A stretch of 64,000 bases of DNA from Cliona cf. orientalis (Eukaryota; Porifera; Demospongiae; Clionaida; Clionaidae), in assembly GCA_963930775.1 (NCBI GenBank), contig OZ005706.1:5700546-5764545 (forward strand), read 5' to 3'. The notes below the pieces were generated by a model, which ran no database searches, had not been told where the DNA came from, and was given only the letters and a program-made list of their open reading frames with translations. Made by a program: the position numbers and the translations under genes. Shown here in pieces: positions 1 through 64,000 of this stretch (its first letter is position 1; each line of letters begins with the position of its first letter).

Positions 1-315
1 AGAGTAAACGTAACATAACATGATGTTATTGATAACTATATATATGCCACTGAAAACACATATTCATCTACAGCACAACTAGGTATATATTTTTATTTTG
101 CAAAACACCTTTCACTCCGTGGGTCTTCATTGGCCTCTGCACAACTGACTAGTACTCTAGTAGACAGTGTCACCAGAAATTAATCAACAAAAGTTTAGGA
201 GCCAACCATGATTATTATATTATGCATTCAATATACAATGTATTATACTCAATATTATGTCACATACATGCACACACACATACTCCCTCACATACAATTT
301 GGCTGATATGCACAG
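1..315. other. No gene seen; probably intron of the kinase gene
   Basis: AT-rich sequence with a short CA-rich stretch. No exon with convincing splice sites or domain similarity was found. It ends at a CACAG acceptor that opens the first recognisable kinase-gene exon at 316, so it is most likely intron. The 5' part of the gene lies outside the window. Confidence 0.5.
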
Positions 316-3621
<3,306 letters not shown>

Positions 3622-4199
3622 CTAGCAGCTGCCATTGCAATAATAATAGGCCTTAAAAAATAATTATTTTGGTTGTTGTAGAGAATCTGTGCATGTGTAT
3701 ATTACCTAGACTATAGAGTAGCACGCATGCACTTTAGGGGAATGGAGAGAGCGATATTATTGTACATGCATGATAATGCCTATACTCGAGGATTCGCTGA
3801 GTATGCAATGAAAAAATTCAATGGAGATCTAGAATTCCGTATCTACTTTTCTATCAGCTATCATTCTCTACATGTAGCTACAGTGGTGATGATCATTCAC
3901 TGACAAATAAAACATGAGCTATGCATAATAATAATAATAATTATAATAATACAAAGTGGAGAAAACAAATAATGTCATTACAGCAAGTGTACATGTTGTT
4001 CATCAGCAGAGCCTTTACCACTGACATTGATGTAAGTCACAGCTCCTGTAATCAGTTCATTCAGCACCAAAGCTCCACTATACTCCATCTCTAGACTGTA
4101 GTGGGATAAGCAGTTACCAAGAAAAACAGTACATGCACGTGTATCATTAGTGCGGGAGGGTTGTCATACACCCATCAGGTGTTTATTAAGGGAAGATTG

Positions 4200-4543
4200 G
4201 GGGGGGGGGGGGGGGGTGGATACTGAATTTGGGATAAAAGTTAAATGGCATGATATTTCGAAATATTTTGTGCCAGCATCAGATACCTTGGTGTAAAAGA
4301 CACTTGAACTAGTTGTGATGTTGGGCCAGCATCAACCAGAGGCGCAGACAAGGACTACCCTCACTGCACACTTCCAGCACAGTCTGTAGATCTGTACAAG
4401 TCAAAATTTAAGATACAGTGTACGTAACTGTCCGATGATGTGACCATACCCCAAAGGCTTATGGAGGAACTGACTAGGCCATGATTGATTTTCACACCAA
4501 TTATTACACGTCAGGGTTTCATCCAGTGGGGGGGGGGGGGGGG
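4200..4543. repeat. Two long G homopolymers in intron sequence
   Basis: Runs of more than 12 G at about 4200-4216 and 4529-4543 lie in introns of the decayed ciliary gene. The paired positions in copy 2 (about 45236 and 45620-45711) also hold G or C runs of different length, so they have expanded separately. Confidence 0.7.
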
Positions 4544-5282
4544 ATTTCTCCTCCAAACTCCCTAGCTTTCCGCCAAAAAATTTGACTTTAATCATCATAA
4601 TATCACAACAAGTCACCAAATCAAACCACTAGCATTAATTTTGTTTTTGATCAAAAATTCCCCGAAACAATCTAAAGAAATTCTCCTAAATATAATATTA
4701 TGTCCCAAGGAACTTTGTGTGCTGAATACGCCCACTCATTTATCACATTTCCACCCCAATTGCAAATTTTTGTCGCTAGATGAAACCCTGCACATGTATG
4801 TACATATAGTGCTATAGAACAAGTGCCCATTCCCAGGGTAAGCGCCCATGCACTGCATTTTCATGGGGTCAATATGTAGAAACTTCTATCCAAAATTTGA
4901 TGTATGCAATCAGGAGCACATGAGCCACCGAAGGCAGCTCATATGCTCCTGATGCAATCTATGTACATGTACATGTATATGCTGGGTAAGCGACCATGTG
5001 GGCCAAATCTTAAGCTTCCATAGGCGTTACCTGGGATACTACAGTAATGTAGTTCACATCATACATGTACCTTGATCTAGTAGCTTGAGTGACCATAGAG
5101 CTGAGACTGGGTTGTTGTTGAGTAGCAAGAGTGGGAGGGTGGCAGTGCTGCCCAAGTGACGTGTACTGAAGTCTACCTGCTGTGGGGACACCCTCAGTCC
5201 AGGGAGACTCACAGTACCATACAATGGAAACATCTACACAAAAATATAGCTTGCTATAAATCTAAAACAGTAGCTATATTAT

Positions 5283-5515
5283 TATGCATACCGTATACAT
5301 GTATATAGCGGGGAAACTTTGGTGAGATTTTTAATTTGGCAATTTGGCGAATAATGGGCAATGTATTGGGAATTATAGGTGCACATTATTAGGGATTTTT
5401 TGAGCATTTGAGAATGACATTAGCTATATAGGCCAAAAAATTAGCATACACTGTAATTTACCTATATACCCTAACAGAGAGCCATTTCACCAAATTTACC
5501 CACTATACAGTAGTT
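5283..5515. mobile_element. MITE-like inverted-repeat element, also present in copy 2
   Basis: The left end reads TACCGTATACATGTATATAG and the right end holds the inverted counterpart of GCGGGGAAACTTTGGTGA (TCACCAAATTTACCC). The same structure is at about 47126-47330 in copy 2, so the insertion predates the duplication. There is no coding capacity. Confidence 0.5.
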
Positions 5516-5824
5516 CATTATCGTAAAGTAAAATGTCAAAATAATCGTAACTATCTATGGATACATTTATTGAAAGCCACTAGATCTTCAGCACACCTGT
5601 TTAGCTCCAGTGGAATACTCCACAAACAGTTTGCTAGCATAGCTACTCACGAACAGTGGATTCAGATGTTAGCTCATCTTGCTGAACATCTCCACAAGAG
5701 GAAGAAAACTTCATATTGAACTGTAGAGGGTAGGGACGACATAAAGTCTCTTAGAGTCTAGCTGTACAAATTATAAATTTGTGTACAATATGTGTATGTG
5801 TGCATTTGTATGTAGCTATATATG

Positions 5825-5925
5825 TATGAGAGAGAGGGAGAGAGAAAGAGGGAGGGAGGAAGGGGAGAGAGAGAGAGGGAGGGAGAAAGAGGGAGAGAGA
5901 GGGAGGGAGGGAGAGAGAGAATGAG
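5825..5925. repeat. GA-rich simple repeat
   Basis: Purine tract of GAGA and GGGA units, conserved in position with 47815-47886 in copy 2. It translates on the minus strand into a Ser/Leu/Pro-rich frame that is an artefact of composition. Confidence 0.8.
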
Positions 5926-7812
5926 ATAGCAAGCTTACATGTACACTGTCACTTGGATAAAGAGTGGTAAACTCATTTCCTCCACTAATGGAGATATTAT
6001 TATGCAATCCACGTGCACATTATTCCATGAATGGATTAACATAGCACCCAAAACTTGAGTTGCTATAAATAGTCACAAATGTCAGTGTTTTAAAGACATA
6101 TATGTAGTTTAACTTTATGCATACATGCACATGCATGTACATGTACCTGATTGTCAGCATCCAGCAAGAGAGAGGCAGGACAGTGAAAATCCAACCCACT
6201 ATCTTCATCACATTCCAAAGTCAACCTGGGAGGTCCTACATATTTTAGTGTAAAATAGAGTTTTATCCCTAGAGTAACTCATGGGACGATTTTACACCAG
6301 CAAAACCTAGAGTAACTGTAACTCATGGGACGAGTTTACACCAGCAAAATTAGTGTAAAATCCTGAGTATTTATTGTATGCCAAGCATATTATAAGGGAG
6401 GATTTTACACCACATCAAAATTAAGGGGCTTACTCATGTAAAATTCTCCCATATAGCTAACTTACCTCTGCCATATATAAGGGACGATTTTACACCAGTT
6501 GCCACCACAGGTACTGAAGTGGTGTAAAATCATGCCATATAATACTGATGGCTAACAGTAACTGGAGCAAAGATTTGCATGTGACCTTTGACCTCACTTA
6601 AAATTCTCCCATAATAATAAGAATGTACATCCATACTCTGCTAAAACTTTAAGTGTGAACTTTGACCTGGTGTAAAATGCTCCCTTGTATATAGCCACTG
6701 AATCCAGACTCAGGTGGGTTTTTAAGTGTCACGGTTCCGAATGCTCGCTTGCTGTGGGTGTGGCTGTAGTGCAGAATGGTAGGTGGGGCTCACTTTCTGT
6801 ACACGAGTTAGAGTTCCTCATCAGGACATCTCTGCTTCACGCTCTTGCTAATAGAATGGTACTCACCACATGTGCGATTGTTCGTGAAGCATATGTCTGG
6901 GGGTAATGCCATTGTGAATTGGTCGAAAGAAGATGAGTATGAGAAGGAAATAAATATAGAGTATCATAGTGTACAAGACTTAGATATGAGACACTTAACT
7001 AGCTATTGACTGCTTTTACACAGTTATTTTAGGAGTATTTTATGTGTTTTTTTTTAAGCTCAGACTACCTATGGCCTCTAATACACGGATTATACATAAT
7101 TGCTATAGCTATATGTATTAATTTTTTTGTGATCATTAGTATTATGGGACACCTGTCCCATAGATAATATATTCCCTCCTATGCCTGTCCCTATCAGCCG
7201 TTAAGCCAGCGGTCCAATTGTTGCAGATCCAGGAAGTGCATCCGGTGGCACATTCCAATGCATGCAATTTTTGCCGTTTTTTATCTATTTTTCTTACTTG
7301 TTCTATCTAGGCCATCTTTCACTTCTAGGACTCCAAACAAAGACCAGAAGATAGAGCAACTCTTCTACTTTCTGCTCGTTCAAGTCCTATAACCCGGAGA
7401 CATTCATGAGCTCCGCGGCAAGCGCTTCTGTGCATACTACTCGTAAGCGCTCACAAAAAGCGCCTCGCGCAAAAAGTGGGGCATTTAGGTTCCCTTGGAT
7501 GGATTCCCATGATTCAAGTACCATTCCATAGCTCTTGCGTTGCTCTACAATATGAGGCTGGAACGAAGTTTTTCCATCGAGCCGTTCCAGAGTTACACTG
7601 CATTGAAAATCACAAAATTTCAGTACAACCGCGTGGTATTTTCCATATCTTCTCGAAGGTTTCTGCCCAAGAACAAGTCGTAAATGACAAGAAATAGAGT
7701 ACTCCTTGTGTACTTCCAAGTTTCTAAGGAGGAGGCATCGTCATCCAGATGGAGGGATTCCTTCTCTGTAGTCTAGTAAGTATTTATGGATGTTGGCAAC
7801 GGTAAATAATAT

Positions 7813-7862
7813 GAAGCGTGTTAGCCTCGTACCCAGGCCTGGGTACGAGGCTAGAAGCGTGT
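7813..7862. repeat. 32 bp perfect palindrome flanked by 9 bp direct repeats
   Basis: The palindrome at 7822-7853 is centred on AGGCCT, with half-site TAGCCTCGTACCCAGG. GAAGCGTGT lies immediately on both sides (7813-7821 and 7854-7862). The structure looks like two inverted termini joined with no interior, inserted with a 9 bp duplication. Confidence 0.8.
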
Positions 7863-8039
7863 GTGAGGCGAGTGTATCAGCATAGAAAAAGTCCAGGGAT
7901 GGGTGAGCCTTACCAGTGTAGTCTGGATACATCAGAGGAAGAGTCTGTGTTGTAAAGCAGCTTACATCAAAGCTGGAAATCCCGAGCGTATACTTACAAT
8001 TGAGGGTAGCTAACACTTCACTAGTGTTCTGGTACTTCA

Positions 8040-8152
8040 CCCCCTCCCCCCCCCCCCCTCTCTCTCTTTCCTTTCCTCCCTCTATCTCACTCTCTCTCTC
8101 CCTCCCTCCCTCCCTCCCTCCCTCCCTCCCTCTCTCTCTCTCTCTCCCTCTC
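8040..8152. repeat. Polypyrimidine CT/CCCT simple repeat
   Basis: A C run, then CTCT and CCCT units. It explains the Arg/Glu/Gly-rich minus-strand open frames that overlap it. Confidence 0.85.
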
Positions 8153-8344
8153 TCCCCACTCTGACCCTGACCCCATGCACATACACAATAGGTGCTGTTC
8201 AGTTTTATCGAGTGTTGGAAGAGAGTAATTTCTGTCAACCATAGCTGTGATGATGGAATAGGAGACTGATTGTGAAAGCTCCAACAACCTTCAGCAAGAG
8301 TTCAAGATGGCCTTTGATAGTTAGCAGCTATATAGCTAGCTTGT

Positions 8345-8455
8345 ACTATGTATAGGTTATATCACGAGGTGGAGGTCTCTACGGGATTTACACACCGAGG
8401 GCCGGAGGCCCGAGGCTGTATAAATCACGTAGAGACCGAACCGAGTGATGTAACC
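8345..8455. repeat. Imperfect hairpin with GGTCTCTACG arms
   Basis: GTCTCTACGGGATTTACAC near 8370 pairs with GTATAAATCACGTAGAGAC near 8418-8436, with GGGCCGGAGGCCC in the loop. A related layout with GGTCTCTACG occurs near 19335-19440. Confidence 0.45.
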
Positions 8456-10312
8456 GACTTGTACCATGGGCTACGTGGTCTTGACAACGTATCTATGGCC
8501 TAGCAACTACAGCGCCGGCCATAAAAGGCTCGAGCGCGTACCTTCAACTTGCTTGCAACAGTTTAAACCATCGTCGTCGATCGAGTCGACGCTGGACATC
8601 GATGCATAGTGAGCCGACGCCGTTTTCTGTCCAACTCGAGCTTCTTCCTTGACATTCAGAACCACAATACTATTGTCGCTGCGTACAAAAGGCCGGCCAT
8701 GTCATCGCTGTCTTGATTTCAACTCGAGGTAGTCAGAGTGCAGCTCAGTTTTTACTACTGCTGACTTGGCAATCATTCGCTCCACCCATTCAATTAACGT
8801 AGTAAGACCTGCCCACTAATCATCTGCATACAGTACTCTGCATAGCACTAGAGCTCTGTACTTCATCTACAAAAGATGCTGTAACTACCCTAGCAGGCAT
8901 GATCATGTAAAATTTCATAGCCTCAGAGGTAGGTGTCTATCTAGATAGACACCTCCTAGGAGGTGTCTATTTTATTTAGACACCTCCTATAAATCAATCT
9001 GATTGGTCAGAATGTTACAACCATGGTACAAGTAATATCATTGGTTGTATATAAACGTACACGGTGAAACAACAATTTTTGTACTATTTTTAATAGCGTG
9101 TAACTCTGGAATGGCTCAATGGAAAAACTTCGTTCCAGTCTCATATTGTAGAGCAACACAAGGGCTATTGATTGGTACTTGAATCATGGGAATCCATCCA
9201 AGGGAACCTAGATGCCCCACTTTTTGCGCGAGGCACTTTTGTGAGCGCTTGCAAATAGCATGCACAGAGGCGCTTGCCGTGGAGCTCATGAATGTCTCAG
9301 GGTTATGGGACTTGAACGAGCAGAGAGTAGAAGAGTTGCTCTGTCTTCTGGTCTTTGTTTGGAGTCCTAGAAGTGAAAGATGGCCTAAATAGAACAGGTA
9401 AGAAAACATAGATAAAAACGGCAAAAATTGCATGCACTGGAATGTGCCACCGGATGCACTTCCTGGATCTGCAACGCTTGTACGTGTTTTGGACCGCTGG
9501 CTTAACGACTGCTATTAATTATGAGTCACCACATGAGGTATTTTATTGATGTCCTAGCATTGGGTGTTAGCTAATGACAAAAAAATAGCCAAGTAGCTAA
9601 TTTGATGTGCCGAATAGCTAAGCAAACTTGTAAAGTTGATAGCTACACCAAAAACCGTGTTTTACCACAAAAACCCATATCAAAATAACTTAAAGGTAGG
9701 TCTAGATAGATAGTTAGCAAATCCAACTTTGCAGGCAGGTAGCTATAATTAGGTATAATACAATTACCCCCAAACCGGAAGCTTCCATCTTCGTTGGTAT
9801 GGATGTCGGAGAGTCCCATAATACCAACTGTCTCATAATATCTGCATATAGCTAGTATACCAAACACATGAGTGAGTCGTGCTGGTGATGCAATACATCC
9901 AATGCTGTGGAAATAGGAGGGGTCTTGGTTCGAGATTAGTCATGAATGATTCGTGATAGCAGCTACTATAGTGATTTAGCTCTCTTTTTAACGTGATAGC
10001 TAATTCTCTTTGAGTGAAATGTGATTTAGCTATAATAATTATAGCTATATTATTATTATCTATGTATTCATTAAGCAGAGTAAAACACTATCAAATAAAA
10101 TTATAGGGTGCAATTGAGTGAGTTCACTCCCATGTATATGGTATTTAGCTATGGACAAGCTGAAGAGGCTTCCTTTGATGATGAAGACATAGAAAGATTA
10201 GCATAAATTAGCTACAATAGCATCCGAGTGAGAGATCTAGAATGTACCGGTATCTATAGTCACAGAGTCATGGTTACTATAAACTCTAAAACAGTAAAAT
10301 TAATATTATAGC

Positions 10313-10703
10313 TACCGTATTCGCTCGATCAAACGCCGCGGCTACTATTTATTTCACCGCCCGAGTTTGTGCGGCGTTTATTTGAGAGCGGCGTTTATTA
10401 ATACCAGTAGCTGCCAGAGACGCAATCCTTAGAGAAATGGTCGATTGATACCGCTGATCGAGGAGATTCTGGCCCCTTTGCTGATGTAGAAGAAGGTTAG
10501 AACTCGTTCTAGGCTGTTTATTGTGTACCTGGCATCGAAAACGAGTCGCGAGGCATGTCCACGTGCTGGTATTCTCGAATAGTAGGCGTGGCGCGGCTAC
10601 TATTCGAGAGCGGCCACTATTTCGTTCAACACTTCCGGAGGTGCGGCGACTATTCGAGAGCGGCGACTAATCGAGAGCGGCGTCTGATCGAGCGAATACG
10701 GTA
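10313..10703. mobile_element. MITE with TACCGTATTCGCTCGATCA termini
   Basis: 391 bp element. The left end TACCGTATTCGCTCGATCAA is mirrored by TGATCGAGCGAATACGGTA at the right end. Internal GCGGCG(T/A)(T/C)TA motifs repeat. TA at each end suggests a TA target (Tc1/mariner-type), which is an inference. Confidence 0.75.
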
Positions 10704-11437
10704 TATAAGTCAGTGGTGATCATATTATCATTTCTACCCTTATCACTCTAAACACAAGGTTGTACTGCAGAAATTACCCTGACATGCTTTACAAAGAACT
10801 CCAACTTGTGCACACAGTGAGCCCCCGGCCTACCATTCTATTAGCACAAGGGCCAAAGTAGCTGTCGCGGCTGCAGGATAGCCCCACCCACAGCAAGCAA
10901 GCATTCAGAACGCACTTAAAAACCCACCTGAGTCTGGATTCAGTGGCTATATGCAAGGGAGCATTTTACACCAGGTCAAAGTTCACACTTAAAGTTTTAG
11001 CAGAGTATGGATGTACATTCTTATTATTATGGGAGAATTTTAAGTGAGGTCAAAGGTCACATGCAAATCTTTGCTCCAGTTACTGTTAGCCATCAGTATT
11101 ATATGGCATGATTTTACACCACTTCAGTACCTGTAGTGACAATTGGTGTAAAATTGTCCCTTATATAGGCAGAGGTAAGTTATATGGGAGAATTTTACAT
11201 GAGTAAGCCCCTTAATTTTGATGTGGTGTAAAATCCTCCCTTATAATATGCTTGGCATACAATAAATACTCAGGATTTTACACTAACTTCTGCTGGTGTA
11301 AAATCGTCCCATGAGTTACTCTAGGTTGTATTGGTGTAAAATCGTCCCATGAGTTACTCTAGGTTTTGCTGGTGTAAAATCGTCCCATGAGTTACTCTAG
11401 GGATAAAACTCTATTTTACACTAACTTCTACAGGACC

Positions 11438-11571
11438 AACCTGGGAATGGTACATCATACAGTACGTTGTACATGTATTGGTTCATATCTGTGTTGATAG
11501 CAGTCAAGTTGTATTAGAGCACTACAGACCCTTCATAGCAAATCTTAAAAAGTTTACATACCTTAGAGCTA
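11438..11571 (-). pseudogene. Remnant of ciliary-gene intron beyond the MULE
   Basis: After the MULE, the sequence continues the match to copy 2 (48754-48900): AATGGTACATCATACAGTA, then a stretch ending CTTCATAGCAAATCTTAAA. Homology then stops, so copy 1 of the segmental duplication ends near 11571. No complete exon is present. Confidence 0.65.
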
Positions 11572-11739
11572 CAATTAGTTATTTGCAGATACAAATTTTA
11601 GCAGATTTCGGAAATAGCGCATTTAGTGGGTACTGATTTTTTCAAAATTAATATTCTATTATAATTAAATGTTGAAAATTTAATATTCGCGGGTACAATT
11701 TTTAGTGAAAATTAGGCAAATCCCTAGTTTCGCTAAATT

Positions 11740-12007
11740 TAGTACCCTGGAGACCTCGAACCAAGAGTTCAAGACGGGATACCTAAAAATGTGCTGAATC
11801 AGCATTACGAGCCCCACCCACTTTAGGAGACAAGACGAGCCACGCCCACTTTAGGTTTACAGAACTCAGTAAATTAAATCTCATCGTATGTACTACAATT
11901 TCAAGATTCTTTCTTGCCAGCGAAGCAAACAAGTGAATTTTCGTGACTCTGTAATCGACGCAATCCATATCTCAGTGAAGTTCTTTCGCGTTGACCTCTT
12001 AGATCTC
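11740..12007. repeat. Dispersed repeat related to 36064-36325
   Basis: Starts with CCTGGAGACCTC and includes ATGTGCTGAATCAG, TTCTTTCTTGCCAGCGAAGC and TTCTTTCGCGTTGACCTCTT, all shared with 36064-36325. Its general layout (GTGCTGA-TCAG, then a CCCGCCCAC-like motif, then CAGCGAAGCA) resembles the TOM40/2A-gene intergenic region at 52270-52400, so it may be a stray copy of that promoter region. No coding function is seen. Confidence 0.6.
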
Positions 12008-12078
12008 AACCCTCCAATTGCTCTACGATTTGCGAAACCAGTCCGCTTATAATTTAGTTTTATTGTGAACAATCACAG

Positions 12079-12330
12079 TATCACCAAGGGCTTATAGACC
12101 CCAAAGGGGGAGAGGGCATGTAACTGGCACCTGGCAAACTTCAAATCCATAGGCTAAAAATAGTAAAATCCACATTATCAGTCCGGCCATAGCACTAATG
12201 CAGTCCAGACAGCAGCTGTTACTATAATTAGTTACAAACCACTGTCTGATTTGAATTTTGCTAGGTACACTATCATGTATGGCAGTTACATGCCCTCTCC
12301 CCCTTTGGGGTCTATAAGCCCTTGGTATCA
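12079..12330. mobile_element. 242 bp MITE with 5 bp target duplication
   Basis: Inverted termini at 12084-12125 and 12284-12325 are essentially perfect over about 42 bp (outer bases CCAAGGGCTTATAGACCCCA). TATCA flanks both sides (12079-12083 and 12326-12330). No coding capacity; the superfamily is not assigned. Confidence 0.8.
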
Positions 12331-12479
12331 CACAATGCACAGTACATACGGCCCGGCGATGTACGTATTTCTAAATTAACGAAAGAAAGTAATATTATAA
12401 TCATTGAATATTTATTTCCTATGTGAAGCTGACTATAATATCAATATCTTAGAATCTTACGAAAATGGTAGGGACAAGA

Positions 12480-13440
12480 AGGTGAAGGGGCAACTGGTGT
12501 CCGGTTCTTGTTGATTGTATTACCAAGGAACAGGGATCTGGACCAGGAGGTCATTAATTTGGTTAGTTAGGCCACTATTGGTTGAACCTTAGTTTCATCC
12601 CCCGCCCGCATGGAATTTTGCCCCCTCTTCAATCTCGTCATTATGCCATTAGCTATATGCTACCACGCATGCGCAGATCTGCCTCGCGAGCTATCTGACC
12701 ACACTAGTAGTTGCTTCTTTGTGTGTACATTTTGTTATTTTAAGGATCAAGAAGTGTTTACATAGCACATTTCCTGGAATGCACTAATGTAATTAAATAA
12801 TGGCATAATGGTAATGTACCGCCCGCCCGCATACAATTTTGGGAAAGTCCCTGATGAGAAACTATTATTCAACAAATACTGGCCTTATAGATAAAACTCC
12901 ACAAACATTGGACAATGAATGATTACAAGAAGGGGCAGCCTTGACCCAGGTCTGATTAATTTTTGTAGTATTTACCATCTGAAAAGGAGCAGGGTTCTGG
13001 AGAGGCTCACTAATTTTGTTCATTGTCGTAGATTAAACTCCACGCCGTGAATGTATTCATCATCGGCTAATGAGTATAAATGGGGCAGGGGTCTGAAGGG
13101 GCTCATTAATTATTTATTGTTATCATAGATTAAACTCCACGAATGTAGCTATTTACCATCTGAGGAAGATTACAAAAGGATATAACATTGCACAAAAGGG
13201 GCAGTGGTCTGGAGGGGCACCGTGTTTAATTTGTTGGTTGTCATAGATTAAATATATTTACCATCCGACTCGAGAATAATTACAAGAGGAGCAGGGGTCT
13301 GGAAGGGCTCATTAATTCGTTGATTCTCAAAGATTGTACTCCACGAATGTATTTATCGTCTGAAAATGATTTCAAAAGGATACGTACAAAAGAAGCAGGG
13401 GACTGGAGGGGCTGATTAATTTGTCAATGAATCAGAGTTG
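12480..13440. repeat. Degenerate ~105 bp tandem repeat
   Basis: About eight diverged units share the order GGGGCAGGGGTCTGGAGGGG, CTCATTAATT, GTCATAGATTAAACTCCACG and TTTACCATCTGA. A further fragment lies at 14480-14550. No coding frame persists across units. Confidence 0.7.
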
Positions 13441-14530
13441 CATACTAATAGTTATACTACCATATTTTTTCTAAAAATTTGGCCCTTCTAATTATTCGGC
13501 ACACTTTACCAAATGATTGAAAATAGTCTCTAATTTTTGGTAAAACCAGTCATCACATGTATATGCTATAAACGGGGATAGAATGCGCACGCAGACAGAA
13601 TGTTAAATATCAACCTCAACAAATTCGGAAAACCTAAAGCAATGTTATTATTTTCATGCCGAATTTTTAAAGAAATACAGTATATACAACGAAACATATT
13701 TTTCAGAGCGACAATTTTCTTATATAGTCCGTGTCATTACATGAGGGCATGCATATATACGCGTCTTGGATGCGCCCAGTTGCTATGAACGCGCGGCGCG
13801 GGCAAAGCTAGAGAGAAAGTCCGCACTACAAGGCTCAGGATTGGTCGGAACTGTAGAGCCATGTTCACAAAGAAGAGTGCCTCGGACCATAGCTACAGCT
13901 AGAGACACATTGCATGCATTGTGGAACGATCGGCGCGAAAGCGCCGCGTGTTTTGATTGGCCTGCTATGCAGGCACTGGCACTAGCCACCGAGCCTCGAG
14001 CGAAGCGAGATGCGAGTTCTGTTCTTTATCATACCTATCATGGCAGTAGTCAGGTAGCCACGTTCGAGCAGAGCGAGAACATCGCCATTATTTACTTGCT
14101 ATGAGGGGTGTGGCCCCTGCAACCGCTTCCATCTATGCATGCGCATGGTATTGATGGGCAAATCTTGCCCAGGCATGATACTGTTTGTACATGAGCTACG
14201 TCTCTATGTTTTGTGAGCATGTACTGATCATGTATACTAACCACATTATCCCATGATTGTGAAATTAAACATACTTGTATACAGTACAAATAATATTATT
14301 ATAATTACATACACAAGCAAGAAAACATCTTTTGTTCATCACAACATTGTATTGTAATTTATTTACTAGTACATGTACACGTATAGCAGCAGCGCATAAT
14401 ACAATGTATATACACATGTATACAATGTAGCTACAAAGTAAGTCATCCGTGAGGTCCCCACCCCCCCAGAAAAAATCCTGTATTAATGTGTTTATCATCC
14501 GAGAAAGATTAAAAAGGATATGACATTCAA
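13441..14530. other. No gene recognised
   Basis: Contains a GC-rich patch (13760-14010) with a 112-codon open frame. No domain, splice context or second copy supports translation. The rest is AT-rich. Confidence 0.5.
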
Positions 14531-14533
14531 TTT

Positions 14534-14643
14534 GTTGGTTGTGTTATAGTCGTAGCACAGGGCCAGGGATTTATGGCAGTAAACCGACCAGAGTCAGAGG
14601 GCTGGTTACGTCGCCATAAATCCCTGGCAACCGTGCTATAACT
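14534..14643. repeat. 110 bp hairpin
   Basis: GTTATAGTCGTAGCACAGG at the left is mirrored by CGTGCTATAAC at the right, and CAGGGATTTATGGC pairs with GCCATAAATCCCTG. Probably a short foldback MITE. Confidence 0.65.
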
Positions 14644-14814
14644 ATTATGTATCCCACCTGATTGGCTAAAAGTCATGCACACCATATAGTCTACGTTCAT
14701 AGCAACAACTGTTCTAACCTAGCAACAATAATTCTAAACAGAAAGAGAGTTGCACACAGTAAAAACAAACCAGCAAAGAAGTGTAGAAAAAGATCTGTGT
14801 GCTAGCTGTGCAAG

Positions 14815-15117
14815 TAATGGCAAATAGCAGTGACTTAATTTCAATACATCAATTCAATATTCATCGAAGCTTTTCTGTGCAAGTGATGCACTTCATCAGG
14901 ATGAACAAAAAAGAAATCACCACTAGCTTAAATAGAAGGAGAGGAAAAACGGAGTGAGACAGAAAACTGATAACAGCAAGAAAACATGACTCCAGTACAA
15001 GAAAAACAGAGACAAAAAATATGTTAGGGCTACCTAGTCAACATTGACTAGGTATATAGCCCTAATGATGAATATTGAATTGATGTATTGAAGTTAAGTC
15101 ACTGCTATTTGCCATTA
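14815..15117. mobile_element. 303 bp MITE with ~50 bp inverted termini
   Basis: TAATGGCAAATAGCAGTGAC at the left end is inverted exactly at the right end (GTCACTGCTATTTGCCATTA). The match extends through the segment ATTGAATTGATGTATTGAA. The ends start and finish with TA. Confidence 0.8.
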
Positions 15118-15231
15118 CAATTTAGCTCATAGTCCAGCGAAAACTTATTAACTATACCAGAAATTCATTGGCTGCACGCATACTTGAACAGCTAGCCTAG
15201 TAATCAGGTGATTTTCCCACCTTTTATAGCT

Positions 15232-15567
15232 AGAGGGATTCTGCAAATTGATTATCCCGCGGCGCTAGTTAGCTAAGCGGCAAAAGTCGACGTAACACGC
15301 ATACTGCCACACCCTTTGTGGGCAAAAAGGCCAGCTGCTGCATGTTGTTGTATTGACTGAACGTGTCAAGTTTGTTTCGAAATTGAGCGACTATTTCGAA
15401 GGTCTGAGCAATAAAGCGAAGAATCGATACAAAGAGAAGTTCCAGGCAGTCAGTCTTGGTATCCAAGATGATCCTTACAAGCCTGAGAACAGCAGTAGGC
15501 GTAAAACGTCGACTTCGGCCACTTAGCTAATTAGCGCCGCGGGATAATCGATTCGCGGAATCCCTCT
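15232..15567. mobile_element. 336 bp inverted-repeat element
   Basis: About 70 bp termini: AGAGGGATTC, GATTATCCCGCGGCGCTA and AGTCGACGT at the left are mirrored at the right with a few mismatches (TAGCGCCGCGGGATAATCGA). Non-coding. Confidence 0.7.
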
Positions 15568-15728
15568 ATACTCTACGAAAGTAGCTCAAAGGCTGACACT
15601 AATTACATGTAATCTTCCAGCTTGCAATTGCTGCCAGTGCTTTTCTGAATTTGAAATAAATCATAGTGAAAGCACACCCATGCAATTTGGTTGGTACAGA
15701 AACAGTATGTGGGTGCTATTATGTAATA

Positions 15729-17995
15729 ATTACGTCCAGAGTCCCAATTAGAAACAAAGAATTCGGCTCTCGCTATGATGACATTATGATGAAATGATGA
15801 TGAAACCTATGATGAAATTATGATGTAATTCCTGTGAAACTGTTTCAAAATGTTTAGCGCGCATGAAAGGTTGTTGGGACCCAGAATTCGAACCTAGCGT
15901 AGAAGACATCGTGAACTATCGATGAGATATGGCGATTTTCTCGGTTCGCTTTCTTTGGCGAGCTCGCACTCGGGGGGGATTTCCCTATTCAGTCGAGCAC
16001 ATGGCGGGTGAAGGTCAACCGGCTCAAGCCGCGCGCCCCAATATTGTACACGTATACGGAGCATGCGCAGTTTGTCGATGTGTCCTAGTTCGAATTTATG
16101 GCGGCGTATTCATGAGGGACTGTGGACGTAGTCTCTAAGTTGTTCATTATATCCCCAGTAGCAATTTACTTTTCTGTGGTTATGAGGTATTTATGGTGTA
16201 ATTATGATGAAATGATGATGAAATCTATGATGAAACCTATGATGTAATTGCTGTGAAACTGTTTCAAAAAGTTTAGCTCACATGACAGGGTTTTGGGACC
16301 CAGAATTCAAACCTAGCGTAGAAGACATCGTGGACTATCGATGAGATATGGCGATTTTCTCGGTTCGCTTTCTTTGGCGAGCTCGCACTCGGGGGGATTT
16401 CCCTATTCAGTCGAGCACATGGCAGGTGAAGGTCAACCGGCTCAAGCCGCGCGCCCCAATATTGTACGCGTATACGGAGCATGTGCAGTTTGTCGATGTG
16501 TCCCAGTTCGAATTTATGGCGGCGTATCCATGAGGGACTCTGGACGTAGTCTCTGAGTTGTTCATTACGTCCAGAGTCCCAATTCGCAAAAAAAAATTCG
16601 GCCGCGCGATGAGTAATTATGATGAAACCTATGACGAAACCTATGAGGTAATTATGATGAATAATGATGAAACCTATGATGAAATTATGATGTAATTGCT
16701 GTGAAACTGTTTCAAAATGTTTAGCGCTCATGAAAGGTTGTTGGGACCCAGAATTTGAACCTAGCGTAGAAGATCGTGGACTATCCGATGATATCCTTTT
16801 GGCGTTTCTCTCAGTTCGCTTTCTCTAGCGAGCTCGCTTTCAGGGCAGGGGGATTTCCCTATTCAGTCGAGCACATGGCAGGTGAAGGTCAACCGGCTCA
16901 AGCCGCGCGCCCCAATATTGTACGCGTATACGGAGCATGCGCAGTTTGTTGATGTGTCCCAGTTCGAATTTATGGCGGCGTATTCGTGAGGGACTCTGGA
17001 CGTACTCTCTAAGTTGTTCATTACATCCCGAGTCCCAATCCGCAAAAAAGAATTCGGCCGCGCGATGAGTAATTATGATGAAACCTATGATGAAATTATT
17101 GAAACCTATGATGAAATTATGATGAAATTGGGGTGAAGACTGCTTCAAAATGTTTTGCGTGCATGAAAGGTTGTTGGGACCCAAAAGTCGAACCTAGCGT
17201 AGAAGAGATCGTGGACTATCCGATGATATCCTTATGGCGTTTCTCTCAGTTCGCTTTCTCTAGCGAGCTCGTTTTCAGGGCAGGGGGATTTCCCTATTCA
17301 GTCGAGCACATGGCAGGTGAAGGTCAACCGGCTCAAGCCGCGCGCCCCAGTATACGCGTGAGCGGAGCATGCGCAGTTTGTCGATGTGTCCTAGTTCGAA
17401 TTTACGGCGGCGTATTCGTGAGGGACTCTGGACGTAGTCTCCAAGTTGTTCATTACGTTACGTCCAGAGTCCCAATTAGAAACAAAGAATTCGGCTCTCG
17501 CTATGATGAAATTATGATGAAATGATGATGAAACCTATGATGAAATATATGATGAAACTTATGATGTAATTCCTGTGAAACTGTTTCAAAATGTTTAGCG
17601 CGCATGAAAGGTTGTTGGGACCCAGAATTCGAACCTAGCGTAGAAGACATCGTGGACTATCGATGAGATATGGCGATTTTCTCAGTTCGCTTTCTTTGGC
17701 GAGCTCGCACTCGGGGGGGATTTCCCTATTCAGTCGAGCACATGGCGGGTGAAGGTCAACCGGCTCAAGCCGCGCGCCCCAATATTGTACACGTATACGG
17801 AGCATGCGCAGTTTGTCGATGTGTCCTAGTTCGAATTTATGGCGGCGTATTCATGAGGGACTCTGGACGTAGTCTCTAAGTTGTTCATTATATCCCCAGT
17901 AGCAATTTACTTTTCTGTGGTTATGAGGTATTTATGGTGTAATTATGATGAAACCTATGGTGTAATCTCTTAGGTAATCTATGAGGTAATTATGA
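15729..17995. repeat. Five tandem ~410-460 bp GC-rich units with a recurrent 45-codon frame
   Basis: Units begin near 15732, 16144, 16561, 17020 and 17450. Each has an AT-rich GATGAAACCTATGATG stretch, then TTGTTGGGACCCA, CTAGCGTAGAAGA, CGAGCACATGGC and a CpG-rich part with GGAGCATGCGCAGTTTGT and TTTATGGCGGCGTA. In each unit ATG GC(G/A) opens a frame starting MAGEGQPAQAARP and ending near RDSGRSL. Unit 4 has a small internal deletion and unit 3 has a TGA at the CRC position. The GCATGCGCA and ATGGCGGC motifs resemble vertebrate NRF1 and YY1 promoter sites, which is only an analogy. Confidence 0.75.
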
Positions 17996-17999
17996 GAAA

Positions 18000-18480
18000 A
18001 TTCAGGGCCTCGCTGGAGCCTTTCTGAGACTTGAAAATCAGTAAATATGTAGAGTATCTTACGCGTGTATCCAGCGAATAGATTACAAGCTGAGCGCTAC
18101 CTTCTCTGGTAAGTACTGTTGGTTGAACTTCACGTGTTTTCTTGGCTTATGTAATGCCGTGGATAAATATAGCTAGCCTTGCGCTATATATAGCACGCAT
18201 CGTCACAAGGGGCTGGTCCGCGCGAGACCGCAGCCGCGCAACCAACCTGAAGTTCAGAAGGAATACTGTGTTGTCGAGTTCATCTCTGTGATTGAAGCAT
18301 CGAAAATTGTCGCTATCAAGGTTGAGAGTCGATCTTAGACGCCATCTCCATGATTTCTGGGGCCAGCATCGATCGATGTGTACGCATTCTATTGACGACC
18401 TTTTACTACATGCACCATTAAACTATGCAGCTACTGGGGATATGGTCAAGTGTTCATAATAATAATAATATGCTATGTTG
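18000..18480. repeat. Dispersed repeat matching 59270-59700
   Basis: Shared landmarks in the same orientation: TATCCAGCGAATA, AAGCTGAG(C/T)GCTAC, AACTTCACG(T/C)GTT, GTGGATAAATA, AGCTAGCCTTGCGCTAT, and the segment ATGCAGC(T/C)ACTGGGGAT. At 59270-59700 the same block sits next to the same GTAATTATGATG tail, so the five-unit array and this block probably belong to one repeat family. No protein similarity seen. Confidence 0.65.
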
Positions 18481-19004
18481 ACTGAATCAAATGATTACCT
18501 GATTTAAAAAAAAGACGACCACAAACATAAGTTCAAGGACTAATGTTGATAATATTATTCGACTCTATAAGTGCAGCCTGCTGATGAGTCCCAGCACTGA
18601 AAATATAGGGGACGAAAAGGTCATTCACATGACCTTCCAGGCCATGCAGTAAGTTACTTAAGCGATTATTGCTGTCACTATAATAATTATTATCACACTT
18701 ATTCGAGGTTCCATTTAATCACACTGTCTATGTTATTACAGCTATTATACTATGGTATAATAGTGCAGTCTGAGTGTGCTCGCACACATTATCCATAGTT
18801 GTACTATGACTAGAGTAAAGATCAAAGGCACCGCCTGTAGCATATACAATGTAAACCACTGTCTGCCCACTGTGCAAACTGTGAAGTACCTACAACCGTG
18901 GTATAACTGCCATATACCACATGCAGCTGGCAGATGACGCACGTATTTACTATGGGCATAGAGCCGTGGTATAACTTCCATATACCACGGTTGGCGGTCA
19001 TAGT

Positions 19005-19155
19005 ACAAGCCACTTAGACTATAGCCTTATCATGATTTATTTGAATTGTACGCTCGAAGCGTGCATTTAAACCACTCGGCTTCGCCTCGTGGTTTAAATG
19101 CCCGCCTCTCGCGTACAATTCAAATAAACCACTCAAGGCTATAGTCTAACTATAA
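19005..19155. mobile_element. ~150 bp palindromic MITE
   Basis: AGACTATAGCCTTATCATG and TTATTTGAATTGTACGC at the left pair with GCGTACAATTCAAATAAACC and AAGGCTATAGTCTAAC at the right. The centre ACCACTCGGCTTCGCCTCGT is itself nearly palindromic. A degenerate relative lies near 30333-30400. The adjacent 18725-19000 also holds hairpins of the form CCGTGGTATAACT-CCATATACCACGG. Confidence 0.6.
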
Positions 19156-21007
19156 CTTAGAATATTATTATACTTGTAACACATACTGTGATCTGATTGG
19201 ACACTCATCAGCCTAGCTCCACTACAAGTGTAGCCAAAGGCAAAGAAAGATGCACAGTGCAACAGTAGCCTAATCCTCAGGTCAACTACCATGATACAAT
19301 TGCTATAATATTCTTAATCAGTTAGAGACCTCATCCAATGGTCTCTACGTGTTTAAGACACCCTCAGGCCCTTAGTGCTTACTTTGCTCGGGATGCTATA
19401 TACAGCCGAGAGCTTTCGGGTCCCTTAAAATGCGTAAAGACCTTGGACTCGGTCTCTAATATATATTATTATTATTAGTACAACATCATAATAAGACTGT
19501 AACAGCAATCACTAGATTATAAGTTTACAGCCACAACTTGTGACCAAAATAATATTATGTGTAGTTCATCATTCATAACCCTTAGTATCTACATACTCCT
19601 GAAACAGCTATATATAATATTATAATAATATGTCTCCAGTATTTGTCAAGATACTTATCTGAGAATTAGCTCCCAGATTTGTAACTATGAACTGCTGGAG
19701 GATGTTTGCTGCATGTTGAACACTCAACTGAAGTTGGAGGCGGCCAGACTCGCCCAAGGACCGTTTGACCTTGGTCTGCTCGAATGATCGGCCAGAATCT
19801 ATGATCTTGTACTCGTAGGTGTTCTATAATCCCTTTGCATTGTATGGTTTAAGTGTGTAGCTTATATCTCCTATGTCTAGACATATAGCTATGAAAATTT
19901 TAGTACATGCATTATTCCACCATGCGGTCGCCCATATACTACTGTACAGCTGATCAAACCGCGGTTAGAACCAATTAAGGTGGTCTTAGCGTAGACTGTA
20001 TAGTGTATTCTTATTTCATTCACATTTTGAAGTTGTCCCACACTGCAAAAAAAGGTGTGTCATTATGACCTGAGGTAGCGGGTTATTTGTTTGTCTCACA
20101 AAATGACCACCCTACATACGGGTCAATTGCCCACTGGGTCAAAATAGCCCATCAGTATGTGTTGTTTTAACACTGACATGTGTCACTGTGACACATAGCT
20201 AATGCATGCATGACTACATTCTTGCGGACACTCTGCGTGCACATACTTGTGCTATTGCTATACAATAACAATAATACTAATAATAATATTATTATAATAT
20301 TTATATAGGAGTAATAAATAGCAAATAATATAATACATGTATAATATAATTATAAGACTAATAAGGAATGTATGTTCAAATGTACACATCATGCATGTAC
20401 ACATTACTATAATTTAGTATGACTACGATAATGAACGTTTTAGTTACAAGCCTGCACTTCTCACATATGCTGTGTATCTCACTGGCCTGGATAGATTGTC
20501 TGGCTGATCGAGCAGTATGTCTTGGAGAAAGTAGAGAGAGGGCATACATCCTCGTGGATAGCTCACGTCAAAAACATAGTAGGCAGCCATCAAGTGTGTG
20601 AATCCCTCAGCGAGAGTATTCGCTGGTATTTCCAAAAGAGAATCATTTTCAGCACACAGGAACATTTGAATTATCTCATCTTCTTGGTGGAACACCACCA
20701 GACGTGGCTCCATCAAATCTGAGGTGAAGTGTTCCTCAATTTCTCCTGTAGCCTGAGGCACAAGAAACAAATAGCGAATCATATAATATACGTCCAAGTT
20801 TACAACACACCGTTGTACACAACAAAGTTAGCATCATGCACGCACCCCCACACTCATGCACAGAAATACATACACAAAACGCACACTCCCTCTCACAAAG
20901 CACACACTGCACGCGCACACACACACCCACAAAACATACACAATCATAATAATTATAATATGCACACGTACAACACATGCACACACATAATATTATGTTC
21001 AGTATAG

Positions 21008-21657
21008 CTTTTGCTGGCTCAGTGGGTTAACCTGAGCATACTGTATAGTGTATAGCTGGAAACTTTTGAAGATATACAATTTTCGTGATTTTCACGGTTG
21101 ACTGACGAGCAATAAAAATCTGAAATAAAATCCTAAAAGTGCTATACTTGCATGTTTTTACCCCGCGCGCATGTGCAAGGGGTAAAGCAATCGGATTGTC
21201 CGTCTGTTATCGTTGTCGTCGTCGGCACGAATAGCTATTGTCAGATCTCGCGTTCTAGCACAACCAATCGGTAGATATTAGTGAAAAACTGACGCCGGGC
21301 TTCGAATTACTCAAAAAGGCTTAGTAGTGCTACAAATCGTGCTTTTCTGTTCAGCATGCCTGTGGTTAATCGACCACACCCACCCTTTTAGTATGCTGAT
21401 GTGACTGCGCATGCTCAAGCTCAGTATTGGAAAGGGTCGTCAAGTCATCAAAAAACTTTACCTCAGAGTGATGCAATACTACGCTACAGTGGCTACAGAG
21501 CGTGCGCGGTATGTGCTCTACAGAGCTCTAGTTGTGCATGCAACGGCCATGCATGTGTAGATTGCAATATTCTTGCAGATAGTCCTTCCGCGAAACTTGT
21601 ATCCCTAGATCTATACACTATACAGTATGCTCAGGTTAACCCGCTGAGCCAGCAAAA
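21008..21657. mobile_element. MITE (~650 bp) inside a SAM-gene intron
   Basis: TTTTGCTGGCTCAGTGGGTT at the left pairs with AACCCGCTGAGCCAGCAAAA at the right. The inner match CTGAGCATACTGTATAGTGT extends the arm to about 48 bp. It lies between the exons at 21801 and 20753, so it need not affect splicing. Confidence 0.75.
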
Positions 21658-23705
21658 AATATACAAAAAGTTTCTAGTCTATGGCAAGTGTGCATTAATT
21701 AAAAATCGTGACTAGCTTCACGTACACACACAATACACACGTACACACACACACGTACAGAACATGCATACATAATATTGTAAGTATTAGATCAACTTAC
21801 CTCAACAAAACTGAATGGTAGTTTAGCAGGCTTTTTATGATATATATTCTTTGTTATCAATTGCAGAGCACGATATTCTTCATGAAAACACAGACCATCA
21901 GCAGAAACTTGTAAAAGTTTACAGCACACCATACGCCAGTTGGTAGCAACAACCTCGGAAACGGTCTGCTTGAGCATCTCGTTGAACTCAAAAAGTAGCT
22001 GCAATGTGTGTATGTGCATGTGTGTATAAATACCGTCTTTGAAATACATACACGTATGCTAAAAATGAGAAATATATAACAGTTATTCACCTCCCAAGGT
22101 TTGTATGGAACATATATAGAAGCATAAAGCCCAAGGGATGAGTGCTTCTCTAATAATTATGAGGCTGCATGTGGGGTTAAGGGTTGGCTATTACTATGCT
22201 ACTCAAGCGGCAGTAATAAAACATACCCATTTTGATTCCTTCAGCACTGGAAAATTGTCCATAATGTCGTGGATAGATATCTCAGGTTTTTTGAGCCACT
22301 GGTTTCGGTACGTACAGGTTGCCGCTAGTAGCTCCTGGACTGTTTGAGCAGGTGGGTTCTTTGATGACATCAGCTTCTTCAAAGCCTGAACGTTTTCTTC
22401 ATCTTCCTCCATACAAGGTAGAGACTCAAGTGTTTTCTTGCTTGATTCACTTTGATGAGACAGCTTGAGCTTTGGGCACTTGGCAGTCGTACTATTCTTC
22501 CTGCTGTTGCGATACTTTTGAGTGATTTGCTTGTTGACGTAATACTACGAGATGAAGAAGCAGACGTAAACAAAAAGATACATTGTACTTGTCGGCTTAC
22601 CCAGTAGTTGGTATGCCTTGTATCCTTTAAACAGGGATAGCTATTCATCTGCAACCCTCTTGCTGATAGCATGATACTGAGCAGGTGTTGGTGATGGCAA
22701 AATTCCTTCGAAGAAGGCCACAATCTCGCGAATGAAGGCTGCCCTATTATCTTGTTCTGCCAGTGTTCCATTGTCAATACATGTCTGAACTCTTTGTGAA
22801 AAATGAGTGGGTAAGGAGAAATTGTTTATGTCAAATTTGAGATTGGGAGCAGCCTATATATGGTAAGGATGAAAAACTTTAATATACAACACACAATAGC
22901 TAATGCAAGTTGTGTACCTCCTTTTTATTCTCTACAAGAGGTTGTTTAACAGCTGATGAGCTATCATAGGCAGGAGCTACTTCTCTATTCTCCTCCCCTG
23001 GAGGTTGTCGTTTAGCAGGTGGTGTGTAATCAGAAGATTGTCTGCCTCTCTTTTCCCCTGGATAATGCTAGTATAGGAGAAGCAAGGATATGATGTACAT
23101 AAAATTATTAAATGGTGATGCAAGGCAAACTAAATTCACATTGTACAAATACAAACATACCAAGTCAACATTTTCCTTTCCATTATCAGTGTGCTGGAAA
23201 CTCTTGTCAACAGATGCCGTAATCTATAGAATTGATTATAAACTAACTAAAAAGTTACTAGCCATTATTGTGAGGGTTTGGGAGGATTTTAGCATGATAA
23301 TTCAGTTTTAAGATGACGTTTAGCTATTCTGGTACTTAAAGCAATAAAGAAGCTAGGTATACCTCATCAGAGTTTGTCTCCTCATCTTCACTGTAAACGG
23401 TCTCCATTGTCTTAACAATTTTCTTTATTCTTAAACGTGCCAGAGGAGCAGGAATAAGAGCGCTAAACTCCTGAAAATCGCCAACAAGTTCCCAGAAGGG
23501 TGCAGTAATGGCTAATTTACTAATTAGACTAAATTTGATACATATTTGACTGTCAAATAGTATAATATACTATTTGATAGCTGTTGAAATATCAATTATC
23601 TAAGAAGCAAACATCTAGCAGAGAGTATAATTTGTCTAATTTGTATATTTACATTTATGTATTGTATAATATTGCGTCAAACTTGTCAATTATAATATTA
23701 TGTAA

Positions 23706-24520
23706 CTTTGTTTAAATGCCTGGACCCCCCTGCCAAACGTAATTTGTTTAAATGCCTTGACCCCCCTGCCAAAATGACGTAATTTGTTTAAACACCACTA
23801 CCCCCTGACAGACCGTAATTTTGTTTAAATGCCTCGACCCCCTGCCAAACGTAATTTGTTTAAACCCCACTACCCAGTACCCCCTGACAAACCGTAGTTT
23901 TGTTTAAATGCCTCGATCCCCCTGCCAAACGTAATTTGTTTAAATGCCTCGACCCCCTTGCCAAACGTAATTTGTTTAAATGCCTCGACCCCCTTGCCAA
24001 ACGTAATTTGTTTAAATGCCTCGATCCCCCTGCCAAACGTAATTTGTTTAAATGCCTCGACCCCCTTGCCAAACGTAATTTGTTTAAATGCCTCGACCCC
24101 CCTGCCAAACGTAATTGATTTAAACACCACTACCCCCTGACAAACCGTATAGTTTTGTTTAAATGCCTTGACCTCCCTGCCAAACGTAATTTGTTTAAAT
24201 GCCACTACCCGGTACCCCCTGACAAACCGTAGTTTTGTTTAAATGCCTCGATCCCCCTGCCAAACTTAATTTGTTTAAATGCCTCGACCCCCCTGCCAAA
24301 CGTAATTTGTTTAAATGCCTCGACCCCCCTGCCAAACGTAATTTGTTTAAACACCACTACCCCCTGACAAACCGTAGTTTTGTTTAAATGCCTCGACCCT
24401 CCTGCCAAACGTAATTTGTTTATACACCACTACCCCCCGGCAAACCGTAGTTTTATTTAAATCGGCCTTGACCCCCCACTGAATGTAAAGTTGTATTTAA
24501 GGCCTCAACCCCCTTGCCAA
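23706..24520. repeat. 36 bp minisatellite, ~20 units
   Basis: The unit reads GTAATTTGTTTAAATGCCTC followed by GACCCCCCTGCCAAAC, with a recurring variant containing CACCACTACCCCCTGACA. It lies in an intron of the SAM gene. 36 is a multiple of three, which gives long repetitive open frames in several frames (e.g. FKCLDPPAKRNL); these are not genes. Confidence 0.9.
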
Positions 24521-24539
24521 ATGTAATTTATATAATTGT

Positions 24540-25010
24540 AATGCATTTTGACATTCCAAATTATACTGTATATTGTCAAATTGCTATATATTTTATGTAT
24601 CAAGTTAGTGTCAAGTTTATCTAATTATACAAAATATACAAATTAGACAAATTTGACACCCTCTACACACTATAGTTAAGTTATGCGTATATGTATTATT
24701 GTATATGTATACAATTTGACATTCCAAATTATACTGTATATTGTCAAATTGCTATATATTTTATGTATCAAATCAGAGTCAAACTTACTGTATTATACAA
24801 AATATACAAATTAGACAAATTTGACACCCTTTACACAGCTATGCCTAGTTAAGTTAATTACAGTATGTATAGTATAATGCAATTTGACATTCCAAATTAT
24901 ACTGTATATTATCAAATTGCTATATACTTTATGTATCAAATCAGAGTCAAACTTAGTATATTATACAAAATATGCAAATTAGACAAATTTGACATCCTAT
25001 TACTTATGAT
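24540..25010. repeat. ~168 bp AT-rich tandem repeat, 3 units
   Basis: Each unit starts near 24547, 24714 and 24880 with TTTGACATTCCAAATTATAC and ends with AATTAGACAAATTTGACA. It is adjacent to the 36 bp array, and partial units occur at about 23530-23700 and 25040-25260. Confidence 0.75.
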
Positions 25011-25454
25011 TATTTTGAGAATCCAATGGTATAGTTAGTCAAATTATTATCTAATTAATGTATAAAATTAGTGTCAAACTTATCTAATGGTAACTGTACT
25101 ATAGCTACCATAAATTGACAAAATATACTGGCAAAATCAAACTTTATCTTAATTTGACAAATCAAATGAGTGTAAAACACGTATAATATCATTGATAATA
25201 CACAGAAGTTATACACATGTAAAGTCAAATAGCATTTATAAGGTAAAATTAGCCAAAACTGCACCAGTCTCCAAGTTCCTTCAATGCCTCGCCGTCTATT
25301 CCTTCCTCTAGGAAAAAAACCAACAAAATAAGTTTGTTTAAAATCAAAGATGAAATGTGTAGTCCTACCTCTTAGCTATCAGTTGGACGGTATTCTCGTC
25401 GATTCCACGAGCGCTAAGTTCCGAGCACAGTTCAAAGACTGACAGTCTTTCCAT

Positions 25455-25626
25455 CTTCAAAAAGAGCTTCAACTCGCAGCAGCTGCAAATGATTACTTAT
25501 GAGCATGCGCGCAAGGGTTTGAGCTCGATTGCGCGGGACCAGAGTGCTAGGGGGTGGGGTTTCGGAATACCGGTATCCATGGGGACAGTAACTTGCAGCG
25601 CGTTAATTAGAATAGTTTGTTCGAGA
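25455..25626. promoter_or_regulatory. Divergent promoter region between the two CACTA genes
   Basis: Only 172 bp separate the SAM gene ATG (25454, minus) from the preferred ATG of the transposase-like gene (25627, plus). The stretch is GC-richer than its surroundings and contains GAGCATGCGCGC, but no TATA box was recognised. A bidirectional promoter is inferred from layout only. Confidence 0.5.
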
Positions 25627-28600
25627 ATGAGTGGTGGTACTGGTACTCTTCGGTGCTGTTCTATGTGTTCTTACTGCTCTCCTGAAGAGAGTCAATTGCT
25701 AAACCATGTTTTGAAAATCCATCAACACGATCCGAACTTCCACGTTTACTGTGCCTCGTGTTTGAGATCCTATCATACTTTGTCATCATTCAGAAAGCAC
25801 ATCTCTCGCGGGTGTGTCCAAGCTCAACAAGTAAATGACGATGCAGCAGATGTTGAAGATGGCATAGAGATGGAGGAACAACATTTGCAGGGTGAAGAGG
25901 ATATGGATCAAAGAGCTGACTGCCAACCAATTTCTCAACAATGGCATGAAGCAAGATTTATATTAAGCATAAAGGAGAAATACGTTCTATCCCAAGCTGC
26001 CGATGCTGTACTGTTCTCAACAGCTGAGTTATTCTCTGCTCTACTGGATGATACTCTAGCCAGCTTAAGACTAGATCTACCTGAGGAGTGGATGCAACTG
26101 ATTCAACAGAGACTAGGGGAAAGAAGAACACTGTTTTCTGGCCTGTCTACTTCCTACCTACAGCAGAAGTATTTCAAAGAGGAATTCCAACTAGTTGTAA
26201 GGATTTCATTAATATTGTAGCAGTGGTACTTGTCAAGCCTTAAACTTAATTTATATTATGAACTTAGTTTAAATATGTACGTAAAGGCTTGCATCAAGGC
26301 GTGTCATGCTCTATAGAACACAAAGATTTTTCATGCTAAGAACATGAACTTTGCAAAATTTGACGCAGCACTAGCGATGCAAGGATAGAATTTGTTTCTA
26401 TCTCTGCGTTTTCGTGCTGTGTGCATCACACATTGTGCATTTTTGTCATAATAATAATATTATTAGCTTTTTTCCATACCATTATACAGGAGCCTGTTCC
26501 TGTCACACTTGGTAGTAGGTTGGTATGGAAGTCAACCAGACAAAGAAAGAAGATTGTGCGTATACATGACACGATGTACTATGTTCCACTACTAGAGTCA
26601 CTGAAGGTATTTTTGTACTGTTGTGTTCAACATCCATGATAATGGATGTGAGTGTATTATGACTTGTGAATAATTGTATGATAATTTAGGCACTTTTAAT
26701 GAAGCCTGATGTTAGAGAAGAGGTAGAAACAGGCCACTGTAGTACTGATGGTGTTCTTAGAGATTTCTGTGATGGCTCTTACGTGAAACAATTGACTGGT
26801 GTTGACAACAGTACGTTGCTCCTAGCATTTTACTTTGATGAATTGGAAGTTGCGAATCCCCTTGGTTCAAGGAGAGGAAAACACAAGTTAGGTGAGTGCA
26901 TATGACCTTACCGCCACATTATAAAATTGCTTTATGTGACCACTTTCAAGCATGGATCATTTCAGTTTAGCTTTCTATCTGTCCCACTTGATATTCTTAT
27001 AGCAATGTTCTACTGGATGTTGCTAAATATTCATCCTGCTCATCGCTCTACTTTGAAGTCAATACAGCTGCTAACGGTTGTGAAAGCAACACATTTGAAA
27101 AAGTATGGTATTGACGCTATCTTAGAACCTTCAATTCGGGACTTGAAGACCTTAGGAACAACTGTAAGTTTTATAACAACTTATTTAATGTGTGTGTGTG
27201 TGCTTGTGCATGTGTGTTTAGCTATGATGCATACACACACAGTTTTTTTAATCTAGTGTGTTAAGTTATAATCCAATTATTGGCCCATAAACAATGGTAT
27301 AGGGAATATCTGTAGACTTCGGACACGCTGTGAAAGAGTTCAAAGGATACCTCTTGGTGTTTCTCGGCGACACCCCGGCTTCGGGCCTTGTAGGTGGTTT
27401 TAAGGAAGGTGTAGGTGGAGCATACCGATGCTGCCGGACTTGTATGGTTAAGTCTGAAGAACTCTGTACACAGGTAAACCATAGCATGACTAATACTACA
27501 GTAATAACAATATTAATATTAATAATTCTTTGATGTTACTGTAAACTTCAGCTGAGATGTGGAGAGCTGCGTCTCCGTCATCTCAAGCAGCATAAACGCC
27601 ACTGTGCACTTGTTGATTCTTCATCAAGTGATTTTTCAAAGGAGTATGGAGTGAATAGACTAAGTGCCCTTGATGATCTTCCGAAATTTGACATTTGCAA
27701 GTGTCTCCCTCATGACATAATGCATGTGCTACTGGAAGGAGTTGTGCCTCATCATTTAAAACGTTTACTGCAATATTGTGTGAATACCTCAAAATACTTC
27801 ACCGTTCAGTATCTCAACACTCAGATAACAACCTTTTCATATGGATATAGTGAATCAATGAATGCACCCCGTCCAATAGACAGAGATCGGCTTAATTCAA
27901 AGGATCAAAAGATAGTACAGTCAGGTATAGTGTATGACTACACATGTCACAATGGTAGTACAGGATTCAGGGGTTTCCCTAGGCCAGAGTAGAGCAGCAC
28001 TGTACCGCTCTATAGCTAGTTGCATTCATTTCCCTTTGATGTGGTCAAAATGTATACAGGAATGTTAAAACCTTTGATCTTTGACCAAAATGAACAAAAA
28101 CACCTCTCTACTCAAAATTTCTGGGGAACCCCCTGGGATTAGCGTTGTTGTTTTTTTTTGTTTCTTTCCAGCATCTCAGATGTGGCTTTTGGCTCGATTA
28201 TTGCCGCTCATGGTTGGAGTGCAAGTACCAGATGGTGATCCCCACTGGCTCTGTTTTATGGAGCTCCTCATGATAATAGTGATGTCCACAGCAGTTGAAG
28301 TTACTGAGGACACTGCCTATAGTTTAACAGTCATCATTGAGAGCTACCTATTCCATTTTAACCACCTCTACCCAGACTCCATGACTCCAAAGACACATTA
28401 CTTACTCCACTTGCCTGAACAGATGAGACAGTAAGCAGAATATTGAGTGACTAGTGTACATTGTGCATGTATACACATAACTCTAGTAATTAGCTAGGCA
28501 GCTGCAGTATTATGATAGTGCATGCACATCACTTTTTGTATTCAGATTTGGTCCACTCCGTCACCAGTGGTGTATGCGTTTAGAGGGTAAAAACTCTCAA

Positions 28601-29485
28601 ATCAAGAGGCTAGTTGGCAAAAATTTTAAGAATTTGCCAAAGACGGTAGCAGAAAGACATCAGAGGTACATGTGCTTGCAACTGCTCTCTGCACCTGGGA
28701 CATCTTTTACTAACTACCTCTACAGCGGTGATTCCATTGGCAAAGGTGTGTATATAGATATGTGACGTGAGTTTGTGTGTGTATATACATGTAGCTGAAC
28801 TTCCGTATTTGGAAATGGTGGCCTTAAGTCAATAATCATTGTCAGTGCAGTATCTTATCATAGGTGAAAGATAATTATTATTATTGTTTATCTCCTCTTA
28901 GTTGAAACACTACCTGTTGATACTCTTCACCCTATTGGTATACGAACAGCTCTGGCCCAGACCTTTCCACATGATGCCCACCTTCCTTTGTAAGTATAAA
29001 AATTATACTGAATCACAACATGTGTGCCACATGCACATACTTGTATTATGCACACGCACGCACACGTACACACACACACACACACATTATTATGCACACG
29101 CACGTGCACACACACACATACACACACACTCACTCACTAACTATCCTTTGTTAACCTTAGCGCTACTTCAGTCATCTGCCTTGGTCACGAATTCCGAGCA
29201 GGAACTGTTGTTTGCCTGAAGCGACCCACTGATGCTGACTACCCCGTGTTTGGAGAAGTCATACATATCACTGTCAAACATGATGTGAAATACTTAGTTG
29301 TTAGATTACTAACTACCATAGATTTTTCGCATCATTTTTTTGCATATAAAGTTGTGTCAACAGAGAATTATGAAGTAATTGCATTGAGCAAACTTGCATT
29401 GCACCAGGTGCTGCACAAATATTGTATTCTATCCAACTGCTATGTTATTATTAGGTCTTGTGACCATGTTGAACTTTTTTTGTAA
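25627..29485 (+). CDS. Zinc-finger transposase-like protein (tnp2/EnSpm-type candidate), intact
   Basis: Exons: 25627-26196, 26490-26606, 26690-26891, 27003-27163, 27303-27473, 27552-27924, 28172-28430, 28546-28745, 28902-28989, 29161-29485. Their sum is 2466 nt and all phases join, giving 821 aa plus stop. The N-terminus has two Cys/His fingers: CSYC-x9-HVLKIH and CASC with HISRGC. Then come acidic FYFDELEVANPLG, VFLGDTPASGLVGGFKEGVG with a Cys cluster (CCRTC), HDIMHVLLEGVVPHHLKRL, QMWLLARLLPLMVG, MTPKTHYLLHLPEQMRQFG and WCMRLEGKN. These motifs belong to a large uncharacterised animal family. HDIMHVLLEG recalls the DxMH motif of plant CACTA tnp2 proteins, and the candidate catalytic acids lie in DELE, GD and LEG (inference). 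An in-frame ATG at 25489 would add 46 residues. 25627 is preferred because it puts the first finger near the N-terminus. The likely role is DNA cleavage for transposition. Domestication is the alternative. Confidence 0.75.
29040..29130. repeat. CA-rich microsatellite in the last intron
   Basis: Interrupted (CA)n with CACGCACG patches, lying between exons 9 and 10 of the transposase-like gene. Confidence 0.8.
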
Positions 29486-29539
29486 CATCATAACAGCTTA
29501 CTATTTTGTATGCACACAGCTCTATTAAAGCTACATGCA

Positions 29540-29566
29540 GTGGGGGGGGGGGGGGGGGGGGGGGGA
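29540..29566. repeat. Long G homopolymer
   Basis: An unbroken run of more than 20 G follows GCAGT, just downstream of the transposase-like gene stop and inside the CACTA right end. Confidence 0.85.
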
Positions 29567-29859
29567 TCCCAAGTATTGTTAACACAATGTTTGTGCATGT
29601 ACATGCTGAATATGTGTATGTTGCTATCATGGTTTAAAGTCTAATTTTTGGCATGTGATGTGTATTGACCATACCACTTTACCTGTTTGTATATGTCATA
29701 GTTACCCACTATAGTGGTAACCAGTGTGTCATATTGCCTTAGTGTGTTAGAACGACATGCGTAGAAATGCTAGTGTGTTACTTTAACACATACCAATGTA
29801 AATGACATACTGGTAACCCACTACACATAGGTCACTTCAACCTACCGGTTTTTGCTGTG

Positions 29860-30659
29860 CAATCAAGTATTAAATTTAATTCTAAAATTAATGTATTAAT
29901 GCAATCGACTGATCATGAGTTAAAGAGTTAGATTCGGATTATTAAAATAGCTGATAGCTACTGTACAAAAATACAAGTATACAGTACATGGCAGATCTTT
30001 TTATGTTATACAGATGAAGCTGAATAATGCCCTTGATATAATTAAAAATTGGCTGACAACGATTGAGGACGTATTCCAGTGATGTACATTGCATAATTTT
30101 ATACTATCAGAATAAGGTTGACAATAATATTATTACAACTGTTCACTTGTAATGTCGACACAATCCCTCCCTGTATGCATGCATGGTAGACAATTGACAT
30201 GCACCATAATAATTATTATAATGAAGTACTTAGGTACACATGTACAATACTTTAGTGCTAGTTGCATGATTCAGAAGCCACGTTCGTACACCATGAATGG
30301 GTAACTAATAGTGTTATATAAACAAAGTGCTGCATAATAATAGTACAAACCACTTACACAGTAGCCTTAAGTTGTTGTGGTTAATTTGAATTGTATCTCA
30401 AGTAGGCAGGTGCATGATTAATTTTTGTTTGAATAGTTTGTGGTTTCTACTGCATGATCCTATAACTCAGTACTCGTAGCCATGCATTGGTACATTATAC
30501 CATTAGCCTCGTTCTCAGTCTTCCTGATCATTATAATTATTCAATTAGGCAACAAAAATCGGCAATGAGGCTAATCAGTAATCACTTCTGTGTCAGTCAC
30601 CAAAGTCAGCGTAAATTCACGAGGCTTAATTGTGCAGTGGCTTATAATTATAGGTCCTT
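29860..30659. other. No gene recognised
   Basis: AT-rich flank of the CACTA-like element, with a degenerate relative of the 19005-19155 palindrome near 30333-30400. Nothing else was seen. Confidence 0.5.
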
Positions 30660-32830
30660 CACAAATTTATAATACCTCTAATATGTGAACATTGTGAACA
30701 CAGTGGCATCCATCCTTCACAAAAATTATAATACTTCTGAATGTGTGAACATTGTGAACATGGTGGCATCCATCCTTTACAAAAATTATAATACTTACAA
30801 TGTATGAACATTGTGAACACAGTGGCATCCATCATTCACAAAAATTTTTAATATGTGAACATTGTGAACACGGTGGCTTCCATCCTTCACAAAAATTATA
30901 ATATACTTCTGTGTGAACATACATTGTGAACACAGTGACATCCATCCTATATACAAAAATTATAATACCCCCAGTACTTCTAATGTGTGAACATTGTGAA
31001 CATGGGGGCATCCATCCTTTACAAAAATTATAATACTTATAATGTGTGAACATTGTGAATACAGTGCATGGCATCCATCCTTCACAAATATTTCTAATAA
31101 TATTATTAATATAATATGTGAACATTGTGAACACAGTGGCATCTATCCTTCACAAAAAATTATAATACTTCTAATATGTGAACATTGTGAACACAGTGGC
31201 ATCCATCCTTTACAAAAAGTATAATACTTACAATGTGTGAACATCGTGAACACAGTGGCATCCATCATTCACAAAAATTTTTAATATGTGAACATTGTGA
31301 ACACGGTGGCTTCCATCCTTCACAAAAATTATAATACTTCTGTGTGAACATTGTGAACACATGTCAGTGACATCCATCCTATATACAAAAATTATAATAC
31401 CCCCAGTACTTCTAATGTGTGAACATTGTGAACATGGGGGCATCCATCCTTTACAAAAATTATAATACTTATAATGTGTGAACATTGTGAATACAGTGCA
31501 TGGCATCCATCCTTCACAAATATTTCTAATATTATGTGAACATTGTGAACACAGTGGCATCTATCCTTCACAAAAATTATAATACTTCTAATATGTGAAC
31601 ATTGTGAACACAGTGGCATCCATCCTTTACAAAAAGTATAATACTTACAATGTGTGAACATCGTGAACACAGTGGCATCCATCATTCACAAAAATTTTTA
31701 ATATGTGAACATTGTGAACACGGTGGCTTCCATCCTTCACAAAAATTATAATACTTCTGTGTGAACATTGTGAACACAGTGACATCCATCCTATATACAA
31801 AAATTATAGTACTTCTAATGTGTGAACATTGTGAACATGGGGGCATCCATCCTTTACAAAAATTATAATACTTATAATGTGTGAACATTGTGAACACAGT
31901 GGCATCTATCCTTCACAAAAATTATAATACTTCTAATATGTGAACATTGTGAACACAGTGGCATCCATCCTTTACAAAAAGTATAATACTTACAATGCAT
32001 GTGTGAACATTGTGAACACAGTGGCATCCATCATTCACAAAAATTTTTAATATGTGAACATTGTGAACACGGTGGCTTCCATCCTTCACAAAAATTATAA
32101 TACTTCTGTGTGAACATTGTGAACACAGTGACATCCATCCTATATACAAAAATTATAGTACTTCTAATGTGTGAACATTGTGAACATGGGGGCATCCATC
32201 CTTTACAAAAATTATAATACTTATAATGTGTGAACATTGTGAACACAGTGGCATCTATCCTTCACAAAAATTATAATACTTCTAATATGTGAACATTGTG
32301 AACACAGTGGCATCCATCCTTTACAAAAAGTATAATACTTACAATGTGTGAACATCGTGAACACAGTGGCATCCATCATTCACAAAAATTTTTAATATGT
32401 GCACGTGAACATTGTGAACACGGTGGCTTCCATCCTTCACAAAAATTATAATACTTCTGTGTGAACATTGTGAACACATGTCAGTGACATCCATCCTATA
32501 TACAAAAATTATAATACCCCCAGTACTTCTAATGTGTGAACATTGTGAACATGGGGGCATCCATCCTTTACAAAAATTATAATACTTATAATGTGTGAAC
32601 ATTGCGAATACAGTGCATGGCATCCATCCTTCACAAATATTTCTAATAATTATGTGAACATTGTGAACACAGTGGCATCCGTCCTTCATAAAAATTATAA
32701 TACATCTAATATTATGTGAACATTGTGAACACGGTGCATGGCATCTATCCTTCACAAAAATTATAATACTTCTAATATGTGAACACTGTGAACCAAACTA
32801 ATTAATTATAATAGTGGCATCAATCTTCAT
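30660..32830. repeat. ~60 bp minisatellite with higher-order structure
   Basis: The basic unit contains GTGAACATTGTGAACACAGT, GGCATCCATCCTTCACAAAA and ATTATAATACTTCTAATAT. Sub-types (CGGTGGCTTCCATCC; GACATCCATCCTATATAC; GGGGGCATCC; CAGTGCATGGCATCC) recur in fixed order every 350-440 bp, e.g. the CGGTGGCTTCC type near 30860, 31300, 31720, 32070 and 32420. Cys/His-rich minus-strand frames (CSQCSH) come from this repeat and are not considered genes. Confidence 0.9.
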
Positions 32831-33160
32831 AATAATATTATTATTGTGAACATTGTATCAACTCTTATTATCTTGTAATATTATTTTTATACTTCTTTAT
32901 TTCTTGTTCGAGCACTATGCTAATTTATGTAACCTCTGCTATGCAGATATTGTACTATATGAACATCATAATGATGCATGACATTGTCTACATTATATGT
33001 ATACATATGGATAATTATAATGTGTAAATTAACTGCTCAATATAGTTGTTACAAGATGACATTGATTTGATTATTATTAATATCTTTACTCCTATAATAT
33101 AACTATTAATAGCTATTATAGTATTTACATACCAATAGATCATAGTATACTATAATACTG

Positions 33161-35923
33161 CAAGGGCGCCCGCAGGATTTTTTGAAGTAGTAAGCACTAG
33201 TGGGGGTGATATGCCAAAAAATTTCATTAATGTACAGTTGTATACTAATACAATGTTATTACATAATGTCATAATAATCATAATAGAAATAAAAATTAAT
33301 TATGTATCAGGAGTATGCAGAAAAGCAATTCTTCTGGTACCACTGGCATCAAATTCACGAGCAACTTCAGGAATGTCAATTTCTGTGTCATGATGAATGT
33401 GGAGTAAAGCTAGACCCGACAGGCGTGTTTCTGACATATTACTACGCAAGTAAGTCTTTAGTCGTCGAAGACCACTAAATGATCTCTCTGCTGTTGCTGT
33501 CGACACTGGCATGGTTAACAGTACCTTCAAGATAGCATGTATATTGGGAAACATGAATTGTGATGCAAATACTGCTTCCTGGAGATTTTCCGCTTTCACA
33601 GCACCAGATCTAATAGCATGTTTCCAGCCTTCTAGCTCTACATCAGCTATGGAACACTGAGGAATGAGTGAGTCGTACTCCTTCTTGATATCCTGCCATG
33701 ATTCAGTGGTTAATTTGGATATGTGTGAAGGTAAAAGATGTTGAGCTTTCAAACGTGGCATTGGTTTACACAATCTGTCTTGTAGTTCAGCAATAAGTTG
33801 ATCAATAAAGGGATAAAACAAGTTTATACGCCAGTAGTCTTCAACTGATTGTGCAGGTGTGTTGGATCGATGAATCTGACGGCCTGTAGTACGGGGCTTG
33901 GTAACTGGAATATCTTGTTCTCTAGCTAAGTGTGTAGCTGAATCCCAGATGCTAGACCATGAAGTTGTGTCACTTCGTTTGTCCTCCATGAGGCTACATA
34001 ACGTTTCAGCTCTAGCTGATGCAATCACAAGGTCACAGTGTGGGTCTTGCATGTGATCACTGAGAGGAGTGAGATGGGGAAGTATGCTTTGGCATACGTA
34101 AATTGTAATAATAAAATCGAATGATGACATTGTCTTTAGGAAGGAGAATGCAGAAGAGCTAGTGTTTTGGTCACTATCACTAGACATTTGCAGCCATTAT
34201 TGATGTGTAGTTCTCAATACACTGAGTCACACACTCTGCATGCTGAGACCACCTTGTTTCACTCATACGTTGCAAGCGTGGCCCATTGCCTGATGCAGTG
34301 TTGTCTAAATATACTTGAAGACGTTTAGGAGATGACGTGAGAAAGTAGAGAACCTCACGAAGAGTAGTAAACATGTTGCTAATGATGCGTTGTTTGCATG
34401 TATGAATGATGGCTAAGTTGAGGCTATGATTCTTGCAATGGACATACTTTGCTGTTGGGTACTGTGAGGAAATGCGTGCCTGTGCACCTCTTGTATGACC
34501 ACTCATATTCCCAGCACCATCATAGCCTTGACCAACAATATTGGCGGGATCAAGTCCCCATTGAGAAATCTGAGTGAGAATTAAATTAGAAAGAGTTTCA
34601 CCTGTAGTATCTCGTGTTGGGATAAATGTAACAAAGTCCTCTTGAGCACTGTATTTCTTGTCTCCCTTCATAGTGTACCGTATGCAAATTGCCACCTGCT
34701 CTGTACAACTCACATCAGCAGTTTCATCAGCTAAAACTGTAAATACACCAGCATTTTTAACTGAAGCTATAATTTTGTTTCGAATCTGGTTTCCACAAAG
34801 GTTGATGAGTTCATTTTGAATACGATGACTAGTATACTTGGCATTTTTTGGACAGGATTTTAGATGTTGTTGTAGATCAGGGTCAGCCTCCGCACGGTAT
34901 GTCAGAAATGCCATAAAATTACTCCTATCATCCGTTTTTCCACGAATTGGTACATTTTGTTTTCCACATGTAGCTATGAGGCTTATGATAGCATGTAAGA
35001 CTTTGGTGTTATGTTGCAGTAAATCATACTGAGCTTTCGTCATGTGCTGAACTATTCCCAACTGCTCCTTGTCACAAATCCGCAAAAAATCGATACTCCT
35101 TTGCTGAGCTAACTTATGGTCATTGGTCTTCTCATGCTTTACCACAAGCCGTCTGGCATTGCTCCAGTCTATCAGTGGCTCTGTCGTCAGCATGATTTTT
35201 TGGCAACCAAACAAAATACATACTATACAGTAGAGAGCATCTTTGGTAACACTGTACCGAATACATGGGTACAGGTCTTGGTTGAAGAAATCACTTGACA
35301 CACAACGCTTCTTTTGGCCACATTGCCGTTTGGGAGCCACCCAAGTCTTACTTGGCACAAATCTGGACTTCAGCAATTTTTCTTTTAGCCTATCATGGGT
35401 AGCAGCAGAATTGCGCACTTTGGTGATTGAAAAAAGTCCAAGATCAGGTACTTCAGCAGTTAATATAGAGTCTATTTCACTTGCAGACAGTTTAGAGTCA
35501 CTAACAGTTCTAGGTCTTTTTGGTGGTGAAGGCTCTGCCTCTTCCGAGGCTGTCTGTGACTCTCCAGCATCACTGGTTTGGGTTCTCTGTCCATCAGTTG
35601 AACTCTCCCCGGTTTCACTCGAAGTAGAAGCCCTTGGCACTTTAGCAAAATACTGTAAAACGCTCATTTCAAGTTTTTCCTTGCTAGCTAGCTAGCTAGC
35701 ATGAACGCACGTGACAGAAACTAGCGATCATGTGATATAGCACATGAATACAAAGGGCGGGGTCTACTGAACTGACAGCCTACACTGTAACAGTGCATGT
35801 CGATGGTAGTTCTCTGATCAAGCGAGCAGCTGAGGTAAACTATTACTGTATTAGTAGTAATGTAGTAGCAACATAAAATGGTACGCACGTGCGTACTGTG
35901 CGTATACGCTGAGGGCGCCCTTG
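33161..35923. mobile_element. hAT-like DNA transposon, 2.76 kb
   Basis: Terminal inverted repeats CAAGGGCGCCCGCAGG (33161) and, inverted, CAAGGGCGCCCTCAGC (35923). TACTG flanks both ends (33156-33160 and 35924-35928). The interior is almost filled by a ZMYM1-like transposase on the minus strand. hAT elements normally make 8 bp duplications, so the 5 bp repeat is atypical. Confidence 0.8.
33300..35667 (-). pseudogene. hAT transposase, ZMYM1-like, one frameshift
   Basis: Two overlapping minus-strand open frames make one protein: 35667-34180 (495 codons, MSVLQYFAKVPRAS start) and 34187-33300 (295 codons). The first has a TTF-type zinc-finger region (DLYPCIRYSVTKDALYCIVC), a DUF4371-like part with FTVLADETADVS and VGQGYDGAGNMSG, and CKNHSLNLAI. 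The second has the hAT C-terminal dimerisation motif STATAERSFSGLRRLKTYLR. The acidic DE and D positions expected of a hAT catalytic core are visible. A single-base shift near 34183 ends the first frame at TAG. Otherwise there is no stop and no intron. The mechanism would be cut-and-paste transposition. The copy is recent but not functional as read. Confidence 0.85.
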
Positions 35924-36012
35924 TACTGTAATTATTGTGATTTGTTCTCGTTCACAAAAACAACATGCATATTTTTGCATTCTCAAATGATGGATACTAT
36001 CTCCTCGGCACC

Positions 36013-36078
36013 CCGCTAGCCACTCAAAGAGCCCGTTCTCGATCCTCAACTTGATGCTCGGGTCCTGGAGACCTCCGA
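36013..36078 (-). pseudogene. 66 bp UBASH3-like exon remnant
   Basis: On the minus strand this encodes [20 protein letters not shown], the same peptide as in the UBASH3-like copy at 57180-57240. It is fused directly to the dispersed repeat that starts at 36064. It shows that gene A, like B and C, once had the UBASH3 exons upstream. Confidence 0.7.
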
Positions 36079-36325
36079 CCAAGGAGAGTGGCGAGTCGGG
36101 ACACCTAAAGATGTGCTGAATCAGTATTACGAGCTTCACCCACTTAACTTGAGACAAGATGAACCACTCCCACTTTAGGTTTACAGAACTCAGTAATCTC
36201 ATCGTATACTAGAATTTCAAGATTCTTTCTTGCCAGCGAAGCAAACAAGTGAATTTTCGTGACTCTGTAATCGACGTAATCCACGTCTCAGTGAAGTTCT
36301 TTCGCGTTGACCTCTTAGATTGTCT
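36064..36325. repeat. Dispersed repeat, second copy (see 11740-12007)
   Basis: Shares GTGCTGAATCAG, CAAGATTCTTTCTTGCCAG and AAGTTCTTTCGCGTTGACCT with 11740-12007. Its position upstream of gene A matches the TOM40/2A-gene intergenic regions upstream of genes B and C. Confidence 0.6.
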
Positions 36326-36417
36326 ACATCCTTTTACCATTTCACACTAAGTAAGTCAGTATTGATGATCTGCACGCTAGCCGCGGTGGACGGTGGAGTG
36401 ATACAGAGGGGTAGGAG

Positions 36418-36443
36418 CGGGGGGGGGGGGGGGGGGGGGGGGG
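36418..36443. repeat. Long G homopolymer
   Basis: An uninterrupted G run of more than 20 between gene A and the UBASH3 remnant. Confidence 0.85.
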
Positions 36444-36545
36444 CATAGCCCCTCCACTTTTTGAGTCTGAACTTTCTTATATATACTAGCTAATTAGCTA
36501 ATTTTGGAATTCATTGTGTATTTTATATCATGCATTGTTTAAGTA

Positions 36546-36898
36546 AGGCCATACCAATTTGATGTTTTGTTTCTCGGACAAATAGTAGCTGGAAACAGAC
36601 CAGGGTGGTCGGCATGAAAATAAAAAAAAAACTAATTAACAGGTGTGGCCTAGTAAATTATGAGCATCACCAGTCCACTCACAGCAAGCTATCATTTTAG
36701 TAGTGAATACTTGCATTCTAGAGCAGTTTTGATGATCATTTAGCTTACAGCACTGTCAATAGCAGACCAAGAGTGCTCTTTTTAAAGAGTACTCCAGGCC
36801 TGTCACTATTATAATGTGAGGAATGTTTTATTTTTTTTCAAATCAGCCAAAAACAGACCCGCCAATCCGAGAAACAAAAAATTAAATTGGCATGGCCT
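36546..36898. mobile_element. 353 bp MITE
   Basis: AGGCCATACCAATTTGATGT and TTTTGTTTCTCGGA at the left pair with TCCGAGAAACAAAA and AAATTGGCATGGCCT at the right. Non-coding. Confidence 0.75.
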
Positions 36899-37315
36899 AA
36901 ATTTTCTTACTACCTGAACGAGCCTAATTGCACAGGAATAACTGATTCAAATTTTAGTCCCCAAAATGCCTCAGAAAGTATCTGGTAATACCTAAAATCT
37001 CAAAATTTTCTGGGGGAGCACGCCCCCAGACCCCACTAAGATAGCTGCAAAAGCAGCATGCAGGGGCCTTCAGCCCCAACCTATTCTGCGTCGGTTTGTA
37101 TGCCCCCCACTACTTTATTGATTCCTACCCCTCTGTGATAGCGAGAGATAAACATCCGCCATTTTGTTCTTCCTAGAGTTACGAGTGTCGTTGATCTGCT
37201 CAGTGGTGGGTCTATCTGTCGTCCAGGCTCCGCCCAACCCTCTCCCTGACCAATCAGATTGTCGTCAGATCAGCCACGCCCTCCTATTTTCACTTTTGAT
37301 AATTATTATCAGCTG

Positions 37316-40300
37316 ATGTGTGATTTGTGTGTTGTGTGGTGGGCGTGGTTTGGGTCTCTCCTGCTCGGAGCGTCCTGGTTGGTCATTGCCCTGCGTCTCA
37401 TCATGTCTGGAGATGTTGAGCTCAACCCTGGACCTATCGACCAAGGTTGGTCTCTCAGCAATGCCTGCCATCAGTGCCATTAACGTTCATTAATGATATT
37501 CATGATATTATTTTTATAGAAGATCAAGAGATTCTCTCTAAAGTGGATGACACAACTTTGGGTATGTAATTATGTGATGATAAGATACCTGTGATTTTAA
37601 TACACTGTAGCTAGCTGCTGTATAGCTAAAATTTTTTGAGGGATACAATTTTGTTGTTTTCACGAATAACTAATCATAAGCACAGTACGAAAATCAGACC
37701 CCCCAAATAGCACAGTTGTACCATATATTATGTATGATGAGCTGAATAAAAATTAAATTCAAAATCACAACCGGGTATAGATTGCCTATATCCGTGAAAA
37801 TTGAATCCCTCAAAAATTTTCGGCTATATATGGCATACTATTCTATGAGCTGATGAATACACTCATTGATATTGATGGTTTTTTCTTCCCAGAGGAGGAT
37901 GACTGGAACATAGTGATTGATGAGTGCAGCTCAGTGGCTGCTAAGTGGGAGCAGGTCAGTGGGTTCCTTGGACTCCATCTCTCCCTCATCGACACCATCA
38001 AACAGAACCACCCTGGAGACAACGTTGGCTGTTGGAATGATGCCCTCAAGCAATGGATCAAACACAACTACAACACAAGCAAGTTCCATGAGCCGTCGTG
38101 GAGGTCTCTGCTCAAAGCCATCGCTAGGGTCGACAGGGCACTCTTCAAGAAATTAGCAGCTGAGCACCAAAGTAAGTATAAACTGAGTTCGATTTTTTAG
38201 AATATTTTTGAAGAGAGAAATTTATTTATATCTGTTACAGTGAGTGTAAGTGTTGAAGTGGATCATGTGGAGAGAGACATGGAGAGGTTGAAGGTGACAA
38301 CAAGTGATATCCAAGAGTCTAAAGGTCAGCTACAATAATAGCATTAATTCGGCGAATACTTTCATCAATATGTACTGCTATTTCATAGATAGCGGTAATG
38401 CTATAAAGTCACCTGATGCTGGTACACAGCCTGCGGACAGTGGAGGGTCTACAGTGGTACACCAAGGTACGTCTTTTTTTTGTGTGTGAATTTTCGGCCG
38501 ACAGTGATGGTGTATTATAATGTGTAGCTGGTGCAGTGAGTGATGGAGCACATCAAACTGAAGAGGGGTCCAGTCCAATGGCAACCGCCACCTCTCAGTC
38601 CAAAGGTTAGTCATAATTAATTTTTGAAATATTATTCAATATTCTTTGTTCAATGTGTTGAGTATAGTGTCTGCACAAAATCTAATATCAGAGTCTCCTG
38701 ATGCAACTCCAACTGCTGGCAGTAGGTTTCCCATTCTCAGTCCTGACAAACTGTGCAAGGAAGAAAAGGAGCAGCTTCACCAAAAGCTCTACACTGACTC
38801 GGAGGAGCTGATGTACAAGTTTCAAGAGATCTTTGCTGCCATGAGGGACTCTCTGAAGAGTAGACTCGTCTCCATCTCAGAAATATCCAGCCACTTGGAT
38901 TTACTCGGCCCGATAAAACCGACCTACCACGATTCCGGCCTGCCTCCATTACGCCACCAGCTACCAGGACTAGCTGACGCTAAGACTGTCGATGCTGTCA
39001 TGTCTGTTGTCAAGGACTACTGTTCATTCTTCAATTATCGTATGCTGGAGCACCTGGTGAACAAACTAGGAACAGAGCAAGACAAAGAGAAACTAGCTAA
39101 GTACAAGGAGGACTTTGCTAGGTACGGTGAGCGGCGCGTGTTTGAGTGTCCACCAAAAGTTGGTGAAATGAGGGAAGAGGGTTACTCCAACATGATCGTG
39201 ACACTAGATGATGCTTTTGATAGCTGTAGCACAAACCACATCCATAGCTTCATTGGCAACTTGCAGAAGTCGCTGAATATAACACATCTGAAGCTTTGTC
39301 GCATCAGTCTCGGAAGCATCAAGCTGATCTTTCAAATCCCTCTTTCTGTCCAGCAAGCCATCTTTCCTCTCTCCAGTGAGCAGGAAGCAGAGTTATCCAG
39401 TCTAGGTGTTGTACAGCTCTCCTGTGGGGACTACCAGTTCACTCCACAACAGACTGAGGTAAAGTTAACAGACCCTAGTGGATGGATTTGTTGAGTAGCT
39501 CCATTTTCTGTGTTTCCAGGAAGTGGTAGAGGAGCCAGCGACTGATGGAGACTCAGTCCACACTGATAGTGGGGCAACTGTCGACACCAAAAACACATGT
39601 GAGTTGGCATTAAATTTCTACTAGATATGATTTTCTTGTACTCTGGATCATCCATGTTTTTCAATGCTATACATATGGTTTTGAAGCTATATGGGAATGG
39701 GCCTTGGGACAATAGGCACTGATCCAGATATTTTGCATGGAAGGTGGCCGATGGAGTATCTACCCATAGTAAACTATACAGGTGCAAGGGTGTAGCTGAT
39801 TGATAATGGTAGACGTCTCCTATTATTTACGTTGCATAAAAGTGAAGGGGGTGGCTAGCCACCTTATCTACCCCCCTGGATCAGCCCCTAGTCATGAGCC
39901 TTATTTTGATTCCACAATAACGTGCTTGCACTTTACAATGGTGCACCTTTCCCTCTTTCAAATTAGACAGCAATAAACATCTATTCATCCTTTAATTGGC
40001 GTTTGTGTGTCAGTGAGTGAGCCTAAGTAATGCATCCATACATCCAGCGTGCGATACATGTATGGTGGTGCAATCATCAAAGTACGTAGCTTAGTATCGC
40101 TCTATGGATATTATTGCAAAATAGTCTGTTGCATATTCAAATGCCCCATACCAGTCTAGTTCGTGAGCTGTATATATGCTGGATTTTATAGGTGAGCGTG
40201 TCTGAGAAACTAAATTTTGCTCTGCCTATTAAACTTGGAGCTCAAATCTGCACTAATACTCAGCTGACGATCTATGACATTTTTTTACATCTGCCGTCGT

Positions 40301-41605
40301 AGCCGCTCGGGTTTGCCCAGCTACAGGCCTTGTATGACACTGAGTGTGTTTATGATACTTTGTGTGACTATAGGTGATGCTGAGTTGTCATCGATGGCTG
40401 CTGGACTGGCTGTGGGCAAACCTGGGGATACTGCCTCCATCAGTGCTGACTCAGCACTAGGAAGGAGCAGTGTTATCACTGGCACTACAGCCGGAGTGAC
40501 ACAGTTCAGTGAGGTGAGTCAGATCACTGACTGCTACTGGTCTGGGCTATTCTAATGTCCCATATTCCATTCCCAGGATCTGGTGGACAAAGAATTAGGT
40601 GATCTTGGAATGGGAATGGGACATGGTGTAGCTGGTCCTTCAACTGAAAATGAACTACATCTAGCATCAGGCAGGGGAGACTTGAAGAAAGTAAAAGAAC
40701 TCATTGAGGAGAAGCAATTTGATCCACTACAGAAAGAAGGCCAGTTTGGAATGAATGCACTTCACTACTCAGCTCAGTTTGGACAGCTACGAGTGCTGAG
40801 ATATTTCATCGAAGAGAGGGGATGTAGTCCAGCAAGTCAAGACAATCGAGCAGCGACACCTCTTCATTATGCAGCATATGGTAGACATCTTGATGTAGTC
40901 CAGTATCTTGTTGCCGAGCAACAGATGGATCCACTGTGTTGTGCTGACAATGGCGATACTCCACTACATCAAGCTTCTCAGGCTGGGGATATTAATGTCG
41001 TGAGATATCTAGTGAATGAACTAAGCAAGTTTCTTCCACTCAAGGACATAGTCACTAGCAGAGGCATTCAAGGAGCAGCTCCTATCCACCTCGCTGCTTT
41101 GTATGGACACTTGGAAATAGTGAAATTCTTCACCATTGAATTAAACAGCAACCCAAATAATGTTACTTCACCTGTTGAGTACCAGGGTAGGACTACTGGA
41201 GTTGGAGGTAGAATTGCCCTTCATCATGCTGCCCAAGGAGGACATCTGCACATCGTCAAATACTTAGTAGAACAGTGTAACTGTAATCCATCGCACTTGG
41301 ACAGTGAGAGAGCAACACCGCTGCACATGGCAGCTCAGTGGGGTCATCTTGAGGTAGTGCAGTACCTCACCCTGGAGCAGCACTGTGACCCACTGTGTAT
41401 GGCCAAGAATAACAACACTCCTCTTCATGCTGCTGCCTACAATGGCCACCTTCAACTTGTCAGATTCTTCATTGAAGTGCTCCACTGTCCTCCTGACATT
41501 AGAGGATGGCGCAACATGACACCACTGGAACAAGCACGTAGCCAAGGTCACCGCCATGTTGTGCAATATTTAATTTTAAAGTGTATTCATCCTAAACTTC
41601 AGTAA
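37316..41605 (+). CDS. Gene A: membrane segment-2A-DEATH-X-ankyrin protein (909 aa)
   Basis: Exons: 37316-37445, 37520-37561, 37893-38171, 38241-38324, 38389-38466, 38528-38605, 38668-39458, 39520-39598, 40374-40513, 40577-41605. They total 2730 nt with all phases joined. Residues 1-29 are very hydrophobic (WWAWFGSLLLGASWLVIALR). Residues 33-40 are DVELNPGP, the 2A ribosome-skipping motif. About 58-150 is a DEATH domain (IKQNHPGDNVGCWNDALKQW; PSWRSLLKAIA). About 231-494 is a sponge-type domain (DYCSFFNYRMLEHLVNKLG). About 568-909 holds nine ankyrin repeats (ATPLHYAAYGRHLDVVQYL). Predicted products are a 39 aa membrane or signal peptide and an 870 aa cytosolic protein beginning with Pro. The role is inferred to be innate signalling. 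The start at 37316 is the first ATG in frame; genes B and C have about 190 more residues before the 2A, so this N-terminus is shortened. Confidence 0.85.
37412..37435 (+). other. 2A ribosome-skipping motif, gene A
   Basis: Encodes DVELNPGP, matching the D-x-E-x-N-P-G-P consensus. By known 2A behaviour the Gly-Pro bond is not formed and translation resumes at Pro, so residues 1-39 would be released as a separate peptide. Confidence 0.85.
37623..37828. mobile_element. MITE in gene A intron 2
   Basis: AAAATTTTTTGAGGGATACA and TTTTCACG at the left pair with CGTGAAAATTGAATCCCTCA and AAAATTTT at the right. It lies between exons 2 and 3. Confidence 0.6.
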
Positions 41606-41859
41606 ATTTTATTATTATTTTAATTTGTGTTGATCACTGTGTGTAAGTCTTCTTTCGCTATTAATTTTATGTCTACATGTATCTATTGTTTTTTTGATAA
41701 TTAATTTTTGTGACAAAATACACACTATAATAGTGCTCATTGCTGATTGGATTGATGTTTGTGGTGGGTGGAGCGAGAGGTTGTATAATTTAATTAATCA
41801 GTTCCTTAAGCATTACATCATCAGACTCCGCCCCCAACACACATGCACCACACGCGTCA
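41606..41859. other. Gene A 3' flank
   Basis: AT-rich; the first 90 bp resemble the sequence after gene B (56594-56680), e.g. TTAATTTGTGTT and TCTTCTTTC, so it is probably 3' UTR. No other feature is seen before the inverted-repeat element. Confidence 0.55.
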
Positions 41860-44471
41860 CACAGGGAAAATGACCATCAAAGACGGTATAAACGGCTTTC
41901 CGTCTTTTTTTATCAACGGACTTATTTACGGTGCTAAGACGGACTTGTTGGAAGACGGACTCCGTGAAGACGCCGTAAAACAGACTCGTGGATTGCGGTT
42001 ACACTACCGCAGAGGACGGACAAGCGCAAGTTCACCGTCATCGCCACCACTATAGCCATTATAGCTAGCTATGTATTGTATGACCAGTTCATTATTCCCA
42101 TGTAGAGGCTGAAGAAGACGAGCTCACGATCCCTTATAAACGATGGTGACACCCGAGTACATGATAAATTCGAGGTTCCTGTTCTAAGATAAGTGATCTG
42201 TAGCTACGAATGATGCCTATATCACTGTTGAGTATGTTAATATGTATCAGTGTGGAGTATAAATGGTACCCCAGATAATGTGTTGTCATGAGTGAGGGAG
42301 GTTCTTGTGCTGTCTGGATGTTTCGTCTGTTGTAAGCTATGTGAATGAAAAGTCGTGTGTGTGTGTGTGTATCTGTGCTCGTAAATTTGAGTGAAAGCCT
42401 GAGTGGGTCTTGTGCTGTCTGGATGCTTCGTCTGTTGTCAGCAGTCTGTCGAGATGTTTCGTCTTAAGTCAGGCACCCCGAGTTAATGTGTGAATCAAAA
42501 GCCGTGTGTGTATGTGTATCTATTTTGGTAAATTTGAGTGAAAGCCTGAGTGGGTCTTGTGCTGTCTGGATGTTTCGTCTGTTGTCAGCAGCACAGATAC
42601 ATATACACATACAATGTCACACTTTTGACTCGCATATTAACTCGGGGTGCCTGACTTAAGACGAAACATCTCGACAGGCTGCTGACAACGGACGAAACAT
42701 CCAGACAGCAAGACCCGCTCAGGCTTTCACTCAAATTTACGAGCACAGATACACATACACACACGGCTTTTGATTCACACATTAACTCGGGGTGCCTGAT
42801 TTAAGACGAAACATCTCGACAGGCTGCTGACAACGTACGAAACATCCAGACAGCACAAGACACGCTCAGGCTTTCACTCAAATTTACGAGCACAGATACA
42901 CATACACACACGGCTTTTGATTCACACATTAACTCGGGGTGCCTGACTTAAGACGAAACATCTCGACAGGCTGTGCTTGTAGACTTGTATGAGAGCCTTG
43001 AGCCAACTATTCCTGAGCAGTAGATGCATTGCGATACATGTTATGTCAATTAATCACATGATATGCTAAATCCTGTGTGTTTCCTAAGTTCTCGATATTA
43101 TGTACGTGTGCCAACTATTTCCTTCCTTGGAGATGGCGTCTGGGAACGAGACTATTTGTGTGGAGATATTGTGCTATCTTATTTAGGTGAGTTTTCCTGA
43201 GAAGAAAGACTAATAATTTTCATGTGGTCTATACATAGCAAAGAGAAGATCCGCGGCCGCTGTCTGAATGTTGTACATCGTGAATTTACATGTATGACAA
43301 AATGGCATCACCAGGTATCATAATTATTATAATTATTAGTTGCTGTAGCTAGTTCGTCCTCTTCCAGTTATGAACATGAAGACTCATCATTCTATAGCTC
43401 TATTCTTCGTCACAAAAGAATGTTAGCTCGAGTTTAGTGCTTGTACTCCAGGTAAGTGCAATAACTATTAGCACTATATTATTGTATGTTATAGTTTTTT
43501 TATTCATAGGCCAAGTGTACCATATTATTATGATAATATCATTGAGGTAAGTTAAAGTCTAACTTACGCAATGTCATGTACTAGTGGTACCTTACCAAAG
43601 GTGAGTACGATGTCATATATTTTCGTATTGTCATATCTTATATGATATAGCTGATTATTTGTACTGCTTAGACGTCACTACAACACAAAGACCTATCAGC
43701 AAACAAGGTATATACCGCAGTGTGGTTTATTGCATACGGAGTTGTATTATCTTCAGGTTCTGCATAATTGGTAAGTGCACATTAATTTGCTTATTTATCT
43801 CAGTGCAGTTCAGTTACACATGATCAAAAGCACCAAACTTAACAAGTGCTAAGGTATATATCTGAATTTTATATTGCTGTTTCAAGTTGAACATTAACCT
43901 ACATTCAAGATTGATAGAAATTTGCAAGACCATGGCATACATCACCCAAACTGAGTCAGACTTTGAACGTACATCACTTGTAAGCTATCATACACAAATT
44001 TAATAGTGCTCATTCTGTTACTTAATCGTTGTTAATAATTTATATCTGATATCAGTTTACGTTCATTTTGTTAACCTATATTGTATATTTATGTCTTTAC
44101 AAAAAAAGCTATTTCACACTAGCCTAATAATAATGCGAGCTACAATTATTATCGCGAACGCGATTTATACAAGCGCTTGCAGACGGTGACCTTCGTACTC
44201 CGTGAATGTAACAAAGACGGTCAGAACGACGGTTCTATCCCAAAGTACGGTGTTGGCCACGGTATGAAACGGGAAAAAGACGTTGATTGACGGTACTGAA
44301 CGGATATCTTGACGGATGCCGTCTTCGAGGTCCGTCAAAAATAGTCTCAATACGGTATATATATGGACGGCACCGCGTAAGTCCGCGCGGTTTTCCGTGA
44401 TTGTCCCGGCCCGTCTTTGTGGCAAGTACGGCATAAATACGGCGCCGTATTTGATACCCATTTTCCCTGTG
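41860..44471. mobile_element. 2.6 kb inverted-repeat element with CACAGGG ends and ACGG-rich subtermini
   Basis: Left end CACAGGGAAAATG (41860); right end CATTTTCCCTGTG (44471). About 180 bp inside the left end and about 300 bp inside the right end are packed with GACGG/CCGTC motifs on both strands. This is the layout of subterminal binding-site arrays in CACTA elements. No transposase was found inside, so it would be non-autonomous. The target duplication is not clear. Confidence 0.55.
42290..42985. repeat. Inverted/tandem compound repeat, ~170 bp unit
   Basis: GAGTGAAAGCCTGAGTGGGT, TCTGGATG(T/C)TTCGTCTGTTG and CAGGCACCCCGAGTTAATGT occur in forward units up to about 42595 and reversed units (ACATTAACTCGGGGTGCCTG) from about 42640 to 42980. 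This gives a large palindrome of repeated arms inside the CACAGGG element. Confidence 0.75.
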
Positions 44472-45035
44472 ACAAAATCAATGATATCAAACATTTAGCC
44501 TGGCAAACAGAGCAGTATGCATAATAATTATTATGACGAGTTTCAGTAGCTAATTTGCGATTCAGTTACACTTTAGTGATTATGAGTCAAGTATCAGGCT
44601 AGACCAAACAATAATTATTACAACATCACCAAAAATAATATCAGTAAAACAAAAGAAAATTACCTCCGTAATACGCTAATAATATAGAACGCAAGCTAAA
44701 AAAAATTACGATTTTAAATTTCGTGCGATTTTCTGGTAAAGGTCGTCACGCGCTCATTATGAACATTTTCCTGCGCTAATTAGATCATGCGTTTGCCATC
44801 TGCGCATGTGTACATCTAGACTAGTACTATCAAGCAGCACACATGCACTTTAGCAATAATTATTGTGATGATGCCTTATACTCTCTAAACTCGAGGATCC
44901 GCACAGTATGCAATGAATTCTGTATCTATATTTAACTATCATTCTCTACAATGGTGATGATCATTCACTGACAAAATTTAATAAAACATGAGCTATGCAT
45001 AATAATAATAAAGCGGAGAAAAATAAACAATGTCA

Positions 45036-45677
45036 CTATAGCAAGTGTACATGTTGTTCATCAGCAGAGCCTTTACCACTGACGTTAATGTAAGTCACAG
45101 CTCCTGTAATTAGTTCACTCAGCACCAAAGCTCCACTATACTCCATCTCTAGACTGTAGTGGGATAAAAAAATTCATATTATTATGCCATTACTGTAGTG
45201 TCCCAGTGTATATTAAGGGAAGTTAAGGTAGGGAGGGGGGGGGGGATATTGAACTTGGGATAAAAGTTAAATAGCTGCATGATATTCCATGGATGAGGAA
45301 TCTATTTCGAAAATAATATTATGACATTGTGCCAGTATGATGCATACACCATACACAGTACACTGCATCAGATACCTTGGTGTAAAAGACACTTGAACTA
45401 GTTGTGACGTTGGGCCAGCATCAACCAGGGGTGCGGGCAAGAGTCCACCCTCACTGCACACCTCCAGCACAGTCTGTAGATCTGCATAATAATTTATACA
45501 AGTCAAAGATACAGTGTAACTGTCTGCTGATGTGACCATACCCCAAAGGCTTATGGAAAACTGACTAGGCCTTCATTGATTTTCACATCAATAATTATTA
45601 CACATCAGGGTTTCATCCAGTGGGGGGACAGGGGGAAGCCTCACCTCCAAACTCCCTAGGTAGCTCCCCCACCCCCC

Positions 45678-45712
<35 letters not shown>

Positions 45713-48700
45713 ATTTGACTTTATATCACAAGTCACCAAATCAAACCACTAGCATTAATTTTGTTCTTGATCAAAAATTCCCCGAAACAATCTGAAGAAA
45801 TTCTCCTAAATATATATCCCGAGGAACTTAGTGTGCAGAATACGCCCACTTGTTTATTACGCTTCCACCCCAAATTTTTGTCGCTAGATGAAACCCAGCA
45901 CATGTACATGTATGTACATATTATAGTGCTATAGAACAAGTGCCCATTCCTAGGGTAAGTGCCCATGCTCTGCATTTTCATGGGGTCAATATGTAGAAAC
46001 TTCTAATAGTATCCAAAATTTGATGTATGCAATCTATGTACATGTACATGTATATGCTGGGTAAGTGACCATGTGGGCCAAAATCTTAAATGTCCATGGG
46101 TGTTACTGGGATACAATGGTAATGTAGTTCACCTTGATCTAGTAGGTTGAGTGACCAAAGAGCTGAGACTGGGTTATTGTTGAGTAGCAAGAGTGGGAGG
46201 GTGGTAGTGCTGCCCAAGTGACGTATACTGAAGTCTAGCTGCTGAGGGGACACCCTCAGTCCAGGGAGACTCACACTACCACACAATGGAAACATCTACA
46301 CAAAAATATAGCTTGCTATAAACATAGATCATATAGACTACGTAACCGGGATTGGAAACTGCTCACGTGAGCAATAGAGTGCACTGGTGCAATCCGTGTC
46401 GCACGGAAAACCACAAAAATGCACAAAAATTGCGAAACAATCACAAAAAATGGCCAAAAATCACACATTTTTCTAATACTTTTGACAATAGCTACTAAAT
46501 AGAAACACTTACAACCTTATAACTAACTTAGCTATCCTCGTGGACAAGGGCTTCTTCTAACTATTTATAGTGACGAGAAGTTCCTTGGTTCAGTATCTGA
46601 GGTGTTCTAGTCCCAACAACGAGGCGACTTCAAAATGGCGTCTTTTTTTGTGCTTCTGACTGTTTCTGGCTCAGCGGTAGCAGTATATCCTCCAAATAGT
46701 GGCTATCCTAGTGCAGAGGCACCATATTTTGACTTAGAACTTCAGTTTTTGGTAGCTGCTGCCACGGGACTCGAGATACAGGTCCAAAAGTTGTTTTGTA
46801 CAGCGTCCTATGGGGCAAGTATGGGCGAAGGCGACTGAAATAGCAGTGAACAACTTCGTACCCCGAAAAGACTGCCGTAGATAGTTGCGCTCTTCAAAAA
46901 TTTTTGCTAGTAGTATTCTTCCATCATAGAGCTTTACTTTCGTTGCCTCCACTTTGCTACAGCACTAACACAGGCTGCAGTAGAGCCATGTTCAGCTGCC
47001 TCGGTCTAGGGGACACGGAGTGCCCGCCATGGCTGCATTATACTCTATTGCTCACGTGAGCAGTTTCCAATCCCGGGTACGTAGTCTATATGATCTATGC
47101 TATAAATCTAAAATAATATACTATGCATACTGTATATATAGCGGGAAACTTTGGTGAGGTTTTAAATTTGGAAATTTAGCGAATTCGGTATAGATTGCCC
47201 AAATTAAAAACTCGCAAACTGAAGTTAAATGCACACATGCCTATGGCAGTAGGCATTCAGATCGCCTTTAAATCTCGCCAATGTCAACATTTCACCAAAT
47301 TTATCCGCTATACGGTAGTTTATTGGTAGTTTATTATCATAAAATAAATTAATGTCAAAATAATTGTAACTATCTATGGACACATTCATTGAAAGTCACT
47401 AGATCTTCACCACACCTGTTTAGCTCCAGTGGAATACTCCACACTCAGTTTGCTGGCATACTCACGAACAGTGGACTCAGATGTTAGCTCATCTTGCTGA
47501 ACATCTCCACGAGAGAAAGAAAATATCACATTGAACTGTAGAGGGTAGGGATATAATATTACGTATATGACAACATGAACTCTGTACAAAATTTAATTAC
47601 AAAATTGTACACACACGTGCAGGGATCTCCCCAGTATAAAATGAAGGCCTAGCGGGAGGGCGTGGTTTGGGCGGAGTTTGTGACCACAGCAATCATTTTG
47701 GTTCCCACATCAAAGAAATAGGGCTATGGAAGGCATGGGGGGCCGCTATGCTGAAAAGGCCTGGGGAGAACACTGACGTGTACACCGTATGTGTGTATTT
47801 ATATGTGTGAAGGAAAGAGAGGGGAGAGAGAGAGAGACAGAGAGGGAGGGAGGGAGGAAGAGAGAGAGACAGGGAGGGAGAGAGAATGAGATAGCAAGCT
47901 TACATGTACACTGTCACTTGGATGAAGAGTGGTAAATTCATTTCCTCCACTAAGAGCAGGGGTTACCCCAGCAACACTGAAGTGATCCTCATCAGTTGAG
48001 AGCTTGATACTGACAGTGGACAGGCCATTGTTGATCAGAGCTAAACTATGAGACACAACAGCATCCTTCTTCAGCTGCAGGTTACATACGAATATTGGTA
48101 TCAACCAGCGATACTAATACCGTAGAATCCCGCGATTACGCCCCCCCCCCCTTTGTGCATGCTAGGATTGGGCAAAAGTGGGGAGGGGGCTTATACGCGG
48201 GATCCTAACATTTCCGTGTGACGACCATTACCGAACGTCGAATGCCACGTTGGCGCGCGATCTCTGCACTTTCTCTGGCAGTCTGGTGGCCAAAACTCGA
48301 GAAAAACGACAAAGGCATAATATGACACAAATAGCTAGTTTGCTAGCTGTAGCTACTGTTTTTATTGACTTATGGACTCCATTTTACAGTCAGGGAGGCG
48401 GGGGCTTATACGCGAGACAAAACTGCCTATGCAGGAACTTGAGCTAGAAATGCAGGGGGGCTTATGCGCGAGGGGGGGCGTAATCGCAGGATTCTACGGT
48501 ATGTGGTTTTACAATGGAGATATTATTACGCAATCCACATTAATTTTTTTTTTCCATGAATGGATTAACATAGCAACCAAACCTTGAGTTGCTATAAATG
48601 TCAGTGCTTTAAAGACATACATGTATACATGTAGTTTAACTTTTATGCGTACATGTACATGCATGTACATGTACCTGATTGTCAGCATCCAGCAAGAGAG

Positions 48701-49855
48701 AGGCAGGACAGTGGAAATCCAACCCACTATCTTCATCATATTCCAACGTCAACCTGAGAATGGTACATACAATCATATAATATTATTATTATCATACAGT
48801 TGTACATGTACATGTATTGGTTCGATCATGTCTGTATTGATAGCAGTCAAACTTAATTGTATTAGAGCACTACAGGCCCTTCATAGCAAATCTTAAAAGC
48901 TTGCATATGTACTAACTTTGAATGCTCGATGGTGGTCATGATATCGATACGAAGGGGATCTATATCATATCCAGCGAGCCTCTTCACATTAGCAGGACTC
49001 TGGGAACAAAAAAATAACAATGACATATTACATGTACATGTACATACACAGTTTAACTTCATGATCTATCCCATACTCAGAAATAAACTATGCCATAAGA
49101 ACCACGCAAAAGGTATGCAAAAACCCGTTACATGCACTGTACATAAAGTTCTATGGTTAATTGTAAGTACATATAATTACAGTACATGTACATCCATATA
49201 ATATTATTGCCTTTATCTTCGATTCTGTTTGACGGTACATACATATACACACTTGGATTTGTCACCTACCTCTTCATCTAAGCTGATGTAGCCATTTGCA
49301 TAGGAAGTCAACTGATCTCCCAGTTCATTGAGAACCTCAATGGATGGCTGAAATGATACCTTCACTGTGCCATGGCCAAATGCTGGGATGGTCTACACAC
49401 GTGTATATACATGTACATGCAAATATAAATGCATGACAGTACACCTTAAGGTAATAATTATAGTGCTATAGTTAGTGGCATTAGTGGTGGGATTATACTA
49501 TATTACCCTGAGGTTCTTCAAGTGAATGAAAAAGTTCATGTATGTATTTTACATGTAGCTGGTACATGTAATTGTACAATCATAGCTATAGTATTATTAC
49601 ATGTACATGTCATGTGTCTTGAGGATAGCCCCAATTTTTATCCCAATCCAAAAATATAAATGCATGACAATACAACTTAGGCATGCTTAAGTTACGTTAG
49701 TGGCATTTGTGGTGGGGGGGATGGGATTATACTGGGATTCTTCAAGTGTAACTACCCAAAGGTCAAAAGTGTCATGAGAATACAGTGAGAACTGAATAGC
49801 TTACTATTTGTCTTGGATGGATATCAAATGGCTGATGGGAGCAAGTCCCTTCATG
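45036..49855 (-). CDS. Ciliary ASH/MSP-domain protein, HYDIN-like (5' truncated copy)
   Basis: Exons (minus): about 49855-49805 (truncated), 49392-49270, 48999-48917, 48753-48675, 48074-47904, 47496-47416, 46295-46133, 45481-45376, 45153-45036. Phases join throughout and the frame ends in TAG. The sequence shows beta-rich ASH/MSP signatures: FDIHPRQI followed by TIPAFGHGTVKVSFQPSIEV, HSLALINNGLSTVSIKLS, FPLCGSVSLPGLRVSPQQLD and SIRHLGSTTTLPLLLLNN. Such proteins (HYDIN, CFAP47, DLEC1) dock in the axoneme and drive ciliary motility. The exact orthologue is not decided. This is only the C-terminal part. The 5' end abuts a UBASH3 fragment at about 49855, so it has no promoter of its own here and may be dead despite the clean frame. 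Confidence 0.6.
45600..45712. repeat. G and C homopolymers, the C tract over 40 bp
   Basis: A G stretch near 45620-45635 and a C tract near 45668-45711 broken only by single A residues. It lies in an upstream intron of the ciliary gene; copy 1 has a G run at the matching place. Confidence 0.8.
46316..47106. mobile_element. 777 bp transposon with ~55 bp TIRs and CTATAAA duplication
   Basis: The termini at 46323 and 47099 are inverted copies: CATAGATCATATAGACTACG, then GGGATTGGAAACTGCTCACG, then TGAGCAATAGAGT. CTATAAA precedes the left end (46316-46322) and follows the right end (47100-47106). Copy 1 of the segmental duplication has a single CTATAAA at the matching site (about 5255-5261), which is the empty site. 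A 67-codon frame (46635-46838) has no known domain. The element is non-autonomous. If the 7-8 bp duplication is read as 8, hAT is possible. Confidence 0.85.
48118..48501. mobile_element. MITE with TACCGTAGAATCCCGCGATT termini
   Basis: 384 bp. The left end TACCGTAGAATCCCGCGATT, then ACGCCCCC, pairs with GGGGGCGTAATCGCAGGATT, then CTACGGTA. Internal CTTATACGCG motifs repeat. It lies in an intron of the ciliary gene; the region is deleted from copy 1. Confidence 0.8.
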
Positions 49856-50559
49856 AGCTCAGCTTGATGCTCGGGTCCTGGAGACCTTGGACGATGGCAT
49901 TTGCTGTCTGGACACAGCGCAGTGTGGGAGAGCAGTAGATGTACTGGATCCGTATTCCTTGCTCTCTCATGCCTTCGCCCATCAGTCGAGACTGGAAAAA
50001 ACCAGTTTCTGTGATTGGAGAGTCCTTCATGAAGTCGCTTGGTCCTCCTTTGCGTTTTGGAATCTCCTTTGGCATGTTCAGGTTTCTCCGGTGATAGCAG
50101 CCGTTTGTGTCAAATGAGAGCTGGATCCACTGCTTACCAAATGTCACGTCGACTCTCTCTGCGTGTCTGAAGTTAAAAAGCCGTCTTTTTTGCATAAAGT
50201 TCTTCGACATTTCCTTGATCAGGGAGCAGTCCAGCTGCGTCATCGTAGCACTGTTCGTCTTCGGTCCTTCGTAGGGAGTCTTTTTGAGAGAGGGACGGGG
50301 GGCAGACGGATTTTGAAGGGGAGGGGAGAGAGTCACTCCCGGAGATTACCCATGACCTGTAGGGAGAGAATTTGGATGGCTGAACACTTTAGGATATTCA
50401 ATGTAATGGTAGCAAACAATTGCCTATTGACTCTACTATTAATATTAGCTATGTATACCTGTGTAGAGTCTAGCAGTCTGAGTCTTTTGTCTTCTCGATG
50501 AAGTTGCCGGGATAGAGGCCGGACATGCCTGAGTTCTGAGAGGTGCTAAAGAACCAACC
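49853..50559 (-). pseudogene. UBASH3-like (TULA) phosphatase fragment, copy 1
   Basis: Exon 50559-50459 encodes the end of an SH3 domain (GWFFSTSQNSGMSGLYPGNF). Exon 50356-49853 runs into a histidine-phosphatase domain ([60 protein letters not shown]). The first catalytic His is kept, in RHAER rather than the usual RHGER. Relative to copy 2, about 110-130 bp of linker are missing and fuse the two parts. The frame stops at 49851 where the ciliary fragment begins, so the second catalytic His and the C-terminus are absent. The SH3 exon also has a TAG in the SH3 frame. The family dephosphorylates tyrosine kinases and adaptors; this copy should be inactive. Confidence 0.75.
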
Positions 50560-51248
50560 TTAATTTACTGACTGTGAGTGTGTGAGTGTATGTGCATATG
50601 TGCATATGTGCATACGGAATGTTTGGTATGGTAAGGGTCAACAACAATGCATGTATACATGTTATATGTATGTGAGTGGGTGAGTGGGTGTATGCATATG
50701 GTAAGGGTCAACAGTTTCAGATACTAGCTAGCTATGACAATGCTGGCCTACTTGCTTGGACAATGACACATTATCGGCATACAAATGTTCCATATTATAC
50801 CAAAATATTATACATGTATATGTGCACATGATAGACGTGTAATCTAATTAGAGGTGGCACGGTTTGGCATTTACATCTCTCCTTGGATTGCTGGTAAGAG
50901 GCAGAGAGAGGATGGGGTGACCAGACCCAACACAAGATGGCGGGGTCGCTCTGCGGCCAATCAGACAGCCAGCCAAGCAGAACATCTACATGCCTGCCAA
51001 CTGCAGACCAATGCCGACCACTGCAGCTTATAGTAGCTGCTATGTCTGTACGTGTAATACTGGCAATATAACTAGCAGAAGTATTTGGCTGATATAATTA
51101 TAGTTCCCCTCGCAGATTTATACCGGAAGATAAGCTTTTATTATTATATGTATACGCACTTTGAACCCACACAATAAACTGTATATTCAAAAATGTTAAT
51201 CAGGTGCTGGCATCAATTGTGCACAGTGTGCATATTAATCTAACCCAC

Positions 51249-52244
51249 CTCATTTTCTCCGATTGCTTTAGAGCTGACGTAAGTTGCTCCAAATTGCCAC
51301 TGAGATGGCTGGACATCAGAGCCAAGTGTGATGGTATGGGTGGTCTGGAAATATCTACTCAATCCTTTCTGTATGACAATCTTAGCTCCATCAAACACCT
51401 GCGGATACCATTGCTCTGCAAGGGGGTGAGGGAGGAAGGAGAGAGAGAGATCAGTACAGAGAGGTCATTAGGACAACATTTGGTACCTAGAATTGTAATA
51501 AATAGCATTATATTATATTACTTGTCACTGCTGTGGCCTACAGCACTAACATTACTCACTTTACCAACTTTACCAACATTACCCACCCGTATTGCTGTTG
51601 TGGCCTATGGCACCAACATTACTGCTGTGGCAGACAGCACCAACATTACTAACTTTACCAACTTTACCCTTGTCACTGCTATGATCGTAACTTACTGTAA
51701 CCTGCCCAATTATATGTAAGGGCCCCCCCTCCCCCCCCCCCCCCCACTTACATTTGTAATTGTGAGGTTACAGCTGGCTACAGTAGGTTACGGCAGGTTT
51801 CAGTAACAGTTACTGGGGGGGGGGGGGGGGGGGGGAGGGGGGGGAGGGGGGTGTTGGGGGAGAAAGATCAGTACAGAGAGGTCATTATGACTCCATTGGC
51901 TGCACTGCCTCTTATTATTAGTATTAGCCCGAGATGCGCTCGATAAAATTTACTGCCTTTATGACCTTCTTTTAATTTTCTTCCAATTTCTTCATAGCTT
52001 CCTGGGTTTGATAGTACATCCTCTGCTGTGACCTCTGAACCCCTGGCCTTCTGTTGGGAGTCTGCAGCAGGAACTGACGGGGGTGCTGCAGAGACAAAGT
52101 GTCATCACTTGCATCATAATATTAAAATTATATAAATTTAGGCTGGAAAGCTTAGAAGCTTAAAAGTTTGAATGAAGGCTCACCTGCGGTGATCGGGGGA
52201 AGGGGAGGGAGGGATGAAGATGAACAGCTCGCTTTGCTAGACGT
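51249..52244 (-). pseudogene. TOMM40: TOM40-like N-terminal exons, copy 1 (start ATG changed to ACG)
   Basis: Exons (minus): 52244-52184, 52085-51966, 51415-51249, all in phase. Recognisable TOM40 N-terminal sequence: LSNPGSYEEIGRKLKE, then YPQVFDGAKIVIQKGLSRYF, QTTHTITLGSDVQPSQWQFG and ATYVSSKAIGENE. The full protein would be the outer-membrane beta-barrel channel for mitochondrial import, but only the first strands are encoded and no further barrel exons follow. The codon aligned with the ATG of copy 2 reads ACG. It probably became a pseudogene when the unit was duplicated. A divergent promoter with gene B is likely. Confidence 0.7.
51720..51852. repeat. C and G homopolymers inside the TOM40-like intron
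   Basis: A C run at about 51725-51746 and a G run at about 51816-51850, forming a potential GC stem. Both are absent from copy 2. Nearby 51535-51670 is an imperfect ACCAACATTAC tandem repeat. Confidence 0.8.
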
Positions 52245-52619
52245 GATACCCTATCAGAAAGCAACCACGTGTAAATATGTGCTGAGTCAGCAGTTTCTAC
52301 ATGTGACTTACGAGCCCCGCCCACTGCAGATGGGGATCCCCCCTCCCCTCGCGGCTGGGCACGAGACTAGCGAAGCAGTTTTACCATAATTCAGCTCATC
52401 AAGCGTAGAAACCGTCGTCTCGGTGAAGAGATTTGTGATCGATCTACCAAACATCTTTATTGCTTCATTATTTTGTGGAACTGACAGCAAGAAAAGTCTC
52501 CCTGTACTCTGACGTGTGTAGATTAACACTAGTCTCGCGCGCCACACCCCCTAGATAAACACTCGCCATTTTGTTGCTTGTTGTACACCAGTGGAGGTCC
52601 CATCACCAGTGCTCCGATG
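52245..52619. promoter_or_regulatory. Divergent intergenic region between TOM40-like copy 1 and gene B
   Basis: 375 bp separate the two starts. The landmarks CGAGCCCCGCCCACTG, CAGCGAAGCAGTT and GAAGAGATTTGTGATCGATC are shared with the equivalent region upstream of gene C (60526-60870). CCCGCCC is an Sp1-like motif. The regulatory role is inferred from position and conservation between the two copies only. Confidence 0.5.
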
Positions 52620-55600
52620 ATGGATGGAGTTGATCTCGACGTTTCCCAGGCTCGCGCCGATCTTCTCCCTGACAAGTATGATCGTCGCCGGATCAGCGGG
52701 GTCCTTGCAATTAGGAGGTTGTCCAGCCGTCACTACAAGACATGCAAGAGGCAGATGAGCGAGGGGGACGTGTGTAGTGTATGGGTGCTACTGCTCCTTC
52801 TCGTCTGCTCCCTGCATCACTTGATTCACTCCAAGCAGTGGCGGTCATTCAAGAGACGCCATTGGCTCCTTGTCTTCTTTGTCTCTTTGCCACTGGGTTT
52901 TTGTTGGAAGATCGTCAAGAAACTGTTGATTGTGGTTTGTAAGATCGCATTCAAACTGTTGGCTGTAGTTTGGAAGATCGTCAAGAAACTGTTCAAACTG
53001 TTGGCTGTAGTGTGTGGTACATTGGCCATCGGCTGCAAATTTTATTATCTTCTATGGCTGTTTCTCAAATGGTGTTTCCTAACGGCAGAACTTTGTAAAC
53101 AGTTAGACTACAATGCCACCAGACCGAGCCGTGATGTGGTGGGATCAAAGGTCACCAAGGAGCCAGTTAGCCATGTTTCTTGTGAGGTATTCGTGTACTC
53201 TGGAGTGGGGTGGGTGTGGTCTGGGTCAATCCAGCTTCGAGCAGCTCAGTTGGTCATACATCAACAACTCATCATGTCTGGAGACGTGGAACTCAACCCT
53301 GGACCTCTCGACCAAGGTATTCCAATCCTGTCCTTATAAGTTTTGCATAGATATGGTAGCGATTTAATGCTTAACAAAGTATTATTCTCTCTTTATTTAG
53401 ATCAAAAGATTGAAGAAGTTCTTATGACTGTTGATGACAAAACCTTTGGTATGATTTCAATATTTGCCATCTGCAGCTGCCACAACTATGCAACTTGTTT
53501 TATATCATTGCAGAAATAGAGGACTGGAATGTTGTGGTGATAGAGTGCAAGTCACCAGCTGCAAAGTGGAAAGAGTTGAGCATCTCCCTCGGCCTGTCAT
53601 GTGACGTGATCGATGACATCAAGGGATCTGGGGACAACTACCACTGCTGGAGTGAAGCCCTCAAGCACTGGATCAAACAAAACTACAACACAGACACGTT
53701 TGGTAGACCTTCATGGAGGAGTCTTCTCAAAGCTGTGGCAGAAATTGACAAGCTTTTATTTAATAGATTGGCTGAAAAGCACTCTCAGTCTGGTATGTGT
53801 ATGTACAAGGTTGTAGTGACTATCGTGATATTCTATAATATTTGTAGCTTCCAGTGACGAACCAAAAGAAAGTAATAATTCTCAGGAAGAAAATGTTGCA
53901 CACGTACAAGGTACATATACATACTACATTGACCTCCTATAGTTGAATGTGTGTGCAGGATTAATCATTAGATTCTCTCTGATAGACAAATCTGCTTCTC
54001 TCAGGACCAGTACACCAACAGCTGTGGTTGCTAGGCCTCGTTTCACCTTTCACTGCTTGAATTTGAAGGATATGAGTGACGAGAGGAGACGAGAACTGCA
54101 CCAAAAGCTTTATGCTGATTCAGAAGATATGATATACAAATTCCAGGAACTATTTACGTCGACAACGGACTCTTTAGTGAAGAGAAATATTTCAGCAAAA
54201 ACACTGGCTCGTCATTTAGAATGCTTGGGACATTTGAAGCCAACGTTTGATGATTCCGGTGAACCTGTTTTCAGACATCAATTGTCTGAACTAAGAAAAT
54301 CTGAGTCTGTCGACGATGCCATGTCAGTGGTCAATAAGTACTGCTCATTCTTTAATTATCGGATGGTGGAATTGATCATACAGAAGCTAGGAACTGAGCA
54401 AGACAAAGAGAAGTTAGCCAGGTACAAGGAGGATTTTACTAAGTACGGTGAGAGACATGTGTTTGAGTGTCCATCGGAAGTTGGTGAATTTTATGAAGAA
54501 GGACAAGCGAATATGTTTGTGATACTGGATGATTCATTTGACAAGTGCAACGGGAACCATTTATCAGCATTTGTCAGCAACTTGCAGAAGATTTTGAACA
54601 TCTCCGATATATCACTACGACTATGTCGCATTGGACCTGGAAGCCTGAAGCTGATCTTTCAACTCTCTCTCATTGTTCAGCAAGCCATCTTTCCCCTCTC
54701 TAGTGACCAGGAGGCTGAGCTAGTCTGCCTTGGTGTTATACAGCTCTCCTGTGGGGACTACCAGTTCTCAGTAGATGATATGATGGTAAGGATCACAGTT
54801 GTGTTACTTTCCTGTACCCTGTGTGTGGGGAGTGGGTGAAGGTCTTCAGCTTGCTAGATTACTTTACAGCAGCAAAGGCTTAGCTTCATACATGTATGTC
54901 TCATGTTCAAACTTACGCCATAAAAATATGCTATGTTCCTATATTACTACATGTATATGTATCTACCTTCAATTTTGTTACAGGAAGTGGTAGAGGAGCC
55001 AGCTAACACTGATAGTGGAGGGAGTATGGTGGACAGCATGGAGGCCTGTGAGTGATAACACTTTACTTGTCATGCAGCATTGCATGACTCTCCTTGTAAC
55101 CTGCGACCCCTGCCCCCTCTCCGTCTATGCCTCTCCTCTAGGATTGTATGTTCAATCAAGCGACATCTATATTACTACCAGTTGAGAGAATCTATAAAAA
55201 ACATTTAATATCATCCCATTTAGTGATGATTAGATAATTACTCCCAAAAGAGATTTATTTTTTTGAGCATCATCTCAAATTGAAGTGATTAATATTGAAT
55301 ATCTATGACTCATACATGCACACTAAGGCATTCTGTATACACATATCTACTTCCTCAGGTGATGCTAAATCAGCAGTAGCTGTCCAGGGTGCTAGGTATG
55401 GACTGGCTGTGGGCAAACCTGGGGATACTGCCTCCATCAGTGCTGACTCAGCTCTAGGGAGGAGCAGTGCTATCACTGGCACTACAGCTGGAGTGACACA
55501 GTTCAGTAAGGTGAGTCAGATCACTGACTGCTACTGGTCTGGGCTGTTCTAATGTCCCATATTCCATTCCCAGGATCTGGTGGACAGAGAATTAGGTGAT

Positions 55601-56593
55601 CTTGGAATGGGAATGGGACATGGTGTACCTGGTGCACCAACTAAAAATGAACTACATCTAGCATCAGGCAGGGGAGATTTAAAAAAAGTAAAAGAACTCA
55701 TTGAGGAGAAGCAATTTGATCCACTACAGAAAGAAGGCCGGCTTGGAGTGAATGCTCTTCACTACTCAGCTCAGTTTGGACAGCTTGGAGTGCTGAGATA
55801 TTTAATCGAAGAGAGGGGATGTAGTCCAGCAAGTCAAGACAATCGAGCAGCAACACCTCTTCATTATGCAGCAGGTGGTAAACATTTTGACATAGTCCAC
55901 TATCTGGTTGCCGAGCAACAGATGGATCCACTGTATTGTGCTGACGATGGCACTACTCCGCTACATCTAGCTTCTCAGGCTGGGGACATTAATATCGTGA
56001 GATATCTAGTGAATGAACTAAGCAATTTTCTTCCACTCAAGGACATAGTCACTAGCAGAGGCATCGCTGGACAAACTCCTATCCACCTAGCTGCTTTGTA
56101 TGGACACTTGGAAATAGTAAAGTTCTTCATTACTCAATTAAACTGCGACCCTAACATTGCTGTACCTGTTGAGTACAAGGGTAAGACTACTGGAGGTGGA
56201 GGTAGAATTGCCCTTCATGTTGCTGCCCAACGAGGACATCTGCACATCATTAAATACTTAGTAGAACAGTGTAACTGTAATCCATCGCACTTGGATAGTA
56301 AGAGAGTAACACCGCTGCACATGGCAGCTCAAGATGGTCATCTTGAGGTAGTGCAGTACCTCACCCTGGAGCAGCACTGTGACCCACTGTGTATGGCCAA
56401 GAATAACAACACTCCTCTTCATGATGCTGCCTACAATGGTCACCTTCAACTTGTTAGGTTCTTTGTCGAAGTGCTCCACTGTTCTCCTGACATTGGAGGA
56501 TGGCGCAACGAGACACCACTGGAACAAGCACGTAGCCGAGGTCACCGCCATGTTGTACAATATTTAGAGTCTATTCATCCTAAACTTCAGTAA
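52620..56593 (+). CDS. Gene B: multi-helix membrane module-2A-DEATH-X-ankyrin protein (1040 aa)
   Basis: Exons: 52620-53316, 53401-53448, 53514-53792, 53848-53910, 53986-54785, 54984-55047, 55359-55510, 55574-56593; sum 3123 nt, all in phase. Residues 1-228 form the N-terminal module: a soluble start (MDGVDLDVSQARADLLPDKY), then several hydrophobic helices with repeated basic/leucine blocks (KIVKKLLIVVCKI; KIVKKLFKLLAVVCG). DVELNPGP is at 222-229. DEATH domain about 249-341 (GDNYHCWSEALKHWIKQNYN; PSWRSLLKAVAE). Domain X about 363-629 (KYCSFFNYRMVELIIQKLG; LSCGDYQFS). Ankyrin repeats about 702-1040. Ribosome skipping would give a 228 aa membrane protein and an 812 aa DEATH-ankyrin protein. The start is the ATG that matches gene C; another ATG lies directly before it at 52617. 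Signalling in innate immunity or cell death is inferred. Confidence 0.87.
53283..53306 (+). other. 2A ribosome-skipping motif, gene B
   Basis: Encodes DVELNPGP at the end of exon 1, preceded by IMSG as in gene A. The exon 1/2 junction lies nine bases beyond it, so the whole upstream product is encoded by one exon. Confidence 0.87.
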
Positions 56594-56761
56594 ATTTTTA
56601 ATTTGTGTTCATCACTGCATGTAAATCTTCTTTCACTATTAATTTTATATGTGTCTATTGTTTTTCGATTTTTAATAATTTTATTCTTTAGTCAAAAAAT
56701 ACAGGAAAATAGTGCTCGTTGCTGAGAGTCTAACATCAACAATCACTGCAGGCATCTCCAA

Positions 56762-58226
56762 TCAAATCGGATGTTTGGTGCATGAGTGAGATCTAGAGGT
56801 GGGATGGGAGGATCGATAAAGTCCCAAGTGCTGTTCTTTCCAAACTCGCTCTCCTGACACACACACACAAAGTCCACAGTAGGGGATCTTCTGGACAATC
56901 TTGGTCAGCTCCTGGGCGGTGCGGCGCTGAGCTCCAACTAGCTGTTTGGTACAAGCTTCCAGCGTAGCAGCGTGACCAACAAACATCACATTGCCAGAAG
57001 CTGGCCCAATCGTCTTCAGAATCAGCCGGGTGATGTTAAACATTCTCTTGTAGAATTCCAAGTGCGTCTCATTTGGTTTGAGGTCTTGAAGAGCGACCTG
57101 CGACACATAACTGGTGTCCACGATTAGGCCACATTTGCTGAGCTCAGCAGGTGTCATGAATGTGGGGAAACTCCACGCTAGCCACTCAAAGAGCCCGTTC
57201 TCGATCCTCAGCTTGATGCTCGGGTCCTGGAGACCTTGGATGATGGTGTTTGCTGTCTGGACACAGCGCAGTGTGGGAGAGTAGTAGATATATTGGATCC
57301 GTATTCCTTGCTCTCTCATGGCTTCCCCCGTCAGTCGAGACTGAAAAAAAAACAGTTTCTGTGATCAGAGAGTCCTTCATGAAGTCGCTTGGTCCTCCTT
57401 TGCGTTTTGGTATCTCCTTTGGCATGTTCAGATTTTTCCGGTGATAGCAGCCGTTTGTGTCAAATGATAGCTGGATCCACTGCTTACCAAACGTCACATT
57501 GACTCTCTCTGCGTGTCTGAAGATAAAAGCCGTCTTGGTCTGAAATCTTGAGGTGGGATGGGCGGAGCATTCTCCTCAATCGGGCTACCTCCGTCTGCGA
57601 TATGATTGGTCACACCATGATCCTTTTTCTTGATTCGTGGTTTTTGTACTTTTGCGTAAAGTTCTTCGACATTTCCTTGATCAGGGAGCAGTCCGGCTGC
57701 GTCGTCATAGCACTGTTCGTCTCCGGTCCTTCGTAAGGGGTCTTTTCGAGAGAGGGACGGGGGGCAGACGGATTTTGAAGGGAAGGGGAGAGAGTCACCC
57801 CCGGAGATCACCCATGACCTACTGTGATGTAGTTACAAAATTATACATTGAAGGCCGAATAGTATAATGTAGGAATGTTGGAAGATGGAGTAGGGGGGAT
57901 CTTTAGAATGTAAAATTATGTCAGAAACTAAAGGGGGCGCCAGCCCTTGGATTATTTGCTATCGTCAGACATTGAATATCCTAAAGAGTTTAGCCTTCCA
58001 AATTCTCTCCCTACAGGTGTCCGATATGCAATATAAGCTACCCTCAATAATGTATTAACCACCGTACATAAAGAGCCTATAACTGATTCTATTAAAATCA
58101 ATATAACCACTGTAGCTACGTCTACCTGTGTAGAGTCTAGCAGTCTGAGTCTTTTGTCTTCTCGACGTAGTTGCCGGGATAGAGGCCGGATATGCCTGAG
58201 TTCTGAGAGGTGCCAAAGAACCAGCC
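56762..58226 (-). pseudogene. UBASH3-like (TULA) phosphatase, copy 2, longer
   Basis: Exon 58226-58126 encodes SH3 sequence (GWFFGTSQNSGISGLYPGNY). The region 57818-56762 encodes a linker (YDDAAGLLPDQGNVEELYAK; VQKPRIKKKDHG) and the histidine-phosphatase domain: [52 protein letters not shown] and VMFVGHAATLEACTKQLVG. Both catalytic His regions are present and the C-terminal stop is at 56762. Breaks: TAG in the SH3 frame (shared with copy 1), a one-base shift between the linker and [11 protein letters not shown], and a run of nine A near 57344 that shifts the frame relative to copy 1 (six A). The intron between the two exons is inverted relative to copy 1. The UBA domain is not present. Probably a pseudogene. 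Confidence 0.75.
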
Positions 58227-58467
58227 TTCACTATTTGTGAGCGTGTGAGTGTGTGAGAGTGTGTATTAGTATGTAAGAGAGTGTGTGTACATAATTTTAT
58301 TGTATATATTATGTATCTTGGTATGCATTTTGATATGGTAAAGGTCAACAAATATACGTGCATTTGCTGTGCATGCCCGTGTGTATTGTAAGGGTCAACA
58401 ATTTCAGAAACTAAGTAGCTAAATTAGCACCGCTTGAGTTAAGCCTTCTTCCAAACATGTTTGGACC

Positions 58468-58657
58468 TACCGTAAATCTGGAAATTTTCGTTGTAAAAAT
58501 ATTTTCGTAGTCGATGGTGGCTACGAAAATTAATCTTACGAAAATTAGCATGCACTATTATCGCTAATGCGGTAAGGGGTCGTTCCTACGAATATTTTTT
58601 ACACAAAAATTTATCATACGAAAGTTTCTTTACACAAAAATTTCCAGATCTACGGTA
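58468..58657. mobile_element. 190 bp MITE with TACCGTAAATCTGGAAATTT termini
   Basis: The left end TACCGTAAATCTGGAAATTT is mirrored by AAATTTCCAGATCTACGGTA at the right. Internal ACGAAAATTA and TACACAAAAATTT motifs repeat. Copy 1 of the unit lacks it. Confidence 0.8.
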
Positions 58658-59194
58658 TATTAATATGACACATATAACTACCGACCATAAAAATATTCCC
58701 ATACTTACATGTGTACCACAATAATAACTACAGTACATGTACATGTGCATGTGATAGATATGTAATCTAATTAGTGGTGGCACAGTTTGGCGTTTATTGG
58801 TAAACATATCTCCCTGGATTGCTGGTGATAGGCAGAGAGAGAGGTGATAGGGTGACCAGACCCAACACAAGGAGGTGGTGGGGGTCACTCCAGCCAATCA
58901 ACCAGCCAGCCAGGCAGAGCAGTCTATATGCCAACCAATTAATGCTAACCGATGTTTATAGTAGCTACATGTACTATGCTTGTACGTGGCAATATAACTT
59001 GCAGAAGTGTTTGGCTGACATAATTAGCTATAGGGAATTGGGGGAGTTCCTCTCACAGATTTATATCGGAAGATAAATTTTATTTATTGTATGCACATAT
59101 TATATTACCGTACTTAATCTAATACTACGCATGGAAAAAAATTTCAATTTTGAAAAATGCATGTTTTTCTGGTAAAGGTCGTCAATCGCTCCAT

Positions 59195-59700
59195 ATTACA
59201 TCCCCAGTATAAATTTACTTTTTTGCGGTTATTAGGTAATTATGTTGTAATTATGATGTAACCTATGTCGTCATAGCGCTAAAATTCAGAGCCTTTACAG
59301 AACACTTCTGAGACCTGAAAATCCACAGAATCGTATATTAACTTACATACATATCCAGCGAATACATTAAAAGCTGAGTGCTACTTTCTCCGACAAGTAA
59401 TGCCGGCCGAACTTCACGCGTTCTCTTGGCTGACGTAATCCTGTGGATAAATAAAGCTAGCCTTGCGCTATTTATAGCACGCGTCATGCTACGACCGATC
59501 TGAAGTTCGGAAGCTGTACTGTGCTGTCGAGTTCATCTCCTTTGATTGAAGCATCGAAATTCGAAGTCGAAAGTTGATCTTAGACTCCATCTCTGCGATT
59601 GAGGCCCCGGCATCGATGTGTGTATTGACGACCTATACCACATGCACCATTAGAGCTATGCAGCCACTGGGGATGTGGTCAAGGGTTCATATAAACGTTA
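59195..59700. repeat. Dispersed repeat inserted in copy 2 unit (see 18000-18480)
   Basis: Begins with ATTACATCCCCAGTATAAAT and a GTAATTATGATGTAACCTAT tail, then follows 18000-18480 closely. The duplicated unit upstream of gene B lacks it between the matching points (about 51130 and 59080-59780), so it was inserted after the duplication. Confidence 0.7.
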
Positions 59701-59899
59701 TGAGAATTCATAAAATGCTAATTTATTGCGTTAAATTGGAACATGCATTGTATTCGATTAACTACGGTATGTATAACTTATGCACGTTGAACCCACATAA
59801 TAAACTGCATATTCAAAAATATTAATCAGATGCTGGCATCAATTGTGCACCAAATCAACAGTGTGCATATTGATTTAGCTCGCCTCATCTTCTCCGATT

Positions 59900-60525
59900 G
59901 CTTTAGAGCCAACGTAGGTAACTATGTTGCTCCAAACTGCCACTGAGATGGCTGGACATCAGAGCCAAGTGTGATGGTGTGGGTGGTCTGGAAATATCTA
60001 TTCAATCCTTTCTGTATGATGATCTTAGCTCCATCAAACACCTGCGGATACAATTGCTCTGCAAGGGAGGGGGGTAGAGAGAAAGAAATCATTAGGACTC
60101 CACTGGTACATTACATCTAAAATTTCATAATAAGCCTGATGTGCCCCATGAAATTATTTATCACTGTCTTCATTACCGTCACTGTCGTTATAATTTCCAC
60201 CTTTTAATTTTCTTCCAATTTCTTCGTAGCTTCCTGGGTTTGATAGCACTGCACATTCTCTGCTGTGACCTCTGAACCACTGGCCTTCTGTTGGGAGTCT
60301 GCAGCAGGAACTGACGGAGGTGCTGCAGAGACGAAACGTCATACACTGTTATAATTTGGTGTTATATTAGGCTGGAAAGCTTAGCTTTCTACAGTGCTAG
60401 CTATATACTGTGTACAATAGATAAGTCTTAAAAGCTTCTAAAAGAAGCTTGAGTGAAGGCTCACCTGCCGTGATCGGGGGAAGGGGAAGAAGGGATGAAG
60501 ATGAACAGCTCGCTTTGCTAGACAT
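59900..60525 (-). pseudogene. TOMM40: TOM40-like N-terminal exons, copy 2 (frameshifted)
   Basis: Exon 60525-60465 has an intact ATG (MSSKASCSSSSLLPLPPITA). The next exon (about 60323-60205) starts like copy 1 (PPSVPAADSQQKASGSEVTA), but an extra few bases in GTGCAGTGCTATCAAACCC shift the frame away from SNPGSYEEIGRKLK. The third exon (about 60060-59890) encodes FDGAKIIIQKGLNRYFQ and QPSQWQFGAT, then TAG because of an insertion. Copies 1 and 2 therefore carry different lesions. Confidence 0.7.
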
Positions 60526-60870
60526 GATACCCATATATAGCTGTTCTAAGAAAACAACCACGTACAAATATGTGCTGAGTCAGCAGCTTCTACATGTGAC
60601 TTACGAGCCCCGCCCACTGAAGACGGGAATCCCCCTCCCCTCCTGGCTTCCTCCACCGCAGTGCCAGCGAAGCAGTTCTGCCATTTGCCTCTCGTCAAGC
60701 GTAGAAACCGTGGTCTCCGTGAAGAGATTTGTGATCGATCTACCAATCATCTTTATTCTTTCATTATTTTGTGGAACTGACAGCAAGAAAAGTCTCCCCG
60801 TACTCTGACGTGTGTAAATAAACATCCGCCACTTTGTTGCCTGTTGTACACCAGTGGAGGTCCCATCACC
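60526..60870. promoter_or_regulatory. Divergent intergenic region upstream of gene C
   Basis: Equivalent of 52245-52619, with conserved CGAGCCCCGCCCACTG and GAAGAGATTTGTGATCGATC. A bidirectional promoter is inferred. Confidence 0.5.
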
Positions 60871-61515
60871 ATGGATGGAGTTGATCTCGACGTTTCCCAG
60901 GCTCGTGCCGATCTTCTCCCTGACAAGTATGATCGTCGCCGGATCAGCGGGGTCCTTGCAATTAGGAGGTTGTCCAGCCGGCACTACAAGAGGCAGATGA
61001 GCGAGGGGGACGTGTGTAGTGTATGGGTGCTACTGCTCCTTCTCTTCTGCTCCCTGCATCACGTGATTCACTCCAAGCAGTGGCGGTTGTTCAAGAGACG
61101 CCATTGGCTCCTTGTCTTCTTTGTCTCTTTGCCGCTGGGTTTTTGTTGGAAGATCGCAAAGAAACTGTTGGCTATAGTTTGTAAGATCGTGTTCAAACTG
61201 TTGGCTATAGTTTGTAAGATCGTAAAGAAACTGTTCAAACTGTTGGCTGTAGTGTGTGGTACATTGGTAATCGGCTGCAAATTTTATTATCTTCTGTGGC
61301 TGTTTCTCAAATGGTGTTTCCTAACGGCAGAACTTTGTAGACAGTTAGACTACAATGGCACCAGACCAAGCGGTGATGTGGTGGGGTCCAAGGAGCCAGT
61401 TAGCCACGTTTCTTGTGAGGTATTTGTATATTCTAGAGTGGGGTGGGTGTGGTCTGGGTCAATCCAGTTTCGAGCAGTTCAGTTGCTCATACGTCAACGA
61501 CTCATCTTGTCTGGA

Positions 61516-61539
61516 GATGTGGAACTCAACCCTGGACCA
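61516..61539 (+). other. 2A ribosome-skipping motif, gene C
   Basis: Encodes DVELNPGP as the last eight codons of exon 1, preceded by ILSG. The exon ends immediately after the Pro codon plus one base. Confidence 0.87.
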
Positions 61540-62749
61540 AGTGAGATTATGAGTGATATTATTCATCATAGAATGCTTATGACGATAATATGTATTGTAT
61601 TTTCTAGATGGTCAAGAAGTGGAGGCAGTACTTGCATCAGTGAACGATACTGTGTTGGGTAAGTGGTGCAATGTGCGAAATCTAATGCCCGTGTATGGAT
61701 CTGAAATTCATTCGGATTCTCTCTGCAGAAAAAGAGCATTGGAATATTTTGATCATCGAGTGTAAATCGTTGTCTAGCAATTGGGAGAAAGTCAGTGGAT
61801 ATCTGGGCCTCTCCTTCGAATTGATTGACACTATCAAACGGGACAACCCCAGGGACAGCACTGGCTGTTGGAATGAAGCCCTCAAGGAGTGGATCAAACA
61901 GAACTACAACACGAAGAAATTTGGTCGACCATCATGGAGGAGTCTTCTCAGAGCTGTGGCTGAAGTAGACAAGCGTCAGTTTCAGAAGTTAGCAGCAGAG
62001 CATCAAGGTGAGAAACTAATATTCCATCATTTACTCTGTAACTATGATACTTTGTTCTCTATAGCTGCCAGTGTAATATGTCAAGGCGGTGAAGAGAGCA
62101 TTTCCAGTGAAGTTCAAACCAGCAGTAGTGAATCTAAAGGTTTGTTGTAAATTAACAATAATAATTTACTAGTTATGTACATGTATATGACTTTCATAGT
62201 CTCTATACTGTTTTATCATCTTCTTAATGTTAATGCTATGTGTTGTATCATTTTTCAGAACCGGTAGGGACGTTTGCTGAGTCAGACCCAACAGTACCCA
62301 CCATGATATCTCCTCAACAAAAGGAGCAGCTTCGTCGAAAGCAATACTTCGAGTCCGAGCAAATAATATACAAATTTCAGAAACTATTCACATCCACGAA
62401 GAAATCTCTACGTGAGGAAAAAGTCTCCGTTGCTGAGCTTATCAGTCATTTAGAGTGCTTAGGATCAATCAAACCAACATATGTAGATATTGGTCGATCT
62501 CCACTGCGAAGCCAGCTACCAGGGCTAGCTGACGCTAAGACTGTTGATGCTGTCATGTCCGTTGTCAAGGACTACTGTTCATTCTTCAATTACCACATGG
62601 TGGAGCACATCATCGATGAATTCGGGACAAAGCAAGACAAGGAGAACATGGCCAGCTACAAAGAGGACTTCACCAAATATGCCGAGTGCTGCATTACACA
62701 ATGTCCTTCAGAGGTTGGGAAAATGAGTGAAGAGGGGTGCGTATGGCAT

Positions 62750-62945
62750 TCCAACACTGACAAAATTGGCAAGCTCAAATATATGATCAAACTTGAGTCA
62801 GATATATGGTCAAACTCAAATATGTGGTCAAAATTGTTGCCTATGTATGGTCAAAGCCAAATATATAGTCAAATTTTATATGATCAAACTCAAATACATG
62901 GTCAAACGAAAGTTATGGTCATTTTTCCCATATATGGTCAAACAT
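62750..62945. repeat. Short tandem repeat of ATATGGTCAAA units
   Basis: About ten degenerate units of 17-20 bp (ATATGGTCAAACTCAAAT). One further unit lies at 63384-63395 beyond the element at 62955-63383, so the element seems to have inserted into this repeat. Confidence 0.75.
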
Positions 62946-62954
62946 GCAGCAAAT

Positions 62955-63383
62955 ATATCAGGCGCGTAGGCAGGGGGGCTTCCATGTTGCCTGGAAGCCC
63001 CCCCTCCCCCCTCCTCACTCCCCGACAAACCATATCTATGGTACAAGTGCGCGCGCGTTAAGTTGGGATAGCAGCATGCTCCGCCTACTCAGTGGGCGAA
63101 CTTTGACCCTGCAACTCAAGGACCAGAATGGTGGAGAGAAGATAGAAAAAGCTTGAGTATTTTTTACGAAAGTGAGCGCTCCCGCTTCTAGAGGTATGGC
63201 ACTGGAAAACATTGTATGAAAAAAACATGACATTGTATTGTTCATAATAGTAGCTATTGTCACTTATCGACATCTATACCGATTTATGAAAATTTTTACG
63301 GGCATGTGCAAGTGCATGCACTCATTTTATACCACTTCTTCCCCTATGGAAGCCCCCTAAAACTTTTTCTGCCTACGCCACTG
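62955..63383. mobile_element. ~430 bp inverted-repeat element in gene C
   Basis: GGCGCGTAGGCAGGGGGGCT, then TCCAT, at the left pairs with ATGGAAGCCCCCTAAAACTT, then TTTCTGCCTACGCC, at the right. The flanking ATATGGTCAAA units on both sides are consistent with insertion into the tandem repeat. Confidence 0.65.
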
Positions 63384-63483
63384 TATATGGTCAAAATTCA
63401 AGAAGATCCCTTACATAATAGTCACGGATATGACGTATTAATTGGACCGACGTGACGTCAACAGAATCATAGCCAGAATCCGC

Positions 63484-64000
63484 GTTCACGAATAAAATTC
63501 GCGATCGCGCGCACAAACGTACACTCTCGATCCTTACCTTATGTAGTCTCATTCACGGACCCGCCCCCTTTAGGGCGGAGTCTGGGGACTTGACCATTTC
63601 GCTCCGCTCCTACGTGGGAGGGCTGGTGCGTGAGACTAGGTACAATCGGAGCAGTATGGTAAGCATGAATGAAACTACTAGCTATTCATGCACTATAATA
63701 TATCCTACTACACCTGGTGTGTCCGAGGCTTACCTTGGCTAGCCTTATCCCCAGGTCCTCTCTCGATCTCCCAGTATTTTAATATTATGAAAGATAGAGA
63801 GAGGGCCTGGGGACACGGCTAGCTCAGCTAATTTCATTCATACTTACCTTACAATGTCCGATTGTACCTATTCTCGCGCGCCAGCCCTACGAAGGAGGGA
63901 TTGTAGCGGAGCGAGATGGCCAAGTCCCCAGAGGGGGCGGGTCCGAGAACGAGACTACGTAGCGGGTAAAGGGATCGTTTGTGCGCGCGATCGCGAATTT
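63484..64000. mobile_element. Foldback element, runs off the window
   Basis: AAATTCGCGATCGCGCGCAC, GTAGTCTC, CGGACCCGCCCCCT, GGACTTG and CGCTCCGCT at 63494-63610 recur inverted at 63888-64000 (AGCGGAGCGAGATGGCCAAG; GCGGGTCCGAGAACGAGACT; GCGCGCGATCGCGAATTT). The middle (CCCCAGGTCCTCTCTCGATC and its inverse) is also self-complementary. Non-coding. Confidence 0.75.

Follow-up and report, generated by a model that had tools for sequence, protein, structure and literature searches.

The genes described here carry a 2A (StopGo) motif in front of DEATH adaptors, an arrangement with strong sequence support both in the window, which is the 64,000-nucleotide stretch of Cliona cf. orientalis DNA that was analysed, and genome-wide. 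The first exons of these genes are probably working StopGo leaders, in which case the mRNA would give a separate leader and a DEATH protein. In the proposed mechanism the nascent L-rich peptide ending in SGDVExNPG would block formation of the Gly-Pro bond and the leader would be released. Translation would then restart at the proline to give a cytosolic DEATH-(TRADD-N)-ankyrin protein, for which we infer an immune role.

Exact codon matches to DVELNPGP occur three times on the plus strand of the window and never in 100 dinucleotide shuffles, which confirms the motif in all three genes (A, B and C) of the first-pass annotation. All three satisfy the StopGo core D(V/I)ExNPGP, and in each of them the core follows an L-rich hexapeptide ending [ASC]G.

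Gene A is modelled as ten exons at 37316-41605 on the plus strand; the phases are consistent and every internal junction is GT/AG, the joins being predicted.

37316-37445, plus strand: gene A exon 1, a 40-residue hydrophobic leader ending DVELNPGP and followed by 3 further codons and 1 base, with a phase-1 donor
37412-37434, plus strand: gene A 2A core, DVELNPGP, first 23 of its 24 bases
37520-37561, plus strand: gene A exon 2, a small linker exon
37893-38171, plus strand: gene A exon 3, DEATH domain
38241-38324, 38389-38466 and 38528-38605, plus strand: gene A exons 4-6, linker, gene model
38668-39458, plus strand: gene A exon 7, the domain called X, a helical part plus a TRADD-like N domain
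39520-39598 and 40374-40513, plus strand: gene A exons 8-9, gene model
40577-41605, plus strand: gene A exon 10, ankyrin repeats (Pfam) and stop

Gene B is modelled in the same way as eight exons at 52617-56593 on the plus strand, with consistent phases, GT/AG at all internal junctions and predicted joins.

52617-53316, plus strand: gene B exon 1, a 222-residue hydrophobic module then DVELNPGP, with a phase-1 donor
53283-53305, plus strand: gene B 2A core, DVELNPGP codon match
53401-53448, plus strand: gene B exon 2, gene model
53514-53792, plus strand: gene B exon 3, DEATH domain
53848-53910, plus strand: gene B exon 4, gene model
53986-54785, plus strand: gene B exon 5, helical part plus TRADD-like N domain
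54984-55047 and 55359-55510, plus strand: gene B exons 6-7, gene model
55574-56593, plus strand: gene B exon 8, ankyrin repeats, assigned from similarity to A

The description of A and B as phase-perfect over 10 and 8 exons therefore stands, for predicted GT-AG introns. The ankyrin repeats claimed for both genes are likewise supported, by Pfam in A and by similarity to A in B, where the Pfam scan covered the first 630 residues. Gene C had been given an end at 63061. This is incorrect: a 1558-bp element breaks its exon 5 at 62742, and the window ends before the remainder of the domain. The inverted repeats of the element are perfect over 125 bp, and an identical 7-base sequence flanks it on each side.

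60871-61540, plus strand: gene C exon 1, a 215-residue hydrophobic module plus 2A, with a phase-1 donor
61516-61538, plus strand: gene C 2A core, DVELNPGP codon match
61608-61658, plus strand: gene C exon 2, gene model
61729-62007, plus strand: gene C exon 3, DEATH domain
62065-62139, plus strand: gene C exon 4, gene model
62259-62741, plus strand: gene C exon 5 as far as the insertion, with the first part of the helical/TRADD-N domain
62742-64000, no strand assigned: inverted-repeat element in gene C exon 5, continuing 299 bases beyond the window end

The leaders are of two types. The hydrophobic N-terminal module annotated before 2A is present in genes B and C, with 4 and 3 hydrophobic segments respectively, but gene A has a 32-residue leader before 2A with one hydrophobic stretch (residues 6-24), and 40 residues from the M to the P of 2A. 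A short hydrophobic N-terminal 2A leader of the SpNLR2A type fits gene A but not B or C (230 and 223 residues). The A-type leader would be a hydrophobic, signal-like peptide, and protein made without skipping would enter the membrane or secretory route (dual targeting). In the B/C-type the leader would be an entire protein containing several hydrophobic segments, and one mRNA would thereby yield a membrane protein plus its DEATH adaptor. The first-pass proposal that 2A couples a membrane protein to a DEATH/ankyrin adaptor thus fits B and C, it does not fit the short, signal-like leader of A.

The B/C module forms an open frame under moderate constraint (dN/dS 0.18-0.65 over 21 pairs). The 24 module loci identified all coincide with exact 2A sites, and D[VI]ExNPGP is present in 45 of 46 public matches, this genome's own copies among them. 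An AlphaFold structure of the module was dropped (pLDDT 66.6, pTM 0.33, one implausibly long helix). Active 2As usually yield both products, and the module is under constraint at the protein level; both points count against a 2A that is mainly a stop, where the leader is released, few ribosomes resume and the output of DEATH protein is throttled. We regard this as improbable, although termination is one of three 2A outcomes named by Roulston et al. (PMC4981915).

A profile of nine DEATH segments, the exons of A, B and C included, matches FADD death domains in the PDB (4.5e-05), which supports the DEATH domain annotated downstream of 2A. The gene A DEATH exon alone matches Pfam Death at 0.0042, under the curated cut-off, and the gene B DEATH exon alone has no Pfam Death match. 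The 'sponge-type domain' reported after DEATH is present, but it combines a helical part with a TRADD-like N domain. The TRADD-N profile (PF20694) matches 31 of 38 homologues at E <=0.1, the best at 2.2e-05; the window copies score 17.1 bits (A) and 16.5 bits (B), below the curated cut-off of 23.7 bits. For the helical half of X the best PDB profile match has an E of 0.082, and Foldseek with the X structure found no match at E <= 0.001.

NACHT, the criterion for an NLR, was found neither in A (whole model) nor in B (first 630 residues). NACHT domains are present at other 2A loci of the genome, for example L012 (3.1e-21) and L017 (4e-22). Three loci (L023-L025) were considered as Roc proteins; L023 matches Pfam Roc at E 0.0015 with 600 residues, below the cut-off, and the match is absent at 0.001 on the full ORF, these loci are therefore described only as GTPase-like.

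A search of the whole genome showed that the 2A motif next to DEATH recurs, with strong sequence support. There are 105 codon matches to DVExNPGP and 47 to DIExNPGP, and none to the reversed-pattern controls. Among the matches listed, a same-strand DEATH lies downstream of at least 105 of the 151 placed sites at a distance of up to 8 kb, and of at least 92 at up to 1.5 kb; the same matches include no DEATH within 1.5 kb on the wrong side or on the other strand. The median same-strand distance from 2A to DEATH is 339 bp. At 24 loci taken with 7 kb of downstream DNA, a sense DEATH match is present in 23 and an antisense match in none.

The best-scoring donor after 2A is in phase 1 at 100 of 104 DVE sites, and in A, B and C phase-1 acceptors match the phase-1 donors. 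These donors and acceptors, together with the short distance to DEATH and the lack of wrong-side or wrong-strand cases among the matches listed, argue against the 2A exon being a separate short gene or an alternative transcript unjoined to the DEATH exons. That arrangement seems slightly less probable still than a 2A acting mainly as a stop; it is consistent with public-protein searches using two spliced queries, where no match holds both a 2A leader and a DEATH domain. Three public proteins (P0168, P0170, P0173) resembled joined exons but were set aside: they lack the 2A leader, and fused exons or read-through of introns would also fit them.

Upstream of the core, an L-rich hexapeptide ending [ASC]G is found at 102 of 104 DVE sites, and G precedes the D of the core at all 104 examined. 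At the DNA level the core has zero divergence and zero non-synonymous change. We do not take this as proof, because the sites were picked by the exact motif and the result is partly built in. The near-miss spectrum is a fairer test of constraint on the core: sequences with one mismatch number 66, compared with 5 in the control, and of the 66, 47 carry the permitted V-to-I change and 19 other changes.

Both the upstream context and the dominance of V-to-I among near-misses are left unexplained if 2A is inactive and the leader or module serves as the membrane anchor of a full-length DEATH/ankyrin receptor-adaptor. The hydrophobic segments of B and C would suit such an anchor, and transmembrane segments are described for sponge NLRs (excerpt of PMC12909245); we consider this reading unlikely, though the foremost of the alternatives. 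Also counting against our proposal, according to PMC2978324 the 2A reaction can be inhibited when the protein ahead of it is translocated into the ER. The interruption of gene C by an element is a further point against it.

The motif and DEATH do not always occur together, which likewise weighs against our proposal. Among the matches listed, 46 of the 151 placed 2A sites have no DEATH; they include 13 DIEVNPGP sites on contig C1, which are near-identical, and one site (L020) where 2A is upstream of a PHD-finger ORF in the same frame. Such sites might be expected if the 2A leaders were decaying remnants of retrotransposons or viruses captured beside DEATH genes. This is very improbable given the few disrupted copies (the 19 near-misses other than V-to-I), the repeated DEATH linkage and the retention of the module in 24 loci. 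In a variant, the leaders may have a captured origin and have been put to use later. Conversely, at 14 of 56 strong X loci the 5 kb upstream contain no D[VI]ExNPGP; 4 of the 14 have one at a distance of 5-12 kb, which may belong to a neighbour. Contig C10 has 28 DEATH paralogues without 2A nearby. Locus L033, which has X but no listed 2A, showed no relic of leader, module or A-type DEATH exon in the 2.9 kb upstream of X.

We favour active 2A leaders, and tentatively extend this to a wider possibility. In this early-branching animal a shuffled first exon, consisting of a signal or membrane module plus 2A, may act as a general switch on DEATH immune genes. The B/C genes could then be two-protein StopGo genes, in which a module serving as membrane sensor or effector is produced at a fixed ratio to its DEATH-TRADD-N-ankyrin partner, with the switch used across NLR and non-NLR classes. 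If the leaders are active, the paralogues of this genome that carry 2A and those that lack it would form a natural set for asking why immune receptors need a translational switch, and many natural 2A sequences would be at hand for testing.

The domain content resembles the large lineage-specific expansions of Amphimedon, in which an excerpt of Kaur et al. 2021 (PMC8195603) describes a death-fold unit with TRADD-N and often ankyrin; the main text of that paper does not contain '2A-like', 'NPGP', 'skipping' or 'signal peptide'. Sponge NLRs of Dysidea avara have predicted transmembrane segments on NACHT receptors (excerpt of PMC12909245), in a paper whose main text lacks '2A-like', '2A peptide' and 'NPGP'. 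A 2A between the membrane segment and a sponge NLR would free the receptor, and predicted 'membrane-bound' sponge NLRs would then be read differently. Our literature search found no sponge 2A paper among those listed, a '2A-like' match in the excerpt of another (PMC5890393) being an unrelated protein name; a survey of cellular and viral 2A (Rao et al. 2025) may already list such genes.

The closest known system is sea-urchin SpNLR2A (Roulston et al. 2016, PMC4981915), in which an N-terminal 2A with the same core and a hydrophobic leader precedes DEATH-containing immune receptors. The sea-urchin leader gives about 80% skipping in vitro and acts as a signal once skipping is blocked (PMC4981915). 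SpNLR2A proteins are NLRs with a 26-residue leader, whereas the window genes have TRADD-N and ankyrin with no NACHT found over the range searched, the module exceeds 200 residues in two of the three, and the host belongs to another phylum. Compared with the sea-urchin case, leaders that most likely work by StopGo are present on non-NLR proteins as well, some of them with a whole membrane module; priority is uncertain. The motifs also resemble the L-rich class of viral StopGo (motifs 2 and 6; Li et al. 2026, PMC12846837), with D(V/I)ExNPGP after an LLLLSG-like hexapeptide ending [ASC]G. Unlike the viral examples, they occur in many intron-containing cellular genes, with 2A near the end of the first exon. 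The same study considers StopGo to be never or only rarely used in cellular organisms; if our proposal is correct, the roughly 150 canonical sites of this animal genome, around two thirds of them before DEATH, would change that view.

The first-pass annotation had placed three exact DVELNPGP motifs, carrying the core of the StopGo (2A) peptide, in the tandem genes A, B and C. Three codon matches were indeed found in the window, all on the plus strand, against none in 100 shuffles. Exon models of the three genes were built from splice landmarks in the genomic sequence. In those of A and B all internal junctions are GT/AG with consistent phases, which bears out the phase-perfect structures over 10 and 8 exons described previously. 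Phase 1 is predicted at the end of exon 1 and in the remaining introns preceding the exon that encodes X, the domain following DEATH. Gene C has four exons ahead of its X exon, the same as B, and its X exon is interrupted.

37316-41605, plus strand: gene A model, 10 exons, from splice landmarks
52617-56593, plus strand: gene B model, 8 exons, from splice landmarks
62742 to 299 bases beyond the window end: inverted-repeat element (also locus L114), 1558 bp, in gene C exon 5

A genome search with X located the two halves of the gene C domain at C18:5762854-5763282 and C18:5764845-5765120. The insert has perfect inverted repeats of 125 bp, and an identical 7 bases flank it on both sides. The earlier end of gene C at 63061 cannot stand, as the stop there falls within the insert. 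Because the insert lies between the domain halves and contains this stop, gene C counts as disrupted unless RNA processing excises the insert. Antisense to the tandem genes and between them are two minus-strand histidine-phosphatase ORFs at 49851-50342 and 56765-57364 (PF00300, E-values 1.2e-07 and 5.7e-09), which we take to be UBASH3/TULA-like.

Across the genome there are 105 codon matches to DVExNPGP and 47 to DIExNPGP, and none to either reversed-pattern control. Permitting one mismatch in the DVE pattern gave 171 matches vs 5 in the control; 47 of the 66 near-misses are the V-to-I form, which is counted as canonical in the literature (excerpt of PMC12846837). Thirteen of the DIE sites are near-identical DIEVNPGP at G000:C1, 18.0-35.5 Mb, on that contig only among the matches listed. 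They are perhaps one repeat family, so the D[VI]ExNPGP copies are not all independent. We placed 104 of the 105 DVE and all 47 DIE sites, and read the surrounding sequence for those 104. A glycine precedes the aspartate in 104/104, and at least three of four LIVMF residues followed by [ASC]G stand upstream of the core in 102/104. The top-scoring GT within 48 bases past the 2A is in phase 1 at 100/104 sites, four of these calls (C1:21878939, C1:10026199, C10:760125, C17:639417) being doubtful because the picked GT is more distant or weakly scoring. Paired distinct 2A sites, 370 and 204 bp apart and on the same strand within each pair, occur at loci L066-L069 (G000:C10:759.8-774.4 kb) in two neighbouring places of opposite orientation, possibly two 2As in one gene.

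The adjacency of 2A and DEATH noted in the window extends to the genome: at least 84/104 DVE and at least 21/47 DIE sites are followed by a DEATH match on their own strand within 8 kb. This linkage combines two DEATH queries with a profile run on 24 loci with 7 kb downstream; misses are possible because 150 of 544 and 150 of 371 candidates were scored. Among the matches listed, the median distance is 339 bp, at least 92 sites lie within 1.5 kb, and for none of the 151 2A sites does a DEATH match within 1.5 kb precede the site on its own strand or stand on the opposite strand. The profile gave a sense-strand match in 23 of the 24 long loci, more than 5 kb from the 2A in L015 and L021, and no antisense match; the exception, L020, has a PHD-finger ORF after the 2A. 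Among the matches listed, 46/151 placed sites have no DEATH match, and X or NACHT lies downstream of some of these. Twenty-eight DEATH paralogues on contig C10 (7.5-8.8 Mb) have no D[VI]ExNPGP nearby among the matches listed, and so form a 2A-minus comparison set in the same genome.

X was covered at 104 of the 150 loci listed (264 candidates). At 49/104, and at 42 of the 56 loci scoring at least 200 bits, a same-strand 2A precedes X by no more than 5 kb; ten have a 2A on the wrong side or strand, the genes standing in tandem. The 'sponge-type domain' needs amending: its N-terminal half is helical, and its C-terminal half corresponds to the Pfam TRADD-like N domain, matched by 31/38 X homologues (E up to 0.1, best 2.2e-05) in the C-terminal half where positions are given. 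The predicted structure (pLDDT 74.9, pTM 0.52) suggests a ferredoxin-like fold there. With 103 of 490 NACHT candidates scored, at least 12 2A sites lie upstream of a NACHT match within 15 kb, and two matches have a 2A on the wrong side or strand; E-values are 3.1e-21 at L012 and 4e-22 at L017. DEATH plus a long ORF is present at L023-L025; in L023 the ORF appears GTPase-like, judged from its sequence and from a Roc match below threshold. At L020 (G000:C1:21871962-21880961) and L085 (G000:C13:1374287) the 2A runs in frame straight into a cysteine-rich stretch, a PHD-finger in L020, the one scanned with Pfam. We presume both to be non-LTR retrotransposons, and 2As would therefore occur in two settings in this genome.

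The hydrophobic N-terminal module proposed for all three genes holds for B and C, with four and three hydrophobic segments (Kyte-Doolittle) before a 2A whose proline is residue 230 and 223 of the predicted proteins, but not for A, where a single stretch (residues 6-24) precedes a 2A at residues 33-40. The B module with its 2A gave 40 genome matches. By coordinates these include 24 module loci, one with an internal stop (C13:249271), and 24/24 coincide with exact 2A sites; 12 A-type loci align with only the final 34-38 residues of the query. Pairwise dN/dS of full modules is 0.18-0.65 (seven sequences, 21 pairs), which argues for a constrained yet fast-evolving protein. D[VI]ExNPGP is present in 45 of 46 public-protein matches to the module-2A-DEATH query, which include copies from the same genome and were not recruited blind to the 2A, the query containing it; the 46th ends short of its position. 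At L053 (G000:C5:1037576-1038055) the leader's hydrophobic stretch is tandemly tripled ahead of the 2A.

We infer skipping, splicing and localisation of the products. An active 2A would free the leader or module, leaving a DEATH protein with proline as its first residue. In B and C the leader would be a protein in its own right, and one mRNA would thus give a membrane protein and an adaptor. Against a working 2A count the paralogues without one, and the finding that certain ER-translocated proteins, when placed upstream, can inhibit the 2A reaction (excerpt of PMC2978324). The unchanged 2A core is partly built in, as sites were selected by motif. The 2A-DEATH join was not found among public-protein matches to the spliced queries.

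For gene A the best precedent is the sea-urchin NLR leaders, as excerpted from PMC4981915: a 26-residue N-terminal 2A occurs in 14/87 NLR entries, one tested leader gave ~80% skipping, and with skipping blocked its cargo entered the secretory route. Amphimedon also has death-fold domains and TRADD-N, then often ankyrin repeats (excerpt of PMC8195603). 2As are already known in RNA viruses, retrotransposons and sea-urchin NLRs, and their cellular use is called rare by Li et al. 2026 (excerpt of PMC12846837). Subject to Rao et al. 2025, what is new here is the scale of 2A use within a single animal genome, the non-NLR carriers, the predicted phase-1 2A exon and the long predicted membrane module ahead of the 2A.
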